Shown: one piece after another, positions 1-50,924 of the stretch
How positions within the stretch are numbered: the stretch's first letter is position 1
Layout: each line of letters opens with the position of its first letter
Source of the DNA: a virus
DNA length: 50,924 nt
Virus record (IMG/VR): IMGVR_UViG_3300036790_000288
Span: 1 to 50,924 of that record
Direction: 5' to 3' (one strand)
Position numbers and translations under genes: made by a program
Notes under the pieces: generated by a model
Told to the model about the DNA's origin: nothing
The model's input: the letters and a program-made list of their open reading frames with translations, nothing else
Databases searched by the model: none

Positions 1-96
1 CTCGATGATGACGCACCGACGTGGAACCTGTTGCAGCGCGAGCTCGCCCGTCTCGATGCGGCGATCTCTGCTACCTGCTTAGAGGTGTCGCGATGA
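1..96 (+). CDS. 3' part of a small protein gene whose start lies at 50625 (partial)
   Basis: This is the C-terminal 31 codons of the 58-residue protein that is complete at 50625-50801. Bases 1-3 are in frame with that copy, and the stop TGA at 94-96 overlaps the ATG of the next gene. It is partial only because the circle was opened here; it is not a second gene. Confidence 0.7.
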   Translation, partial: LDDDAPTWNLLQRELARLDAAISATCLEVSR

Positions 97-219
97 AGCA
101 ATACCGCATCCTCTACCGCTGGCAGGAACGTGAGTACGCAACCACCATGCCGGGCCGCAGTGCCCACCAAGCCAAACTGATGGCAGATGTGACGATCATG
201 CCAGGCGCCAAAGTCTTTG
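1..219. repeat. Left copy of the 219-bp terminal repeat
   Basis: Bases 1-219 match 50706-50924 with one mismatch (A at 128, G at 50833), which leaves a Glu codon unchanged. The repeat begins in the middle of one gene and ends in the middle of another. This is what a circular or circularly permuted molecule opened at an arbitrary point looks like, not a dedicated terminal repeat. The mismatch could be population variation or read error. Confidence 0.95.
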
Positions 220-239
220 CTGTGGAGGTCGCCCAGTGA
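93..239 (+). CDS. Small protein of unknown function (48 aa)
   Basis: I do not recognise this family. The ATG at 93 overlaps the preceding TGA (ATGA), which supports it over a longer upstream reading. The product is a small mixed-charge protein starting MKQYRILYRWQERE, with no membrane segment. It sits second in a plus-strand run of overlapping small genes that begins at 50625 across the junction, and its stop overlaps the next GTG. The first 42 codons occur again at 50798-50924 because of the terminal repeat. Confidence 0.65.
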   Translation: MKQYRILYRWQEREYATTMPGRSAHQAKLMADVTIMPGAKVFAVEVAQ

Positions 240-454
240 TTATCGAGTGCAGGTGCAACCCAGACGCGCATCGCGTAGGCACCGCCAACCGGCCGCTACT
301 CCGCCGCGTTCGCAAAGACAGCCTGTCGCGCGCAAAGAACTGGCGGACGGAGGGTGAGGTTAAGTCCGCGATCTGCGCCGAATGGACTGCGCACCTTTGC
401 CTTCTTCGTCTGCGCGAACTCAAATTGATCTCTGCCGCGCCGTCTCCACGGTAA
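236..454 (+). CDS. Small arginine-rich protein (72 aa), unknown
   Basis: A GTG start at 236 overlaps the previous stop (GTGA). The product is basic, with many Arg and Lys residues and Cys at residues 5, 7 and 47; no family is recognised. An exact copy of the 11-bp palindrome GACAGCCTGTC lies inside the gene at 317-327. Overlap coupling supports translation, but the Arg-rich composition could also be a chance reading of GC-rich DNA. Confidence 0.45.
   Translation: MIIECRCNPDAHRVGTANRPLLRRVRKDSLSRAKNWRTEGEVKSAICAEWTAHLCLLRLRELKLISAAPSPR
317..327. promoter_or_regulatory. Palindromic operator-like site GACAGCCTGTC (copy 1)
   Basis: Exact copy of the phage-wide 11-bp palindrome, preceded by AAA as in most copies. 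It lies inside the gene at 236-454, about 195 bp before the immunity-like gene at 522, with no obvious promoter around it. Confidence 0.6.
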
Positions 455-463
455 GCAAAGCGT

Positions 464-500
464 CCGGCTGGCAGCCGGCAGCGGAGTACGTAAGCTCCGC
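464..500 (+). terminator. Tandem hairpins between two genes, possible attenuator
   Basis: Two perfect 6-bp hairpins lie back to back: CCGGCT/AGCCGG at 464-478 and GCGGAG/CTCCGC at 481-500, followed by a moderately T-rich stretch (GCTAATTCTTT). They occupy most of the gap between the genes ending at 454 and starting at 522. The T tract is too broken for a strong intrinsic terminator, so partial termination or attenuation before the immunity-like gene is the likelier role. Confidence 0.4.
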
Positions 501-521
501 GCTAATTCTTTGAGGTGACTC

Positions 522-731
522 ATGCTTGGTTTTCTGATGATGCTGGTTCTAATAGCCTCTGCTCTGGCGTTGTACTTCCTGCCCACCGGGGTTGCTCACG
601 CCCGCGCCCACTCCAAGATCGCCTCCATCTTCGTCCTGAACCTGTTTCTTGGATGGACCTTCCTATTTTGGATCGCTGCACTCGTGTGGGCGGTATCCGA
701 AAACAACGTCGTTACTGGCGAGAAAGTATGA
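522..731 (+). CDS. Superinfection immunity-like membrane protein (69 aa)
   Basis: The product matches the pattern of the Imm_superinfect family (T4 Imm-like): a first membrane segment at about residues 2-20, then a YFLPTGVAHARAH-type stretch, then NLFLGWTFLFWIAALVWAV as the second segment. Such proteins sit in the host inner membrane and can block DNA entry by a second phage, although many chromosomal homologues have no shown role. The ATG at 522 follows a GAGGTGA ribosome-binding site. In a temperate phage this would be a lysogen-expressed exclusion gene; that part is inference. Confidence 0.8.
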   Translation: MLGFLMMLVLIASALALYFLPTGVAHARAHSKIASIFVLNLFLGWTFLFWIAALVWAVSENNVVTGEKV

Positions 732-895
732 CTTTCGAGATCAGCCAGGACGACTATCTGCGGAAGGTGGTCGCGACCGTCCAGCGCGTCTGGAATTGGG
801 CCGATCAGCACGCCGACATCAAGAACAACGGCGAAGCCAACGACGCCATGATCGTCAAAGACATGATCGAAGACGAGTTAGGCGGTAAACCGTGA
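728..895 (+). CDS. Small acidic protein (55 aa), unknown
   Basis: The ATG at 728 overlaps the end of the immunity-like gene (ATGA). The product is acidic and probably helical (starts MTFEISQDDYLRK, ends DMIEDELGGKP), with no membrane segment or metal-binding motif. No family recognised. Its stop overlaps the GTG of the next gene, so it is one link in a translationally coupled chain. Confidence 0.65.
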   Translation: MTFEISQDDYLRKVVATVQRVWNWADQHADIKNNGEANDAMIVKDMIEDELGGKP

Positions 896-1050
896 CCTGC
901 TTATTCCCAGCCCTTATAATCCTGGCGAGCGTGTTCGGGGTGCGTGAAAAGTGCGGCCGGTGTAACGCTCGATCGCGCCAGCTCGCAGACCTCAGGCGCC
1001 GACGCAGTGACCGCCGCGTGGCTAACTCCATCGGCAGGGAAGCGAGATAA
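892..1050 (+). CDS. Small membrane-anchored basic protein (52 aa)
   Basis: A GTG at 892 overlaps the preceding TGA. The predicted product has a short hydrophobic N-terminus (residues 3-17, FPALIILASVFGV), a CGRC motif at about residues 21-24 and an Arg-rich tail. It resembles the many tiny N-anchored proteins of phages, but no family is recognised. Support comes from the start/stop overlap and the 4-base gap to the TPR gene. Confidence 0.5.
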   Translation: MTCLFPALIILASVFGVREKCGRCNARSRQLADLRRRRSDRRVANSIGREAR

Positions 1051-1054
1051 CCGA

Positions 1055-1579
1055 ATGTCGATACTCCAGATGCCGATATCCCCCGCCACCGAAACGCGCA
1101 TTGTGGCAATCTTCAACGAAGGCGTTGTCTTTGAAGATCAGGGTAGGCTAGACGAGGCGGCAGACTGCTATGAGCACGTGTTGCGCATCAATCCCAACCA
1201 CTGCTCAGCCCACATCAACCTGGGCACCGTATGCTACAACCGCAACCAGTTCGCGGACGCCATCTCGCACTATCGAAAGGCCGTCAAGGCCGATCCGCGC
1301 TCCCAACTAGCGCACTTCAACCTTGCAAATGCATTGGAAGAGACGCAGAACATTGCCAGCTCCATCAAGTCCTACGAAACAGCGCTGAGCCTGGATCCGC
1401 GCTACGCAGATGCCCATTACAATCTCGCGCGCATCCTCGAAAAGAAGGGCCGGCCGCGGAAGGCCATCAAGCACTGGCGCATCTACGTCAAGCTGGACCC
1501 CATCGGACCTTGGGCGAATGCCGCGCGCGGGCAGATCAAGAAGACACTCGCCAGGGACTGCCTATCCATCGTCGCCTAG
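1055..1579 (+). CDS. Tetratricopeptide repeat protein (174 aa)
   Basis: Four consecutive TPR units can be read at about residues 15-49, 50-83, 84-117 and 118-151, each with the family's pattern (NLG.., A...Y..A+, ..DP). There is no signal peptide and no catalytic domain, so it should act as a cytoplasmic protein-binding scaffold. TPR proteins are uncommon in phages this size and common in bacterial genomes, so acquisition from a host is plausible. The ATG at 1055 is chosen because it begins just after the previous gene and leaves the repeats intact. It converges on the next gene; both use TAG stops sharing CTAG at 1576-1579. Confidence 0.85.
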   Translation: MSILQMPISPATETRIVAIFNEGVVFEDQGRLDEAADCYEHVLRINPNHCSAHINLGTVCYNRNQFADAISHYRKAVKADPRSQLAHFNLANALEETQNIASSIKSYETALSLDPRYADAHYNLARILEKKGRPRKAIKHWRIYVKLDPIGPWANAARGQIKKTLARDCLSIVA

Positions 1580-2394
1580 GTTTTGTAGCTGTGGATGTTG
1601 AGCGTCTTCACGTAGACCTGCGAAGCGAGGGTGCCCATATTCAGGCCGACAAATTGCTTCTGCTGATTCAACAGCTTCTCACCCCAAAGCGCGGCCGGCT
1701 GCGACTGCACTGTGATGTTCAGCGGGTAGTAGAGGCCGGTATCGCTCAGATAAATGCCGATGTAGGTGACCGATCCGCCGCCGTTGTTCCTGACGTAGAT
1801 CCGCGTGGTGTACCAGACGCCGGCCTTGCGCGAAGACGGGTCTATCTTTACCAGAGTCGCCACCCAGCTTTGATTCTGGGTGATATCCACCGTGCCCTTG
1901 TAATGATCGAGCTGCGTCGCCATGTCCACATACGCAGCATTTTCCGTGGCAGTACTCGCCGCCGCCTGAACCTGCTCCAGATCATTCTCCATGCAGGAAA
2001 GACCCGCTGGAGCCACCGGGAAGTACTCCGCGACCTCAAGGCAGAAGGTGTTGTAGGGGGTAGCATCCGCCATCACATTGGCGTGATAGAGCGCCCCGCC
2101 CTTGTCGATATTGGTGAAGGCGAGCAGCGCACAGTTCGGCGTCTTGTCCGGTGCTGTCGCTGGATAGGTCCATGTGCCGCTGGCGTTGCCAGGCGTCCCC
2201 GTATCGTGCTTGCAGGACCATGCCTTGCTCAGCAGCATGTTGGTGGTCAGGGCGGTCGAAGGAATGCCGGGCTCGGGATTCACGACCGGGGGCGGCACGC
2301 TGTTCGGTGGCGGGGTGGTCGTCAGTTCCACAGTGCCCGAAAGGTTGGTCACAGAGCCGTCAGTGTTGGTGATCGTCGCCGAAATCGTTGCCAT
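1576..2394 (-). CDS. Unrecognised protein with proline linker (272 aa), possible virion or surface component
   Basis: An N-terminal beta-rich section of about 27 residues (ATISATITNTDG start) is followed by a Pro-rich linker (TPPPNSVPPPVVNPEPG) and a 220-residue C-terminal domain with four cysteines. No signal peptide is visible. The domain order resembles a decoration, receptor-binding or secreted accessory protein, but I cannot assign it. It starts at ATG 2394 directly after the zinc-finger gene's stop, with an AGGAGG-type site within the upstream palindrome region. It lies apart from the other minus-strand structural genes, downstream of a small HTH regulator, so it could also be a lysogeny-expressed gene. 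Confidence 0.8.
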   Translation of the reverse strand: MATISATITNTDGSVTNLSGTVELTTTPPPNSVPPPVVNPEPGIPSTALTTNMLLSKAWSCKHDTGTPGNASGTWTYPATAPDKTPNCALLAFTNIDKGGALYHANVMADATPYNTFCLEVAEYFPVAPAGLSCMENDLEQVQAAASTATENAAYVDMATQLDHYKGTVDITQNQSWVATLVKIDPSSRKAGVWYTTRIYVRNNGGGSVTYIGIYLSDTGLYYPLNITVQSQPAALWGEKLLNQQKQFVGLNMGTLASQVYVKTLNIHSYKT

Positions 2395-2574
2395 CTACTT
2401 TCCTCCAGGTGCGCGCACGCACCTATGAACCTTGTGGGCCAAGCCATCGAGCCACTTGTGCCACTTCTCGTGAGTCTCTTTGTCCTGCGTCTGCACCGAC
2501 GCTCCGCAGATGCGGCAGGAGTAAAACGTGGTCGTGTCGCCCTGATTGCTCTGAGTCCAGATCGATTCTTCCAT
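2395..2574 (-). CDS. Small C2H2-type zinc-binding protein (59 aa)
   Basis: Two Cys (YSCRICG) and two His (ETHEKWH) form a C-x2-C-x12-H-x4-H pattern typical of a zinc-finger fold. The ATG at 2574 is used here; an alternative ATG at 2601 would add nine residues that read through the palindrome at 2578-2588 (KRQAV). Very short finger proteins of this type are frequent in phage genomes and have no settled role. The gene lies between the HTH regulator and the unrecognised 272-residue protein in one minus-strand run. Confidence 0.7.
   Translation of the reverse strand: MEESIWTQSNQGDTTTFYSCRICGASVQTQDKETHEKWHKWLDGLAHKVHRCVRAPGGK
2409..2422. promoter_or_regulatory. Palindrome GTGCG-N4-CGCAC (copy 1)
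   Basis: GTGCGCGCACGCAC lies at the end of the zinc-finger gene, 15 bases before the ATG of the minus-strand gene at 2394 and just upstream of its ribosome-binding site. Transcribed leftward it could form a 7-bp hairpin with a UGCG loop. One of five copies of this motif. Confidence 0.6.
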
Positions 2575-2577
2575 AAT

Positions 2578-2588
2578 GACAGCCTGTC
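2578..2588. promoter_or_regulatory. Palindromic operator-like site GACAGCCTGTC (copy 2)
   Basis: Exact copy located between the stop of the HTH gene (2591) and the start of the zinc-finger gene (2574), where a ribosome-binding site would normally sit. No convincing Shine-Dalgarno sequence is present there, so a bound protein could interfere with the downstream gene. Confidence 0.65.
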
Positions 2589-2590
2589 TT

Positions 2591-2770
2591 TTATGCACCA
2601 TACGGCTTCAGCATCCAGGTGGCAATAGTGTGCCACGTATGCACGTCCATTCCCCTGCCGCGCTCAATGCGTCGAAGAGTGTGGGCCGGTATCCCAATCA
2701 ACGCGGCGGCATCGTTGATGCTCAGGTCCGAGAGCTTGCGCCAATTCAGCAGCACCGTATCGATATTCAT
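2591..2770 (-). CDS. Small Cro/XRE-type helix-turn-helix regulator (59 aa)
   Basis: The 59-residue product carries a helix-turn-helix of the XRE type at about residues 17-42: LSINDAAALIG, then IPAHTLRRIERG. There is almost nothing besides the DNA-binding domain, as in phage Cro proteins. It starts at ATG 2770 and diverges from the ERF recombination operon, whose promoter contains the GACAGCCTGTC palindrome. Another copy follows its own stop. That arrangement makes it a leading candidate for binding the palindrome, though this is inference; two other HTH proteins are also candidates. Confidence 0.8.
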   Translation of the reverse strand: MNIDTVLLNWRKLSDLSINDAAALIGIPAHTLRRIERGRGMDVHTWHTIATWMLKPYGA

Positions 2771-2835
2771 GGACGGTAGTTTAGCAAACCTGCGTTACTT
2801 TCGTGCATTTATTTCACAGTGCTGTCCAAAATTCG

Positions 2836-2864
2836 TTGACAATAATGACAGCCTGTCCTATCCT
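2836..2864 (+). promoter_or_regulatory. Early promoter with embedded operator, upstream of the ERF gene
   Basis: TTGACA at 2836-2841 and TATCCT at 2859-2864 are separated by exactly 17 bases, a strong sigma70-like match. The spacer contains an exact GACAGCCTGTC. A start of transcription near 2871 would leave a short leader with a GGAGG site before the ATG at 2891. A protein bound to the palindrome would cover the promoter. Confidence 0.8.
2847..2857. promoter_or_regulatory. Palindromic operator-like site GACAGCCTGTC (copy 3)
   Basis: Exact copy inside the 17-bp spacer of the promoter at 2836-2864. This is the clearest instance of the palindrome in an operator position. Confidence 0.8.
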
Positions 2865-2890
2865 CGGACCAGAAATTCGGAGGCCATTCA

Positions 2891-3628
2891 ATGGCTGCTG
2901 CAACCGCAATAGTACCAGCAGAACCCCAGCAAAATGCGTCGCTCATGACAGTTATCGAGCGGCTTTCCAGCAACCCCAACGTGGACATCGACAAGATTCG
3001 CCAGATGCTCGAAATGCAGGAGCGCTGGGAGGTCAACAAGGATCGGTCTGCGTTGAGCTACGCGATGGCCGAGTTCAAGAAGAACCCGCCTGAAATCATC
3101 AAGAAGCGCACAGCGACGATCAACCCTACCTTCAGCTACTCTTATGCCGACCTGGAGAACATCACCAGCGCCATTATTGGGGCGCTTGCGCAGTACGGCG
3201 TGACTCACTCGTGGAAGATCGCTGAGGGAGAAAAGGGCATCTCCGTCACCTGCATCCTGCGGTTCGGCCTGTATGAGACCGATGGTGTAACGCTCACCTC
3301 CATGCCGGACACCTCTGGGCAGAAGAATGCGATCCAGGCGAAGGGCTCGGCCATCTCTTACCTCGAAAAGTACACCCTCTTGGCCGCCACTGGCATGGCC
3401 GCAGGGATGCCGGACACAGACGGCAATGATGAAGGCCCAAAGATGGACGGCGAAGCCTGGAATGCCCACATAAAGCTGATCCGTGAGGCCGGTACGGCGG
3501 AAGCGCTGAAGGACTTCTACCTCACCGCGGTCAAGGAAGCACGGTTCAACAAGGACACCGTCAGCGAGAAGAAGTTTGCCGAGGCGAAGGACAAGCGCAA
3601 GGCGGAGCTCGACAATGCGGGTCATTGA
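2891..3628 (+). CDS. erf: ERF-family single-strand DNA annealing protein
   Basis: The protein (245 aa) has the ERF superfamily layout: an N-terminal helix region (LMTVIERLSSN, RWEVNKDRSALSYAMAEFKK), the core with FSYSYADLENITSAI, and the terminal part of the core (AKGSAISYLEKYTLLAATG). These recombinases pair complementary single strands and act with a 5'-3' exonuclease, which here is the next gene. The role is phage recombination, genome circularisation or repair. The ATG at 2891 follows GGAGG. It is first in the early operon and starts downstream of an operator-bearing promoter. Confidence 0.92.
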   Translation: MAAATAIVPAEPQQNASLMTVIERLSSNPNVDIDKIRQMLEMQERWEVNKDRSALSYAMAEFKKNPPEIIKKRTATINPTFSYSYADLENITSAIIGALAQYGVTHSWKIAEGEKGISVTCILRFGLYETDGVTLTSMPDTSGQKNAIQAKGSAISYLEKYTLLAATGMAAGMPDTDGNDEGPKMDGEAWNAHIKLIREAGTAEALKDFYLTAVKEARFNKDTVSEKKFAEAKDKRKAELDNAGH

Positions 3629-4277
3629 CTGCGAGCAGGGCTCCGGCGCATGGCTGGCGGCGCGGGTAGGCAAGATCACCGCATCCCGTGTGGCTGACGT
3701 GCTGGCCTACACCAAGAAGGGCGATGAGGCGCAGAAGCGGGCAGACTACCGCATCGAGTTGGTCTCTGAGCGGCTGAGCGGTCAGGCTGTCGAGAAGTAC
3801 GTTACCTTCGCCATGAAAGAAGGCACGCGGCTGGAGCCGGAAGCGCGCACCGAGTACGAGCTGCTGAAGGACGTGATGCTCGATCGCATCGGCTTCGCTA
3901 TGCATCCGGCCATGGAGTTCAGCGGCGCATCGCCTGACGGGCTGGTCGGCAAGGACGGTGGGGTTGAGATCAAGTGCCCCACCCGCACTACGCACATTGA
4001 GTACCTTCTGGCCGGCATCGTTCCCCCGGAGTACGAGCCGCAGATGGTCTGGAACATGGTCTGCTGCGAGCGGATGTGGTGGGACTTCGTATCGTTCTGC
4101 CCAGACTTCCCAGCACCGTTGAATCTATTTACCGTCCGCCTGCTGAGGGACGAACTGCGTATCGACGTCATCGATGCCGAGGTGCGGAAGATGCACGCGG
4201 AAGTCGAGGCATCCATATCTGCCCTCAAGGGGGCCGTGGAGCTTCGGGACATCGCAGCACGAGCCGTAGCAGCTTAG
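3615..4277 (+). CDS. YqaJ-like viral recombinase / exonuclease (220 aa)
   Basis: The N-terminus (MRVIDCEQGSGAWLAARVG) and the motif SGASPDGLVG followed by VEIKCPT are characteristic of the YqaJ (lambda Exo-like) PD-(D/E)XK family; the Asp and Glu-x-Lys of these motifs are the metal-binding active site. Such enzymes degrade one strand of double-stranded DNA and load the annealing partner, here ERF. The ATG at 3615 overlaps the ERF gene's end by 14 bases. Together the pair is a complete two-component recombination system. Confidence 0.9.
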   Translation: MRVIDCEQGSGAWLAARVGKITASRVADVLAYTKKGDEAQKRADYRIELVSERLSGQAVEKYVTFAMKEGTRLEPEARTEYELLKDVMLDRIGFAMHPAMEFSGASPDGLVGKDGGVEIKCPTRTTHIEYLLAGIVPPEYEPQMVWNMVCCERMWWDFVSFCPDFPAPLNLFTVRLLRDELRIDVIDAEVRKMHAEVEASISALKGAVELRDIAARAVAA

Positions 4278-4285
4278 GAGGCAGT

Positions 4286-4417
4286 ATGAGTTGGAATCAA
4301 AAGGCAGTCATCCGCATTCTCTTGCTGGTCGCTCGTCTGATTGCCCCGTCTGAGTGGGCGAAGGACATCGATCAGCTCGCTACTCACATATCCGTCAATG
4401 CGAAGGAGGTGCAGTAA
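4286..4417 (+). CDS. Small protein (43 aa), unknown
   Basis: The ATG at 4286 follows a clear AGGAGG site, and the stop overlaps the next ATG (TAATG). The product has a short hydrophobic helix (about residues 9-20) that looks amphipathic more than membrane-spanning. No family recognised. The strong ribosome-binding site and tight packing favour a real gene. Confidence 0.6.
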   Translation: MSWNQKAVIRILLLVARLIAPSEWAKDIDQLATHISVNAKEVQ

Positions 4418-4692
4418 TGGAAATGACACCCTGTCGCATCCCCTTCAGCGCCGCACTCGCGGCTTCAGCGTGGAGCGAGTACCTGAAGCGCTTCACCAAC
4501 GAAACGAACTGCACGCACTGCAAGCGCGAGTTCACCAACGACACCTTTGATCGCTGCTGGTATCGCTCCGAGGACTGCGAGTTTGGGATGGAGCCGCGCT
4601 GGTCAGATTCGATCACGCCAGTCATTGCGCAGCAGGGCTGGTTTTGCGGGGAAGAGTGCCGGGATGAGTATCTGGCGAAGGAGGCCGCGTGA
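4417..4692 (+). CDS. Cysteine-rich small protein, probable zinc binder (91 aa)
   Basis: Cysteine pairs CTHC at about residue 36 and CGEEC at about residue 77, with further Cys and His residues between, suggest one or two zinc sites. Family not recognised. The ATG at 4417 is coupled to the previous stop. The first codons contain GACACCCTGTC (4425-4435), one mismatch from the phage palindrome. Confidence 0.7.
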   Translation: MEMTPCRIPFSAALAASAWSEYLKRFTNETNCTHCKREFTNDTFDRCWYRSEDCEFGMEPRWSDSITPVIAQQGWFCGEECRDEYLAKEAA

Positions 4693-4874
4693 GGGTCTAC
4701 CAGAAGACGGGCTTTCTGGTCGAGAGTGGCGCCGAGTTCTCCACCGTCGTCTGGGCATTGCGGCAGGCGGGGCAAGGCGTTCTGGCTGAGAAGCTGGACT
4801 GCCTCCGGGCGCAGACCTACTACGAACCGGTTCCCAGGTCTCTCGATGTTGAGGTGGAGGTGGTCCGTGGCTGA
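4689..4874 (+). CDS. Small protein (61 aa), unknown
   Basis: GTG start at 4689 overlapping the previous stop (GTGA). The product (MRVYQKTGFLVES start) is a compact mixed alpha/beta sequence ending in DVEVEVVRG. No motif or membrane segment. It overlaps the next gene by eight bases, consistent with translational coupling. Confidence 0.6.
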   Translation: MRVYQKTGFLVESGAEFSTVVWALRQAGQGVLAEKLDCLRAQTYYEPVPRSLDVEVEVVRG

Positions 4875-5118
4875 GCACCGCTGCAGGTTCGACTCCTCCT
4901 ATGGCGTCGTCAGCGGGAGGCGCAACCAGGCGCTGATGTGTGCGTGCGGCCGCTGGGCCATGCCTGCCGGCGGTCGCTGGGAGAGCGTCCCGAGGGAGCT
5001 ACTGCCAGAGGCGTGCCGCATCATCACGTGGTTTCAGAAGCTGTTCTGGGCGCTCGGCAAGAATGCATTCGGCATCGCCATCATTGCCGTCATGGCTCTG
5101 TTTCTGTGGTTGGTGTAG
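4867..5118 (+). CDS. Small protein with C-terminal membrane anchor (83 aa)
   Basis: A GTG at 4867 starts a product whose first half contains CACG and several Arg residues and whose last 18 residues (FGIAIIAVMALFLWLV region) form a membrane segment ending exactly at the C-terminus. Such tail-anchored topology places the soluble part in the cytoplasm. The function is unknown. It overlaps the gene before it and precedes the KTSC gene by 11 bases. Confidence 0.6.
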   Translation: MAEHRCRFDSSYGVVSGRRNQALMCACGRWAMPAGGRWESVPRELLPEACRIITWFQKLFWALGKNAFGIAIIAVMALFLWLV

Positions 5119-5129
5119 GGAGGTCGAGC

Positions 5130-5399
5130 ATGGATATGCGTTTCGTAAAAGGCAGGCGCGCACGCATGGTGGCGATTGGCTGGCAGGACTACGTGCTGCA
5201 GATCGAATACAAGGGCGGCGCCCGCTATCAATACGGCGGCGTCCCAAAAGAGGTGCATGACAAGATCCTCCGCGTGCCCTACCCCGATAGCCTCTGGAAC
5301 CAGCTCAGAGCCAAGGGCATGTACGTCGGCAATCGCGTCGATACTCCCCCGGTAGCCAAACCTCAACCCGACTTCGATATGGACAGCCTGCCCTTCTAA
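5130..5399 (+). CDS. KTSC-domain protein with SSB-like acidic C-terminal tip (89 aa)
   Basis: Residues about 12-68 fit the KTSC domain: an initial beta strand (VAIGWQDYVLQIEY), GGARYQYGGVP, then helix and MYVGNRV. KTSC domains are small modules often joined to nucleic-acid enzymes. After a short Pro-rich linker the protein ends DFDMDSLPF, close to the acidic tip (DFDDDIPF) by which bacterial SSB recruits partners. It sits between the ERF/YqaJ pair and the helicase, where many phages carry ssb, and no ordinary SSB gene is visible. A role as a single-strand DNA or SSB-mimic factor is inference. The ATG at 5130 has an AGGGAGG site. Confidence 0.75.
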   Translation: MDMRFVKGRRARMVAIGWQDYVLQIEYKGGARYQYGGVPKEVHDKILRVPYPDSLWNQLRAKGMYVGNRVDTPPVAKPQPDFDMDSLPF

Positions 5400-6955
5400 T
5401 GCAAAACCACCTCTTTGAGCGCGAAGCAGCACCCCGGATGCGACCGCTGCGTCCCCGGCAGGCGGAAGCCATCCGGCAGGTGCGTGATGCAATCAAGGAA
5501 GGCCATCGCCGCATCGTCCTGCAGGCGCCCACGGGCTTCGGGAAGACGCTGGTATCCGCGCACATCATCGGCGCCGCACTGGCCAAGGACTCCAGACCGC
5601 TCTTTACCTGCCCGGCCATCTCGCTGGTCGATCAAACGCTAACAGCCTTCGAGAAAGAGGGCATCCGGGATATCGGGGTCATGCAGGCTTCCCACGTGCG
5701 CACGAATCGTAGCGCGGCCGTCCAGATCGCCAGCGTGCAGACCTTGATACGCAGGGCAGCGCCGGATGTGGACTTCGCGCTGATTGATGAGTGCCACGAA
5801 GGGTATGACGGGCTGGACGCGCTGCTCGATTCGGACGAGTGGAAGAACAAGATTGTCATCGGCCTGTCAGCTACTCCGTGGGCGAAGGGAATGGGGCTCA
5901 GGTGGACAAAGCTGGTCATCGCGGCCACCATCAATGACCTGATTGCAGACGGCCACGCTACGCCGGCAGTGATTTACGGGCCGGAGAAGGATGTCGATCG
6001 CGGGTCAATCAAGATCGTCAAGGGCGAGTTCGACGAAGCTGGGTCTGCTGCCGCGATGAGCGATGACTCAATCGTCGGTGATGTCCTGAAGGAGTGGAAA
6101 GAGAAGTCCCCCCGCGAGAAGACTTTCGTGTTCTGCGTCAACCGGGCGCACGCCCAGGTGCAGATGGAAGCGTTCCTCGATGACGGAATCCCGTTCGGCT
6201 ACATCGACGCCAACACTCCGCAGGGGACGCGCGACAGCGAGAAGGGAACCCGGAAGCACGCATTCGCGCAGATGCGGAACGGCGAGATTGCCGGCATTGC
6301 CTCCGTCGGCTGTCTGATCCGTGGGGTGGACGAGGACGTGCGGTGCATCGTGGATCTGGCCTTAACAAAATCGGAGACGCGCCACGTGCAGAAGTGGGGC
6401 CGCGGCGTGCGGACAGCGCCGGGCAAGGAAGTGCTGATTGGACTCGACCACGCCGGCAACAACGCAGCGTTGGGGCTGTTCACGGACATCTTTCATGGCC
6501 ACCTCGACTCTCGAAAGCCTGGCGAACGGGGCGAGTCTTACAAGGACGATTACAAGCCTGCCAAGCCCCGGAAGTGCGCCAAGTGCCACAACCTGATCCC
6601 GCCGAAGCTGCGCAACTGCCCCTCGTGCAATGAGCGCGTCGCCCTGGTCACCGGCGTGACCGTGGTGGACGGCAGGCTGGTCGAGATAGGCTCCGGGCCC
6701 AAGATCGACATGAAAGAGCGCCAGGAGTGGTTCAGCGGCTTCCTGTGGCTGGCGAAGCAGAAGAACCTGAAGGATGGCTGGGCAGCCTACAGCTACAAAG
6801 AGAAGTTTGGCGAGTGGCCGAAGCATCTGCGGGCGCGAGCCAAGAAGCCATCCGAAGCGGTTGCGGAGTACGCGAAGCAGCGGCGCGCGGAGTATCTGGC
6901 GAAGGTTGCGGTGCCGGTAGCGGTTCCACCACCACATGAGGAGATATCGGCATGA
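5399..6955 (+). CDS. SF2 DEAD/DEAH-box helicase with C-terminal zinc ribbon (518 aa)
   Basis: Helicase motif I APTGFGKT lies at residues 43-50, motif II DECH at 130-133 and motif III SAT at 157-159; the second RecA-like domain follows with motif VI-like GRGVRTAPGK near residue 340. Near residue 395 a CAKCH...CPSC pair forms a zinc ribbon. Phage enzymes of this type unwind or translocate on DNA during replication, recombination or transcription. The start is TAATG-coupled to the KTSC gene. No replicative DnaB-type helicase or DNA polymerase is seen in the window, so replication probably relies on host machinery. Confidence 0.92.
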   Translation: MQNHLFEREAAPRMRPLRPRQAEAIRQVRDAIKEGHRRIVLQAPTGFGKTLVSAHIIGAALAKDSRPLFTCPAISLVDQTLTAFEKEGIRDIGVMQASHVRTNRSAAVQIASVQTLIRRAAPDVDFALIDECHEGYDGLDALLDSDEWKNKIVIGLSATPWAKGMGLRWTKLVIAATINDLIADGHATPAVIYGPEKDVDRGSIKIVKGEFDEAGSAAAMSDDSIVGDVLKEWKEKSPREKTFVFCVNRAHAQVQMEAFLDDGIPFGYIDANTPQGTRDSEKGTRKHAFAQMRNGEIAGIASVGCLIRGVDEDVRCIVDLALTKSETRHVQKWGRGVRTAPGKEVLIGLDHAGNNAALGLFTDIFHGHLDSRKPGERGESYKDDYKPAKPRKCAKCHNLIPPKLRNCPSCNERVALVTGVTVVDGRLVEIGSGPKIDMKERQEWFSGFLWLAKQKNLKDGWAAYSYKEKFGEWPKHLRARAKKPSEAVAEYAKQRRAEYLAKVAVPVAVPPPHEEISA

Positions 6956-7314
6956 AGAAGCTGCACCGGGACAAAGACGGTCGGTTCGCCGTGAAGTGCT
7001 TCTGCTACATCGATGACAAGGGCTATCCGCGGATTGGATCTGGGCCCATGCGCGGGCAGCGGCTGCACCGCATTGTCGCCGCCGCGATGAAGGGCCGGCC
7101 GCTGACGGAGGATGAAGACGTTCACCACAAAGATGGGAACAAGCTCAACTTCGCGCCGGAGAACCTGAAGGTGCTGGGCCATAAAGAGCACGGATGCGTG
7201 AGCGCGAAGCAGCACCACTACCTGAACGGTATCGACGTATCGCTCAAGTCCGAGTGGGATGAGCATTTCCGGGAGGCTAACGCTGAGTCCAGCGGACGTA
7301 GCGCGAGCGCTTAG
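6952..7314 (+). CDS. HNH endonuclease (120 aa)
   Basis: The core DVHHKDGNKLNFAPENL is a standard HNH nuclease motif, preceded by RLHRIVAAAMKGR as often found in phage HNH proteins. It cuts DNA with one bound metal ion. The ATG at 6952 overlaps the helicase stop (ATGA). Such stand-alone HNH genes may be homing endonucleases or take part in recombination; position alone does not decide. Confidence 0.88.
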   Translation: MKKLHRDKDGRFAVKCFCYIDDKGYPRIGSGPMRGQRLHRIVAAAMKGRPLTEDEDVHHKDGNKLNFAPENLKVLGHKEHGCVSAKQHHYLNGIDVSLKSEWDEHFREANAESSGRSASA

Positions 7315-7864
7315 AGGGCGCCGGATGGGCAAAGGGAAGTGGATGGCGAAGTGCCCTGTTCACCGGGAGAAGACGGGGTCGCTTTCGATCACCGACATGC
7401 GGAATGGCAAGACCCGGCTGCACTGCTTCGCTGGCTGCCCCCAGGCGGATGTACTCAGGGCGATTGGGTTGACGTGGAAGGACTTGAGGCCGGATGGCGA
7501 AGTCGGGGCAGAGATCAAAGGCAGGCTGGCCGACGAAGCGAAGCTGGAGCGGCTGCAAAGACGGTACGGGCTAGTGCAGGCAAGAAGGATTCTGGAGCCC
7601 GAGAACCGAAGGTACTGGGAAGCGGCGGCCCGGAATCTTCTCAAAGAACTGGAGCCGCTGTACTGGGAAGTGATGCCGGATCAGGAGAAGTTCGACAAGG
7701 TTCGCAAGTTTGAAATCGATGACTACCGGGCCAAGCGTCTTGATTGGATTCGAGGTCAGCATGGACGGAACGTCACAACAGAAAGCGCTGAACGAGTTGC
7801 GGCACCTGTACGGAAAGACAGCCTTCGCGGAGGATCATTTGAGGTACAAGCGAGTGGGATTTAA
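7259..7864 (+). CDS. DNA primase-type zinc-binding domain protein (201 aa)
   Basis: Residues about 10-75 match the CHC2-like zinc domain of primases: KWMAKCPVH at the first zinc knuckle and LHCFAGC at the second, preceded by LSPADVARALRG. The catalytic TOPRIM/polymerase and helicase domains normally found C-terminal are absent, and the remaining 120 residues are basic and unrecognised. The ATG at 7259 overlaps the HNH gene by 56 bases and the C-terminus overlaps the next gene by about 100 bases. Either the true protein is shorter or the gene has decayed by frameshift. Confidence 0.75.
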   Translation: MSISGRLTLSPADVARALRGRRMGKGKWMAKCPVHREKTGSLSITDMRNGKTRLHCFAGCPQADVLRAIGLTWKDLRPDGEVGAEIKGRLADEAKLERLQRRYGLVQARRILEPENRRYWEAAARNLLKELEPLYWEVMPDQEKFDKVRKFEIDDYRAKRLDWIRGQHGRNVTTESAERVAAPVRKDSLRGGSFEVQASGI

Positions 7865-7946
7865 GCGTGGCGAGAAGACGGTCAGCGTGATCGCTGGTAC
7901 GTGGGACGAGGCGATTGAGGCGTTGGGGAAGAAGGTGCGGCCGTGA
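7761..7946 (+). CDS. Small protein (61 aa), unknown
   Basis: The ATG at 7761 has a GAGG site seven bases upstream. The product (MDGTSQQKALNEL start, ending EAIEALGKKVRP) looks like a small alpha/beta domain. It overlaps the 3' end of the primase-domain gene by 104 bases in another frame, unusually long for this genome. Its stop is coupled to the next GTG. Confidence 0.65.
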   Translation: MDGTSQQKALNELRHLYGKTAFAEDHLRYKRVGFKRGEKTVSVIAGTWDEAIEALGKKVRP

Positions 7947-8644
7947 CCTACCAAGTGCGCGTACGCACCCCGTTCGACATCGTGTCCGTGGACCTCGGCA
8001 CCCTCATTGCGCTGCCTGATCCCGAAGCGGCAGAGGCGCTGAACACGCGCATCATGGCGTGGAACGCGCTGGACGAGCTACATGGCCGATCCTATGCCGA
8101 GCGCGGCCTGATCGCCGTCCAGTTCGAGAAGCGGCGCCTGTGGTCGAACCTGGTCGATCCCGACACCGGGACGATATTTGCAAATTTCACCGCTTGGATG
8201 TCCTGCTCGCAATTCCTCGGTTGCCGCCGGACGAACTTCGAGGCGAAGGGCGACGTGCTGCTTCTGTCCGATGTGCCTTCCGCCGCACTGGTCGACATCA
8301 AGAAGGAAAACATCAAGGTGCTGCTGCAGCTCTCCACCGCGGTGCGCAATGACCCCGAAGTGCTCGAGGCCGCCAAAATCCTGCCGCATGACAAGTTCGA
8401 GGAGAAGCTGGAGAGGGAGCACCCGCATCAGCACATCGAATCCCGCAAGCCGCTTCGATTCAACCCCGGCCGCAGTGGGGCAAAGAAGATCGAGGAGTGC
8501 ATTGCTTACGCCATTGAACACGGAATAGCGGGCGGGCGAGACGAGGCAGTCGTTCGGATGGCCGAGACAGCGCTGGATCAGTGGTTTCTCGAGGAAGAAC
8601 TTCGGAGTATGCCGGCAGAGACCACGGAAAGCGCCGTCCAGTAG
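7943..8644 (+). CDS. Unrecognised early protein (233 aa)
   Basis: GTG start at 7943 overlapping the previous stop. The protein is soluble and mainly helical in its C-terminal half, with EKLEREHPHQHIESRK before a basic segment. No catalytic motif recognised. The first codons (V-R-V-R-T) contain the second genome motif GTGCGCGTACGCAC. Its place before the methyltransferase suggests a DNA-related early function. Confidence 0.75.
   Translation: MTYQVRVRTPFDIVSVDLGTLIALPDPEAAEALNTRIMAWNALDELHGRSYAERGLIAVQFEKRRLWSNLVDPDTGTIFANFTAWMSCSQFLGCRRTNFEAKGDVLLLSDVPSAALVDIKKENIKVLLQLSTAVRNDPEVLEAAKILPHDKFEEKLEREHPHQHIESRKPLRFNPGRSGAKKIEECIAYAIEHGIAGGRDEAVVRMAETALDQWFLEEELRSMPAETTESAVQ
7955..7968. promoter_or_regulatory. 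Palindrome GTGCG-N4-CGCAC (copy 2)
   Basis: GTGCGCGTACGCAC begins 12 bases into the coding region of the gene at 7943. The other copies lie at gene borders; here it covers codons 5-9. Confidence 0.55.
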
Positions 8645-8670
8645 GGCTGGGGGATGAGGAGAAAACAGAA

Positions 8671-9330
8671 ATGAAGCCGTATTACGAAAAGGACGGGATC
8701 ACGATCTATCACGGCGACTGCCGAGAAACACTGCATCTTCTCGACTACGACGTGTTAGTGAGCGATCCGCCTTACGGGATAGGACACCCCACCGATTACG
8801 CAAAACGGGGTCGTTCCAACCTAGCTAATTGCTCGAACTATGCGCCAGTGCACGATGACGATAAGCCTTTTGATCCTGCGTTCTTGATTGATTCGCGGCA
8901 AGCGATACTATGGGGCGCAAACTACTACGCCGACAAGCTACCCACCTCGTCCGGCTGGCTAGTCTGGAACAAGGAAAGGCCGCACGAGTTAGATCAGGCC
9001 ACCTGCGAACTGGCGTGGACGAACTGCGTCAAGGGTGCAAGGGTGTTCAACCACCTGTGGCACGGGATGATACGCGCTAGCGAGAACGGGCCACTCGTCC
9101 ATCCTACGCAGAAGCCCATCGCCCTAATGCAGTGGACGCTCATCCTCAAATGGATTATTGACGGGACAGTATGCGATCCCTACATGGGTTCAGGAAGCAC
9201 GCTCGTGGCGGCAAAGAATCTTGGCCGCAAGGCAATCGGAATCGAGATCGAGGAAAAGTACTGCGAGATCGCAGCAAAGCGTCTCGCTCAAGGCGTACTG
9301 CATTTGGAGGCTACCAGTGGCGAGCGGTGA
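8671..9330 (+). CDS. DNA methyltransferase, beta-class (N4-cytosine or N6-adenine), 219 aa
   Basis: Catalytic motif IV, DPPYG, is at residues 32-36 and the AdoMet-binding motif I, DPYMGSGST, lies near residue 170. This order (IV before I) defines the beta class. The enzyme would transfer methyl groups from AdoMet to DNA amino groups. No restriction enzyme lies beside it, so it is probably an orphan methylase protecting phage DNA or marking sites. The ATG at 8671 has a GAGGAG site and matches the usual N-terminus (YYEKDGITIYHGD). Confidence 0.92.
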   Translation: MKPYYEKDGITIYHGDCRETLHLLDYDVLVSDPPYGIGHPTDYAKRGRSNLANCSNYAPVHDDDKPFDPAFLIDSRQAILWGANYYADKLPTSSGWLVWNKERPHELDQATCELAWTNCVKGARVFNHLWHGMIRASENGPLVHPTQKPIALMQWTLILKWIIDGTVCDPYMGSGSTLVAAKNLGRKAIGIEIEEKYCEIAAKRLAQGVLHLEATSGER

Positions 9331-9457
9331 GGGCAAGAAATGCCGGTTTTGTGGCCAGCCAATGAAGCCGAAGGGCATTAAGAAGCTGCCGAATGAGTAT
9401 GACCATGCGCAGGGTTGTCCGTATAGCAGAAAGGATGTGCCGAGTGGCGAGCGGTGA
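9317..9457 (+). CDS. Small zinc-ribbon protein (46 aa), paralogue of the gene at 14846
   Basis: GTG start at 9317 after TTGGAGG, overlapping the methyltransferase end. CRFCGQPMKPKG and YDHAQGCP supply C-x2-C and H-x3-C zinc ligands. The same core recurs at 14846-15046 with few changes, so the two are paralogues. No function is known to me; such mini-ribbons often modify larger host proteins. Confidence 0.75.
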   Translation: MASGEGKKCRFCGQPMKPKGIKKLPNEYDHAQGCPYSRKDVPSGER

Positions 9458-9728
9458 GATGAGATGTAAGTGCGGCAGAGAGATTATTCAAGGGCAATCC
9501 GGTAAGTGGTGGCACATTGGCATACCAGGCTGTAACGACGCCGAGCCAGCCACCTCGTCCGCCATTGAAGTAGCTCCACAGCCGGATATTCGAGGCTTAG
9601 CTGTCGAGTTGGTGGATGGTATTCACGGCTACACGATGGAGTATGCGCCTGATCCTCGGCGGCATAGGTCGCTCTATGACTGGGCAGAGGAGAAATTGCA
9701 CGCAGCGCTAGAGGGGAGCAAACCATGA
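9444..9728 (+). CDS. Small protein with N-terminal zinc knuckle (94 aa)
   Basis: The GTG at 9444 begins with the same 15 bases as the gene at 9317 (GTGGCGAGCGGTGAG), giving MASGE followed by MRCKCGR. A C-x-C motif and a later HIGIPGC supply possible zinc ligands. The middle contains IEVAPQP, one of a family of V-A-P repeats in this gene cluster. The C-terminal half looks like a small helical domain. Family unknown. Confidence 0.65.
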   Translation: MASGEMRCKCGREIIQGQSGKWWHIGIPGCNDAEPATSSAIEVAPQPDIRGLAVELVDGIHGYTMEYAPDPRRHRSLYDWAEEKLHAALEGSKP

Positions 9729-10096
9729 GTGGACGAGGCGGTATTTATCGCGGTCCCAATGGAGAGGAATTGTACGGGGATGGTCGCGAAGTCAGCCCCT
9801 CGGTAGCTCCAGGGGAAGCGCAGCGGGAGCCGACACCTCCCCAATGCGTGAAATGCAAGAAGCCGCTAGATGCCTATGGAAGTGTGCGCCGGTGCCCGAC
9901 TGACGGATTTCACTGCATTTGGTCGCCCGCCGTGCCCTCTGAAGTAGCCCCTAGCCGGGAACAGCGGCTTGAAGATGCGCTGCGGTTGGCTGAGCACAAG
10001 CTGGCACAGTTTATCGAAGGCCAATACAACTGGAAGCCGTACCCGTCTCTGCAAATAACACTTGAGTCGGTGCGCGACGCACTGGAGGCAAAGTAA
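9725..10096 (+). CDS. Small protein with zinc knuckle and VAPS repeats (123 aa)
   Basis: ATG at 9725 coupled to the previous stop. CVKCKKP and CPTDGFHC form a four-cysteine zinc ribbon at about residues 41-65. Two linker motifs, SVAPGE and EVAPSRE, flank it, and the last 45 residues form a helical domain (LEDALRLAEHKLAQFIEG). It resembles phage proteins of unknown role in accessory clusters. Confidence 0.7.
   Translation: MSGRGGIYRGPNGEELYGDGREVSPSVAPGEAQREPTPPQCVKCKKPLDAYGSVRRCPTDGFHCIWSPAVPSEVAPSREQRLEDALRLAEHKLAQFIEGQYNWKPYPSLQITLESVRDALEAK
9943..9955 (+). repeat. 13-bp repeat AGTAGCCCCTAGC, copy 1 of 3
   Basis: Identical 13-mers at 9943-9955, 10113-10125 and 10194-10206 all sit in the same reading phase and encode V-A-P-S, in two adjacent genes. 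Confidence 0.8.
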
Positions 10097-10512
10097 TGGC
10101 AGACGACGTTCGAGTAGCCCCTAGCGATATAAACCCGACCCCGGAATGGATGAAGCGAGATGTTGTTCCAGACCGAGTGCTTGAAGGCCAACCAGTAGCC
10201 CCTAGCTCAGAGCCTTCGATTCCAGCGGACTACAAATTCAAGACTTCGGAAGAGGCCGAGCTATTACCTATGCCGCTGCAAATACTTCGCCTGAAGGACA
10301 TCAATGCAGGACTGTGCGACACCCATAACACACTGGTGATTATGAATGCCAGTGCCGAGGATCGCATAGCGGAAGCGCTTCAGGCTCTCGAAGATTTGGG
10401 TCCGCCGGTACGGGAAGCCTTCGAGTTGTGGTCTGCATGGCAATATCGCGTAACACTCTACGACAAAGCTCTCGCAGCCCTCGCCGCGCCATCCGGGGTG
10501 GCTAAACTATGA
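10096..10512 (+). CDS. Helical protein with VAPS linkers (138 aa), unknown
   Basis: ATG at 10096 overlaps the preceding stop. Two VAPS motifs occur in the first 35 residues (RVAPSD, PVAPSSE), followed by a helical region with EDRIAEALQALEDLG. No zinc ligands and no membrane segment. Its stop overlaps the next ATG (ATGA). Function unknown. Confidence 0.7.
   Translation: MADDVRVAPSDINPTPEWMKRDVVPDRVLEGQPVAPSSEPSIPADYKFKTSEEAELLPMPLQILRLKDINAGLCDTHNTLVIMNASAEDRIAEALQALEDLGPPVREAFELWSAWQYRVTLYDKALAALAAPSGVAKL
10113..10206 (+). repeat. 13-bp repeat AGTAGCCCCTAGC, copies 2 and 3
   Basis: Copies at 10113-10125 and 10194-10206, 68 bases apart, identical to the copy at 9943. Looser relatives (GTAGCTCCA) occur at about 9570 and 9803. 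Confidence 0.75.
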
Positions 10513-10619
10513 ATTTTATTTGGATACCAGCTTCGATAATCGGCATGACTATCTGCTATTTGGTTGGATATCAGCGTGGGTACAACCGAGGTCGATACAA
10601 ATTCTGGCCGAAATACTGA
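10509..10619 (+). CDS. Tiny membrane protein (36 aa)
   Basis: ATG at 10509 overlaps the previous TGA. The product has a hydrophobic segment at residues 3-20 (FIWIPASIIGMTICYLVG) and a basic Tyr-rich tail (YQRGYNRGRYKFWPKY). Single-pass topology with a positive cytoplasmic tail. No family recognised; the coupling and clean topology support it. Confidence 0.55.
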   Translation: MNFIWIPASIIGMTICYLVGYQRGYNRGRYKFWPKY

Positions 10620-10668
10620 CCCCTTCCACCCCTCTGACTGTATAGCTAAACCCAAGAATGGAGAAAAG

Positions 10669-10824
10669 ATGCCAGAAGTTATCTGCAAGCATTGCGGCTA
10701 TTCGATCTATAAATCTCGCGGCGTCTGGTATCACTCTCGCCTAGGGACATCGCACTGCTTCATCCCAAATAAGGGCTACAGTCTGACGGAAGCGGCGCCA
10801 ATCTCTGAAGGTTTGAGTAGCTAA
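10669..10824 (+). CDS. Small zinc-binding protein (51 aa)
   Basis: CKHCGY near the N-terminus with WYHSRLGTSHC further on gives a C-x2-C ... H/C ligand set. The ATG at 10669 follows GGAGAAAAG. The leader upstream (TAGCTAAACCC, 10643-10653) resembles those before the two downstream genes. Function unknown. Confidence 0.6.
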   Translation: MPEVICKHCGYSIYKSRGVWYHSRLGTSHCFIPNKGYSLTEAAPISEGLSS

Positions 10825-10846
10825 ACCCAGTAAACCGGATAGAGTT
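10816..10846 (+). repeat. 31-bp repeat, copy 1, leader of the gene at 10874
   Basis: A 31-bp segment starting AGTAGCTAAACCC and ending GGATAGAGTT is identical to 11161-11191. It overlaps the 3' end of the zinc protein gene (its TAA is inside) and continues into a small hairpin, TAGAG (10840-10844) with CTCTA (10852-10856), before the ribosome-binding site TTTGGAG. Confidence 0.9.
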
Positions 10847-10873
10847 CTTTGCTCTACCAAGTTTGGAGACACC

Positions 10874-11143
10874 ATGAAGATCATGTTCGGCAAATACTCA
10901 GATCGCAACCATCATGGCACGCAGAAGCCGGGTGAGCCCTGGAATCAGGAGACTGTTCGCGGGTGGACGGTAAGGTTCGTTCACATCGAGAATTTCACCA
11001 CTAGGGTGCCGGGATTTAGGTTTCTACTTTACGCGCCAAGCGGGAAGTGCTGGAACTTCGATGTCATTGGCAAGGTGCTGCAAAGTGTAACGAAACCCCC
11101 TTTATCGGGGTGTTCCGATACAGGAAGCCGCAAAACCGGGTAG
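10874..11143 (+). CDS. Small protein (89 aa), unknown
   Basis: The ATG at 10874 follows TTTGGAGACACC. The product looks like a small beta-rich domain (GWTVRFVHIENF, GFRFLLYAPSGK), with no recognised family. The 3' end contains a perfect hairpin, TATCGG/CCGATA (11103-11120), inside the coding sequence, and the stop TAG lies in a second hairpin. Confidence 0.6.
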   Translation: MKIMFGKYSDRNHHGTQKPGEPWNQETVRGWTVRFVHIENFTTRVPGFRFLLYAPSGKCWNFDVIGKVLQSVTKPPLSGCSDTGSRKTG

Positions 11144-11157
11144 AGGATTGTCCTCTA
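11103..11157 (+). other. Two hairpins at a gene end, related to the leader repeats
   Basis: TATCGG (11103-11108) pairs with CCGATA (11115-11120), and TAGAGGA (11141-11147) pairs with TCCTCTA (11151-11157) around a 3-base loop. The second belongs to the same module as the hairpins at 10840 and about 11185 (AAACCGG then TAGAG). No T tract follows either, so they are unlikely to be strong terminators; RNA processing or regulation is possible. Confidence 0.45.
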
Positions 11158-11160
11158 TTA

Positions 11161-11191
11161 AGTAGCTAAACCCAGTAAACCGGATAGAGTT
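11161..11191 (+). repeat. 31-bp repeat, copy 2, leader of the gene at 11216
   Basis: Identical to 10816-10846. It is followed by TTGCTCCACCAAGAATGGAG and the ATG at 11216. The shared leader suggests the two small genes arose with duplicated control regions. Confidence 0.9.
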
Positions 11192-11215
11192 TGCTCCACC
11201 AAGAATGGAGATGAA

Positions 11216-11395
11216 ATGGAAACGAGCAACCCCCACGGATATGAGCCCAGTTGGACCATTGAACAGCACCGGGATGAGTTAATCGAAAGGCTCGGTAATG
11301 CGATCAAGCGGATCAACGAGCTGGAGGAGCAAGTCGAAGAAGCGCGGCACGAGCCTTGGTGGCAGCGATTCAGGATTTGGATGGCATCTAGATGA
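11216..11395 (+). CDS. Small coiled-coil protein (59 aa)
   Basis: ATG at 11216, ten bases after an AATGGAG site; an ATG at 11211 is in another frame that stops soon. Residues about 18-42 are a charged heptad-like helix (LIERLGNAIKRINELEEQ), and the C-terminus is Trp-rich. The stop overlaps the next gene's ATG. Function unknown. Confidence 0.6.
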   Translation: METSNPHGYEPSWTIEQHRDELIERLGNAIKRINELEEQVEEARHEPWWQRFRIWMASR

Positions 11396-11979
11396 CTAGC
11401 CCACCCGATGCAGTGAGTGGTGCCGCCACGCCAGCCCAGCAGTGCAAGTGTGGACACATTCCCGATCAACACAATGGGATGCTTGGCAATGGAGAGTGCG
11501 GCATTCTTCACTGTGAATGCATGCGCTATTCTGTCGAGCCCGACGCCACGCCAGAAGCGCAGATACCGGAGCGGGTTCCAGAAAGATGGCGCTGGCTTTA
11601 TCACGGTTATTTGGGCAGTCCCGCATGGTATCTGCACCTTCAGCAAATTCTTCGCGAACTCGGGACCGCCGAATCTCAGCTTGCCGCTCTACGGGTAGAA
11701 CGAGACACCTGGAAATGGGCGGTGGGCGCGAAGGACAAGCAGATATTGGAGCTTTCAGACGCCGTAAACCATAATCGTGACCAAGCCGAAATGTGGCGGG
11801 TAGAACGAGACCGGGCGTGGAATGAAGCGCTGTTGAATGCTGCCGCGGTTGCCGGGGAGCTGTCGCTTACCTTTCAACACCGAAGTGATTGGGTTAATGA
11901 CTTCGTGATTGCATTCCAAGCTGAAATCCGTTCGCTGGCGCGGCCTATTCCTGCTGAGAAGCCGGACAGGGAGGTGTAG
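11392..11979 (+). CDS. Protein with N-terminal zinc ribbon and coiled coil (195 aa)
   Basis: The first 45 residues contain CKCGH...CGILHCEC, a probable zinc site; similar ribbons occur in phage accessory proteins. Residues about 85-145 form a charged coiled coil (ESQLAALRVERDTWKW, QAEMWRVERDRAWNEA). No catalytic motif. ATG-coupled to the previous gene; the next gene starts at the very next base after its stop. Confidence 0.7.
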   Translation: MTSPPDAVSGAATPAQQCKCGHIPDQHNGMLGNGECGILHCECMRYSVEPDATPEAQIPERVPERWRWLYHGYLGSPAWYLHLQQILRELGTAESQLAALRVERDTWKWAVGAKDKQILELSDAVNHNRDQAEMWRVERDRAWNEALLNAAAVAGELSLTFQHRSDWVNDFVIAFQAEIRSLARPIPAEKPDREV

Positions 11980-12354
11980 ATGGACAGCCTGGCATTTCCA
12001 AAGCCGAAGGACGCTAAAAGACAGCCTGTCGATGCGGTTGCTGTTCGGCCTGACGGGCGGGAGGTTTGCGATCTCAACACGTCCGCCGGCCGGCTGGCGT
12101 ACAAGAGCAGGACCGAAGAGATGCGCGTACGCCAGTACGGGATCTGTTGCCTCGAAGGCCATGCGCCGATGTGCCCCGGAGGGCTGCGCAAGGAAGACGC
12201 GACCTTCGAGCATGAGAACGGCCGCGGCGGCGGCAAGCGCGACGACCGTACCCGTCTCACCGATGGGCGCTGGATAAACGGCGCCGCCCACATGGCGTGC
12301 AATCAGTGGAAAGGGTCGGTGCGCATCGACTACAACCGGAGTTTTCAACGATGA
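11980..12354 (+). CDS. HNH-type endonuclease-like protein (124 aa)
   Basis: The C-terminal half has CCLEGHAPMC, FEHENGRG and HMACNQWKGS, a pattern of Cys zinc ligands with His and Asn typical of HNH/zinc-supported nucleases. The order His ... His-x3-Asn fits an HNH fold, but the first His context is unusual. It lies next to a VRR-NUC nuclease, so it may help process phage DNA. An exact GACAGCCTGTC palindrome is at 12020-12030, reading K-R-Q-P-V. Confidence 0.75.
   Translation: MDSLAFPKPKDAKRQPVDAVAVRPDGREVCDLNTSAGRLAYKSRTEEMRVRQYGICCLEGHAPMCPGGLRKEDATFEHENGRGGGKRDDRTRLTDGRWINGAAHMACNQWKGSVRIDYNRSFQR
12020..12030. promoter_or_regulatory. Palindromic operator-like site GACAGCCTGTC (copy 4)
   Basis: Exact copy, preceded by AAAA, 41 bases inside the HNH-type gene at 11980. 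No promoter is evident around it. Confidence 0.55.
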
Positions 12355-12716
12355 AGGAATCACAGATCCAGCGAGCCATCATGGACTATCTGGCCGCACG
12401 GCGCATTCTCGCCTTTCGCATGAACACCGGGGCGATGGCGGGCGAGTACAACGGCAAGCAGCGCTTCATGCGGTTCGGGGTAGTCGGCATGGCGGACATT
12501 CTGGCCTTCTCGGAGTCAGTCGACTATCCCGAAGGCGCTCACGGAATCCGGTACGACCTGATTACTCCGGTGTGGATCGAGGTCAAGGCCGATACCGGCA
12601 AGCAGAGTGAGCACCAAAAGAGCTTTCAAAAGCAAGTCGAAGAGCGCGGGCACACCTACGTCGTAGCCCTCTCGATTGAGGACGTTGAGCAGGCCCTAAG
12701 TGCGCCACGCACCTGA
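12351..12716 (+). CDS. VRR-NUC domain nuclease (121 aa)
   Basis: The layout is typical of phage VRR-NUC proteins: KESQIQRAIMDYLAARR at the start, a glycine-rich segment with VVGMADILAF (catalytic Asp), and VWIEVKADTGKQSEHQKSFQ carrying the E-x-K metal-binding pair and the conserved Q. These act as structure-specific endonucleases, possibly on Holliday junctions. The ATG at 12351 overlaps the previous stop; the longer upstream reading is not supported. Confidence 0.9.
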   Translation: MKESQIQRAIMDYLAARRILAFRMNTGAMAGEYNGKQRFMRFGVVGMADILAFSESVDYPEGAHGIRYDLITPVWIEVKADTGKQSEHQKSFQKQVEERGHTYVVALSIEDVEQALSAPRT

Positions 12717-12806
12717 CGCAACCGGCGAAGGAGAGGGGGTGAACGACTTGACGACGAATCACGATTCATTGTGTTCAAGAGTGATCGACGCAAAGAGGAT
12801 GATCAG

Positions 12807-12998
12807 ATGGCTATCGTTGGCGACACTGTGTATCAGTGTCGCGACGGTTACCGGATGTTCGCGGAAAACGAAGATGGCAGTTACGCCAGCTACGGGGTCT
12901 ACTTTGGCCCTCCATCCGAGCCACCCGTCGGTATGGGTGGAGGGGATGATAGAAACCGCAAGCCCATCCGCTTCGCGTGCCTCAAAGAGCAACCCTGA
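12807..12998 (+). CDS. Small protein (63 aa), unknown; alternative frame possible
   Basis: ATG at 12807 after GAGGATGATCAG. The product starts MAIVGDTVYQCRDG and has a Gly/Pro-rich middle; no family recognised. A second, overlapping frame (GTG 12739 to 13026) contains a stretch that looks like a lipoprotein signal (ATVTGC after a hydrophobic run). Both cannot be supported by sequence alone, and either might be a chance reading. Confidence 0.4.
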   Translation: MAIVGDTVYQCRDGYRMFAENEDGSYASYGVYFGPPSEPPVGMGGGDDRNRKPIRFACLKEQP

Positions 12999-13099
12999 AG
13001 TGGTTCTTGACCCGCGCAGAGGATAGGCCACGTAGGCTTCTGGCGGCAAAGATGGTCGTGGCATTAATTGTGATCGTAATTTTAGAGTTAACATGAACA

Positions 13100-13127
13100 T
13101 TGTACAAGACTTACGGACTGCTACACT
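13100..13127 (+). promoter_or_regulatory. Promoter of the integrase gene
   Basis: TTGTAC at 13100-13105 and TACACT at 13122-13127 with a 16-base spacer resemble a sigma70 promoter. The predicted transcription start near 13134 leaves a 30-base leader with CAGGAG before the ATG at 13165. This argues against the upstream in-frame ATG at 13093 being used. Confidence 0.6.
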
Positions 13128-13164
13128 CCCCGCGTGCAATGGGGTCAACGGGTCAGGAGTATCA

Positions 13165-14388
13165 ATGGCTCGAAGACGGTACCAGCGGGGTCAGTTGATC
13201 CGCAGTGGAGACAACTGGTTAGGACGGTGGCGTGAGGATGTTGAAGACGACACCGGAGCAGTGAAACGGGTGCATAAGAAGGAGGTCATCGGCACCGTCG
13301 AAGACTTTCCAACGAAGCGGCTTGCGGAACGCGAATTGCAGCGCAGGCTCGAGCCAATCAACAACGTGGAGTACCGGCCGCAACGGCGCGTCACTTTCGA
13401 AGCGTTCTCGCAGAAGTGGCTGAAAGAGGTCTTGGTGCATCAGAAGCGGTCCAGCCAGTCCAGCGCGCGCAGTCATGTCCGGGTGCATCTTGTCCCGGCG
13501 TTCGGCGCGATGAGCCTGGCGGACATCCGCATGGAGCAGGTGCAGCAGTTCGTCACGAAATGTGCGAAATCTGCAAAAACAACAAAAAACGTTGTCGTCA
13601 CACTGATGTCCATGTGGTCGACCGCTCAGGCTTGGGGCTACGTCCAGCACAACCCGTTCCCCCGCGGCGCGTCTGGGAGGCTCCTGCTGAAGTTGCCGGC
13701 GGCCGCACCGGGTGAGACGTACCACTTCACTGTGGAAGAGGCTCTGGCGATCATCGACAAGGCTCAGGGACCGTGGAAGACGTTCTTCCGCATCCTGGCC
13801 GAGACGGGGATGCGGCCGGGCGAGTGTGCCGGGTTAAGGGTCGAAGATGTCGGGGAATGCAGCTTGCGGGTCGCACAATCGGTGTGGGGCCAGCAGGTGC
13901 AGACGCCGAAGTCGAAGGCCGGTGTGCGGACGTTCGCTATCTCGGCGACGCTGGAAAAGGAAATTGGAGAGGTGACTAGTGAAATGCATAGAGGTTGCAA
14001 TCGCAGCGATGTCGTTGGGGGTGGGTCTGTGCATGATCGTTCTGGGGATACTAGACTCCTCTTCACCACGGAGACCGGAAGACCGCTAAGCATGGACAAC
14101 TTTCGCCAGCGGGTGCTGAATCCAATCCTGGCAGAGTTGGGTATAGACAAGAAGCTGGAGCGGCTGAACATCGCACGCTGCGGCAACTACGCCTTCCGGC
14201 ACATGAACGCCACGCTCATGGACACCCTCAACACGCCCATGAAGACGCGGCAGAAGCGGCTGGGTCACGCGCAAATCGAGACCACGCTGAAACACTACAC
14301 GCACGCTATCGACGCGGACGACCGGATGGCAGCAGACCGGATCGGCGCGATCATGGCGTCCAAACAAGAGATGGAGGCTGTGCAATGA
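13165..14388 (+). CDS. int: Tyrosine recombinase, phage integrase (407 aa)
   Basis: An N-terminal arm-binding part (MARRRYQRGQLIR, then RWREDVEDDTG), a core-binding domain, and a catalytic domain with ETGMRPGECAGLR (first Arg), YAFRHMNATLM (second box; the usual first His is Tyr here) and LGHAQIETTLKHYTH (final His and nucleophilic Tyr) identify the family. It would insert the phage into the host by recombining attP with attB. A tRNA 3' segment 300 bases downstream is the probable core site. The start at 13165 is preferred because of its promoter and CAGGAG site. Confidence 0.95.
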   Translation: MARRRYQRGQLIRSGDNWLGRWREDVEDDTGAVKRVHKKEVIGTVEDFPTKRLAERELQRRLEPINNVEYRPQRRVTFEAFSQKWLKEVLVHQKRSSQSSARSHVRVHLVPAFGAMSLADIRMEQVQQFVTKCAKSAKTTKNVVVTLMSMWSTAQAWGYVQHNPFPRGASGRLLLKLPAAAPGETYHFTVEEALAIIDKAQGPWKTFFRILAETGMRPGECAGLRVEDVGECSLRVAQSVWGQQVQTPKSKAGVRTFAISATLEKEIGEVTSEMHRGCNRSDVVGGGSVHDRSGDTRLLFTTETGRPLSMDNFRQRVLNPILAELGIDKKLERLNIARCGNYAFRHMNATLMDTLNTPMKTRQKRLGHAQIETTLKHYTHAIDADDRMAADRIGAIMASKQEMEAVQ

Positions 14389-14663
14389 AGAAAATTGTGA
14401 TCCCGGAGGGAATGCTGAAAGCGGCATACGAGCCATTCGAGGAGGAGTACGAGTTTTCGTGGACTGAAATGTACACCCGGAAAACCCTCGAAGCCGCGCT
14501 ACGCTGGCTGTCGGAGAATCCCATTATTCCCACCGACCAAAAGGCATGCGAACTTCTCGATGCTTACGGGCACCGAGGCTACACGTTTGGACAGTGGCAG
14601 CGCCGCATGTTTGATTCTGTGCCCGAGATGTGCCCTGTAAATGAAACGGCTCAGAGCCTGTAA
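14385..14663 (+). CDS. Small protein coupled to the integrase (92 aa)
   Basis: ATG at 14385 overlaps the integrase stop (ATGA). The product is acidic at first (PFEEEYEFSW) and helical later (FGQWQRRMFDSV). It does not show an excisionase-type winged helix that I can recognise, although its place between integrase and attP fits a recombination accessory factor. The end of the gene lies inside the terminator hairpin. Confidence 0.7.
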   Translation: MKKIVIPEGMLKAAYEPFEEEYEFSWTEMYTRKTLEAALRWLSENPIIPTDQKACELLDAYGHRGYTFGQWQRRMFDSVPEMCPVNETAQSL

Positions 14664-14676
14664 CTCTAAGCCGTTT
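14644..14676. terminator. Long hairpin terminator after the integrase operon
   Basis: AAACGGCT (14644-14651) pairs with AGCCGTTT (14669-14676), and inside it AGAG pairs with CTCT across one mismatch, giving a 12-pair stem with a 7-base loop. The stem starts with AAA and ends in TTT, so it could stop transcription in either direction. It insulates the integrase genes from the attachment site. Confidence 0.7.
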
Positions 14677-14692
14677 AGTATCAGTAATTTGC

Positions 14693-14741
14693 TGGTTGCG
14701 GGGGTAGGATTTGAACCTACGACCTTTGGGTTATGAGCCCA
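14693..14741 (-). other. attP: attP: 3' half of a tRNA-fMet(CAT) gene
   Basis: Read on the minus strand, 49 bases run from GGGCTCATAACCC (anticodon arm with CAT anticodon) through GGTTCAAATCC (T-arm) to CCCCCGCAACCA (acceptor end with CCA). Three consecutive G-C pairs in the anticodon stem and the CCCCCGCAACCA end are hallmarks of initiator tRNA. The 5' half (acceptor and D-arm) is absent, so this is not a working tRNA. A tRNA 3' segment beside an integrase is the classic attP layout; insertion would restore the host gene. Confidence 0.85.
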
Positions 14742-14771
14742 TAGATTTTGACGATTTAAAATGCTATCTCG

Positions 14772-14799
14772 TTGACTCTATTGCACATGGTCTCATAAT
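14772..14799 (+). promoter_or_regulatory. Promoter upstream of the zinc-ribbon gene at 14846
   Basis: TTGACT at 14772-14777 and CATAAT at 14794-14799 with a 16-base spacer. It lies between attP and the gene at 14846, so after integration it would stay at one prophage end. Confidence 0.55.
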
Positions 14800-14845
14800 T
14801 CATCGGTCTTTGTTTGTGCCCTTATTGGACCTTGGAGGAATCATT

Positions 14846-15046
14846 ATGAGCATCATCAAAGGAAACGGTAGAGTCGTGGTGAGGACAGGTCGTGACGCGC
14901 TTCGTTTTGGTCGAGCATATGAGCGCGAGCGTGAAGACGCGCCAAAGCTATGCAGGTTGTGCGACCAGCCGATGAAGCCGAAAGGCGTTAAGAAGCTACC
15001 TAACGAATACGACCACGCCCTTGGATGCCCGTACGGCAAGCGGTGA
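14846..15046 (+). CDS. Zinc-ribbon protein (66 aa), paralogue of the gene at 9317
   Basis: ATG at 14846 after TTGGAGG. The last 33 residues (CRLCDQPMKPKG ... YDHALGCPYG) match the small protein at 9317 almost residue for residue; the first 33 residues are an added basic N-terminal part (SIIKGNGRVVVRTGRDALRFGR). Zinc ligands are C-x2-C and H-x3-C. Function unknown; its position next to attP with its own promoter suggests expression in the lysogen. Confidence 0.7.
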   Translation: MSIIKGNGRVVVRTGRDALRFGRAYEREREDAPKLCRLCDQPMKPKGVKKLPNEYDHALGCPYGKR

Positions 15047-15087
15047 GTTCTGGACCCCGTTCTGTGCCCGGCTGATAGACTGCCGCA

Positions 15088-15249
15088 ATGCTCTACCGCC
15101 CCCGCACCGTAGTCCTGCTCGCCACCGGCCTGCTGGCGCTCTTTGCGCTCTACTTCCTGATGTTCGTCAACATCCTCGACGACAACCGCATGCATCCCTC
15201 TCAGGGACGCGCGCACGACGCCAACGGCGTGCCGATAGGGCCACCATGA
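15088..15249 (+). CDS. Small single-pass membrane protein (53 aa)
   Basis: ATG at 15088. Residues 6-28 form a membrane segment (TVVLLATGLLALFALYFLMF) followed by a short polar tail. A TAGACT hexamer ends six bases before the ATG, so the transcript may be leaderless, though no -35 match is visible. The stop overlaps the next ATG. Confidence 0.55.
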   Translation: MLYRPRTVVLLATGLLALFALYFLMFVNILDDNRMHPSQGRAHDANGVPIGPP

Positions 15250-15332
15250 AAATGACGTGGAGCTGGATTTTGGTGATTTTGCTGCTGCTGGGAGCTGTGT
15301 GGCTCTTCTGGGTGGGTCTGCCGATTCCGTGA
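15246..15332 (+). CDS. Tiny membrane peptide (28 aa)
   Basis: ATG at 15246 overlaps the previous stop (ATGA). The 28-residue product is almost entirely one hydrophobic helix (WSWILVILLLLGAVWLFWVG). It resembles the small hydrophobic peptides found beside phage attachment sites; roles could include membrane signalling, toxin-like activity or exclusion, none of which can be shown here. Confidence 0.5.
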   Translation: MKMTWSWILVILLLLGAVWLFWVGLPIP

Positions 15333-15334
15333 AA

Positions 15335-15356
15335 TCGCGCCCCCCCCCTACTGAAT
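15335..15356. repeat. Direct repeat TCGCG-C9-TACTGAAT, left copy
   Basis: Copy 1 has nine C residues; copy 2 at 15733-15752 has seven. The pair flanks exactly one minus-strand gene (15348-15689), whose TAG stop lies inside this copy. Confidence 0.85.
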
Positions 15357-15689
15357 TCTCCAGACCCTGACGCCTCCGTCAATCTTGCGCGTGGTCATCA
15401 TGATTGACTTGTTGGATTTTTGTTTGCAAAAACCCCATATTGCGGATGTTATGCGGGAATGAAGGTGATGAGGATCTTCGCCTTTCCGAGGCGGCGCGAA
15501 AAATGAGTCTCCCACGCGCATTTCATAGAACGGGTACGTGAGTTTGGGACCTCTCTTTCGGGGAGGGACTGGAACACCCTTCTCTATTTTAAAATCTTCG
15601 AGCGGCGGCCTGGAATTCGATATTTCTCGCAAGATAGAATGCGCGACATTAGATCTGCTTCCGGGAGCCTCTTTGCGTATGTCTTTCAA
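15348..15689 (-). CDS. Unrecognised protein flanked by direct repeats (113 aa)
   Basis: The C-terminal 70 residues (KLTYPFYEMRVGDSFF, then HSRITSAIWGFCKQK, then GGVRVWRI) look like a small phage domain seen as stand-alone proteins: a start strand, a helix and a final strand. The N-terminus is basic and probably disordered. The gene runs opposite to its left neighbours and is bracketed by 20-bp direct repeats, so it may be a movable gene cassette. Confidence 0.7.
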   Translation of the reverse strand: MKDIRKEAPGSRSNVAHSILREISNSRPPLEDFKIEKGVPVPPRKRGPKLTYPFYEMRVGDSFFAPPRKGEDPHHLHSRITSAIWGFCKQKSNKSIMMTTRKIDGGVRVWRIQ

Positions 15690-15732
15690 TTGTCTAAATC
15701 CTCCCCAAGTAAGCCATCGTGTGGAAAGTTAG

Positions 15733-15752
15733 TCGCGCCCCCCCTACTGAAT
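15733..15752. repeat. Direct repeat TCGCG-C7-TACTGAAT, right copy
   Basis: Second copy of the repeat at 15335-15356, located 44 bases upstream of the start of the minus-strand gene at 15689. Confidence 0.85.
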
Positions 15753-15790
15753 CGTGTCATGCTCTAGATTCAGTGACTACAGAGGGGCGC
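15735..15790. other. Extended imperfect hairpin
   Basis: ACTGAATC (15746-15753) pairs perfectly with GATTCAGT (15767-15774), and an outer GCGCCCC (15735-15741) pairs with GGGGCGC (15784-15790) across unpaired bases. It lies between two minus-strand genes and overlaps the right direct repeat. It could be a terminator for the gene at 15838 or a recombination target. Confidence 0.5.
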
Positions 15791-15837
15791 AGAGGGCCGG
15801 ATAGCTGAGATTCCCGGTTTCGGTCACAACTTCATCC

Positions 15838-16011
15838 TTAGTGGGTCAGTAACCTGGCGGTCACCTTGTCGAAGACTTTGGCGATCCACTGCTTTGTCTC
15901 GACGTGGCCCGTTATTCCGCTTTCGTTGCGGTAGTGGCATACTGCATTGGCGGCCATATCGGCCAGGGTTTCCGGGCTGCGGTGCAACTCGGGGGATTTG
16001 TCGACCATCAT
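15838..16011 (-). CDS. Small protein (57 aa), unknown
   Basis: A 57-residue product (MMVDKSPELHRSPETL start, ending DKVTARLLTH) begins at ATG 16011 after GGAGG, overlapping the stop of the AT-hook gene (ATGA). It looks like a compact helical domain (ETLADMAANAVCHYR, KQWIAKVFDKV). No family recognised. The clear ribosome-binding site and coupling support it. Confidence 0.65.
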   Translation of the reverse strand: MMVDKSPELHRSPETLADMAANAVCHYRNESGITGHVETKQWIAKVFDKVTARLLTH

Positions 16012-16778
16012 GCTGCCTCCTTCTGCTTGTTCTTGCTGCCTTTAGGCCTCCCGCGGACAATGATGATGCCGTCAGGAATGGAGATCCTGGTGGCTGTGAC
16101 GCTCCCTCCAACGGCCATGGTCTGCATGTACCATCCGATGACTCTCTTCAGGTATTGCCGGCGCTCGGCGCTGGTCTTCAGCCCACCCTCACGGTCGAAG
16201 TGGATGAGGGAGTTGGTCGCCATTTTCTCCGACATCGCCAGGTCTTTCGTGAGCCCCTTCTTGCGGCGCTGCTTACGCTCCTCCAAAAGCTTTCCGTTTA
16301 ACTCCTCCAGGTACTTGGCGGCTTCTTTCTCCGTGTTCACAGGCAGTAGCGGCATCGCTCGAACAGCGTTGCGGATGTCGCCGAGGGCTGCGGTGGCGAT
16401 TCGATGGAACTGACCAATGACATCCTGTCCGACAGCGGTGATTTGCTTCAGGATCGGATTCGGGATGGTGGCAGCCAGTTCGGCAAATGCCTCCTGCTTT
16501 CTCTGTATGGTGCGCTGGTGGTCGAGGGGATATAGCTTACCAAGGTAATCCCTCATCTGCATCTCTTCGCCCTCTAATAGCTGCTGGGCTTCGGTCAGCT
16601 TCATCAACTCGCCAAACTCGCCGAGTTGCTTCATCCCACGGAATTGCTGGACATCCGAGGTGATCGTGAGCAGAGCGTCCTGCTTCTTGCGGTTGAGAGC
16701 TATCCATCCGGGGGTATCCTCCAACCCCTCTACGAAGACAGCGATAACTCCTGGCTCCGAGCCCTTTTCTATTTTCAT
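16008..16778 (-). CDS. Helical DNA-associated protein with C-terminal AT-hook (256 aa)
   Basis: ATG at 16778 after GGAGGG. The first third is beta-rich, the middle long and helical (LTEAQQLLEGEEMQMRDYL, KYLEELNGKLLEERKQ), and the C-terminus carries RGRPKGSKNK, the AT-hook signature that inserts into the minor groove of AT-rich DNA. The control region just upstream is unusually AT-rich, so self-binding is plausible. It diverges from a ribbon-helix-helix protein. A role in lysogeny, segregation or silencing is only inference. Confidence 0.75.
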   Translation of the reverse strand: MKIEKGSEPGVIAVFVEGLEDTPGWIALNRKKQDALLTITSDVQQFRGMKQLGEFGELMKLTEAQQLLEGEEMQMRDYLGKLYPLDHQRTIQRKQEAFAELAATIPNPILKQITAVGQDVIGQFHRIATAALGDIRNAVRAMPLLPVNTEKEAAKYLEELNGKLLEERKQRRKKGLTKDLAMSEKMATNSLIHFDREGGLKTSAERRQYLKRVIGWYMQTMAVGGSVTATRISIPDGIIIVRGRPKGSKNKQKEAA

Positions 16779-16802
16779 TTCAGTACCCTCCAAGGTTATT
16801 CA

Positions 16803-16917
16803 TGCCTCATTTTTCCCAATTGAGGCAATTGTGTCAATTGTAATTGTGGAAATTATCTATCTAAAGTTACCAAAGATGTATTGTGTTACTTATGTCGCGT
16901 ACCGGACAATTGAGGCA
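16803..16917. promoter_or_regulatory. AT-rich divergent control region with TGAGGCA operators
   Basis: CAATTGAGGCA occurs at 16817-16827 and 16907-16917, and TGCCTCA in inverse orientation at 16803-16809. On the minus strand TTGACA (16837-16832), a 17-base spacer holding the first copy, and AAAAAT (16814-16809) form a plausible promoter for the AT-hook gene. The spacing of repeats on both sides suggests operators for the neighbouring ribbon-helix-helix protein. Confidence 0.65.
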
Positions 16918-16965
16918 CTTTTTACATACAACCAAATTCATTTCAGCCTTGGAGGGCCCCCAAAA

Positions 16966-17184
16966 GTGAAGACAGTATCTGTAAGAGCGAAATCCGAAAA
17001 CGTGGCGCGGTTGCGCTCGGTTGCGGAATACATACCCGGAAGTAGCGTCAACGCGCTGGTAGACATGGCTATCAGGCTGTTTTTGGATGTCGAGGCTCCG
17101 GCCTACATCGCGGCGTTCGAGGACGCCCGGGCCAAACTGGAGCGCGCAGAAAGACAGCCTGTCAGAAGTCAGGGGATGCGGTAA
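16966..17184 (+). CDS. Ribbon-helix-helix (CopG-like) regulator (72 aa)
   Basis: GTG at 16966 after TTGGAGGG. The N-terminus KTVSVRAKSENVARLRSVAE gives a beta strand followed by helices, with SSVNALVDMAIRLFLD as the second helix, the usual pattern of small RHH repressors that bind as dimers to repeated operators. Repeats of CAATTGAGGCA in the region upstream are natural targets. The last codons encode E-R-Q-P-V from an exact copy of the other palindrome (17153-17163). Confidence 0.65.
   Translation: MKTVSVRAKSENVARLRSVAEYIPGSSVNALVDMAIRLFLDVEAPAYIAAFEDARAKLERAERQPVRSQGMR
17153..17163. promoter_or_regulatory. Palindromic operator-like site GACAGCCTGTC (copy 5)
   Basis: Exact copy at the convergence of the RHH gene and the nuclease gene at 17162, so not at a promoter. 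A bound protein here could act as a roadblock between converging transcription units. Confidence 0.55.
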
Positions 17185-18085
17185 TCACTGCAAATCCGTG
17201 CTTCTCGGGCCGAGTATCAGGACACACTCCGAGGAAAGGGCAGGGCGCGAAACCATGACACCCCGCCAACCGCATCGGAGGCACCTCTGGCAAGTTCCCC
17301 ATTTCCCCAGCAATCCGCTTTATTTCATCCAAATAGGCCTCTCGACCTTTCGGTACCGGCACCTGCACGGTATGCACTAGATCGGTCATGCAGCCATCGG
17401 CCCGCATCTGCGTTAGCCAATCCGCCGTCTTTATGCCGGAATCCTCCCGCCAAACCGAGGTCCACGTCGCACCGAAGTCTTCTGTGGACGTCTTCCTCTG
17501 AAAGCGGAACGTGCGGTTGCGTGGATGCCTCCAGCAGCGCGTCCACGCCCCGTGCCTGCGCTTGTCTTGCGATGAACCGATGGTGATAGCTGTCACGAGT
17601 AGCGGCTGATCCAGCGCGCAGACCTCGCCTATGGTGCGCCAGCCGGATACCTCCTGCTGCTTCCGGTCATCACTCCATCGATCGACAAGGACGATGCGTC
17701 TCAGGGCGCCGTCTCCGGTCCTGTACGCCGCGCTCTGCCATGGGTGGCCCGCGGGCAGCGATACTTGCTCGACCGGCGTCCACGGGGCGCTCCACGCGCT
17801 TCTGAGGGCCGCGGCAAGCACTCCAGCTAGCTTCGCGTGATGCATGGCTATCGCGTAGACATCCCCACCGTAGACATCGAGCCCCGGGGAGGCGGCAAGG
17901 GCCAGCAGTTCATTCTCTGCCGCGCGCTCGGGATCTTTCTCTGTGCGCAACCCGGCATCCAGGGCCATGTAGAGGGAGCGGACCAGCGACACCCTGACGC
18001 GGTACTTCCCGGTCCAGCGGAAGCGTCTCGGGCAAAGCTCGTAGGTGGCAATCTTTTCGGCAGAGATCAATGCGTGCCCGCCCAT
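17162..18085 (-). CDS. Cas4/AddB-like PD-(D/E)XK nuclease with Fe-S cysteines (307 aa)
   Basis: The N-terminal SAEKIATYELCPRRFRW matches the start of PDDEXK_1 (Cas4/AddB-type) nucleases. A cysteine there, plus a terminal cluster CHGFAPCPFLGVC, gives the one-plus-three arrangement that holds a 4Fe-4S cluster. The middle segment near VLVDRWSDDRKQQE should hold the active site but is not the canonical D...E-x-K, so activity is unsure. It is the last minus-strand gene of the late region, overlapping the virion protease gene by 19 bases, which may mean packaging or ejection with the DNA. ATG 18085 chosen; upstream codons read through the neighbouring gene. Confidence 0.65.
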   Translation of the reverse strand: MGGHALISAEKIATYELCPRRFRWTGKYRVRVSLVRSLYMALDAGLRTEKDPERAAENELLALAASPGLDVYGGDVYAIAMHHAKLAGVLAAALRSAWSAPWTPVEQVSLPAGHPWQSAAYRTGDGALRRIVLVDRWSDDRKQQEVSGWRTIGEVCALDQPLLVTAITIGSSQDKRRHGAWTRCWRHPRNRTFRFQRKTSTEDFGATWTSVWREDSGIKTADWLTQMRADGCMTDLVHTVQVPVPKGREAYLDEIKRIAGEMGNLPEVPPMRLAGCHGFAPCPFLGVCPDTRPEKHGFAVITASPDF

Positions 18086-20559
18086 GCATCCGTCGCGTTG
18101 CGCGGTGCTGGGGGAGCCTGAAACGCAGAGTCCGGCGGCACCGGCGCGCGCGGGGTGGTGTTGATGCCTGATTGACCTGCTTCCGTGGGCAGGACGTTCG
18201 AAAGCGGAAAGCTCTCCATGTCCTGAATCCACGGCTGGAGAATCTTCCGCATCTCGGGGTCTTTCTGGTACTGAATCCACGCATTCTGGAGCTGCGCCTG
18301 CTTCTCTTCCGGCAGGTTCTTCAGCGTCATCCCTTTGGCGCGCATCGCTGGCAGACCGTAGAGGTCATCCGCCTTCAGGTACGGGTTATTGGGGTCATCC
18401 TTCGGAAACTGAGCGCGGAAACCGGGAGCCAGATTCCTGTCGAACAAGTGCTTTAGCTCGTGCGCAACAACCTGCGGCTCCATACGTGAAGGATCGCGCA
18501 CGGTAATGGTGCGGGGGTCATCGTCGACGGTGGCAATGTCCGGCTTGCCATAGGTGGAGGTTGGGTCGCCTTTGACCATGCGAGCCGTCTCAGCGACGCG
18601 CTGCAGCGGTGCCGGCAGTGCGGAAATGTCTCCAGTCCCAGGCATGAGTTCGTTCGCAGGCTGCGTGCCGGTCTGAACGTCGAACTTGCGCGGCGCCAAA
18701 GCGGCAGCCTGCGTGCCCCGGATGAGATACGGGCTCACTTTGATGCCCTGCTTCTGGGCCTGAGCAACGATCTTCGGGAAGTCCCCGCGGAGGTCTTCCG
18801 GGATGGAAGCAACGTCCTTGGCGGTCGCTTTCGTCAAGAAATCGACGACTGCCGGCTTCTCCAGAATGCTTGCAATCCCATGCCCCAGCGCTGCAGTGCC
18901 GGCCATCTCCCCGCCCATCGTGACGAGGTTCGGAGCGTGCCCGCCAACCATCTCGCGCACGGCATAGAACGGCGCCCAGGATGATGCAGCGTAGCCGATG
19001 TGACGAACACGGTCCGCGCGCTTCTGCAGCTTCTCGGCCTTCGCGCCCTGCACGTCTTCCTCGCCAATCTTCTTGATTGTGGCGGTCCGCGGGTCAGGGT
19101 AGGAAAGTGGAGCCTCTTTTGGCTTCAGTGCGGGGGCGGGTTTCGGCTCGGCCGCAGACGGATGCAACGCGGAAGCCTGTTCGCGGGCCACACGCAGCGC
19201 ATTCGCGCGCTTCGCCAGTTCGGGGTTGTACTTGGCGATCGCTTCGATGCCGGTACGGTCCTTGCCCATCAGGGCACCTACGGCGTCTCCAGCCTCGGTC
19301 GTCTTCAGCGCCTGCGCAATCGGCGATTTGGGATCGTAGAACGTCTGCTTCAGGTTGCGCCACGATGTCTGCGCATCGGCGAGTTGCGGGCCGAGGTTGT
19401 TCTGATCTGCGATCTTCTGCATCTCGCCGCCGATGGCGTCTTGCAGCGTGTTGTAGGCGGTATACACGTCCCCCGGCAGCGTGCCCTTTTTCAGTTCGCG
19501 GCCGAGTTCAGAGTAATACCCCTGCAGATCGTCGTAGGAGATGGTTTCCGAGCCCTTAACGTTCTTCTCGATGTCCTTGAAGATCGCCGGCTCCGTCATG
19601 CTGCCTTTGAACTTCTCTGAAGCGTCGAGCAGGTGCCCCATCAGCGTGCCGGACTCGATGCTCTTGTCTCCCAGCGCGCTATTGACGGTCTGGTACTTCG
19701 CGTCAGCTTCCGCGCCCGCCTTGTCCCGCGTCGCCTTCAGGTCCGTTTGGAATTTGTCGCTCAGCTTGTTCACGCCGGCCTCAAGGGCAGTCTTGCGTGA
19801 AGCCACGCCGGCCTTCACTTCGTCAGCCTTGCGCGCGGCCGAGGTCTTCTCGTGGTGCTCCTTCACTTCCTGGACGCGATCGGCCTCTAGCTTCGCGTTC
19901 GCCTGGTCAACCTTCGCCCGGTCCTTCGCCGTGCCGGCTGCGGCAGTATCTGCAGCCTTGGCGTTCTCCGCCTTCGTTTCTTTCACGAGGTCGCCAACTG
20001 CGCGCGATGTGGTTCCGGTTGCAGCCCTGACAGCGCGCGGTGCGAGCGCTAGTGCCTTCCCTGCGACTTCCGGGGCTGCATAGGACGTAATCCCTTCCGC
20101 TGCAGCTCCTGCGGCTTCCGGCGACGCCAGCGCCGTCCCGCCCTTCTCTGCCTGCTTTACCATGCCACCGACAATCGGGGCTTCCTCCAAGCCTCTCAGC
20201 GCGGCGGCGGTCGCCCGCTGCGGGAACGGGGCGGCGGCGTTGTCGTTGTATTCCTGCTGTGCAGCATCCGCGGCATCTTCGGCCTGCTTGTACGCGCCGG
20301 ACACCATCTCGTATGCGGCCTTGGCGGGGCTCCTCAGCGGGTTGAAGAACGGGGCGATGCCCTTAGCGTCGTTTGCCACACCGCGCCCTGCACCCTTGGC
20401 GATCTCGCTGGCGTAATTGCCGAAGGTGCGTGCTTCGGGAGCAAGACGCGGTGCTGGCGCGGCGGAGGCTGCCGTATGAGAGACCGGGTTGCCGTTGTCG
20501 TCCAGATACTGCTTTGGGGCAGCAATCGGGTTCCCGTTGTCGTCGAGGTACTGTGGCAT
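18067..20559 (-). CDS. Internal virion (ejection) protein with metallopeptidase motif (830 aa)
   Basis: ATG at 20559, TAATG-coupled to the gene before it. The N-terminus repeats QYLDDNGNP twice. A long central region is rich in Ala, Lys and Glu and helical (to about residue 500), then a hydrophobic Ala/Gly segment (GEMAGTAALGHGIASIL). Near residue 690 VVAHELKHLFD is a zinc-metallopeptidase HExxH signature. Size, order and composition fit an internal protein ejected with the DNA in short-tailed phages; the peptidase might act on the cell envelope or on virion proteins. Confidence 0.8.
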   Translation of the reverse strand: MPQYLDDNGNPIAAPKQYLDDNGNPVSHTAASAAPAPRLAPEARTFGNYASEIAKGAGRGVANDAKGIAPFFNPLRSPAKAAYEMVSGAYKQAEDAADAAQQEYNDNAAAPFPQRATAAALRGLEEAPIVGGMVKQAEKGGTALASPEAAGAAAEGITSYAAPEVAGKALALAPRAVRAATGTTSRAVGDLVKETKAENAKAADTAAAGTAKDRAKVDQANAKLEADRVQEVKEHHEKTSAARKADEVKAGVASRKTALEAGVNKLSDKFQTDLKATRDKAGAEADAKYQTVNSALGDKSIESGTLMGHLLDASEKFKGSMTEPAIFKDIEKNVKGSETISYDDLQGYYSELGRELKKGTLPGDVYTAYNTLQDAIGGEMQKIADQNNLGPQLADAQTSWRNLKQTFYDPKSPIAQALKTTEAGDAVGALMGKDRTGIEAIAKYNPELAKRANALRVAREQASALHPSAAEPKPAPALKPKEAPLSYPDPRTATIKKIGEEDVQGAKAEKLQKRADRVRHIGYAASSWAPFYAVREMVGGHAPNLVTMGGEMAGTAALGHGIASILEKPAVVDFLTKATAKDVASIPEDLRGDFPKIVAQAQKQGIKVSPYLIRGTQAAALAPRKFDVQTGTQPANELMPGTGDISALPAPLQRVAETARMVKGDPTSTYGKPDIATVDDDPRTITVRDPSRMEPQVVAHELKHLFDRNLAPGFRAQFPKDDPNNPYLKADDLYGLPAMRAKGMTLKNLPEEKQAQLQNAWIQYQKDPEMRKILQPWIQDMESFPLSNVLPTEAGQSGINTTPRAPVPPDSAFQAPPAPRNATDAWAGTH

Positions 20560-21941
20560 TACTGAGCCACCCAGCCCTGCCCGTCCCATATTCCGGTCTT
20601 ACCGTTGGCGAACTTCTTCTTTTCCCCTACCGTGTGGCCGCCCTTCTTCGGGGCTGGGGTTCCAGAGAAGGCAGGTTTGCCCTGCATGCCGGAGTCGTAC
20701 TGCTGCTGCAGTGCATCGAGGCGCGACCGCATCTGGTTGTCGAAGTCGTCGAACACCTGATTGAACTGCTCCGGGCCGTCTGCGATGCTGAGCGGCTGCG
20801 CGATCTGGCTGATCTCCTGCACCGTGGCGCCCTTGCCTGTCAGCGTGCGCGCGAGTTCTGAAGCCACAGCAACCTTCATGGTCTGGAAGTCCGTAGGCGC
20901 GGGCTGGCCTGTCTGCTGTGCCCACTTCTGCGCCCAATCGTTGAATAGCTGCGTGTTGCCGTTCTGCAACCCTTCGGCCGCATTGCGGAGCAGGGAAAGA
21001 TGCCCGCGCAGCGTGTTGATGGATGTGATGTTCTGCGCCGGAGTTCCGGTCGTGAACGCCTTCTGCAGCGCGGCGCGCGTCTTGTAGCCCGTCGACTGCG
21101 TGCCCTGAGCGCGCGACTTGATCGCCTCTGGGATGCTCTCGTAAACCGTGCTGTTCGGGTCGTTCGGATCTACCACCTGCACAGCGCGCATTGACGGCGC
21201 TACCTGCGCGTAACTCGGCGCCGGATGGAAGTCGTTGACGGGCTCGCCGGTTCCGGCATCCACCCAACCCTTCGGCGTCAGGGTGGCGAATACGTTCTTT
21301 CCGTGCGATACGCCGGACTTCGGCTGTGCGGCCTTCGGCGCGGGCGGGGCGTAATCGGCTGGAAGCTGCTGCTCACCAATGGTCCCATCGGCGTTGAGCA
21401 CCGGCCGCACATACTGTCCGTTTGGCTTCTTGTACGGCTGCCCTGCGGCTCCGGGGAGGTTCTTCACCGTCCCATTGATGCCTGCCTGCTTGCGAACGTA
21501 GTCCTCTTTCGCCTGCTTGTTCTGCTCGGGATCTTTGATGTACCTGTCAATCAGGTCGAAGGTGGACTGCTGTTTTTGCTGCGCTTCCGCCTTGTCCTGG
21601 GCGAGCCTTTGGGTGCCTGCTATGTCTCCCTGCTTCTGATTGAACTCGAGAGCCTGCTGGTCCGGCGTCTTGCCGCGTGCCGCAATGGGCGCGATGCGGG
21701 CCTGCTCGGCTTGGTCAGGCGAGACCACCGGCTGAGGCTGCTTCCCGGTGATACGCCTGGTCAGGTTCTCCACATGCTGCTTCAGCACGCCAGGGTCTTT
21801 GTGGTAAACAGCCTGGATGGAGGCCACCTTGTCCTGTGGTGTGGTGGCGTCTTCGAGCAGCGCCTTGAGCGTCGCTTTGCGCTCCTCGTCGCGGTCCCGG
21901 TTGTGCCCTTCCCGCCAAAGCTCTGCGCCTTCAGTGCTCAT
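20559..21941 (-). CDS. Internal virion / ejection protein (460 aa)
   Basis: Gln-, Ala- and Lys-rich helical protein without a membrane segment (for example QKQGDIAGTQRLAQDKAEAQ). It ends GKTGIWDGQGWVAQ, a short beta motif. Such proteins lie inside the head of short-tailed phages and are injected before the DNA. Placement between a small Gln-rich protein and the 830-residue protein supports this. It starts at ATG 21941 with a one-base gap to the upstream stop. Confidence 0.7.
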   Translation of the reverse strand: MSTEGAELWREGHNRDRDEERKATLKALLEDATTPQDKVASIQAVYHKDPGVLKQHVENLTRRITGKQPQPVVSPDQAEQARIAPIAARGKTPDQQALEFNQKQGDIAGTQRLAQDKAEAQQKQQSTFDLIDRYIKDPEQNKQAKEDYVRKQAGINGTVKNLPGAAGQPYKKPNGQYVRPVLNADGTIGEQQLPADYAPPAPKAAQPKSGVSHGKNVFATLTPKGWVDAGTGEPVNDFHPAPSYAQVAPSMRAVQVVDPNDPNSTVYESIPEAIKSRAQGTQSTGYKTRAALQKAFTTGTPAQNITSINTLRGHLSLLRNAAEGLQNGNTQLFNDWAQKWAQQTGQPAPTDFQTMKVAVASELARTLTGKGATVQEISQIAQPLSIADGPEQFNQVFDDFDNQMRSRLDALQQQYDSGMQGKPAFSGTPAPKKGGHTVGEKKKFANGKTGIWDGQGWVAQ

Positions 21942-22460
21942 TTAGAAGCCCAAAGCCCCTTCTCCAGCGTTCAATCCTGTCTGCGCGAAGTCGCCGATGC
22001 CCTGTCCAATGACCGAGTTTTTCTGGTTCTGCAACTGCTGCTGCGCTTCATCGTCCTGTAGCTGATTTGCTTGCAGGCCAACTCCCTGCTCCTGCACGCC
22101 AAGGTTGCCGAGGTTGGAGGCCGCCGAGCCGGTAAGCTGCGAAATCATGGTGTCGATGTTCCCGCGGGTCTTGTCGTCGATGGTCTGGTTCTCGGAATTG
22201 ACGCCGCCGGAACGGTTGCCGAACTCCGCATTGGTCTGCTTCTGCTGCTGCCCTTGCCCGGTAATTGCACTGATCTGCGGGGCCAGCAGCTTGGCCGTAG
22301 CGGCCGGGTTTCCCTCGAGCAACGTCTGGTCGAAGCCTGAGGCTGTTCCAACGTCGCCCTCGCCTACGGTGGTGCCGAAGCCCGCGACGCCGCCGGCCTG
22401 GTTCTGGTCGCCTGTCTCCGTTGGACTGCTGCCGGTGAAGATCCCGCCGAGAAAGCTCAT
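21942..22460 (-). CDS. Gln/Gly-rich virion-associated protein (172 aa)
   Basis: Starts MSFLGGIFTGSS and is strikingly rich in Gln, Gly and Asn (QGQQQKQTNAEF, QDDEAQQQLQNQ), ending in GEGALGF. No catalytic motif. Small proteins of this kind precede the ejection proteins in many podovirus genomes. The role is inferred from position only. Confidence 0.65.
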   Translation of the reverse strand: MSFLGGIFTGSSPTETGDQNQAGGVAGFGTTVGEGDVGTASGFDQTLLEGNPAATAKLLAPQISAITGQGQQQKQTNAEFGNRSGGVNSENQTIDDKTRGNIDTMISQLTGSAASNLGNLGVQEQGVGLQANQLQDDEAQQQLQNQKNSVIGQGIGDFAQTGLNAGEGALGF

Positions 22461-22468
22461 GCATTACC

Positions 22469-23263
22469 TCAGGTTGCTGGAGTCTGGGCCGTCAATATGC
22501 CGTTGGTGAAAACCATGCTGCCATTCGTCCCGCCCGTAGTCAGCTTCGCCGTTGTTATTGTGACGGATATACCGCTTGCGGGCAATTGCGAAGTTGTGAT
22601 TTGACCGCTCAACGCAGAGAGTGCGGGCACCTGCCCTGCGGCGGCCGTTCCGCTGATGTCCGAGAAGGCTGGCTGGCTCTGGGTGAAGAGTCCCGTCGCC
22701 GCGCTGTAGCTGTCCAGCCATTCATGGGTGACCTTCGCCAAACTCTTCGCCAACACTGGAATGGACGTTGTCGACCAGTTCGTTGAGTCGCAGGCCGCGT
22801 ACACGGTTTGGTTCTGGAGCAGGGATAAGGATGCGCCACCGTTTATGGTTCCCGTCGAGGGTGTGAGCGTTGCTGTCCCTGCTCCAAAATTGGTGATGAT
22901 GAGGTAGAACGGTGCGGCATCCGTCGTCAGCGATACCGCCACAGCCGATGAGTCGTTCAGAATCAGCAGGATGCCGTTATCGCTGGGCTGGGTGTTGTAG
23001 CCCGTCTCTCCCGTCTGGTCGTTGATGAGGCCCTGACCGAGGAAGCTACTCGACCCTCCTCCGCCTGATCCCCCGCTCTCTTCGGTGATGTTGGTGGTGG
23101 TGGAACCTGCCTTCAGCCCGGCGATCTGGTTCGCCTGCACCTGAAATGCCTGCGTGTGGTTTCCGAGCTTTTGGTACAGGAGTTGAAGATGGCGACGAGT
23201 CTCCCACGGCACCTCTGGCGAGATAACCGGGCCGGAATATCGGATTGGCGGTGTCGTGCTCAT
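22469..23263 (-). CDS. Tail-associated protein with glycine-serine linker (264 aa)
   Basis: Starts MSTTPPIRYSGPVISPEV. A helical N-terminal section (RRHLQLLYQKLGNHTQAF) leads to a GGSGGGGSSS linker and then a beta-rich, Ser/Thr/Gly region of the sort seen in phage tail fibres and adaptors (ILTAQTPAT end). Probably part of the tail tip or fibre attachment. Its ATG follows the second genome palindrome by three bases. Confidence 0.65.
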   Translation of the reverse strand: MSTTPPIRYSGPVISPEVPWETRRHLQLLYQKLGNHTQAFQVQANQIAGLKAGSTTTNITEESGGSGGGGSSSFLGQGLINDQTGETGYNTQPSDNGILLILNDSSAVAVSLTTDAAPFYLIITNFGAGTATLTPSTGTINGGASLSLLQNQTVYAACDSTNWSTTSIPVLAKSLAKVTHEWLDSYSAATGLFTQSQPAFSDISGTAAAGQVPALSALSGQITTSQLPASGISVTITTAKLTTGGTNGSMVFTNGILTAQTPAT

Positions 23264-23266
23264 TAG

Positions 23267-23280
23267 GTGCGTACGCGCAC
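23267..23280. promoter_or_regulatory. Palindrome GTGCG-N4-CGCAC (copy 3)
   Basis: GTGCGTACGCGCAC fills the 17-base gap between two minus-strand tail genes, three bases before the ATG at 23263. That is where a ribosome-binding site should be, so binding here, or an RNA hairpin, could control translation. Confidence 0.6.
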
Positions 23281-26200
23281 TTACGTGGTGCTCTGCGGTA
23301 TCCCGCTCACTGCCTTAAATGGGCGAATAGTCTTGTACCCGCCCGCTCTGCCCCATTCTCCAATTGCCACTTCGATGTCGTCCGCAAGCACCGTAAACGG
23401 CGTTCCTCCAGCGTCCGCCGTCCACTGCAGGAGTCGGAACTTCATACTCTTTCCGCCGGATACCGCAGGCAGCCATGCGAAGTACTTTGCCGCGGCGCCA
23501 CCGCTAGATGGGATTGTGAGGCCAAAGGACGCGCCCTGATCCGTGCCGATCGTCAGCGTCACCGGGGTGGTGCTTAGGTAGGCAAAGCGGAGCCACGGGA
23601 TGTGCAGCCAGCCATCCAGGCCGTAGGAGAGTTCCGCTGTGCGCCATGCTGCAATCGGCTCCGGGTACTCCGTCCAGTCCGGCTGCCACTCTTTCAGCCA
23701 GTTTCCAGAGCCAAGCGGGAAGCTGAGCACCAGGCCCAAGTCCTGCACGTCTGCGTTTGGGGATGCGGTGAAGTCGAACAGGTAGTCATTCTCGCCTGCC
23801 TGCGGTCCTACCGTACTCGGCGCCGCGCCGGTGATGGCCGTCTGGAAGCGGTTCTTCCAGAATGACACCGTGACAGCCACCGCGGCCGCAGCGCGCAGGA
23901 AGACCCCTCCAACGCGTTTCAGGGTGCGCGCGGAACCGCCGTTCTGGCTCGAAGTGACTACGATGGCAGAGCTGACCTCCGTGCCCGTGGAATCGAACGC
24001 TCGAATGGTGCCATCAGCGCAAGCGACAAGGGTCTGATTCACCACCCCGGCAGCGCAGGCGTGGCAATTCACCAGCGGCAGGTAAACGTCGACTGTCCAG
24101 CCCTTGGCTTCCATGTCGTAGCAGAGCGTTCTTTGCGTGTTGGACACGTCCTGGTAGTTGTAGAAGACGTATCCCGGCACCATGGTGATGGTCTGCGCCG
24201 CCACGTTCGTATCGTCCGGCGGAAAGACAGTCTGTCCGCCGATATTCACGTTCGACGGAGCCTGGCCGCCCTGTGGGAAAAGGTTGCGGATAGACTCGGA
24301 GATGATCTTTTCCGGCCCCCCGCCTTGCGACAGGCAAATGCCGTCCTTCGCCCTCCACGCATTCAAAGAGCCCAGGGCGCCAAGGGCGTAGCGCATGTAC
24401 AGGCCTCGCGTTGCGGCCGATTGCACGAGGGTCCACTGCTGGCCCTGCGTTCCGGTCACCGCCGCCACGGCATCTGAGAAGTTCGGGTAGACGAGCCAGA
24501 ATCGCTCTGTGGAAAAGACTGTGGACAACTCGGAAGTTACGGTCCCGTTCTGCAGCGCCTCCGAGGCGCTTGTCACGAACTGCCGATTGGTGTCCGGGGC
24601 AGAGTCGAAGTTGTTGCCCATCGACCACACCAGATCCCCAGGATTCAACGGGTCGAGCCCGAAATAGAAGCTGCCGGCATTGTCGGGCGTCGGGCCCCAG
24701 ATGACCGGACTCGGTTGCTGCGCAAGCGTTGGGGCGGTGATCTCCCAGTTCAAATTCGCGCCCGTGGGAGGGAAGCTGATCGTCAGAAAGCCCGTCACCG
24801 GATCGATCGCGGTAGAGTAGACCTTCATCGCCGTGGTCGATGTTGGCCGGTTGTAGAGCAGATAGGCGACCTGAGAACCGGTCCCGTTGTCGATCAGGAT
24901 GTCTGTCCCCGGCAGCCAGCGCTTATTGAAGACGTCTCCCGCATCCCAGGTGCAAGCTCCATTTGCCCCTACCGTCAACGTGCCTTTGCGGGGAAGATCG
25001 ATCGATGGAAAGGGCTCGTAGTTGTCAAAGCTCAGTTGCGGATTGTTGGCAACCTGCAAGTCTGTCAGCGTGTCCGTGAAGGACGGCGAAGAGTTCAGCA
25101 CGCGCCCAACGAAAGTAAAATTGTTCAGCCCCGGCGTCTGTCGGTAGAAGTTGATGCTCTTTACCTGCGGATCGGTGGAAGACGTGGCCACGGCCGTAGC
25201 GGAGAGAGTCGTGTAGTAGATCGTTGCGGTGAAGCTGTTGATGAACGACCGATCCGAGCTCGATACTTCGACCGTGGCAATCTGGAAGGCGATGCCGAAG
25301 GTCGAGTCGTTGACGATGTCCGGCGTTAGGACCGTGCCCCACGAATCGGAATTTCCGCCCTGCAGCGCCGTGGTCGGAGACTGGGTGTTTTGAATGCCCG
25401 GCGCCTTCACCTGGCCGATGATGTTGCCCTGATAGAACAAGGCCACGCCGGCGATGATGCCCGTCCCGGCAAACTGCCCCAGCCAGTTCATCGCCGCCTG
25501 CACGCCGTCGATCGTGACCCCGGCGGGAATACTGAATCCAAAGTCATGGGCGAGCACGTAGTCTGTGATCGTCCCCGGCGGAACGCTTCCCACCGTGCGG
25601 AGTTGGCTCCCGCTCACCTGGTACTGTGCCGAGTTGAAAGTGATATTTGTTGAAGTGGCGGACAGGGTAGCAGTGACGGAGGTCTGCGGGACAGTCTGCG
25701 GTGCCGACTCAGGGGAGGGATTGGACTCTGCACCTTCGTCCGTCCAGTAGGTGTACCGATAGGAGACCCAGTTCGGCCCACCACCGCTGGAGACTGTCAC
25801 CCCCGGAGCGTCCTGCGGCTCCATCACGCCGGTCTTGTAGATCGTCCCATCCGAACGCACTTTCACCATTCCGGTGACCGGGCCGGTGTAGCTCCCGTAG
25901 CCGTTTGCTGTCACCGCCAGCGATGAGTCAGCGACATAGCACCATGGCTGCGGGCTGTCCGGCGGGGTGTAGGGAAGATAGCTCAACGGGAGGCCAGAGA
26001 GACCCGTCGCCACCTGCGCGACATTGACGTACAGCTTCCCATTGGCGCCGTTGACGTAGACGAAGCTGGGCGCCGACTTGTAGGGGTCGTTCATCCGCAC
26101 AAGAGAGGTGACCCCGGATGAAATGGCCGAGGCGAGCAGATTGGCTCCCAGCGGGGCGCGCGCGGTCAGTCTTCCGCCAAGGATTTTGCGCGCGTTTTGC

Positions 26201-26295
26201 AGGTAGGGGTACGAGCCCGGCTTTATCTCATCCGTCGCATCGACGGTGTTCATTCCGCCTTGCAGTCCGAAGCTGAGGCGCGGGCTTTCAGGCAT
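23281..26295 (-). CDS. Large tail protein (1004 aa)
   Basis: A beta-rich protein starting RLSFGLQGGMNTVDATDEI, a typical opening of large tail or tail-hub proteins in short-tailed phages, and dominated by Ser/Thr/Gly/Val throughout. No signal peptide, no coiled-coil tape-measure features. It probably forms the tail tube or nozzle. GACAGTCTGTC (24226-24236), one base off the main palindrome consensus, falls inside it. Confidence 0.75.
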   Translation of the reverse strand: MPESPRLSFGLQGGMNTVDATDEIKPGSYPYLQNARKILGGRLTARAPLGANLLASAISSGVTSLVRMNDPYKSAPSFVYVNGANGKLYVNVAQVATGLSGLPLSYLPYTPPDSPQPWCYVADSSLAVTANGYGSYTGPVTGMVKVRSDGTIYKTGVMEPQDAPGVTVSSGGGPNWVSYRYTYWTDEGAESNPSPESAPQTVPQTSVTATLSATSTNITFNSAQYQVSGSQLRTVGSVPPGTITDYVLAHDFGFSIPAGVTIDGVQAAMNWLGQFAGTGIIAGVALFYQGNIIGQVKAPGIQNTQSPTTALQGGNSDSWGTVLTPDIVNDSTFGIAFQIATVEVSSSDRSFINSFTATIYYTTLSATAVATSSTDPQVKSINFYRQTPGLNNFTFVGRVLNSSPSFTDTLTDLQVANNPQLSFDNYEPFPSIDLPRKGTLTVGANGACTWDAGDVFNKRWLPGTDILIDNGTGSQVAYLLYNRPTSTTAMKVYSTAIDPVTGFLTISFPPTGANLNWEITAPTLAQQPSPVIWGPTPDNAGSFYFGLDPLNPGDLVWSMGNNFDSAPDTNRQFVTSASEALQNGTVTSELSTVFSTERFWLVYPNFSDAVAAVTGTQGQQWTLVQSAATRGLYMRYALGALGSLNAWRAKDGICLSQGGGPEKIISESIRNLFPQGGQAPSNVNIGGQTVFPPDDTNVAAQTITMVPGYVFYNYQDVSNTQRTLCYDMEAKGWTVDVYLPLVNCHACAAGVVNQTLVACADGTIRAFDSTGTEVSSAIVVTSSQNGGSARTLKRVGGVFLRAAAAVAVTVSFWKNRFQTAITGAAPSTVGPQAGENDYLFDFTASPNADVQDLGLVLSFPLGSGNWLKEWQPDWTEYPEPIAAWRTAELSYGLDGWLHIPWLRFAYLSTTPVTLTIGTDQGASFGLTIPSSGGAAAKYFAWLPAVSGGKSMKFRLLQWTADAGGTPFTVLADDIEVAIGEWGRAGGYKTIRPFKAVSGIPQSTT

Positions 26296-26331
26296 TGGTT
26301 GGTATCCTTACGGCATTCGGTAGTGGGCGAC

Positions 26332-26369
26332 CAGTGGTGGGACTTGTTGTTTTGTACCCCACTACTGCT
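26332..26369 (-). terminator. Imperfect hairpin after the GDSL hydrolase gene
   Basis: AGTAGTGGG and CCCACCACT on the minus strand can pair (one G-U) around a 16-base loop, including the end of the hydrolase gene. No T tract follows. A weak terminator or mRNA 3'-end structure is possible. Confidence 0.3.
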
Positions 26370-27894
26370 GTTGCTGCATGGCGTAATGCATAGCCATAGC
26401 AAGCACCGATGGGGCCACAGAACAACCCGCTGCCGTGGTTACCTTAAGCTGCACAGTGCTATTCGCTGCCACGTTAAGGGTGGCGTTGCCGTGACCGAAG
26501 AAGCTGGTACTCAGAGTGCTTATGGAAATCGTAGGGCTGCTTTGCGTACTTCCGCTTACCACGAAGCTAATCACTGCTGTGCCGCATCCCGTTCCAGAAG
26601 AACTTATGGCCCAATCCAGCCCGGTTATCGTAATGGCCGCTCTGGTTGCGAGTACAAACGTACCCATGTTGTTCAATGTGTTAGCGCTTATTGTGTTCAT
26701 ATACGCCACTAAATCAGGCGGATTGCTAAATGCTTGAGGCGTGCCGAATAGGTTCCACCCCACTGCTTTTGTAGCATTTACAACCGTTTGGGCTAAGTGA
26801 AAATAGCCGCAGACATCGTTGGGGTGATCCGATTGAGTCGATGCTGTACAGTTCGCAGTTGCCGTTGTCGCTGTATCTGTTGTGTCATTTACCCCGGGGG
26901 TGCCAGCTTGTTGGTTGGCAAATGCGACTCGCGCCCCATCTGATGCAAACTGATTTGCGATCGATCCAAGCAGGGTATTGTAAGTGCCGCCAGTATCAAA
27001 TCCCGCGTTTGGCCCCAACACTGCGACGTAGTTTGAATTAACCTGAGGAGCGGAAGTAATCGCATCTACAGCAGTGACATTTACCTTTGCTGCGTTGGTG
27101 GTCGTAATTACTACCGTATGACTCGTTCCCGACGTTCCGATAAATTCCTGACGGAAGACAGTTGTTGAAAGAGTGAGTAGATTCGCTCCGCAGGGGGCAG
27201 ATGTAAATGTTGTCGTGCCCGAGCAAGAATCGGTTTGCGCTACCCCGTCAACAGTCACCGTAAAAGTGCCTGTCTGCGAATTGGTGACCTGAAAGTTCAG
27301 GCCGACACGAGTTGAGACTGCGCGAGACGGCACCGTGCAAGTGAGTATCGCGCCGGACCCGGATGCGGAGACCGCCGTGCCGGGGTTCAGGTAATATGTC
27401 GGAGCCGGTATCGGATACGCTGTCGTGTCCGCCGTCCACGTGCCTGAGGTCTGTGTACAAGCCGAGCCAAACACTCGCTCCTGGTTGGGGATTGCCAAAT
27501 AGCTGATCGAGGAGTTCGCCGTCTCACTGAAGTTGGCGAGACAGGCTGCCGTCACGCCGCAATTGTGGTCGTCGTTCGATCCGCTGTTGAAGAGATACGC
27601 AGATGCCTGCTGTGGGGACGGCTGCGCTATCGTCCACACGTTGAAATTGATCGAGTCGGAGTTAAGTCCAGACACGCCATTGTTGGTTGATGGGACAGCC
27701 GGTATGGTCTTCGCCAACTGCGCAAAGCCGCCACCCATAGCTGGAGTCGTCGCCCCGACACCGGATATGTACGAGTCCCCGTAGCCCTGAAACACGAACA
27801 GCGGCGTGAGGGCTTTTGTGCCGGGGGGGCTGACCTGCGCGAGGGACGAAAGGCCAGAGAGCGACAGGGCGAGGAGTACGAGAGTCTTTTTCAT
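26362..27894 (-). CDS. Exported SGNH/GDSL hydrolase with Sec signal peptide (510 aa)
   Basis: Residues 1-20 (MKKTLVLLALSLSGLSSLAQ) are a textbook signal peptide. GDSYISG (catalytic Ser), GSNDD (block III) and SDHPND (block V Asp-His) mark the SGNH esterase fold. The mature part has ten cysteines, an even number, fitting disulfide bonding. Such enzymes remove acyl groups from polysaccharides. It lies among tail genes yet has a leader for export, so it may be secreted into the envelope instead of, or before, joining the particle. Confidence 0.85.
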   Translation of the reverse strand: MKKTLVLLALSLSGLSSLAQVSPPGTKALTPLFVFQGYGDSYISGVGATTPAMGGGFAQLAKTIPAVPSTNNGVSGLNSDSINFNVWTIAQPSPQQASAYLFNSGSNDDHNCGVTAACLANFSETANSSISYLAIPNQERVFGSACTQTSGTWTADTTAYPIPAPTYYLNPGTAVSASGSGAILTCTVPSRAVSTRVGLNFQVTNSQTGTFTVTVDGVAQTDSCSGTTTFTSAPCGANLLTLSTTVFRQEFIGTSGTSHTVVITTTNAAKVNVTAVDAITSAPQVNSNYVAVLGPNAGFDTGGTYNTLLGSIANQFASDGARVAFANQQAGTPGVNDTTDTATTATANCTASTQSDHPNDVCGYFHLAQTVVNATKAVGWNLFGTPQAFSNPPDLVAYMNTISANTLNNMGTFVLATRAAITITGLDWAISSSGTGCGTAVISFVVSGSTQSSPTISISTLSTSFFGHGNATLNVAANSTVQLKVTTAAGCSVAPSVLAMAMHYAMQQQQ

Positions 27895-27895
27895 G

Positions 27896-28279
27896 CTATC
27901 CGACCAGGACGCCGTATCCGTAGAAGAACCCAGAACCTGCGTCGGTATCCATCACGAAGTTTTCGGGAAGCAACCCCGGCCCGGTCAGGCCCGCTGGGAA
28001 AGTGATGGCCGCTCCCGGCGCGAGAATAGCCATGATTGAAGCGGGGTTGGCGGCGGCAGTCATTCCGCGAGGAAGCAGGTAGAGGTTGCCGGCGTTGCCC
28101 GGATCGGCCTGAAGGGTGAACTGCTGGCAAGCTGTTCCGGGAACGGGTAGAGGATTGGCTTGGCTCGACACCTGCCCGCCGAGTGGCCCGCAGTTCACGG
28201 AGAGCTGCGTGGTCGTGCTGGGGGCCGAGACGGTGCATTTCCCGAGCGGGACGAGATTGGCGTACCTTAGTTGGGCCAT
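27896..28279 (-). CDS. Small virion-associated protein (127 aa)
   Basis: Beta-rich sequence with Ala/Gly/Pro content and no signal peptide (starts MAQLRYANLVPLG). The last part reads SGFFYGYGVLVG. No family recognised. It lies one base before the hydrolase gene and two bases after the adaptor-like gene, so a tail role is likely from context. Confidence 0.65.
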   Translation of the reverse strand: MAQLRYANLVPLGKCTVSAPSTTTQLSVNCGPLGGQVSSQANPLPVPGTACQQFTLQADPGNAGNLYLLPRGMTAAANPASIMAILAPGAAITFPAGLTGPGLLPENFVMDTDAGSGFFYGYGVLVG

Positions 28280-28281
28280 CG

Positions 28282-29598
28282 CTACTCCTTACCTGCGAAA
28301 CGGGGTTGAGCTTCTTCCTGCCGATCCACTGGAGGCCGGATAGTTGTTGCAAGGATGCCGCTCTCGCGCAAACGCGCGTTCTGCCGCATCGCAAGTTTAA
28401 TAAATTCCTGGTGTAAAGTCATGGATTCTTTGAACTCCGCGCCGCCCATCTTGAACAGCGCCAGGTGCTGGCCTTCATCGAGAATCGCGTCCATCACGTC
28501 CCGCGGCACCTGAATCTCCGAGTCTGGATCTGTCGGAACCGGGGCGTTTCCCACCACCATCAGCGACAAAGACAGGGTGTCCGTTGGCGTCGGGCTGACC
28601 GCGTAAAGATCGATCCCGCCCACCACTATTTCAGGGAAGGCACCGGCTCTAGACTGCCACTCGTAGTTGGTCCTGTCCGCCCCGGCCAGGGGTTGCGTAT
28701 CCACTGCCACGCCGTTGATGAATGCTTGCAAGAGCCAGGGCATGTGCTGCATCAGCTTCAGGAACTCCATGTAACGCTGCCGGCAGTACGCCGCGCGCTG
28801 GACGTCCTTGCCCTCCTGCTCTTTTGACAGGATGTCGGCCATCGCTCCAAACTTGAGACCCCACATCCAGTCATCCGGCATCAGCAGCGGGGAAGCGGTG
28901 GGTGGGTCGAAGTCCGCCCCTCCGGCCATGCCCAGCACCTGCAGCGCGGACGGGACGTTCACCTTGGTGTCCAGCGTCACCGTCTGCGGGGGTGAGCCAA
29001 TCACATCCCAGCGCAAGGGATTGGCTACCGTCTGCGCGTACTGCGGGGTGAAGTATTGAAAGGTCCGAGAGTCGCCACGCTGCAGAGTGACAGGCTGTCC
29101 AGAAGTCGGCACCCACCGGCATCTCCGCACGTCCAGCACGAGGTCGGTCAGGTTCACCAAGTTGGTATTCGGCGTCATCGACAGCGAGGACTCCGCCAAG
29201 TTGCACGCCGCCGCCTGAAGGATCTCGTTTCTCCTGCGGGAGCAGGCCTGCGACAGGTCGGTGATGGAGAACTGGTCGGTCCCTGTCCACGTCCCTCCGG
29301 TGGCAGGTTCGATCAGGTGGTATTCGATCAGGGTGTACACGTCCACATCGGTCAGCGTCGGTTGGCGCGGCGATCCAGTGCCGTTTGCCGCTAGCCAGTT
29401 GCCGGTCAGCGGAGGATTCAGGGTCAGGGGGTAGGGCGTCGCCCAGTAGGCCGTCAGCGCGTTCCAGACTCGAAGGGCTTCGGTGATGTACAAGCCAAGC
29501 TCAGTGGAGGTCCAGAAGACGTTCGACTCATCCCCCAGCCGCAGGGCGAGTTCCGCGATCGCTTGTTCGAATGTGAGCCAGGAAAAGGGGCTAGGCAT
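28282..29598 (-). CDS. Tail or head-tail adaptor protein (438 aa)
   Basis: The N-terminus (FTFEQAIAELALRLGDE-like start, then ELGLYITEALRVWN) resembles adaptor/connector proteins that begin with a helical bundle. The rest is mixed, with beta-rich middle and helical end (ESMTLHQEFIKLAMRQNARLRESG). Function inferred from position. It contains an exact GACAGGCTGTC at 29089 and the variant GACAGGGTGTC at 28571. Confidence 0.65.
   Translation of the reverse strand: MPSPFSWLTFEQAIAELALRLGDESNVFWTSTELGLYITEALRVWNALTAYWATPYPLTLNPPLTGNWLAANGTGSPRQPTLTDVDVYTLIEYHLIEPATGGTWTGTDQFSITDLSQACSRRRNEILQAAACNLAESSLSMTPNTNLVNLTDLVLDVRRCRWVPTSGQPVTLQRGDSRTFQYFTPQYAQTVANPLRWDVIGSPPQTVTLDTKVNVPSALQVLGMAGGADFDPPTASPLLMPDDWMWGLKFGAMADILSKEQEGKDVQRAAYCRQRYMEFLKLMQHMPWLLQAFINGVAVDTQPLAGADRTNYEWQSRAGAFPEIVVGGIDLYAVSPTPTDTLSLSLMVVGNAPVPTDPDSEIQVPRDVMDAILDEGQHLALFKMGGAEFKESMTLHQEFIKLAMRQNARLRESGILATTIRPPVDRQEEAQPRFAGKE
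29089..29099. promoter_or_regulatory. Palindromic operator-like site GACAGGCTGTC (copy 6)
   Basis: Exact copy in the middle of the adaptor-like gene, far from any start codon and without promoter elements. It may be an accessory or roadblock site. Confidence 0.45.
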
Positions 29599-29758
29599 CG
29601 TACCGTCCGTTCACCAGTGCATCAATTTGTGCGGCGGTAAGCTGCCGCAGGGCATCCAGCGGATGGCCCTGCTCTCCGGCCTTCTTTATCAGTTCCTGAA
29701 CCTGCGTCCACGTATAGCTACGCTCGTCCCGGATCGGCGGTAGCTCGTTGAGGTTCAT
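29591..29758 (-). CDS. Small protein (55 aa), unknown
   Basis: A 55-residue product starts at ATG 29758 (MNLNELPPIRDERSY) and ends TAAQIDALVNGRYDA; it is helical and charged and looks like a short structural or chaperone-like piece. It overlaps the adaptor-like gene by eight bases and lies directly after the basic 61-residue gene. Confidence 0.6.
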   Translation of the reverse strand: MNLNELPPIRDERSYTWTQVQELIKKAGEQGHPLDALRQLTAAQIDALVNGRYDA

Positions 29759-29944
29759 TCATCCCTTTTTGCGCGACTTCTTGCGCTGCGCTTCCCGCTT
29801 GTTCTTCAGAACGATCGCCACCATCTGCTTCTGTGCGCGCTTCTTGCCGTACTTCTTTGCGGTGCGCTTGAACGTCTTCCCGTGCCGCACTTCATCGAAA
29901 TTCTCTTCAGTTGCGGCCTGCGTGTCAGATTTCTCGAGAGGCAT
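29759..29944 (-). CDS. Small strongly basic protein (61 aa)
   Basis: Lys and Arg make up about a third of the residues (FKRTAKKYGKKRAQKQ, ends REAQRKKSRKKG). Probable nucleic-acid binder; it might neutralise DNA in the head. ATG at 29944. It lies downstream of a strong hairpin and has a paralogous flavour to the basic gene at 39290, without obvious homology. Confidence 0.65.
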   Translation of the reverse strand: MPLEKSDTQAATEENFDEVRHGKTFKRTAKKYGKKRAQKQMVAIVLKNKREAQRKKSRKKG

Positions 29945-29952
29945 AGGTCTTT

Positions 29953-30008
29953 GCGGAGACTCTGAAAGGGGCCATCGCTGGCCCCCTCATGCTCTGGCGT
30001 ATCTCCGC
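29953..30008 (-). terminator. Bidirectional hairpin terminator between lysis and tail genes
   Basis: An outer GCGGAGA (29953-29959) pairs with TCTCCGC (30002-30008), enclosing a perfect GGGGCCA/TGGCCCC stem (29968-29985) with a 4-base loop followed, on the minus strand, by TTTC. Placed after the gene at 30021, it should end or attenuate transcription there. Confidence 0.6.
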
Positions 30009-30020
30009 GACCCCCTTTCC

Positions 30021-30728
30021 TTAGAAAAAGAATTTACCGACTTCGACACCGGTATCCGCAACCGCGTGCCATATCTTTTGCGCCATCGTTGGGTGCAGGT
30101 AGGAATACACCGCCTGCTGCACGTCCGCTGTCGTCCCGTCCACATGCAGGAGAGCATCGCTCGCGTGCGCGGAGGCCGCATTGAGGTTCTTCGCCGTTGC
30201 CGTCAGATTCGGGTCAGACTCGAGTGCGGTCAGGGCTTTCGTCGCACGCTGGAGTTCGACCACCTCCACCTGCGCCTCGGTCTCGATAGGCTGTAGGCCC
30301 AGGATGGTCCTATCGAGCGTGTCTAGATCCCCGCCGGCCTTCGCCAGCAGCGCGTGCGTGTCGCCGGCAATCTGCGTCTCCTGCGCGTCCATGATGCCGA
30401 TGCGCTTGTCCTCGTGGTTCGCTGCGATCTCAACCTGTCCGGCAGTGAGCCGAATCGTGCCCAGGGTCTTGGCTACGTCCGCGAGCGTCCCGCAGGGCTT
30501 CCCCGTGCCGCACGGCCGATTTATGGATTGCAGTGTGGCCGTTGCGTTCTGTTCGAGAATTGCTGCCTGCTGGGCTGCTGCAGCCATGCCGGCAAGCGTT
30601 GCGTCGATACGGTCCAGCCTCGCCGTAATCTTTCGGTCCATGTCCCACTGGAACCACATCGTAAACGCGCACAGCCCCGCCGCGGTAAGCAGCAGGGCGA
30701 TGCGCGCGACCTGGAGGGCTCGGGTCAT
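30021..30728 (-). CDS. Membrane-anchored coiled-coil protein (235 aa)
   Basis: Residues 8-27 form a membrane anchor (ARIALLLTAAGLCAFTMWF), followed by a long helical region (ITARLDRIDATLAGMAAAAQ) exposed on one side of the membrane. An envelope role is likely. Its position in the lysis block is compatible with a spanin-like or signalling function, but it is longer than typical spanins. ATG at 30728 overlaps the next gene's end by one base. Confidence 0.65.
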   Translation of the reverse strand: MTRALQVARIALLLTAAGLCAFTMWFQWDMDRKITARLDRIDATLAGMAAAAQQAAILEQNATATLQSINRPCGTGKPCGTLADVAKTLGTIRLTAGQVEIAANHEDKRIGIMDAQETQIAGDTHALLAKAGGDLDTLDRTILGLQPIETEAQVEVVELQRATKALTALESDPNLTATAKNLNAASAHASDALLHVDGTTADVQQAVYSYLHPTMAQKIWHAVADTGVEVGKFFF

Positions 30729-31129
30729 TAGGCCAACGCGATCAGCAGGGCCGACAACTCGGGTGCCAGAATTGCGATGACGCCCTCAACCTTGCTTACC
30801 AGCGAAGGGTTCTCGACCTTCACTGCGGCCAGCAGCGACGGAACGGTAGCCTGCAGGTTGGTGACAGCCTGCGCAGCGGTGGCGGAACTGTTCGCAACCT
30901 GCGAAGCGGCCGAGAGGGTTGCCAAGTCGGTCTTGATGACGCCGAAGATGGCTGCGGTCTCAGATTCTGCCGCCGGCGCCAGTTCCAACTCCAAGCCCTC
31001 GATGATCGGGGCGGCGTAGGTAACGACTGCCGAGGCGATCTGAAGCTCAGACGGAGCCTTCTTGAACAGCTTTGAAAACGCGGACTCCACCTTGGAGGCG
31101 AAGGTCTTGAAATCGGAAATCAGGCTCAT
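30728..31129 (-). CDS. Ala-rich protein of the lysis region (133 aa)
   Basis: ATG at 31129. The N-terminus is a basic amphipathic helix (DFKTFASKVESAFSKLFKK), the rest long Ala/Val-rich helices (ATAAQAVTNLQATVPSLLAA). A small phage protein family of unknown function near holin/lysozyme genes looks like this. The upstream reading to 31294 is not preferred because it overlaps the preceding small gene. Confidence 0.65.
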   Translation of the reverse strand: MSLISDFKTFASKVESAFSKLFKKAPSELQIASAVVTYAAPIIEGLELELAPAAESETAAIFGVIKTDLATLSAASQVANSSATAAQAVTNLQATVPSLLAAVKVENPSLVSKVEGVIAILAPELSALLIALA

Positions 31130-31145
31130 GGGATCACTCTTTTCT

Positions 31146-31159
31146 CCCGCCTCGGCGGG
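31146..31159 (-). other. Compact hairpin before the gene at 31129
   Basis: CCCGCC and GGCGGG (31146-31159) form a tight stem with a very short loop in the gap between two minus-strand genes, followed by AGAAAAG then the start. It lacks a T tract, so leader structure is more likely than termination. Confidence 0.4.
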
Positions 31160-31161
31160 TC

Positions 31162-31341
31162 TCACGGGTTGGGAATCGTAGGGCGCTTTGCGTTTGACAA
31201 TTGATGCAAAAATTCTCGTCCCCATGCCCACCAATCGTCGATTGTCCGGGGGCACTTCTCCGGGATCGTGCTGGTAAAAGCTGTACCCGCCCAACCGGCC
31301 GACATGATGGCGGGAATTATGACGGGGATGTACTTGTTCAT
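31162..31341 (-). CDS. Small hydrophobic protein after the lysozyme (59 aa)
   Basis: ATG at 31341 overlaps the lysozyme stop (ATGA). The first 22 residues (MNKYIPVIIPAIMSAGWAGT) are hydrophobic enough for one membrane segment; the tail (DDWWAWGREFLHQLSN) is amphipathic. A minor holin or lysis accessory is possible; not provable from sequence. Confidence 0.6.
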   Translation of the reverse strand: MNKYIPVIIPAIMSAGWAGTAFTSTIPEKCPRTIDDWWAWGREFLHQLSNAKRPTIPNP

Positions 31342-31877
31342 CCTGCCCTCAGCAATCCAGCGTCGTAGTTGTACCGCGTTGGAAGTTCTTCCGCCGCTTC
31401 AGAATGGAGTGCCTGATTGGCAGCACCGGCCCAATTACCCGCAAGAATACAGGAGATCATTTGCTTAAAGCCACGGAATTTCGTCTCTCCGAGGTTGAAT
31501 CCCATATCCAGCAAGGCAATCTGGCGCGGCTGCGTGTAGGTCCAGAAATTCGGGAAGACTTTCACCAGCCAGGCAATCGCATCGATGATGCAGAGGTTGA
31601 GCAGCGCGCGGGATTGCTCCTGCGTAAGCCCTATCGTTCCGGCCAGCAGCGCATCGTAATTGACTCCACAGCGCGAGCATAGAGCCTCAGCGTAGGCGCT
31701 GCGCACATGCGTTCCGTTCTTCAGCTTTACCATCAGGGCCAGGCCAACGCCTGCCGTAGGAATGCCCAGCGAATCCGCGTAGACCTTCAGCCGCTCGCCC
31801 TCGTGCTCGATGATGACCGGGGTGGCGGAGGCGAGCAGGCCGGGAACGAGGATGGCCGCTGTCACAGGTGTATCCAC
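31338..31877 (-). CDS. GH24-type lysozyme (endolysin), 179 aa
   Basis: Residues 24-46 align with phage lysozyme: HEGERLKVYADSLGIPTAGVGL retains the catalytic Glu26, Asp35 and Thr41 of the T4-type triad, but the usual GxGH His is Leu46. A weakly hydrophobic N-terminus (residues 5-22) could be a signal-arrest-release anchor. The enzyme would cut peptidoglycan glycan strands at lysis. It overlaps the coiled-coil membrane gene upstream and sits in the lysis block. Confidence 0.8.
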   Translation of the reverse strand: MDTPVTAAILVPGLLASATPVIIEHEGERLKVYADSLGIPTAGVGLALMVKLKNGTHVRSAYAEALCSRCGVNYDALLAGTIGLTQEQSRALLNLCIIDAIAWLVKVFPNFWTYTQPRQIALLDMGFNLGETKFRGFKQMISCILAGNWAGAANQALHSEAAEELPTRYNYDAGLLRAG

Positions 31878-32095
31878 TTCGACAGAAGGTCCGCCGCCAG
31901 GGTGAGTAATGCTCCCAGCAGCATGAGCTTTATCTGCTTACTGTCTTTCCGGTTTTCCTTGTTTTGTTCCTGCATATCGCAAATATCTCCTTCCGCCGTG
32001 GCCATACGGGTCGTCAGGGACGGATTGTCCTTCCCGTTGCCGTAGTAAACGTCGTTCTCCAAACGGCCCAGCCTCTTGCTTGCTCCCTCTTCCAT
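31862..32095 (-). CDS. Holin-like/XhlA-like membrane protein (77 aa)
   Basis: A charged coiled-coil stretch (TRMATAEGDICDMQEQNK) precedes one C-terminal membrane segment (IKLMLLGALLTLAADLLS). This N-in coil plus C-terminal helix is the layout of XhlA/haemolysin-type phage proteins, which help form membrane holes. Being directly upstream of the lysozyme supports a holin role. One more small hydrophobic gene (31341) may share the job. Confidence 0.6.
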   Translation of the reverse strand: MEEGASKRLGRLENDVYYGNGKDNPSLTTRMATAEGDICDMQEQNKENRKDSKQIKLMLLGALLTLAADLLSKWIHL

Positions 32096-32104
32096 CTGGC
32101 CCCC

Positions 32105-34171
32105 CTAAGGACAATTCCCTTGAATCAAACTGGGCCCAGCAGCCCACCACGTGGTGATACCGACGTTGGCTTTAGAAGTGCCGCCGCAGGGGAATACAGT
32201 TGAGCTAGGACTGATCGTGTCGTTGGCACCTATAGCGATGGTCACGTAAACATCGTTGTACAGGCCATCGAATGCGTTATAGGTGGTGGCCGTCGTGTCT
32301 ACGAGATTGAGGTGGGCGAAGTAGCTGAAATGCAGCGTTCCGCCCGTGTTGCTGGATATGTCCTGCGTCAAGTTGTATAGCGACAGCGACATATCTGCGC
32401 CAGGGTTCTGCGTGTTGTTGTAGCCCAGCGCGCCGCCGATAAACCCAGAAGATCCGGGAAAGCCCAGCGTGTTCACCGGCTGCAGCACCGTGGAGGGAAC
32501 CTGTCCGATCACATTGTTCGGGAAGAACATCACCCAAACCGGCCAGCTAGGCCATACGCCGTTGTCCTCAGTGAACTGGTTGTATTCAAACTTGCCGCCC
32601 AGCATTCCTTCGGTGCCACCGGTAGCAAAGTCTGGACCCTCGCCGCCGATCGCAGAGCACGCCGGGTCAGTGCTCACTCCACCAGGATTGGAGCTAAAGT
32701 TGGCCGGGTTCAACGTGGGAGAAGTGCAGTACCCGTTGATGATGTTGTGGTGATAGTTTCCCGACGCGCCGGCTCCGATGTGAACACTGTCCCACCACGC
32801 GCCATCCAGCCTATTTCCAGATACATCTTCGTTGCCGTCGACGCCGGAGTAGTACCAGACGTTGTGCGGAGCAATCTCCAGGAAGCTGTCCCTGAGCCAT
32901 GATCCCTGACCGCCCGCCAAGCACACGTTGCTGAGATAGAACCTGTTGTAGAACCCGCTATCCTGTAGCTGGCCGATGACAAGGGCCTTGTCCCAATGCG
33001 AATCGAGATCGGTCAAATCCAGCGCGCAATGCGGCGTTGTGTCGGTGAAGCCGGATGAGTTATATGCCCCGCTGTTGTAGTACCACTGCAGATCGGCCGC
33101 GGCGAAGATCATCGTTCCGCCGCTACCTTGGCCGGTCGCGCTGATGGTTACGGTTCTGCCGGCGCCGCCGAAGTTGGTGAAGCCGATATTGTGCATCCAG
33201 GCGTTCGTGGCATTTCCGGTAGCGTTGATGACCCCGATATCAGCAGCGTGCGCGGAGCCGCCGCCGTTCAATATCATCCCGCCTATCGTCGAGGTGCCTG
33301 TGTTGGCGGTATAGACGGTTCCGCCGCAAGTGAATGACATGGAGCCTTGCTGCGTAAACATGGCCTGCGTCGAATCGGCGGTATTTAGTTGTGTGCTGTT
33401 CCCGTAGGGTGGTCCTGCCGGGCCCTCAAGGTCCAGTTGTGGCGGAAGGCCGATATTGCCTCCCACGCTGTAGGTTCCCGCGGGGATGTGAACTGTGGGA
33501 GTGATGCTCTGCCCATTCGTGAAGTAGTAGCACATGGCAAGCTGGATCGTGTTCACCAGCGCAGTCGAAGGGTTCGACGCCCAGCCATGGCACCTGACAT
33601 CCCAGTCGCCGGTGTTGTGGTCTTCGTTGCAGGTGTAGGAGGTGACGCCGCCCGCGGTCTGGACTCCGGTCTCAGGGACGGGCGCCAGGGTGTTGTTGGT
33701 TACTCCTCCGGCAACGCCCTCGTTGGCCGCCGTGAAGCCGCCAATGTTTCCGCCTGCCCCGCTGCCAACCTGCACGTCGGTGATAGTGACCGGATTCGTG
33801 TAGCAGAGAGGCGCCGTCGTGCAACTCGGGTTGGAGTTGCCGCCGCTCAGCTTGACGTCGTAGCCGGCATTCACCGCTGCCCAGAATATCCACCCGCCCG
33901 CATTGACCGAGCTTGAGACGTTGGCCGTGAACGGGTTCTGGAGCGCGGTCCCGCTGGAGTTCGAGAAGATGGTTGCCAGAGTCTGCGTCCCTGTCAGGTA
34001 GACGGTGACCGTGCAGGCTGGGATGATGCCCTGCTGGTAGTTCGTCGACGACATCCCGGAAAGCTGCGCCTGCGTGCCGCCCTGAAAGCAGTGGCCCTGG
34101 ATGGCAGCCGTGGTCTGCGCTGCTGCGGCAACCGGAAGTAAGAGAAGGAGACTACACGCCCACTTGCGCAT
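32105..34171 (-). CDS. Exported beta-helix tailspike-like protein with Sec signal peptide (688 aa)
   Basis: ATG at 34171 after AGGAGG; the first 18 residues (MRKWACSLLLLLPVAAAA, then Q) are a clean signal peptide. The rest is a Gly/Asn/Ser/Thr-rich beta sequence with short repeats, like right-handed beta-helix spikes and lyases. Fourteen cysteines remain after the signal, an even number. Catalytic residues cannot be named. It is probably a polysaccharide-binding or degrading protein; the leader peptide in a tail region is unusual. Confidence 0.75.
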   Translation of the reverse strand: MRKWACSLLLLLPVAAAAQTTAAIQGHCFQGGTQAQLSGMSSTNYQQGIIPACTVTVYLTGTQTLATIFSNSSGTALQNPFTANVSSSVNAGGWIFWAAVNAGYDVKLSGGNSNPSCTTAPLCYTNPVTITDVQVGSGAGGNIGGFTAANEGVAGGVTNNTLAPVPETGVQTAGGVTSYTCNEDHNTGDWDVRCHGWASNPSTALVNTIQLAMCYYFTNGQSITPTVHIPAGTYSVGGNIGLPPQLDLEGPAGPPYGNSTQLNTADSTQAMFTQQGSMSFTCGGTVYTANTGTSTIGGMILNGGGSAHAADIGVINATGNATNAWMHNIGFTNFGGAGRTVTISATGQGSGGTMIFAAADLQWYYNSGAYNSSGFTDTTPHCALDLTDLDSHWDKALVIGQLQDSGFYNRFYLSNVCLAGGQGSWLRDSFLEIAPHNVWYYSGVDGNEDVSGNRLDGAWWDSVHIGAGASGNYHHNIINGYCTSPTLNPANFSSNPGGVSTDPACSAIGGEGPDFATGGTEGMLGGKFEYNQFTEDNGVWPSWPVWVMFFPNNVIGQVPSTVLQPVNTLGFPGSSGFIGGALGYNNTQNPGADMSLSLYNLTQDISSNTGGTLHFSYFAHLNLVDTTATTYNAFDGLYNDVYVTIAIGANDTISPSSTVFPCGGTSKANVGITTWWAAGPSLIQGNCP

Positions 34172-35180
34172 TGATGCCTCCTGTGGCTGGATCGAACGTA
34201 ACCGGCGCCGGGCCACCGCGGAAGCGGTGCATCGTCGTGAAGAAGATGTCGCACCTATCGCGGTCGCGGAGACGCGCCTGCTTAATCTCCGCCGCAAACT
34301 GCTTATCTGCCGCACCCATCAGGAACCGGAAATCTGCGCCCGCACCGCGCGGGTTGCTCGCATCCTTGTTCGCCTCTGCCTGCTCGTAGCAGCGATACCG
34401 CGCCCTCGCCTTCACCGCAGACTCGGGAATGCCGATCGGCAGCGTGTCGGTCAGGTTCACCAGATCGGCGCCGTTACGCACGCCCCACGCCTGATAGAGA
34501 TATTGATTCTGCGGGCCAGGCCAGAGTTCGTATCGCTCGAAGCCGAGCGTGGATGACGGGGTTGATGTTCCCTGCCCGCGCGTATCTTCTCCCAGAGCCA
34601 GAAGCCTGTCTGGGTTGGCGAAGATTTGCCGCTGCGGATCGCTCAGTCCGACCTCTCGACGGTCACCCTTTGCGAACAGCCAGCCAGAGTTGGCGATGTC
34701 GAAGACGGTCAGCCATCGGGTGAAGTCTTTGAACGGAGCCGCGATGTACGGCTGGTAGATCATGTACTCCTGCTGCACAACCGGGCCGATCAGCGAGGTA
34801 AGCGGGTCAGTGAACGGGCGATTGAGAGTGATGACGCCGTTCTGAAACGACACGATGTCGTACATGGTGCCCGCGCCGGACGTTCCACCGGAGCGGAACT
34901 GCCGCTGCGCCAGAACCGAGCCATACTGCGAGCCGATGCCGGGTGTATTCCACGCGGCCAAAGCATTGGAATCGGGAGTGACCGTGGCAGATCCGAACTG
35001 GAGGGTTACGGTCCCTGTCGACATTGCTCCGGGAACAGTGAAACCGGTCTCGAAGAGTTGCCAACTCCAGCCGCCCATCCGACGCACGTCGCCGTACGCC
35101 TCATTGATGAGGGTCTTACAGTAGGCGGCATCCTGGTTCGGCACGGACCCTTGGAGTTCGCCGATCATGTCTGCCAGCAT
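34152..35180 (-). CDS. Tail accessory / head-tail adaptor protein (342 aa)
   Basis: The opening (MLADMIGELQGS, NQDAAYCKTLINEAYGDV) resembles the helical N-terminus of adaptor proteins that follow the portal in short-tailed phages. The rest is mixed alpha/beta (MIYQPYIAAPFKDFTRWL). It overlaps the signal-peptide-bearing spike by 20 bases in another frame. Function inferred from family-like features and position. Confidence 0.65.
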   Translation of the reverse strand: MLADMIGELQGSVPNQDAAYCKTLINEAYGDVRRMGGWSWQLFETGFTVPGAMSTGTVTLQFGSATVTPDSNALAAWNTPGIGSQYGSVLAQRQFRSGGTSGAGTMYDIVSFQNGVITLNRPFTDPLTSLIGPVVQQEYMIYQPYIAAPFKDFTRWLTVFDIANSGWLFAKGDRREVGLSDPQRQIFANPDRLLALGEDTRGQGTSTPSSTLGFERYELWPGPQNQYLYQAWGVRNGADLVNLTDTLPIGIPESAVKARARYRCYEQAEANKDASNPRGAGADFRFLMGAADKQFAAEIKQARLRDRDRCDIFFTTMHRFRGGPAPVTFDPATGGINAQVGV

Positions 35181-35597
35181 CTACGCCACCTGCCTATGTG
35201 AATCCAGATAAACAATTGCCGCTCTTATGATCTCGGCATCATCCCGGAACATTCCCAGGCCAGCATTGCAAGTGCCGCATAGAAATCCCCGTACCGATCC
35301 ATTCTTGTGGCAATGATCCAGGTGTCCAGTTCCGATACCGATCGCTTTTCCGCAGATAGCGCATGCTCGATTTTGCGAATCCAGCTTAGCCTCCAATTCT
35401 TCATAGCTAAGCCCGAATTTATTTCGACTGCTACCCTTCCATCCGACCTTCTTTATTCGCTCGCAATCCCTGCAGAAACTCCTAAGCCCGGTGGTATTAC
35501 TCTTGTGCTTCCAGAAATCACCCCGTGGCCTCCACTTCTTGCAATGAGGACAATACTTTTCCGTATCGTTACACTTTGCCCTTGTTCTCTTCCTCAT
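35181..35597 (-). CDS. Endonuclease VII-like recombination nuclease (138 aa)
   Basis: FGLSYEELEAKLDSQ, CAICGKA, HLDHCHKNGSVRGFLCGTCNAGLGMF match the Endonuclease_7 (T4 gp49-type) family: two CxxC pairs bind zinc and the DHCH segment is the metal-dependent active centre. An extra N-terminal CPHCKKW ... CRDC knuckle precedes it. It cleaves branched DNA. A stem-loop just upstream separates it from structural genes, so it may have been inserted there, as homing-type genes often are. Confidence 0.9.
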   Translation of the reverse strand: MRKRTRAKCNDTEKYCPHCKKWRPRGDFWKHKSNTTGLRSFCRDCERIKKVGWKGSSRNKFGLSYEELEAKLDSQNRACAICGKAIGIGTGHLDHCHKNGSVRGFLCGTCNAGLGMFRDDAEIIRAAIVYLDSHRQVA

Positions 35598-35615
35598 CGC
35601 ATCTACCTATAAGAA

Positions 35616-35641
35616 CGCCGCCTGATTTTCGCCAGGCGGCG
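35616..35641 (-). terminator. Intrinsic terminator upstream of the endonuclease VII gene
   Basis: A perfect 9-bp stem, CGCCGCCTG with CAGGCGGCG, closes an 8-base loop; leftward transcripts continue into GTTCTTAT. It lies between the structural gene ending at 35664 and the nuclease gene. It would end or reduce transcription of downstream tail genes. Confidence 0.75.
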
Positions 35642-35663
35642 CTGTGAGCCCAAGGGAGGGCTG

Positions 35664-36050
35664 TTATCCGCCGAGAACCGCCAAACGAATGTGCGAAGCG
35701 CTCAGATTGGTTGCTGCCGTTGGCTGCGTCATGACACCGGTTGTGCTGGTGGCAGTCTCGAGCGTCAGCAAGACCGAATACCAGATCAGCTTGATGGTCC
35801 CCTTCTCTGCTCCCGCTCCACCAAAGATCGGCACTACCCAAAAAAGCCCGTCCTCGGTGAGTCCGCCGCCAACCCAGCTCACGCTGTTAAGTCCGACAGA
35901 GTTTGGTCCGCCGTATACCGACTGCTGGGGGAACGTCTCTCCGCCGGTGGTGTACGATGTCGGCCCTGCGTGATCCACCATGACCAGCTTGCTGCGGCCA
36001 TTGACTGGATCTACCGGAACCGCCGTCGTGTTTTTTCCGAAAACGCCCAT
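35664..36050 (-). CDS. Small virion-associated protein (128 aa)
   Basis: Beta-rich protein beginning MGVFGKNTTAVPVDPVNG and ending SASHIRLAVLGG. No family recognised. It sits between the decoration-like protein and a terminator in the structural operon, so a minor capsid or tail component is likely. Confidence 0.65.
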   Translation of the reverse strand: MGVFGKNTTAVPVDPVNGRSKLVMVDHAGPTSYTTGGETFPQQSVYGGPNSVGLNSVSWVGGGLTEDGLFWVVPIFGGAGAEKGTIKLIWYSVLLTLETATSTTGVMTQPTAATNLSASHIRLAVLGG

Positions 36051-36059
36051 GCTTGCTCC

Positions 36060-36953
36060 TTAGACAATCCCGAACGGGAAGGATACGTTCGCGCGGATCA
36101 GGTTGAGCGCAGTCGCGGTCCCAGCGTGCGTGTCGGCCACACCATTCGCGTTGCTCAGCGTCAGAGTCGTGGTGCTGTTCGCGGTGCAGAGGAAGGTGCC
36201 GTTATTGGCGCCCAGATCGAAACCGGCGATCGTAAAGAGTTGGCCTGCGAAGTTGTTCGTGCCGCCACCGGTGATCGTGCCCGTGTAAACCGTGGACCCG
36301 CCGCTGGCTGCCGCCGCCGCCGTAAGCGTCAGAGCGCCTGCAGGGGTGTTGAAGAACTGCTGCGCGATGCCCACGTCATTGACGCTACGGCTGGTATTTG
36401 CCGCAGCCACGATGACGGTGCCGGGAGTTTGCGATGTGAGCAAGCTGATAGCCACCTGACCGGCCAACAGGGTCTGCGATGCGGCGAGGAGCACCGTTGC
36501 ATCTCCAGCCACCTGCACGATCGTGTAGTTGCCCGGCGTAACCGAGTTGAGGAAGACCACCGGGTAGTTGCCCAGCAGGCCAGCGGTTGCTGCCGTTGCG
36601 CCGTCCGTAACAACAGACTGCGGAGGTACGCCAGCGATCTCGGCTGCGTAGGTCGTCGGGACGTTGATCACCGCACCGATAGCTCCCGCCTTGACATTCG
36701 CGGCAACTGCGGCTGCGGACACCTGCACGACCATGTACCACCCTGCGTGGCAGGTGAAGGCCGGGAAAGCAGCATTCACGACGCTCTGCGAAAGCTGGCT
36801 TGCCTGCGACTCGGACAGGAAGAAGCAGTTGCCGGGGAAAGCGCCGGTGGGAATCGGCAGCCCGGTAACGACTTCCGCCGCCAGCGTGGGCGAGGGCGAG
36901 TTGTTGCCAACCAGCGCGGTCGGAATGTAGCTCGTAAACTGAATGCCTGGCAT
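36060..36953 (-). CDS. Capsid-associated beta-rich protein (297 aa), possible decoration protein
   Basis: Follows the major capsid gene with ATG at 36953. The sequence is Ala/Val/Thr-rich with repeated beta-strand segments (for example VVAAANTSRSVNDVGIAQQF) and a C-terminal Ig-like-looking portion. No signal peptide. Position after the capsid gene favours a decoration or head protein. Confidence 0.65.
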   Translation of the reverse strand: MPGIQFTSYIPTALVGNNSPSPTLAAEVVTGLPIPTGAFPGNCFFLSESQASQLSQSVVNAAFPAFTCHAGWYMVVQVSAAAVAANVKAGAIGAVINVPTTYAAEIAGVPPQSVVTDGATAATAGLLGNYPVVFLNSVTPGNYTIVQVAGDATVLLAASQTLLAGQVAISLLTSQTPGTVIVAAANTSRSVNDVGIAQQFFNTPAGALTLTAAAAASGGSTVYTGTITGGGTNNFAGQLFTIAGFDLGANNGTFLCTANSTTTLTLSNANGVADTHAGTATALNLIRANVSFPFGIV

Positions 36954-36972
36954 GTCTTCCTTCTCCCGTCAG

Positions 36973-36986
36973 GTGCGCGTACGCAC
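36973..36986. promoter_or_regulatory. Palindrome GTGCG-N4-CGCAC (copy 4)
   Basis: GTGCGCGTACGCAC in the 43-base gap between the capsid gene (ends 36997) and the gene starting at 36953, 20 bases before that ATG. On the transcript it could form a 6-bp stem with a UACG loop. Confidence 0.6.
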
Positions 36987-36996
36987 CCGTTGATCT

Positions 36997-38184
36997 TTAG
37001 CTGCTGAAGCCGTACCCGAGCCGGTTCTTACGCGGCATCGTGTAGCTGATATTCAGGCCGAGATTCACGATGTAGCTGTCCAGCGAGTTCGAGTTGTAGA
37101 CCTGGTTGCGACGCACACCGAAGAAGAACTCCGGCTCGCTCGTCGGCCAGTACTCGATGCTCGACCCCGCGTAGATGAACAGTGGCTCGCCAACGCTGAT
37201 CTGCGTGCTTGCCGGAATCCCGGAGTACGCAGTGCAGGTCGCAGGCGACGTGAAGCTGTAGGGCTGGCCAGCGGTGCTGGTGCCTGCCGTGTCGGTCGCG
37301 TTCGAGGTTGCTGAGATGTCCGGCGGAAGGGTCGCCTGCCATGCGCGTCCCGGTGCCAGTGCGCTCTCGTAGAACATGCAGCCCATGAAGCCGATGCCGG
37401 TGAAGTCGGGGCAGGTGTCTTCGACCTTCCACTCGACCAAGCGCTGCTGACGCTGGAGGGCGCTCGCGATGTACGAGATGCCTTCGGTCGAAGAGATGCC
37501 GATGAACTTGTCTGCGCCGTAGCGGCGGATGCTGCGGATGTGCAGAATCCACTTCTCGACGGAGAACGATGCAGTGGTCCCATCCGGGTTGCCGTACCAC
37601 ATCGGCGTCGAGTTCAGAGTATTGGTCACCGAGCCGTTGCGGGCCTGGTTGCCGTACTGCTGATACACGTTGCCGTACCAGCCCGGATCGAGTCCGTTGT
37701 TCATCGCCTCGTCGTCGCCGTTCACGCGCTCCGAGCCGTCGTCGGTAATGAAACCGGCAACGGGGGATTGACCGTGGTGGAATGAGTCCACGCCCACATC
37801 GGTGTTGATCGCTTTGATGTGGAGCTGCGCGTACAGGTCCAGAAGATCGACGCGCTTGGCTTCGCCGCGGTTGTTCACCTGCAGCGAGAAGGTTTCGAGC
37901 TGATCCCAGGTCGAGTAGTTGCGGATCTGGAAGGCCAGGTTCGCAATCTGCTGCCTGTGGACGATGTTCTGCGTGGTGCCCGGTGCCGCCGCGCCGCCCA
38001 TGGGACGGTTCATGACGGTGGGGAAGCGCCGCAGTACGCCGCCATCAAACGGATTGACCGCGCCGATGGTCCGCATCCACTCCAGCTTGGGGTCGTCTAC
38101 GAAGAAGTTGTCGAAGGCAACGCCCAGAACCAAGTCGTCCAGCGTGCTCGACTGTAGATCATTACCATATGTCGGATCGGCCAC
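36997..38184 (-). CDS. Major capsid protein (395 aa)
   Basis: Length, position after the scaffold gene and sequence features (LRRFPTVMNRPMGG, QIRNYSTWDQLETFSLQV, DKFIGISSTEGISYIASAL, ending PRKNRLGYGFSS) fit HK97-fold capsid proteins of short-tailed phages. No internal scaffold domain is attached because scaffold is separate. Hundreds of copies would build the head. ATG at 38184 follows an AAGGAGAGAAG site. Confidence in the role rests on order and length more than on a specific signature. Confidence 0.85.
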   Translation of the reverse strand: MADPTYGNDLQSSTLDDLVLGVAFDNFFVDDPKLEWMRTIGAVNPFDGGVLRRFPTVMNRPMGGAAAPGTTQNIVHRQQIANLAFQIRNYSTWDQLETFSLQVNNRGEAKRVDLLDLYAQLHIKAINTDVGVDSFHHGQSPVAGFITDDGSERVNGDDEAMNNGLDPGWYGNVYQQYGNQARNGSVTNTLNSTPMWYGNPDGTTASFSVEKWILHIRSIRRYGADKFIGISSTEGISYIASALQRQQRLVEWKVEDTCPDFTGIGFMGCMFYESALAPGRAWQATLPPDISATSNATDTAGTSTAGQPYSFTSPATCTAYSGIPASTQISVGEPLFIYAGSSIEYWPTSEPEFFFGVRRNQVYNSNSLDSYIVNLGLNISYTMPRKNRLGYGFSS

Positions 38185-38199
38185 GGTCTTCTCTCCTTA

Positions 38200-39009
38200 C
38201 TACTGAATCGAGATGTTCTCGAACTTCTTCAGGCGGTCTTGACGGTTTGCGTCTCGACCTTCCTGTGTCTTCCACGAATCCTGCTTGAAGCCTTCACGCT
38301 TTGCGAGACGATCGAACTTGGACGGCATCGGGCTGCGAGTATCGGGATTGGACCCATACTTCGCGGCCAACTCCGCCTCTTTGACCTTCATCTGCTCGGC
38401 AACAATGCCGTCGATGCGCTTCTGGTCGGCAGCCTGCGCCTGCTCTGCGCGCTTGCCTTCAAAGTTGTACTTGCTGCGCGCATACTCGCGCAGTGGCTTG
38501 CCTGCCTGCTGGGCAGCGCGGAAGTCTTCTTCCACGGCGGTATAGGGCGAGCCGATCAGAGCGTAGTACTCATTCGAGAGCGCGGTGAGGGACACGAGAT
38601 CGGGAGCGGTCTGGCGCATGCCCTTTTCGAAGTCTTCGCGTGTGAATTGTTTTGGGGCTTCCAGCGGCTTAGCATCGCCAGCCTCATACATTTCCTTCGG
38701 CACGTCGTAACCCTGGTCTGCAAGGGACTTCAGATACGCCTTGCGGCGGGCATCTTCGGACTCGGCGGTCGCGGCGCGCTTCTCGGCGGCGGTGAGACGA
38801 TTCACGCCGGTCTGAATTTCCTGCGTCTTGTCGGTCCAGTACTTCAAAGTGTCGGCCTTCTCGGCCTCTGCTCGGGTGAGCGCTGCGGTGCCTTCTGTGT
38901 ACTTGGTCAGCGCCGAACTCATGGCCTTCGCAGCCTTTTCGTTGCCGACGATTGCCTGGATCTCTTCATCCGTAAGGCCCTGCTCCGCGAGATATGCTTT
39001 GATATCCAT
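38200..39009 (-). CDS. Capsid scaffolding protein (269 aa)
   Basis: Highly charged, helical protein (starts MDIKAYLAEQGLTDEEIQ; contains RLTAAEKRAATAESEDARR and KQIDGIVAEQMKVKEAEL-like coils) placed just before the capsid gene, as is usual for scaffolds. It should guide head assembly and leave before DNA entry. ATG 39009 is preferred to GTG 39015 because GAGG lies five bases upstream. Confidence 0.8.
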   Translation of the reverse strand: MDIKAYLAEQGLTDEEIQAIVGNEKAAKAMSSALTKYTEGTAALTRAEAEKADTLKYWTDKTQEIQTGVNRLTAAEKRAATAESEDARRKAYLKSLADQGYDVPKEMYEAGDAKPLEAPKQFTREDFEKGMRQTAPDLVSLTALSNEYYALIGSPYTAVEEDFRAAQQAGKPLREYARSKYNFEGKRAEQAQAADQKRIDGIVAEQMKVKEAELAAKYGSNPDTRSPMPSKFDRLAKREGFKQDSWKTQEGRDANRQDRLKKFENISIQ

Positions 39010-39016
39010 AGTCACC

Positions 39017-39289
39017 TCAGATTTGCGGAGTTTGCTGCTGCGTCGCCTGACGTTGCTGGATGATCTTCATGGTCGCCATGCGCACTTGGTTCTGCACTTC
39101 CCGCATCATTGGCGCTGCTTCTGGTGAGCTTCCCGCAATCTTCTGCGCGTCCATCGCCAGCTTCGCCAAGTCCTGCGCCGTATTGCCGCCCTGAGGGGGT
39201 GGCGCTCCACCTCCCGCAGAAGGAGCGCCACCCGGTGAGGGCGCGCCGCCAGCGGCGGGAGGTGGAGGCGTGATTGCGGGAGAGGCCAA
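39017..39289 (-). CDS. Proline-rich small protein before the scaffold (90 aa)
   Basis: The first 35 residues are Pro/Gly/Ala-rich (PPPPAAGGAPSPGG) and likely disordered; the remainder is helical (DLAKLAMDAQKIAGSSPE). The start is TTG at 39289, with AAGAAGG upstream and no ATG in the early part. Probable assembly factor; unrecognised. Confidence 0.55.
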   Translation of the reverse strand: MASPAITPPPPAAGGAPSPGGAPSAGGGAPPPQGGNTAQDLAKLAMDAQKIAGSSPEAAPMMREVQNQVRMATMKIIQQRQATQQQTPQI

Positions 39290-39445
39290 TTAGGCCTTCT
39301 TGCTACGACCGCGCTTGCGGCCGCCCTTCTTGTGTCCGCCCTTGTGCATGCTCATGTGCTTCAGGGTGGGCTCAAGACGAACCTTGCTGTGCGACTTTTT
39401 GCTGCGCTTTTTGCCGACCTTCTTACCTACGCGATGCTTGGCCAT
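39290..39445 (-). CDS. Histone-like very basic peptide (51 aa)
   Basis: ATG at 39445 after GGAGAAGACAC. More than a third of the residues are Lys or Arg (MAKHRVGKKVGKKRSKKS, then HKKGGRKRGRSKKA). This resembles the C-terminal tail of linker histones or small DNA-condensing peptides. Its position as first gene of the head-assembly run suggests a head or DNA-packaging role, possibly neutralising DNA. Very short, so recognition is by composition. Confidence 0.65.
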   Translation of the reverse strand: MAKHRVGKKVGKKRSKKSHSKVRLEPTLKHMSMHKGGHKKGGRKRGRSKKA

Positions 39446-39457
39446 GTGTCTTCTCCT

Positions 39458-39472
39458 TTGGGTGAAACCCAA
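39458..39472 (-). other. Hairpin in the leader of the head operon
   Basis: TTGGGT and ACCCAA pair around a 3-base loop, just upstream of the GGAGAAG site of the basic peptide gene. Together with the nearby promoter it gives a structured 5' leader. Confidence 0.45.
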
Positions 39473-39535
39473 GTTAGAAGACCCACGCGACATTCCCGTA
39501 CAGGCGACTCAGCAGGTGTTCTCCGATTGCTTACG

Positions 39536-39564
39536 ATAAAAACACCAAAGTAATTCGGTGTCAA
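39536..39564 (-). promoter_or_regulatory. Promoter of the head-assembly operon
   Basis: On the minus strand TTGACA (39564-39559) and TTTTAT (39541-39536) are separated by exactly 17 bases. The -35 overlaps the TGA stop of the gene at 39561. Transcription would start near 39529 and run leftward through the basic peptide, scaffold and capsid genes, giving them expression independent of the terminase promoter. Confidence 0.65.
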
Positions 39565-39761
39565 TTGTTTTGTGGAGCCACTTCAACAGCCTGCTCTTTT
39601 TCGAGGAACGCTATGGAGGTTACGCCGCCATTTCCGGGTAGCACAATCCTGATCTCCCCCGGCACGCGCTGGCTCTTCACGAACGTCAGCACTTCAGCCA
39701 CATCGGCCTTCGGGGAGAACTCGTTCACTGCGCGGGCGAATCCTTTTTTCTTGAAATCCAT
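39561..39761 (-). CDS. Small regulated protein with its own promoter (66 aa)
   Basis: ATG at 39761. The product (MDFKKKGFARAVNEFSP start) looks like a small alpha/beta domain with EIRIVLPGNGGVTSIAF. Family not recognised. It is the one structural-region gene directly downstream of an operator-bearing promoter, so it is probably controlled by the palindrome-binding protein. Confidence 0.65.
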   Translation of the reverse strand: MDFKKKGFARAVNEFSPKADVAEVLTFVKSQRVPGEIRIVLPGNGGVTSIAFLEKEQAVEVAPQNN

Positions 39762-39776
39762 TCCACCACCACCATG

Positions 39777-39804
39777 ATTAAAATGACAGGCTGTCGTTTA
39801 TCAA
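39777..39804 (-). promoter_or_regulatory. Promoter with embedded operator before the gene at 39761
   Basis: On the minus strand TTGATA (39804-39799) and TTTAAT (39782-39777) flank a 16-base spacer that contains an exact GACAGCCTGTC. This mirrors the ERF promoter at 2836. It overlaps the end of the portal gene. Confidence 0.7.
39785..39795. promoter_or_regulatory. Palindromic operator-like site GACAGGCTGTC (copy 7)
   Basis: Exact copy centred in the spacer of the promoter at 39777-39804, the second case of an operator inside a sigma70-type promoter. Confidence 0.8.
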
Positions 39805-41834
39805 CCAGATTCAGAGACCGTTGCTCGCGGTCCTTCTGCGGAGCCCTTTACTTTCGCTGCTGGGGGCTTGTGGCCTGACGGGGGACGGCCGCCCTTACCC
39901 TTTTGCCCGCCGCCTGGGCCGGTGCCCGCCTGCGGCTGCTGTGGCATTAGGGAAGCGCCTTCCTCCTTCAACTTCGCCGTCATCTCCAGTTCCTTGGCCT
40001 TGTAGTCCATCGCTTCTTCGATCTCTTTGTCCACATTCTCGATGCTGAAGACCTTCTTGAGAATGCGGCGCGGCGAGATTGGCAGGCCTGCGCGATACCC
40101 CTGCAGAAGCAGAAGCTGCTGCGCCTGTTGCGGGATGCCGTGCAGATAGCCGGGAACAGGTGTCAGGCGAAGCTGGCGGGCGAAGTTCTTGGCGCGCTCC
40201 ATCCGGCTAAACTTTGAGGTTCCCGATTCGTCTTCACCGGGCATATGCGAAGGCACGACCGAGTTTGGGTCGAAGTCGAGCGTTTCGGGGGTGATTCCGT
40301 CCGGCCCGACGTAGCTCATGATCCGCGCCGTGCTCATCCACTGCAAACTCTGGACCTTCTCGATTTCCAACACGTCGGCCATCGGCGCTTCCATGCCTGC
40401 GGAGATGTCTCGGACGATCGGTCCCGCAATCCTCAACAGGTCGTCGGCACCCTCTTGCCCGGTGCTCATCTTGGCCTTCGCCAGGGCGGAAATCTGGTTC
40501 GTGCCGAGATAGTAATCCTGCGACTCATCGATGTACTTAATCCATTCGAACGGCTCCGAGCCGACTTTGTAGAACTCCGGCGGCAGCAGGGTGGAGATGG
40601 CCTTGTCGATCTCTCCATCCACGCCCAGGCGCTTGCGCATCTCCCACGGGTCCAACTCTTCGGCCGTGCCAGGGTTGATGAGCGTCTGGTCGTACTTCAT
40701 GGCTGGGTCCATCTGGGCCTTCATCTTCATGTCGATGGCGCGCTCAGTGAACTGCCTGACTCTCTCGAGATCGAACACGTCGCGGAAGATGGATAGCCCC
40801 ATTGCTTCGGTCACCCAGTCGTCCGAGCAGAACCGCGGCGGGAAAAGTCCATGCCAGTCCCATGCCGGGCCGTCGTACACCGGCTCATTCACGCCCGAGG
40901 CGGAAATCTGGAGCCGCATATTCGGGTAGAGCCGGCAGTCGTCGATGGTCGCGGCGCGCATCTTGCGCTCGCCACCCGTCACGTACTCCGCAGGCATGTC
41001 ATCGCCCATGGAGGGCACGACGTAGCTCCATGACGCCCCGGGATCGCCCATCGGGATGGGCATTCCGGTTTCATTGAAGGACAGGTCGCGCGTCAGGGTG
41101 TAGATCAGTTCGCAAAGCTGCTCCGGGCCGCCGAGAGTCTTGTCCTCTCCCCGCAGGGAACCGAGGAAGGCCATGCGCGCCGATACCGGGTTGCTGTTCT
41201 GGCGCTTCTTCGATACCGGCCTGATCCTGTCCTGAAAGGTCGGGAACATGGCGTGCGCCTTTGGAAGCGAGACCATCTTCACCATGTGGACCTGATAGGT
41301 GTCCTGCCAGTTTCGCTCGTCCGGCATGAACGGCACCACATCACGCGGGCCAAACTCGTCGAAGCAGATGCCTGTGGAGTAGGGGTCGACCATCCTGCGG
41401 CGCCGATACACCGGCCACAGATAACCGGTCCCGCCCAGCATGAACCACTGCGTCAGCCTGCGCATGGAATACGGCGCGCGCGCCTCGTACCAGACCCCGC
41501 GGCAGACCTTCGAGAGCATTGTCTGCTCATTGGCGTATGCCTTGTTATCGGAGGTCCAGGCATCGTCTGGATAGCGAACGTCCGAGATCGCCGCCACCAT
41601 CTCCTTCGCCACGCGCTTCAGGCGGTTCGAAGTCAGGTCGGAGCGGTTCTCGTCTGCCCTCCGCATCTCCTTGCCGCGGATGACGTCTTCGGCTCTGCTC
41701 AGGTCGGTCCAGAACGGCTGTGACTCGAGCCAGCTTTCGCCGGCCGACAGGGTGTCTTGGAGGTAGCCCCAGCGCTTCTTGCCGGATTCCAGGCGCGAGG
41801 GTGGCTGCCAGCGTCCCTGCTCGTCACGGCTCAA
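39801..41834 (-). CDS. Portal protein (677 aa)
   Basis: A large protein between terminase and scaffold genes. It has the size and composition of portal proteins from short-tailed phages: a helical N-terminal part (KRVAKEMVAAISDVRYPDD), a long core with FMPDERNWQDTYQVH and a disordered Pro/Gly/Gln C-terminus (QPQAGTGPGGGQKG). Twelve copies would form the DNA channel at one head vertex. It shares four bases with the upstream gene. GACAGGGTGTC (41746-41756) is a near palindrome inside it. Confidence 0.85.
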   Translation of the reverse strand: MSRDEQGRWQPPSRLESGKKRWGYLQDTLSAGESWLESQPFWTDLSRAEDVIRGKEMRRADENRSDLTSNRLKRVAKEMVAAISDVRYPDDAWTSDNKAYANEQTMLSKVCRGVWYEARAPYSMRRLTQWFMLGGTGYLWPVYRRRRMVDPYSTGICFDEFGPRDVVPFMPDERNWQDTYQVHMVKMVSLPKAHAMFPTFQDRIRPVSKKRQNSNPVSARMAFLGSLRGEDKTLGGPEQLCELIYTLTRDLSFNETGMPIPMGDPGASWSYVVPSMGDDMPAEYVTGGERKMRAATIDDCRLYPNMRLQISASGVNEPVYDGPAWDWHGLFPPRFCSDDWVTEAMGLSIFRDVFDLERVRQFTERAIDMKMKAQMDPAMKYDQTLINPGTAEELDPWEMRKRLGVDGEIDKAISTLLPPEFYKVGSEPFEWIKYIDESQDYYLGTNQISALAKAKMSTGQEGADDLLRIAGPIVRDISAGMEAPMADVLEIEKVQSLQWMSTARIMSYVGPDGITPETLDFDPNSVVPSHMPGEDESGTSKFSRMERAKNFARQLRLTPVPGYLHGIPQQAQQLLLLQGYRAGLPISPRRILKKVFSIENVDKEIEEAMDYKAKELEMTAKLKEEGASLMPQQPQAGTGPGGGQKGKGGRPPSGHKPPAAKVKGSAEGPRATVSESG

Positions 41835-42367
41835 GCGATGCCCTCAATCTTCTTGCCTACGCCAGCCAGCGGGGATGTGGACTTGGGGGCCATCTCAACC
41901 TGTAGCGCCGTGGTCCGGGCAGTGGGGTCGAATGAGGTCGCTATCATGCTCAGGAAGTTGTGCTCCGTGTGCTGGGCGCGCTTCAGGATGCGCTCGTTCA
42001 TCTCCACATCGTTCTTCGAGTAACCCTGCGCCTTGCGGAGTCTCGACCGAATCTGGAGCTGCTTCAATTCTTCGCACTCGCGGAGGTGCTGCTGCACCTT
42101 TTCCAGCTTCTTGCGCTCCCAGTGCTGGCGGGAGATGATGAGCGAGATTTTCTCGATTTCCTTCGCCCCAACCGCTTCGCACCGCTTCCAATGGCGGTAC
42201 TCCGGCCAGCTCTGGAGTTGCGCTTCGGTGATGCGCGTGTCCGCCGCCGGCTGGATCTCACCCTTGGGGCTGACCCAGTAGACAAAAACGTTGTCCTTCG
42301 TCGACGTCGCGCTGGAGCGCACCACGCCGGGGGCTCTTACCGCCGCTGCATTCGGGAATCGAACCAT
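41831..42367 (-). CDS. Basic helical protein between terminase and portal (178 aa)
   Basis: Mostly charged helices (KIEKISLIISRQHWERKKLEK-like stretch, EMNERILKRAQHTEHN). No signature. It overlaps the terminase end by 31 bases and the portal start by four, so it is translated with them. A packaging or portal accessory role is likely from position. Confidence 0.65.
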   Translation of the reverse strand: MVRFPNAAAVRAPGVVRSSATSTKDNVFVYWVSPKGEIQPAADTRITEAQLQSWPEYRHWKRCEAVGAKEIEKISLIISRQHWERKKLEKVQQHLRECEELKQLQIRSRLRKAQGYSKNDVEMNERILKRAQHTEHNFLSMIATSFDPTARTTALQVEMAPKSTSPLAGVGKKIEGIA

Positions 42368-44496
42368 GCCTGACCTGGGATTACGATAGTTTGAACTGCT
42401 GGACCCGTCATGACAACAATACCGCTATCTTTTGGAGATTCATACCGCATTTTCGCGCGTTCTATCATCACGGAACTCTGATTCATCGTCCAATATGCCT
42501 GCGCGTCGGCAAAAACACGGTCATTGTGACCTCCAGACTCGTGATCGACGCGAGTTTTGCCCGATGCGGTCACTCTTTGCTCCAAATCCTGAATTTCTTC
42601 CGCAAGCCACTTTGACTTCACTTCCGCCCAGCCATTCTCGATGGCGTACTGGTAGGCGGAAAGCAGTAGCGGCCGGCTCCATTCGTTCGTGAACCACCCG
42701 ACTCTGCCCCTTTTCCCTACCCGCTCTTCGAAGGTCTTGCGATCGAATCCTCCGCCCCACTCATGCCACCTGCGAAAGCCGAGCTGCCGCGTCATGTGGT
42801 ACGGAAGATCCCCAAACTTGCGCTTCATCTCGATGCAGAGCTTTGGGTGTGGCCGTTCAAGGCAAGGGCTGTAGAGCGACGCCAGCGCCGCGATGTAGGC
42901 GTATATCTCGGCTTCTGAAATCGAGTCGGAGGCGAACTCTGCTACCTGCACAGAGGGCTCCTCTGGCGACCCATGACGTCTCACGGAAGCAGCCGTTCTG
43001 TCCCCGCCCACGCCGGTGCCGGTATCCCATCCGATGGAGTAGTCGTAGCCCGGTTTCCACTCCTCCCAGATGAGGAACTTTTCAAGCGGATCGAAGGTCT
43101 TCGCGTCCTCCCGTTTCAGCGGGACGAACATCCATTCCAGCGCAGTCCCTTTTTTCGAGTACCAGGTGGTCTTCAACCGCGGCGGCGCGTCCGGCCCGTA
43201 CCAGATGCGCTCCGATTTCGGCTCTCTCCGCTCGGGAATGTCCTCCCCGACAAGCATGTACACCGGGGTGGTTTCCAACGGCTCCACGGTGCTATTTACT
43301 ACCTGAATTGCGGCCTCCGATAGCACCTTGTCGTTCTCGCCAAGCAGCGCTTCGTAATCGTCCGAAGGCATCTGGCGATACCATGACTTTTCGACCCGTC
43401 GTCTCTTGTGATCTTCGTGGTTGAACTCCCAATACCACTGCTGATCGAGAGGCATTGACCAGTCCGTCCCGAGAATCTTCGAAAGCATCGGGGTGTTGCG
43501 GACATAGGCTTCCGCGCGGTGGACGTGATCTACCGTGTCGTCGTTCGGCGCCCACCCTGCAGGCATGGGGAACTTCTTTAGCCAGGCCGTGCCGGGGTAC
43601 AGTTCAGGCGTTGTGTGCCATGGCAGGAAGACGGGCAGGAACTTCGCCTTCCCCGCCCAGTAGTTGTCCCGGTTGGCGATCCACTGCTCTTTCCACCACC
43701 ATGCGGACTTGTGCGAAGCGTCTCCTGTCGACTCGAGCATGACGACGAGCTCCGCGCCCTCGTGCAGCGCCTTGAACAGACCTTCGTCCAATTGCCCTGT
43801 CGGGTCGGTGAACTGGCTCACCTCGGAAAGATGGACGAAAGTGGGCGTGGTCCCTTGCCCCATGCCGCCGCGCATCGAGCCCGGCTGCACCATGATGAGC
43901 GAGCCGATGCGGGAGAACTCGAGCATGGCGCGATCGGAGGCCACTTTGGCCCTTGTCTGGGTAGGTGGCAGCCACACCGGGATCTGGTCGAGCGCCAGGG
44001 TCATCATGCCGAGCATGATTTGGGTCTTCTGGCCGTCCGCGGAGCCGATCTGCGCCGCGACACCGGGTACGAACTGGCTGTGATGCGTGGCGATCCCCTC
44101 CGCCAGGGTTGAAATTCCAAGCTGGCGAGCCTTCAGGATTTGCAGCATCTTCGAGACGCCCATGCGGTCCAACTCGCAGAGCATTTGCCACATGATCCAC
44201 TGGCCCTGCCGGAAGGTGAAGCGGGCTATCTTGTTCTTGAATTTGATGTAGTAGTAGCGGGTCAGGAAGTAGTGGCAGGAAGCCGCGCACATGGCGCGCT
44301 CGTTTGCGATGAATCGCTCCTCGGCCTTGGTCAGCCTGCGCATCTGGTTGATGTCGCCGTTCTTCTCTACGACAAAGACCTCTGCGAGGCGCTTCGACCA
44401 CAGGTCCACTTCTTCGATAGAGTGGGGGCGCGGCCGCCAGCCAAACTCCTCAGCGAAGCGGTCCAGCTTTGCCTCTATGACCTCGGGAGCGAACAC
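42337..44496 (-). CDS. terL: Large terminase subunit (719 aa)
   Basis: The ATPase part shows ILKARQLGISTL (adapted Walker A) near residue 120 and VVMLESTGD (Walker B with catalytic Glu) near 250. The nuclease part has YSIGWDTGTGVGGDRT and a terminal HNDRVFADAQA with acidic residues for metal. It cuts the replicated DNA and pumps it into the head. The length is high for the family because of inserts. Start is GTG at 44496; ATG would lose the beginning. Confidence 0.93.
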   Translation of the reverse strand: MFAPEVIEAKLDRFAEEFGWRPRPHSIEEVDLWSKRLAEVFVVEKNGDINQMRRLTKAEERFIANERAMCAASCHYFLTRYYYIKFKNKIARFTFRQGQWIMWQMLCELDRMGVSKMLQILKARQLGISTLAEGIATHHSQFVPGVAAQIGSADGQKTQIMLGMMTLALDQIPVWLPPTQTRAKVASDRAMLEFSRIGSLIMVQPGSMRGGMGQGTTPTFVHLSEVSQFTDPTGQLDEGLFKALHEGAELVVMLESTGDASHKSAWWWKEQWIANRDNYWAGKAKFLPVFLPWHTTPELYPGTAWLKKFPMPAGWAPNDDTVDHVHRAEAYVRNTPMLSKILGTDWSMPLDQQWYWEFNHEDHKRRRVEKSWYRQMPSDDYEALLGENDKVLSEAAIQVVNSTVEPLETTPVYMLVGEDIPERREPKSERIWYGPDAPPRLKTTWYSKKGTALEWMFVPLKREDAKTFDPLEKFLIWEEWKPGYDYSIGWDTGTGVGGDRTAASVRRHGSPEEPSVQVAEFASDSISEAEIYAYIAALASLYSPCLERPHPKLCIEMKRKFGDLPYHMTRQLGFRRWHEWGGGFDRKTFEERVGKRGRVGWFTNEWSRPLLLSAYQYAIENGWAEVKSKWLAEEIQDLEQRVTASGKTRVDHESGGHNDRVFADAQAYWTMNQSSVMIERAKMRYESPKDSGIVVMTGPAVQTIVIPGQAWFDSRMQRR

Positions 44497-44499
44497 GGG

Positions 44500-44769
44500 T
44501 TAGAATGGCCCGGTGTTCGGCTTGCAAAGTTGCAAGGCAATCGGCGTGAATGGGCCACCAAACGTCAGTTCGGTGATGACGAGGTCCGCACCGTCCGCAA
44601 TAGCCTTCCGCTCGTCGTCGGACATGCGGAAGCGAACGGACATCCCCGACAGTCCGTCGGAATATCGGACGGGAAGTGCCACAATGGGTGCGTAATCCGG
44701 CTGGTCGAGCGCAATGACCCGCTCCATCTCTACCTCTGCTTCGGTCCATACTGGCGATACGGAATCCAT
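44500..44769 (-). CDS. Small protein upstream of terminase (89 aa)
   Basis: Acidic at first (EAEVEMERVIALDQPDY) with a beta-rich second half (ELTFGGPFTPIALQL). Not recognised. It overlaps the gene before it by one base and ends four bases before the terminase start, so it belongs to the packaging operon. Confidence 0.65.
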   Translation of the reverse strand: MDSVSPVWTEAEVEMERVIALDQPDYAPIVALPVRYSDGLSGMSVRFRMSDDERKAIADGADLVITELTFGGPFTPIALQLCKPNTGPF

Positions 44770-45347
44770 TACTCCTCCTCTTCGTCGTCTTCTGGCTCAA
44801 GAATCTGCGGTGCCGGCAACTGCTTTGCGCCCATGGCCCTACTGGCTCGCATCAGGAAGTCGTCTGCCCCCTCCAGCATCCCGCCCGGCCCGTCGTCATC
44901 ACCATCCGGCAACTCGTCCGGCTCCTTCTGCGATCCCGGCAGGTTGATGATCGTGCCCTTTGGCGTCGGCAGCACCCTTGCTGCTTTGTAGATGTGCTCG
45001 CGGCTGGCGTGGCCCTTGGCCTTTCTGGCGTCTTTGATGGTCACTCGCATGATCGAAGGAAGGGCGTCGAGGATCATGGCTCCGATCGACTCCCGAGACT
45101 GAATCATGTTCGCGCCGTTATAGACCTCCCAAAGTCTCCTGGGGGTGATCTTGCAGGCCATCGCCAGCGCTTCCAGCCCAATCAGGTTGCGGTTGGCCGG
45201 CGTCAGGGTGTCCCACAGGGCCACCACTGCGCGGGAAGCCTCATCTGGGTCCGCTCGCAGCACTTCGATGACGCGCGTTGGCAGGATGCCGCATTGCTTC
45301 AGTAGAGGGGCAATCTGGGGCTGCGCGGCAAGCTCTTCGGAATCCAC
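44769..45347 (-). CDS. Probable small terminase subunit (192 aa)
   Basis: Helical N-terminal part (ILPTRVIEVLRADPDEASRA, KITPRRLWEVYNGANM) suggests DNA binding; the protein ends in an acidic run (EPEDDEEEE). Such a protein immediately upstream of the large subunit is usually the small terminase. The start is uncertain: GTG 45347 gives 192 residues, while the open frame runs on to 45560 and would overlap another gene by 190 bases. Confidence 0.6.
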   Translation of the reverse strand: MDSEELAAQPQIAPLLKQCGILPTRVIEVLRADPDEASRAVVALWDTLTPANRNLIGLEALAMACKITPRRLWEVYNGANMIQSRESIGAMILDALPSIMRVTIKDARKAKGHASREHIYKAARVLPTPKGTIINLPGSQKEPDELPDGDDDGPGGMLEGADDFLMRASRAMGAKQLPAPQILEPEDDEEEE

Positions 45348-45366
45348 CTTCAGGCGTCGAAGCAGC

Positions 45367-45567
45367 TCATCCCTTCGGTTTCGATTCTTTGCTCCCGAAG
45401 GCCTTCCTGAACTCTTCGCGGTCCTTTTCCTCGCGCGAGTACTTCGCGTTGCCGAGGGTTGCCGGCTGGCGCTCCCGCGTTTCGTTGATCGGCGCGAGGT
45501 GTTCCGCGATCCGCTCGAGGGCCACGACTCCACGTTCGATGAGTTTGGCGGTTTCGGCATCTAGCAA
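45367..45567 (-). CDS. Small helical protein (66 aa)
   Basis: TTG start at 45567 with GGAGG six bases upstream (no ATG available), overlapping the upstream gene's TAG. Helical and charged (ETAKLIERGVVALERIAEHL). Not recognised; could be a packaging accessory. Confidence 0.6.
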   Translation of the reverse strand: MLDAETAKLIERGVVALERIAEHLAPINETRERQPATLGNAKYSREEKDREEFRKAFGSKESKPKG

Positions 45568-45803
45568 GCCACCCTCCGCAGCGAGCCATTGTCGTCATAG
45601 CGGTACTTCAGTCTTCCACCTTCACTCATGCGCAACTCGTACAGGCGCCTGCGGGACTCGCGGCGGCCGGAGGTGTGATACCGGTGGGGCGTGTTGACGC
45701 TGGCGCGATCGTACTTGCCGCCCAGATCACGAAGCATTCTCAGGAACACCACCAGATTGCTGGGAACGTCCATCGGTGTGGGTAGTGGACTATGTGACAT
45801 CAT
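45561..45803 (-). CDS. Small basic protein (80 aa)
   Basis: ATG at 45803 overlaps the stop of the gene before it (ATGATG). The C-terminal half is rich in Arg and Tyr (RESRRRLYELRMSEGG, RLKYRYDDNG) and may bind nucleic acid. No family recognised. Confidence 0.6.
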   Translation of the reverse strand: MMSHSPLPTPMDVPSNLVVFLRMLRDLGGKYDRASVNTPHRYHTSGRRESRRRLYELRMSEGGRLKYRYDDNGSLRRVAC

Positions 45804-46204
45804 GCCTTCACCTTCACTTTTCTCCGGGCTTTTCCGCCACGGCCGTCCGAGCCTTCAACGGTCAGCTCCATTCCTCGCGCCTGGCGCTCCTCGTTCGGGT
45901 CACGGCTCTCGAAGTGGGAGGTTTCCTGCGCTATTTCTGTCTCTTCGGCCACTGCGTCAAGGTCGGCAGCGCTCGGCAAATCGCCCTTCTGCGCGTATCC
46001 CCATGCCAGCGTCTCTCTCGCTTCCGTCGCGGTCTCTCCCGACCTCCGCAGCCTGATTTTCACCTGAAAATCGACCGCAAACGCCGCGTATTCCTTGTTC
46101 CCGCTCAGGGGTGACAAACCGCGCATCCTAGCCTGCAACTCCTCGGTGACGATGTGGATGATTTCCGAAGCCTCAAAGGGCACATTTATCGCTATTTCAG
46201 GCAC
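45800..46204 (-). CDS. Unrecognised protein (134 aa)
   Basis: Starts MPEIAINVPFEASEIIH. First half mixed alpha/beta with FAVDFQVKIRLRRSGE; second half charged and possibly disordered, ending GGKARRKVKVKA. It overlaps the HTH gene by eight bases. No signature; co-transcribed with the packaging genes. Confidence 0.6.
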   Translation of the reverse strand: MPEIAINVPFEASEIIHIVTEELQARMRGLSPLSGNKEYAAFAVDFQVKIRLRRSGETATEARETLAWGYAQKGDLPSAADLDAVAEETEIAQETSHFESRDPNEERQARGMELTVEGSDGRGGKARRKVKVKA

Positions 46205-46454
46205 TCTGCTCCTCCTTTTTGAACATCATGCAATCCGTCATCGGGAAGGGCATCCCGGACGGCGTGAAGCCTATTCCGTGCTCGCTGCACAGCTCCGCAA
46301 GGGCCTGTCTTTTGGATGCTTTTGGCACCGCGCGGCCCTTTTCCCAGCCGGTCAGCGTGTTGGCGCAAATGTCGAGCCGGGTTGCGAAGGACTTTGAGTC
46401 CATGCCCAGAAGGGCCCTTATCACCCGGATTCTCTGAGCATCGTCAAGGATCAC
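46197..46454 (-). CDS. XRE-type helix-turn-helix regulator (85 aa)
   Basis: GTG at 46454 follows AAGGAG by six bases and overlaps the previous stop (GTGA). Residues about 10-60 form an XRE HTH: RVIRALLGMDSKSFATRL, then CANTLTGWEKGRAVPKA, the recognition part being NTLTGWEKG. Phage regulators of this size often act as late or lysogeny switches. An exact palindrome (46497-46507) lies 43 bases upstream, and the second genome motif (46516-46529) lies just beyond, so this gene may regulate or be regulated through both. Confidence 0.8.
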   Translation of the reverse strand: MILDDAQRIRVIRALLGMDSKSFATRLDICANTLTGWEKGRAVPKASKRQALAELCSEHGIGFTPSGMPFPMTDCMMFKKEEQSA

Positions 46455-46759
46455 GCCCAACTCCTTAGCAGTTCTTCAGCCTTCGCCTTCGCGGCTGACA
46501 GGCTGTCATTTTCAGGTGCGCGCACGCACTCGGCATCTGTGGTCCGGGAGGCAGGATTCGATTCCTGCAACGGGGCGCTACTCGCGTATAGCTGATCCCC
46601 ACCAGCACTCTGGCGCGTCTCTATTGCACCACTCCCCGTCTTTTTGGGCCTCGAACTGCGCCACAGCGGATTCTGACACTGCGGGCACTTCTTAGGCACC
46701 GCTTTGCGCGGGGTCCAAGTATGACCGCATGTCGAATGTGGGCAGGTTCTCGGCTCCAT
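46451..46759 (-). CDS. Zinc-ribbon protein (102 aa), paralogue of the gene at 49681
   Basis: CPHSTCGHTWTPRKAVPKKCPQC-type motif (two Cys pairs around a Trp) forms a zinc ribbon at residues 4-30, followed by LWRSSRPKK. The gene at 49681 has the same layout. The ATG at 46759 is only seven bases from a TACGAT -10 box, with TTGCGA 17 bases further, so the transcript is probably leaderless. It overlaps the HTH gene's GTG. Confidence 0.7.
   Translation of the reverse strand: MEPRTCPHSTCGHTWTPRKAVPKKCPQCQNPLWRSSRPKKTGSGAIETRQSAGGDQLYASSAPLQESNPASRTTDAECVRAPENDSLSAAKAKAEELLRSWA
46497..46507. promoter_or_regulatory. Palindromic operator-like site GACAGGCTGTC (copy 8)
   Basis: Exact copy 43 bases upstream of the HTH gene start (46454) and within the C-terminal part of the zinc-ribbon gene. 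Ten bases further is the second genome motif. Confidence 0.65.
46516..46529. promoter_or_regulatory. Palindrome GTGCG-N4-CGCAC (copy 5)
   Basis: GTGCGCGCACGCAC lies inside the zinc-ribbon gene, nine bases from copy 8 of the main palindrome. The only place where both motifs lie side by side. Confidence 0.6.
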
Positions 46760-46766
46760 CGGGGTA

Positions 46767-46795
46767 ATCGTAACCGCTCGCCTGATAAATCGCAA
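46767..46795 (-). promoter_or_regulatory. Late operon promoter, probably leaderless
   Basis: On the minus strand TTGCGA (46795-46790) and TACGAT (46772-46767) are 17 bases apart, and only seven bases separate the -10 from the ATG at 46759. The transcript should begin at or within a base or two of the start codon and run through the HTH and packaging genes. Confidence 0.65.
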
Positions 46796-47173
46796 TGATT
46801 TTATGGTGGTGGAAATCGTTTAATCCGCATCCCCTTCGATGCTTTTGTTCTTCCGGTACCGGCACTGATGCACGCGCGGGGACACCTACGGTTTTGGAGA
46901 GAGAGAGTGGATTCAGGCGGAGCCGGGGCGCTATGCGTGGGGTTAAATACAGGACGTTACGCCTGCACATGCCCCCGTCACCGTGTTCCAGATGGGCTTG
47001 GTGCGGCCCATCCCCGCCGTTTTCGGTCGGGCGCTGATCACTCAGCGGGAAGGGCTGCAAAACCGGGAAAACAATTCGCGCGTTTGAGCTTTACCTGCGA
47101 CGGGGCACACGAATACCAGTTCCGTGACGCACAGCGAATTGTCGGGAAAAGATGATTTTGCATGACTCGACGC
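46796..47173. other. Gene-poor stretch (378 bp)
   Basis: I see no convincing gene here. Open frames on both strands are Arg-, Pro- and Gly-rich readings of GC-rich DNA with no clear ribosome-binding sites. A purine run (GGAGAGAGAGAG) is near 46900. The right end leads into the small RNA promoter. TGACTCGAC occurs at 47163 and again at 47240 within the small RNA. Confidence 0.5.
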
Positions 47174-47202
47174 TTGAAAAATAGCATCGAATTACGCATA
47201 AT
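47174..47202 (+). promoter_or_regulatory. Promoter of the predicted small RNA
   Basis: TTGAAA at 47174-47179 and CATAAT at 47197-47202 with exactly 17 bases between them. Nothing protein-coding follows before the terminator at 47293, so the expected product is a short RNA starting near 47208. Confidence 0.7.
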
Positions 47203-47207
47203 GCAAG

Positions 47208-47331
47208 TGCGGGGTTCGGCCGCAAACCCTGCCCATGCGTGACTCGACATCCGAATGGGAGCCCCGCACAACGTTTGCGTCACTTGACCTCCCCGCCTAC
47301 CCTCTGCCAAGACAGGTAGGCGGTCTTTTTT
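47208..47331 (+). ncRNA. Predicted free-standing small RNA (~124 nt)
   Basis: The transcript from the promoter at 47174 would begin with GTGCGGGG (47207-47214), which pairs with CCCCGCAC (47262-47269); inside this, TTCGG (47215-47219) can pair with CCGAA (47251-47255). A later CGCAAAC (47221-47227) could instead pair with GTTTGCG (47273-47279), giving two competing folds. It ends in an intrinsic terminator. No known RNA family is recognised. It lies on the plus strand between oppositely oriented operons. Confidence 0.6.
47293..47331 (+). terminator. Intrinsic terminator of the predicted small RNA
   Basis: CCGCCTAC (47293-47300) pairs with GTAGGCGG (47316-47323) around a 15-base loop, followed by TCTTTTTT to 47331. 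It is the best intrinsic terminator in the window, and points rightward with no protein gene before it. Confidence 0.85.
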
Positions 47332-47360
47332 GCGACAGGCTGTCATTTACGCGCTAGTAT
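47332..47360 (+). promoter_or_regulatory. Promoter with operator for the exported protein gene at 47367
   Basis: TAGTAT (47355-47360) ends six bases before the ATG, and the best -35 match is GCGACA (47332-47337), 17 bases away. The palindrome (47334-47344) covers the -35 and the start of the spacer, so a bound protein would block it. The transcript would be leaderless. Confidence 0.6.
47334..47344. promoter_or_regulatory. Palindromic operator-like site GACAGGCTGTC (copy 9)
   Basis: Exact copy three bases after the small RNA terminator, covering the -35 region of the promoter for the gene at 47367. Confidence 0.75.
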
Positions 47361-47366
47361 TGCCGC

Positions 47367-47882
47367 ATGAAGACCCTTCGCCTCTCGCTCACACTCCTCT
47401 CGTTTCTCGCACTCGGATGGCTCTCCGTGGGCTGCGCACACGCCCAGGTGGCACCCACAAATCACCAGGTCGCGCTGAGTTGGACCGCGCCGGCCGCTTC
47501 GGGGTCGTGGGCAGGATGCACCGCAAGTGCGCCATGCACCTACGTGGCATCGCGGATCACGCTGGCGACAGGCACGACGTCCTGCCCTGCGGCGAACGTG
47601 ACCACGCCCAACTATGCCCCTTTGAATACGGCATCTCCAGCGTCGACCACCACGTACACGGACACGAGCGCTTCGGGACTGACCACCTGCTACATCGTGC
47701 AGACGGAGCAGGGAAGTGCGGTCAGCGGTCCATCGAACGTGGCTGGGCCTTTCGTAGTGCCTGCGAACCCTCTGGCGCCATCGCTGGCCGGTAGCGAGGC
47801 CAAGGTGCAGTCGATGCCGCTACCCACGGGCGACGCTGCTGCGCCAATCCTTACCGCAAGACTCGAAGGCCGTATCAGGTAG
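47367..47882 (+). CDS. Exported fibronectin-like protein with signal peptide (171 aa)
   Basis: The first ~27 residues (MKTLRLSLTLLSFLALGW, then GCAHA) are a Sec signal; AHA-QV is a plausible cleavage site and the SVGC stretch is a weak lipobox. The mature part looks like a fibronectin type III or Ig-like domain (HQVALSWTAP, STTTYTDTSASG, CYIVQTEQGS) with four cysteines. It probably acts outside the cytoplasmic membrane. Its own operator-bearing, leaderless promoter and isolation on the plus strand suggest expression in the lysogen, perhaps as a surface-altering gene (inference). Confidence 0.75.
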   Translation: MKTLRLSLTLLSFLALGWLSVGCAHAQVAPTNHQVALSWTAPAASGSWAGCTASAPCTYVASRITLATGTTSCPAANVTTPNYAPLNTASPASTTTYTDTSASGLTTCYIVQTEQGSAVSGPSNVAGPFVVPANPLAPSLAGSEAKVQSMPLPTGDAAAPILTARLEGRIR

Positions 47883-47885
47883 CCT

Positions 47886-48107
47886 GTGCAGTATTCGCAG
47901 TTCATCTACTTCATGGAAGTTCGGGGCACGACGGGCCGATGGTACTCAGTGCGGTGGACGTGGAGCATCGACACCGCGTATCAGTACGTCGAGGATGAGG
48001 TGTGGGCCTGGCGAAAGTACCTTGAGATGAAGCGGCAGTTCGAGCCGATGGCCGTGCAGCTCTGCCGCGTCGATCGCAACACTGAGGCGCGGGAAGTGAT
48101 GGGCTAG
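47886..48107 (+). CDS. Small aromatic-rich protein (73 aa)
   Basis: GTG at 47886, four bases after the exported protein's stop. The product is rich in Trp and Tyr (WYSVRWTWSIDTAYQYVEDE) with no signal sequence. Not recognised. It meets the opposing gene with both TAG stops sharing CTAG at 48104-48107. Confidence 0.6.
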   Translation: MQYSQFIYFMEVRGTTGRWYSVRWTWSIDTAYQYVEDEVWAWRKYLEMKRQFEPMAVQLCRVDRNTEAREVMG

Positions 48108-48313
48108 AACTTTTGGGAGACGCCGAGCAGTAACCTGCGAGCAGCTTCGCTTTTACACTGGCGAAGCTGCTTCAGCATTTGCGGGGTGATGTTCCTGTAC
48201 TGGAGTCGTCGAAGGCCGTATTTCCGCCCAAGTACTGACGCTGGCGTCAGGGGGCGCCCTACTCCAGAGCCAGAATCGCGGCGTCCAACTCGTCTATTTC
48301 CTTCGTCAGACAT
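48104..48313 (-). CDS. Small basic protein (69 aa)
   Basis: ATG at 48313 after GGAGAAGAGAGT. It overlaps the upstream gene by 55 bases in another frame, more than usual here. The C-terminal half is helical and basic (NITPQMLKQLRQCKSEAARR). Could bind nucleic acid. The good ribosome-binding site supports it despite the overlap. Confidence 0.5.
   Translation of the reverse strand: MSDEGNRRVGRRDSGSGVGRPLTPASVLGRKYGLRRLQYRNITPQMLKQLRQCKSEAARRLLLGVSQKF
48235..48250. other. Inverted repeat CTGACGC/GCGTCAG
   Basis: A 16-bp near-perfect palindrome with two central bases unpaired, inside the gene at 48104. Possible protein-binding site or RNA hairpin. Confidence 0.3.
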
Positions 48314-48456
48314 ACTCTCTTCTCCAGCAGGATCTCGCGCCGCTTGTTCATGTGGTTGAGGGCGATCACGACATGCCGGTTCCTCTTGGGTTCCGCGCGT
48401 CTCTCGTCGTTCAGTGGAAGCTCTGCCAGTGCTGCCGTCTCATCTACCTTTGCCAT
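48259..48456 (-). CDS. Small charged helical protein (65 aa)
   Basis: ATG at 48456, overlapping the upstream gene by 17 bases. Charged throughout with a leucine-rich helical C-terminus (HMNKRREILLEKRVCLTKEI). It looks like a coiled-coil accessory protein. Not recognised. Confidence 0.6.
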   Translation of the reverse strand: MAKVDETAALAELPLNDERRAEPKRNRHVVIALNHMNKRREILLEKRVCLTKEIDELDAAILALE

Positions 48457-48784
48457 TGCTTTCCTCTCTCTCTGTTGGGGGATAGTCTTCCATATCGCGG
48501 TCCAACTGCCTCACCGCGGATTCCACCATCACGCGCTCAACCCGGCCATGCCGATAGGCGTTGAGGTGGAAGCGCACGAGCTCCAGATCCATCTCGGCCC
48601 GCACCACATACATCGAGTACCACCATGAGCCATCTGCCAGTTCGATCAGCTCGGCGTGGACATGGTCGATGTGGCGCTGGGTTCGCCTGATGTAGGACCG
48701 TCGCATGGAGTCGCCATGCACTGCCTGCACGATCAGCAGGCACAGGGCCACCAGCAGGGCGAACCAGATCAGGTCTCTTTTCAT
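48440..48784 (-). CDS. Membrane-anchored protein (114 aa)
   Basis: N-terminal membrane segment (WFALLVALCLLIVQAV) and a charged soluble part with LELVRFHLNAYRHGRVERV. ATG at 48784 is coupled to the next small gene (ATGA). Not recognised; envelope function likely. Confidence 0.6.
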   Translation of the reverse strand: MKRDLIWFALLVALCLLIVQAVHGDSMRRSYIRRTQRHIDHVHAELIELADGSWWYSMYVVRAEMDLELVRFHLNAYRHGRVERVMVESAVRQLDRDMEDYPPTEREESNGKGR

Positions 48785-48867
48785 GGCAGAAGCGCTCCTA
48801 TGACAATGCCGAACAGTGCGCCAACGAGTAGGCCGAGCACGAAGTAGCTGATGCAGTCCCGGTTCAT
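48781..48867 (-). CDS. Tiny membrane protein (28 aa)
   Basis: A 28-residue product starting MNRDCISYFV with a long hydrophobic stretch (LGLLVGALFGIVIGALL) and end. Its ATG at 48867 and stop overlapping the next ATG match the packing of the operon. Similar tiny membrane peptides lie at 15246. Confidence 0.5.
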   Translation of the reverse strand: MNRDCISYFVLGLLVGALFGIVIGALLP

Positions 48868-48869
48868 GG

Positions 48870-49160
48870 CTACTTGCCCTTCTTCTCGTCTTCGAGCCAA
48901 AAGTAGCCCACGGTGCTGTCTGCGTTGCGACTGGAGAGAAGGCGACGCCCCGCAGCTTCGGCGCGCTTCTTCATCTTCAGCCGGACATAGGAAAACTGGC
49001 TAACGTAGTCCGGGCACTTGTACTTGACAGCCTCACCTTCGCCGGGAGGAAGAGAAGAGATGGCTTTCCACAGGGATTCATACTTGCTGGCGTTGAACTT
49101 CACCGGTGGAGCGGGGACTTTACCCATAGGAACGACTTCAAAATCAGATACTTCGGCCAT
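48870..49160 (-). CDS. Small protein (96 aa), unknown
   Basis: Starts MAEVSDFEVVPMGKVPAPPV and continues with a helical, Lys-rich region (SYVRLKMKKRAEAAGRRL) and a beta end (TVGYFWLEDEKKGK). No membrane segment. Not recognised. Part of the minus-strand operon from 49983. Confidence 0.6.
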   Translation of the reverse strand: MAEVSDFEVVPMGKVPAPPVKFNASKYESLWKAISSLPPGEGEAVKYKCPDYVSQFSYVRLKMKKRAEAAGRRLLSSRNADSTVGYFWLEDEKKGK

Positions 49161-49169
49161 ATTGGCCTC

Positions 49170-49670
49170 CTAGATTTGAATTGAGCCCTTGCGGATCAGC
49201 CGGATGAACTCTTCGAACTCCGGGTGTTTTCGCAGGAAATCGGCTGCCTGGATGGCCTTTTCGGCGATCTCCGCATGGTTCTGGGCTAGCTTGTAGGCCT
49301 CCTCCGCCATCGAAGGTGGCAGGTTGGCTTGTTTTTCGCCGAGGATGAACAGCGCTTCACCATCTGCGATCCCCGAACCCTTGGTTCCCCACGACACCCG
49401 TGTCCCTCGATCCCACGGGCCTCCTTCGGCAGCCTGTCCGCAGTCCACACCTGGTCCAGCCATGGCTCCCTGTCGCACCCGCTCCGCATAGTCGGGCAGA
49501 GGTGCTTTCCAGCCTGCCGCGCTTGCCCGCTCGAAGCTGCCCATGGTGACCGGGTTGCCCGATTCCAAGGTCTCCTCGAAGGCCTCGCGCCGGGTCTCTA
49601 CCTGTCTGATTGCATCCCCATAGGTGGGGTACTTGTTGCCCAGCTCGACTTCGTTTCGATCCGCGTCCAT
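49170..49670 (-). CDS. Helical protein (166 aa), unknown
   Basis: The N-terminal half is acidic and the C-terminal half long helices (NHAEIAEKAIQAADFLRK). Not recognised. It starts at ATG 49670 and ends ten bases before the next gene. Confidence 0.65.
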   Translation of the reverse strand: MDADRNEVELGNKYPTYGDAIRQVETRREAFEETLESGNPVTMGSFERASAAGWKAPLPDYAERVRQGAMAGPGVDCGQAAEGGPWDRGTRVSWGTKGSGIADGEALFILGEKQANLPPSMAEEAYKLAQNHAEIAEKAIQAADFLRKHPEFEEFIRLIRKGSIQI

Positions 49671-49680
49671 TCGATCCCTC

Positions 49681-49983
49681 CTACCTCTTCGAGCAACCCT
49701 TTTGATGGCCGCTCAAACTCCCGCATTCACCGCAGCCCGAACTTTTCCCAGGCGCCGCAGCTTTCTCCGATCGCGGCTGTTCCCGGACGGCTCTCCCGTC
49801 ACCGGGTACACCTTCCGATTGCGCCGCCTGATTGCCTGTCTCCGTAACCGCTCCTGCTCGCTGCACTTCATGCACCCTCTCCTTACGCCAGTACGGACTC
49901 CTGCACGCAGGGCACTGCACCGGCGGCTCAACCTTCCGCGCCAGCCACTTGTGCTCGCATCGCAGGCACTCTCGCTGAGTCAT
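49681..49983 (-). CDS. Zinc-ribbon protein (100 aa), paralogue of the gene at 46451
   Basis: CLRCEHKWLARK...CPACRSPYWRKER contains two Cys pairs around a Trp, the same ribbon as at 46451. The C-terminus adds CGECGSLSGHQKGC, a second knuckle. A TATAAT box sits six bases before the ATG with a TG extension, so the transcript should be leaderless. First gene of the minus-strand operon 49983-48104. Confidence 0.7.
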   Translation of the reverse strand: MTQRECLRCEHKWLARKVEPPVQCPACRSPYWRKERVHEVQRAGAVTETGNQAAQSEGVPGDGRAVREQPRSEKAAAPGKSSGCGECGSLSGHQKGCSKR

Positions 49984-49989
49984 GAACTG

Positions 49990-49998
49990 ATTATATCA
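49990..49998 (-). promoter_or_regulatory. Extended -10 promoter of the operon at 49983
   Basis: On the minus strand TGATATAAT ends six bases before the start codon. No convincing -35 hexamer lies 16-18 bases upstream, as expected of an extended -10 promoter. A palindrome copy lies 42 bases beyond. Confidence 0.6.
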
Positions 49999-50036
49999 TC
50001 AACTTATCGGAAATGCATAGCCTATAAACATAGTGC

Positions 50037-50047
50037 GACAGCCTGTC
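50037..50047. promoter_or_regulatory. Palindromic operator-like site GACAGCCTGTC (copy 10)
   Basis: Exact copy about 54 bases upstream of the start at 49983 and about 42 bases beyond the -10 box, a distance more like an activator or distal operator than an occluding one. Confidence 0.6.
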
Positions 50048-50111
50048 TTCTCTAGGTGGGAATGTGGGTGGAAAAGGAGTCTCAGCCTCCGCAGGGCCCT
50101 ATGCAGGACAA

Positions 50112-50372
50112 CTAACCGCCGGCCGGATCGGAGCCAACAGGCAGCCCGGGCGCCAAGTCAACCGGCGCGGTGCAGAGATGGGAGGCCAGCAGCAGCACGG
50201 TGCGCGTGGGGGTGGTCGCACCTGTAAGCCATTGGGAAATAGCAGGTTGACTCACTCCGAGACTACAGCCAATGGACGCAAGGCGCTCCCCTGCAGAACG
50301 GCGCAACTCGATCCAGGCGCAGAAGTCTTCTCGAGTGAGAGCGGGGCGGAAACTCGTGCGAAGGCCAGCCAT
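50112..50372 (-). CDS. Helix-turn-helix regulator (86 aa)
   Basis: Residues 16-50 form an XRE-type HTH: FCAWIELRRSAGERLASI, then GVSQPAISQWLTGATTPT (SQPAISQWLTG as recognition helix). ATG at 50372. Placed between the two operons that meet near the circle junction, with a palindrome 39 bases upstream of its start, it is a good candidate for a lysogeny switch. The C-terminus is short and carries no peptidase domain. Confidence 0.75.
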   Translation of the reverse strand: MAGLRTSFRPALTREDFCAWIELRRSAGERLASIGCSLGVSQPAISQWLTGATTPTRTVLLLASHLCTAPVDLAPGLPVGSDPAGG

Positions 50373-50624
50373 CCGATAAGCCCCTTATGAAGTGGTGATG
50401 CACACAGAATGACAGGCTGTCGAATCGTGGGGCAAGTGGAAATGCGGCGGCATTACCTGAGTAATGGAGCATCGTGATAATTATCTATGATTATCGCAAA
50501 AGGTGAGAGATATTGAGTGGGCAGGAACTTAAGCAGGGGTGGTACTCACCGCGGGCACTGCCCCATCTTTTTACCTTACAGCCGTTTATGAGGCGCTTAG
50601 CCAAGCGTCGAATGGAGAAGAGAA
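50373..50624. other. Control region before the junction operon (252 bp)
   Basis: No gene is convincing here. It holds palindrome copy 11 at 50411-50421, an AT-rich segment with GATAATTATC (50475-50484) followed by GATTATC, and a GGGC/GCCC hairpin with a short T run near 50553-50572. Operators, an origin or a promoter for the gene at 50625 could lie here. Confidence 0.45.
50411..50421. promoter_or_regulatory. Palindromic operator-like site GACAGGCTGTC (copy 11)
   Basis: Exact copy 39 bases upstream of the minus-strand HTH gene at 50372. Copies 8 and 11 stand at similar distances before two HTH genes. Confidence 0.65.
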
Positions 50625-50801
50625 ATGACCAACACCACACATCCCACCTTGCGCGTCCTACTGGATGCACGCCATGCCGCTTCAAGCGCGCAACTCACCG
50701 CTTTTCTCGATGATGACGCACCGACGTGGAACCTGTTGCAGCGCGAGCTCGCCCGTCTCGATGCGGCGATCTCTGCTACCTGCTTAGAGGTGTCGCGATG
50801 A
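50625..50801 (+). CDS. Small helical protein (58 aa), first gene of the junction operon
   Basis: ATG at 50625 after GGAGAAGAG. The product (MTNTTHPTLRVLLDARH start) is helical with an acidic turn (TAFLDDDAPTW). Not recognised. Its stop overlaps the next ATG. Its last 31 codons are repeated at 1-96. Confidence 0.65.
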   Translation: MTNTTHPTLRVLLDARHAASSAQLTAFLDDDAPTWNLLQRELARLDAAISATCLEVSR

Positions 50802-50924
50802 AGCAATACCGCATCCTCTACCGCTGGCAGGAGCGTGAGTACGCAACCACCATGCCGGGCCGCAGTGCCCACCAAGCCAAACTGATGGCAGATGTGACGA
50901 TCATGCCAGGCGCCAAAGTCTTTG
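50706..50924. repeat. Right copy of the 219-bp terminal repeat
   Basis: Same as 1-219 with one mismatch at 50833. Joining the ends at this overlap restores both broken genes. Confidence 0.95.
50798..50924 (+). CDS. 5' part of the 48-residue protein gene (partial)
   Basis: Same gene as 93-239, cut by the window end after 42 codons. The only difference is a synonymous Glu codon. ATG at 50798 overlaps the previous TGA. Confidence 0.65.
   Translation, partial: MKQYRILYRWQEREYATTMPGRSAHQAKLMADVTIMPGAKVF

Follow-up and report, generated by a model that had tools for sequence, protein, structure and literature searches.

A dispersed palindrome as the putative operator of a multi-site phage regulator, with isolated relatives that infect Acidobacteriota

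The phage genome and its palindrome

The window, by which we mean the whole stretch of DNA analysed, comprises 50,924 bases and is a virus record. Bases 1-219 recur at 50706-50924 with one mismatch. This near-exact direct terminal repeat marks the record as a genome that is complete or nearly so, circular or terminally redundant, with a unit of ~50.7 kb. Protein family matches identify an integrase and ERF/YqaJ recombination genes, which indicate a temperate phage, and the host is probably a soil Acidobacteriota bacterium. According to family assignments, the early operon specifies an ERF annealing protein, a YqaJ-type exonuclease and a helicase. The phage accessory region includes a gene for a TPR-repeat protein of 174 aa (1055-1579). 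Genes were called with a simple caller that missed gene 49681-49983; this gene was included manually in the test of intergenic placement described below.

Scattered over this genome are copies of the palindrome GACAGSCTGTC (Table 1). The original prediction listed eleven exact copies, all of which we confirmed, and a twelfth is gained when any centre base is allowed (GACAGTCTGTC at 24226, with T in the centre). Arm-word counts give an expectation of 0.07 copies, which agrees in order of magnitude with the ~0.02 put forward earlier. The comparison with shuffled genomes that had been proposed as a check gave a mean of 0.07 copies and a maximum of one in 150 Markov-3 shuffles, and the copy number also lies above a dinucleotide null. 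The palindrome reached a log10 p of -22.7, as compared with -5.7 for the best palindrome with 5-bp arms of any sequence in the shuffles.

Were the copies due to chance, codon use or insertion of a repeat, they should be matched by null models or share their surroundings. Within clear genes we found five copies where 0.11 were expected, and none of 1000 synonymous-codon shuffles with peptides held fixed reached five. This excess means that the copies inside clear genes are under selection as DNA and are not a by-product of coding. For 24226, relatives encode other residues and lack the site; for 29089, relatives differ by two codons (two extra) and likewise lack it. With the dinucleotide, Markov-3 and synonymous-codon nulls all exceeded, and with only ~14 bp common to copies whose surroundings are unrelated, an origin by chance, codon use or repeat insertion is refuted, and we assign it next to no probability.

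A second dispersed palindrome, GTGCGCGYACGCAC, occurs in five exact copies (2409, 7955, 23267 in reverse, 36973 and 46516; 0.09 expected for the arms), most of them between genes or close to the start of one. It has no exact copy in four relatives and is possibly the operator of another regulator.

Table 1. Putative operators, the predicted early promoter and the two favoured candidate binders in the window
Feature	Position	Strand	Context
Putative operator AAA-GACAGCCTGTC	317..327	.	within weak small ORF 236-454 (+)
Putative operator AAT-GACAGCCTGTC-TTT	2578..2588	.	gap between HTH gene 2591-2770 (-) and gene 2395-2574 (-)
XRE-type HTH protein, 59 aa, candidate binder	2591..2770	-	divergent from early promoter; sites 2578 and 2847 on either side
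Predicted early promoter TTGACA-17-TATCCT	2836..2864	+	operator 2847-2857 in spacer; upstream of ERF/exonuclease/helicase operon
Putative operator AAT-GACAGCCTGTC	2847..2857	.	early promoter spacer
Probable variant operator AAT-GACACCCTGTC	4425..4435	.	within + gene
Putative operator AAA-GACAGCCTGTC	12020..12030	.	intragenic, 11980-12354 (+)
Probable variant operator AAT-GACATCCTGTC	16419..16429	.	within 16008-16778 (-)
Putative operator AAA-GACAGCCTGTC	17153..17163	.	convergence of genes 16966-17184 (+) and 17162-18085 (-)
Putative T-centred operator AAA-GACAGTCTGTC	24226..24236	.	intragenic, 23281-26295 (-)
Probable variant operator AAA-GACAGGGTGTC	28571..28581	.	intragenic, 28282-29598 (-)
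Putative operator AGT-GACAGGCTGTC	29089..29099	.	intragenic, 28282-29598 (-)
Putative operator AAT-GACAGGCTGTC	39785..39795	.	promoter spacer (- strand), upstream of gene 39561-39761 (-)
Putative operator GACAGGCTGTC-ATT	46497..46507	.	3'-end region of zinc-ribbon gene 46451-46795 (-); ~40 bp upstream of HTH gene 46197-46460 (-)
Putative operator GACAGGCTGTC-ATT	47334..47344	.	over -35 region of gene 47367-47882 (+)
Putative operator copy	50037..50047	.	~54 bp upstream of gene 49681-49983 (-)
XRE-type HTH protein, 86 aa, candidate binder	50112..50372	-	sites 50037 and 50411 on either side
Putative operator AAT-GACAGGCTGTC	50411..50421	.	~39 bp upstream of HTH gene 50112-50372 (-)

The extended site and its placement

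The site extends beyond the palindrome, as AAW-GACAG-N-CTGTC. AAA or AAT flanks 11 of the 24 half-sites, against a background of ~1.8% per half-site, and stands on at least one side at 10 of the 12 sites (p 2e-13), so that the A/T-rich triplet previously described on one side of most copies is real; neither a bare hairpin nor a codon effect would produce such a flank. Seven weaker matches to GACA-N3-TGTC are present, of which 4425, 16419 and 28571 also carry AAA or AAT and are probably genuine variant operators. Because three of the seven share the flank, there are likely ~15 real sites in the genome. The flank is missing from the other four (7976, 28826, 34849 and 41746), which coding sequence may have produced by chance. 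The near copies proposed originally therefore fared differently: 24226 is a full copy, 4425 and 28571 are retained as probable variants, and 41746 is dropped. AAT-flanked 16419 (GACATCCTGTC) was absent from the earlier list.

Placement is not random with respect to genes, as six of the 12 copies are fully intergenic compared with 9.8% of 11-mer positions (p 5e-4). We could also confirm that two copies lie in the spacers of predicted sigma70-type promoters and one over a -35. The promoter around 39785 is on the - strand (TTGATA-16-TTTAAT, score 14.6), both it and the early promoter around 2847 outscore more than 99% of random windows, and the -35 that 47334 overlaps, that of gene 47367-47882, is weaker. 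Gene 49681-49983 has a TATAAT just ahead of its ATG, and site 50037 is upstream of, and outside, this clearest -10. Five copies (317, 12020, 17153, 24226 and 29089) are distant from any recognisable promoter. Orientation of the sites with transcription was considered and rejected: read on the sense strand, the AAW flank precedes the core at ~5 sites and follows it at 4, the centre base is C on the sense strand in 8 of 11, and these tallies are not significant.

Separately, a -10-like hexamer precedes the start codon by 6-7 bases in genes 2591-2770, 47367-47882 and 49681-49983, a spacing that suggests leaderless transcripts; the relatives' homologues of the 2591 gene look alike in this respect.

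Related phages and candidate binders

The relatives examined were nine phage genomes or contigs, several of them fragments, with G002, G004, G059 and Tunturi_1 spanning 50-63 kb. Four relative contigs are largely syntenic with the present phage, with terminase identities of 67-75%, and G004 was found via its major capsid protein. More distant relatives share the terminase or the major capsid protein and include the isolated Tunturiibacter phages Tunturi_1 and Tunturi_2, whose host is an Acidobacteriota bacterium (PMC11924767). GACAGnCTGTC has zero copies in all nine relatives, several of which are fragments whose lack of it counts as partial evidence, and the positional conservation that the original prediction had set as a test is thus absent, even from the four largely syntenic contigs. 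Given the strength of the other evidence, we read this absence as a sign that the network is lineage-specific rather than unreal; among the nine relatives compared, the putative operator network is private to the phage studied.

A search for equivalent palindrome networks in the relatives, including close ones in which two of the HTH proteins have homologues, yielded nothing comparably strong. G001 has five copies of ATTGnCAAT, one of them in the homologous immunity region, with weak support. This contig (L011) also carries repeat arrays of 57-bp period at 9000-9900 and 13977-14939, at least the second of which encodes repetitive proteins. Among viral contigs, the 17-bp extended site is present in four records with one copy each, and TTGACA plus the site in 63 stretches, with one or two copies in each of the 49 source records checked; these matches are probably mostly chance. 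In L035/L074 and L080 the site lies divergent from an unrelated HTH gene. We found no prophages in genome contigs, and nothing relevant to the motif in a literature search.

With regard to the protein that would bind these sites, three HTH proteins had been named as candidates, and two of them, 50112 and 2591, remain the best. HTH 50112-50372 matches the DNA-binding domain of the P22 C2 repressor weakly and has a poor AlphaFold model (pLDDT 54). No homologue was found in the relatives examined, and since these are free of the motif the protein fits the phylogenetic pattern. HTH 2591-2770 is modelled by AlphaFold as a good four-helix HTH with weak XRE hits as its closest matches in fold, and its position in the immunity region suits the role. 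Three relatives have a homologue divergent from a TTGAxx-N17/18-TAxxxT early promoter (read by eye), and recognition-helix residues differ between phages; as these relatives lack the motif, promoter position is conserved and the operator is not. Searches of viral contigs and annotated phage records for relatives of HTH 50112 and HTH 2591 found none. From sequence, we judge the chance that HTH 50112 is the binder to be not far short of even, regard HTH 2591 as only slightly less likely, and consider a role for the RHH-like protein 16966-17184 or another protein rather unlikely but not negligible.

RHH proteins prefer short, close-set half-sites such as GACAG-N-CTGTC, and a site lies in or near both the RHH-like gene and the gene for the third HTH protein, XRE protein 46197-46460. 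One of these two could thus be the binder in place of the favoured HTH proteins. Against this, no confident family match backs the RHH-like assignment, and the four close relatives, none of which has the motif, all keep 46197 at 44-57% identity; this conservation, together with its location in the late/terminase operon, makes it a weak candidate. We consider a binder from this pair fairly unlikely.

Proposed regulation and known dispersed-operator systems

Taken together, the copy excess, flank, intergenic enrichment, promoter spacers and intragenic selection make it probable, in our view, that AAW-GACAG-N-CTGTC serves as operator for a single DNA-binding regulator, encoded by the phage and repressing from multiple sites. 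The single-regulator network of the original prediction is thus well supported. The sites differ from stoperators of the L5 type in being palindromic and unoriented. The regulator would most likely be a small XRE-type repressor acting as a dimer. Bound in the spacers at 2847 and 39785 or over the -35 at 47334, it would block initiation, with the ERF/exonuclease/helicase early operon as the chief target. Sites adjoining HTH genes (50411, 50037, 2578 and 2847) would provide autoregulation and cross-regulation, and those within genes or gene gaps would probably stall elongating RNA polymerase as roadblocks or sequester the regulator, which would keep the prophage silent. The operator reading draws support from the two HTH genes bracketed by sites and from the divergence of HTH gene and early operon, which recurs in three relatives; against it stand the absence of the motif from relatives, the five promoter-distant sites and the position of 50037 outside the clearest -10.

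Temperate phages commonly recruit host regulators, and the overlap of sites with sigma70-type promoters would be consistent with their belonging to one, for example the SOS repressor of the Acidobacteriota host. However, relatives probably infecting the same phylum have zero copies, and the presence of five of 12 copies inside clear genes would be unusual for a host SOS-type regulon, so we hold this to be improbable. The dispersal of the sites, into genes as well, and the want of obvious promoters at the five distant copies might instead point to DNA mechanics, with the sites serving as partition/centromere elements, replication iterons, or recombination or packaging signals. This we consider quite improbable, as the sites are enriched in intergenic DNA and promoter spacers, show no clustering of the iteron or parS kind, and are accompanied by no ParAB pair among the proteins scanned, which were part of the gene set.

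Returning to a phage-encoded repressor, one possible history is that this lineage recently gained XRE regulator 50112-50372 and built ~15 operators, including some in structural genes, while its syntenic sisters have none. The operators would have arisen by point changes and small indels. We offer this history tentatively and think it rather doubtful; if true, it would be a case of dispersed-operator immunity at an early stage of its evolution, in which palindromic sites act as unoriented roadblocks.

Dispersed operators of a single repressor are an already known kind of system, represented by Cluster A mycobacteriophages, P1 and R4-type phages. In Cluster A phages such as L5 and Bxb1, as here, one short site recurs genome-wide, with some copies in early promoters and others off promoters, and site sequence differs between related phages (PMC6550527). 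The L5-type site is recognised by a protein monomer that has two DNA-binding domains (PMC9283540). It is an asymmetric site of 13-14 bp, oriented with transcription and present 20-30 times per genome, mostly in small intergenic gaps. In the present phage copies are also many (12 exact and three probable variants), but the core is a perfect 5-1-5 palindrome with a usually one-sided flank, the sites are unoriented and number 12-15, the candidate proteins are of 59-86 aa, and at least five copies lie in clear genes next to the enriched intergenic half. In view of the palindromic core and the non-significant orientation, we do not place the sites among L5-type stoperator systems. Features of dispersed operators in general are found, namely a site in the early lytic promoter (2847, upstream of ERF) and phage DNA-binding proteins encoded beside sites, the candidate binders 50112-50372 and 2591-2770.

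The P1 C1 repressor silences lytic genes through 22 dispersed operators with a 17-bp asymmetric sequence, ATTGCTCTAATAAATTT (PMC8546580). The present sites resemble these in being dispersed operators, putatively of one repressor, and differ in being palindromic. The nearest palindromic precedent for dispersed sites is phiC31, whose repressor recognises conserved inverted repeats. Host phylum and site sequence are unrelated to those of R4 and phiC31, and the candidates here are small XRE-type proteins, unlike the phiC31/R4-type repressor. The R4-type repressor of Streptomyces phages targets an early promoter as well as numerous sites throughout the genome (PMC10276819). The weak P22 C2 match of 50112, putative operators between -35 and -10, and an HTH gene divergent from the early operon recall P22 C2 and lambda CI, yet the site set is genome-wide and the candidates are without a C-terminal oligomerisation domain. 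Classical systems of the P22/lambda type have about six clustered operators.

Tunturi_1 (L096, L104; PP887698.1) has a dispersed 18-bp palindrome of its own, GAGTCCAATATTGGACTC, at nine places with at most two mismatches, mostly intragenic, which hints that the habit of dispersed sites may be wider in phages of Acidobacteriota. A handful of well-studied systems exemplify multi-site phage repression. The present phage, the closest isolated relatives of which have Acidobacteriota hosts, would add to them a case in which the site is palindromic and the candidate regulators are very small; as the site is missing from syntenic relatives, it provides a setting in which to test the origin of dispersed operator networks.

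Follow-up and report, generated by a model that had tools for sequence, protein, structure and literature searches.

Between the leftward terminase operon and a rightward gene at 47367-47882 in an IMG/VR virus record of 50,924 nucleotides (50.9 kb, here called the window in its entirety) lies DNA for which the original prediction, made from the letters alone, proposed a small RNA (sRNA) with its own promoter and terminator. Is there such an RNA gene, and on what would its product act? That related phages carry the entire unit as well argues for the gene. Comparison of its copies suggests a divergently encoded antisense sRNA that would tune, and most likely repress, the late operon by pairing with the 5' end of the operon's leader, a reading to which we assign a probability of roughly 60%. 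Besides the terminase, the window encodes a lysozyme-type protein and a tyrosine integrase (13093-14388). Coordinates of the features discussed are collected in Table 1.

Table 1. Features of the sRNA locus and of the divergent operon, in window coordinates.
Feature	Position	Strand	Remarks
Leftward operon, start	42337..46795	-	zinc-ribbon protein, HTH protein (46197-46460), ... terminase large subunit (42337-44496)
Leftward operon leader, predicted	46762..47171	-	~410 nt; ~330 nt conserved in L002, L158 and L126
Conserved leader block CGAATTGTCGGG	47135..47146	-	plus-strand reading; leader RNA CCCGACAATTCG; kept in the leader of relatives
Predicted leftward transcript, first 13 nt, GUCGAGUCAUGCA	47159..47171	-	complementary to sRNA loop
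Promoter, sRNA	47174..47202	+	TTGAAA (47174-47179), N17, CATAAT (47197-47202); exact match
Promoter, divergent terminase operon	47178..47206	-	TTGCAT (47206-47201), 17 nt, TATTTT (47183-47178), TG before the -10; overlaps sRNA promoter
Predicted small RNA	47207..47331	+	~120 nt, from just past the -10 to the T-tract; likely start 47207-47209; homologous units in relatives
Outer stem of sRNA, GTGCGGGG/CCCCGCAC	47207..47269	+	arms 47207-47214 and 47262-47269
Antisense segment TGCGTGACTCGAC	47236..47248	+	in sRNA apical hairpin
Intrinsic terminator	47293..47331	+	perfect 9-bp stem (47293-47301/47315-47323); tail TCTTTTTT (47324-47331)

The proposed promoter, TTGAAA-N17-CATAAT, was found exactly where it had been placed. 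As a sequence match it does not go beyond chance, with three promoter-like sites in 10.9 kb against 2.4 expected, of which it is the best (10/12). The terminator ~90 nt beyond CATAAT had been called the best in the genome; it is indeed strong, but by hairpin energy it ranks third in the window, behind two stronger hairpins with broken T-tracts. The outer stem folds as predicted, the window sRNA is more stable than its shuffles (z = -2.4, 3/200), and relatives preserve the stem with changed bases (GTGGGG/CCCCAC in L003; TGTTCG/CGAACA in L126 and L156). An alternative pairing of CGCAAAC with GTTTGCG, also proposed, is present in the window but absent from the aligned homologue in L002. In agreement with the statement that no protein can be read between promoter and terminator, no plus-strand ORF runs through the unit; a protein reading of the 102-aa ORF on the minus strand (47038-47346), antisense to the sRNA, was dropped when its frame proved not to be conserved. 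Rfam 15 covariance models, at gathering and permissive thresholds, gave no family for the sRNA, the only match being a tRNA in L004, and GenBank phages showed no DNA similarity to the region.

The palindrome described past the terminator, GACAGGCTGTC, occupies 47334-47344 and recurs at 46497; of the relatives inspected, L002 alone shows a similar sequence, GACATCCTGTC (~5754-5764), in this position. The longer sequence GACAGGCTGTCATTT occurs twice in the window (46497-46511 and, right past the sRNA terminator, 47334-47348) and is a possible candidate operator of a phage regulator. The rightward gene 47367-47882 beyond the terminator encodes a signal-peptide protein. Small, strongly hydrophobic ORFs of 52-56 aa lie just past the sRNA terminator in three relatives (L002:5797-5967, +; L005:1972-2130, -; L126:6360-6521, -) and have little sequence similarity to one another.

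An equivalent unit was present in seven related phage sequences, divergent from the terminase/structural operon wherever flanks are present. L002, reached through the protein of gene 47367-47882 (74% identity), aligns with the window unit over promoter, GCGGGG/CCCCGC stem and terminator; its promoter equivalent is TTGAAT-17-TATTGT with TG before the -10, its sRNA homologue is more stable than shuffles (z = -2.8), and the terminase in its record is 32% identical. Terminase searches led to L003, L004, L005, L126 and the distant L127, with the unit upstream of the terminases in L003, L004 and L005 and a shorter version in L126. Searching with the conserved leader block as a DNA pattern retrieved L144/L149, L140/L156 and L158, the last of which keeps the leader and has no recognisable sRNA terminator. 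Terminases of the unit-bearing phages are ~30-75% identical, and the sRNA promoters of several relatives are weak to moderate (7-9/12). A scan of IMG/VR with a 15-base promoter pattern was too loose, returning unrelated sequences among the matches listed, and a terminase search of GTDB genomes found no relative. The nearest cultured phages are Tunturi_1/2 (terminase and portal ~29%), in which the unit is absent; they infect Tunturiibacter (Acidobacteriota), from which we infer that the window's host is probably an acidobacterium as well.

Several of these records have peculiarities of their own. The terminase large subunit frame of the L126 record (G005:10388-12541) contains one TGA and one TAA, perhaps through a broken gene or an assembly error. 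At L149:3053-5878 the terminase matches as two pieces ~600 bp apart, which suggests an inserted element, for example an intein or intron. The L144 record (G007:2078-2275) holds a frame for a TnpB-type (PF07282) protein of 635 aa.

On the opposite strand, back to back with the sRNA promoter, lies a consensus match for a promoter of the terminase operon. Its -35 is TTGACA in six of the eight sRNA members (L002, L149, L004, L005, L126 and L156) and also in L158; the exceptions are the window, with TTGCAT, and L003, where none is clear. A TG-extended -10 is common to all eight, the best example being TTGACA-16-TATTAT with TG in L002. The predicted starts of sRNA and leader are ~38 bp apart. Conserved leader sequence extends over L002:5269-5591, L158:10745-11075 and L126:6815-7144 (L002 and L158 are 68.6% identical over 296 nt) and includes a hairpin with compensatory changes (GACAGCAUACUGUC versus AACGGCAUACCGUU). 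The leader had no Rfam match, and in the window the terminator scan detected no minus-strand terminator within it; it may be an independent structured RNA element. Near the leader's end, by the operon's first gene, the motif TTTCCACCACCA (leftward reading; CTACCACCACCA in L004) occurs in the window (~46802-46820, -) and in L002, L003 and L004. Seven phages have the first AUG of the leader at +14 to +17, and the window has it at +9; in 10-16% of shuffles a first AUG fell between +9 and +18. ORFs in the leader vary in length (8-58 aa) and sequence, with a hydrophobic stretch only in that of L005.

What links the two predicted transcripts is a short stretch just left of the sRNA -35 that, in each phage, is repeated in the apical hairpin of the sRNA, and that differs between phage lineages. 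The copies are TGCATGACTCGAC/TGCGTGACTCGAC in the window (12/13 identical), GTGGGCTTCGAC twice in L002 (12/12), TTCTTTTGCCTAAGCAC/TTCTTTCGCCTAAGCAC in L005 (16/17) and ACTTGTTCTAGACAAT/ACTTGATCTAGACAAT in L004 (15/16). Of 500 shuffles, four reached the copy score in the window and none did in L002, L005 or L004. By ungapped identity L003 and L126 are unremarkable; they stand out by base pairing, which in L003 involves bulges and G-U pairs. When ~90 kb was scanned for a terminator preceded by repeats spaced 55-110 nt apart, only these loci were returned. In most phages the predicted leftward start coincides with the edge of the left copy; the leader would then begin GUCGAGUC..., GUCGAAGC... or GCUUAGGC... 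and the sRNA loop would be its antisense. In all eight members, the pairing segment of the sRNA stays more unpaired than the remaining body (0.49-0.67 versus 0.25-0.49). In the window alone, two further 13-nt complements that tolerate G-U pairs occur by chance. A third, imperfect copy of the segment, TGCGTCACTTGAC, with two mismatches, lies at 47276-47288, between the sRNA hairpin and the terminator.

Specificity of the pairing was assessed with RNAduplex energies between leader positions +1 to +30 and the first 75 nt of every sRNA, the +1 being set only by the opposite promoter. The phage's own partner was best in eight of eight rows and six of eight columns, and the true pairing ranked 1 of 40,320 permutations. 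Later leader segments showed no specificity in the same test (ranks of 21,554 for +31..+60, 22,222 for +61..+90, 32,003 for +91..+120 and 9,952 for +121..+150, each of 40,320). A second conserved site, at which the leader would pair with the sRNA's 5' stem, had been hinted at in duplex plots and was rejected, +31..+60 being without partner specificity. In a six-phage matrix the own partner was best in all rows and columns, and a cruder test on an unbiased 100-nt region still ranked the true pairing 33 of 40,320. Since L002 and L149 are mutually close, as are L126 and L156, the eight sequences amount to about six independent lineages. The earlier suggestion that the RNA may regulate phage mRNAs is thus upheld in a specific form, in which the loop has antisense complementarity to the predicted start of the transcript of the divergent terminase operon.

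An alternative view of these matched copies is that they are two DNA operators bound by a phage regulator, for example the HTH protein, one over the leftward start and the rightward -35 and one within the sRNA gene, with the RNA incidental. Shared operators too would look like direct copies, and would change together if repressor specificity had diverged between phages; the HTH protein is of Xre type, is encoded early in the window's leftward operon and has relatives in L003, L004, L005, L126 and L156. However, most copies are not palindromic, their spacing (57-87 bp) is without helical phase, and the paired copies contain indels (25 gap positions over eight alignments); moreover, the apical hairpin of the RNA always contains one copy, and the second copy ends where leftward transcription is predicted to start. 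Counting of G-U-compatible changes against the reverse leaned toward RNA pairing (9 versus 5) but was not significant (p = 0.21). We therefore do not take this count as proof of RNA pairing, and the operator model is retained as unlikely rather than discarded. That unrelated promoter-like, hairpin and repeat matches have merely come together in GC-rich intergenic DNA would suit the chance-level score of the sRNA promoter taken by itself, but is highly improbable given that the whole arrangement recurs and given the partner permutation test.

Other roles for the RNA are also less probable than antisense control of the operon. The sRNA might limit a primer or initiator RNA, the long leader, in RNA-primed replication control of the ColE1 type or of the type of RNA-based prophage origins. 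Such origins are known for mycobacteriophage prophages (PMC7157519), the leader is long with ~330 nt conserved, and several unit-bearing records have no recognised integrase. Yet RNAI overlaps RNAII, whereas the sRNA diverges from the leader; the leader continues into the structural operon, and the six records tested gave no ParA-type matches and two weak ParB_N matches, so that we consider replication control decidedly unlikely. An ordinary leader of gene 47367-47882, with the terminator as attenuator, is suggested by the window, where the terminator ends 36 nt before that gene's ATG. In L002 a separate small ORF (5797-5967) intervenes, and L005 and L126 have other right-hand genes, whereas the sRNA unit remains linked to the leftward operon; because the right-hand genes change, we set this reading aside as very unlikely. 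The least probable of all is RNA-guided DNA binding, in which an effector protein would use the loop as a guide to its own promoter region in the fashion of TldR or tracr-L. The loop sequence and DNA at the RNA's own promoter are indeed same-orientation repeats, but the match sits in an internal hairpin and tolerates indels. The window has no IS110-type transposase domain, and a TnpB-type protein, the feature expected of an element with a TnpB/TldR guide RNA, was found in only one of six records, which is not the window; both effectors were rejected as not general.

Antisense control of the late operon is thus the reading that we favor. The DNA itself shows the unit and its recurrence, consensus matches for both promoters and, in each phage, a matched pair of loop and leader; from there, we infer that both RNAs are transcribed and form a duplex in vivo, as well as which way regulation goes and at which step it acts. 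The ~120-nt sRNA would be transcribed from a promoter back to back with, and overlapping, that of the terminase/structural operon, and the apical loop of its first hairpin would pair with the first ~13-16 nt of the leader, or across an interrupted ~25-30 nt in several phages. Pairing at the 5' end would most likely repress late-operon expression. With the sRNA covering the region just before the leader's first AUG (+9 to +17), initiation there could be blocked; the duplex could also be exposed to RNase, or premature termination of an untranslated leader could be favored. The overlapping promoters would add mutual exclusion, so that sRNA and leader could act as a switch. Collectively, the comparison points to an RNA brake on particle production, although activation, or a leader that serves as a sponge, may apply in place of repression.

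If this is correct, almost unstudied and probably acidobacterial phages have an antisense RNA control point on the packaging and structural operon, whose pairing segment changes between phages with its partner following. The natural co-variation predicts which bases to swap, making pairing, direction of control and any immunity specificity directly testable. As to the role in lysogeny that the original prediction also thought possible, a tyrosine integrase was found in the window and in L002's record only; neither this type of recombinase nor the serine type was recognised in four further records, 50-54 kb long, that carry the unit or its leader. A tentative extension, which we rate as unlikely though worth stating, is an RNA-only immunity-group system in phages of Acidobacteriota. 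Loop and leader start would form a diversifying lock and key, and a resident phage would silence only superinfecting phages of its own type, acting directly on the packaging/capsid operon.

By analogy, the phage sRNA would work like IstR-1, OhsC and OrzO or like the c4 RNA of phage P1, while failing a defining feature of each. In the IstR-1/tisB, OhsC/shoB and OrzO/zorO pairs, the sRNA is divergent from its target and has 18-21 nt of complementarity to the target 5' UTR (PMC3919570, PMC4147584). The phage sRNA gene is likewise divergent from its proposed target, with the terminase operon on the other strand in every member whose flanks are available. Its complementarity is 12-17 nt and nearly continuous in four phages, shorter than 18-21 nt, and interrupted over 25-30 nt in others; it lies at the extreme 5' end of the leader and differs in sequence between lineages. 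Moreover, the targets of IstR-1, OhsC and OrzO encode small hydrophobic toxic peptides, whereas the ORFs of the phage leaders are not consistently of this kind and the predicted target is the leader of a structural operon. ColE1 RNAI/RNAII is similar in that a long structured RNA is met by a short antisense RNA against its 5' part, but RNAI overlaps the primer RNA gene, while the genes for phage sRNA and leader do not overlap and a structural operon lies downstream. OOP, sar and aQ of lambdoid phages are precedents for phage-encoded antisense control of phage genes (PMC12197685); they lie opposite their target genes, unlike the divergent phage sRNA with its short, interrupted complementarity.

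Two further phage RNAs bear on the proposed mode of action. The CI RNA of satellite phage P4 is an antisense RNA that pairs with leader sequences and acts in termination (PMC4825925), a likeness that extends to pairing with a leader and to premature termination as a possible outcome. CI RNA is processed from the transcript that it regulates, on the same strand, and targets seqA and seqC, whereas the phage sRNA is on the opposite strand with one main target segment found. The c4 RNA of P1 and P7 is a phage antisense RNA with target-complementary sequences probably in loops, and is tied to P1/P7 heteroimmunity (PMC12197685); the phage sRNA shares with it a loop complementary to the proposed target. 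c4 RNA has strand and transcript in common with its target, the antirepressor (ant) mRNA, while the phage sRNA has a divergent promoter and its own terminator, and its predicted target is the leader before the zinc-ribbon, HTH and terminase genes. The tentative immunity reading given above is modeled on c4 RNA, with the difference that the direct target here would be the packaging and capsid operon.
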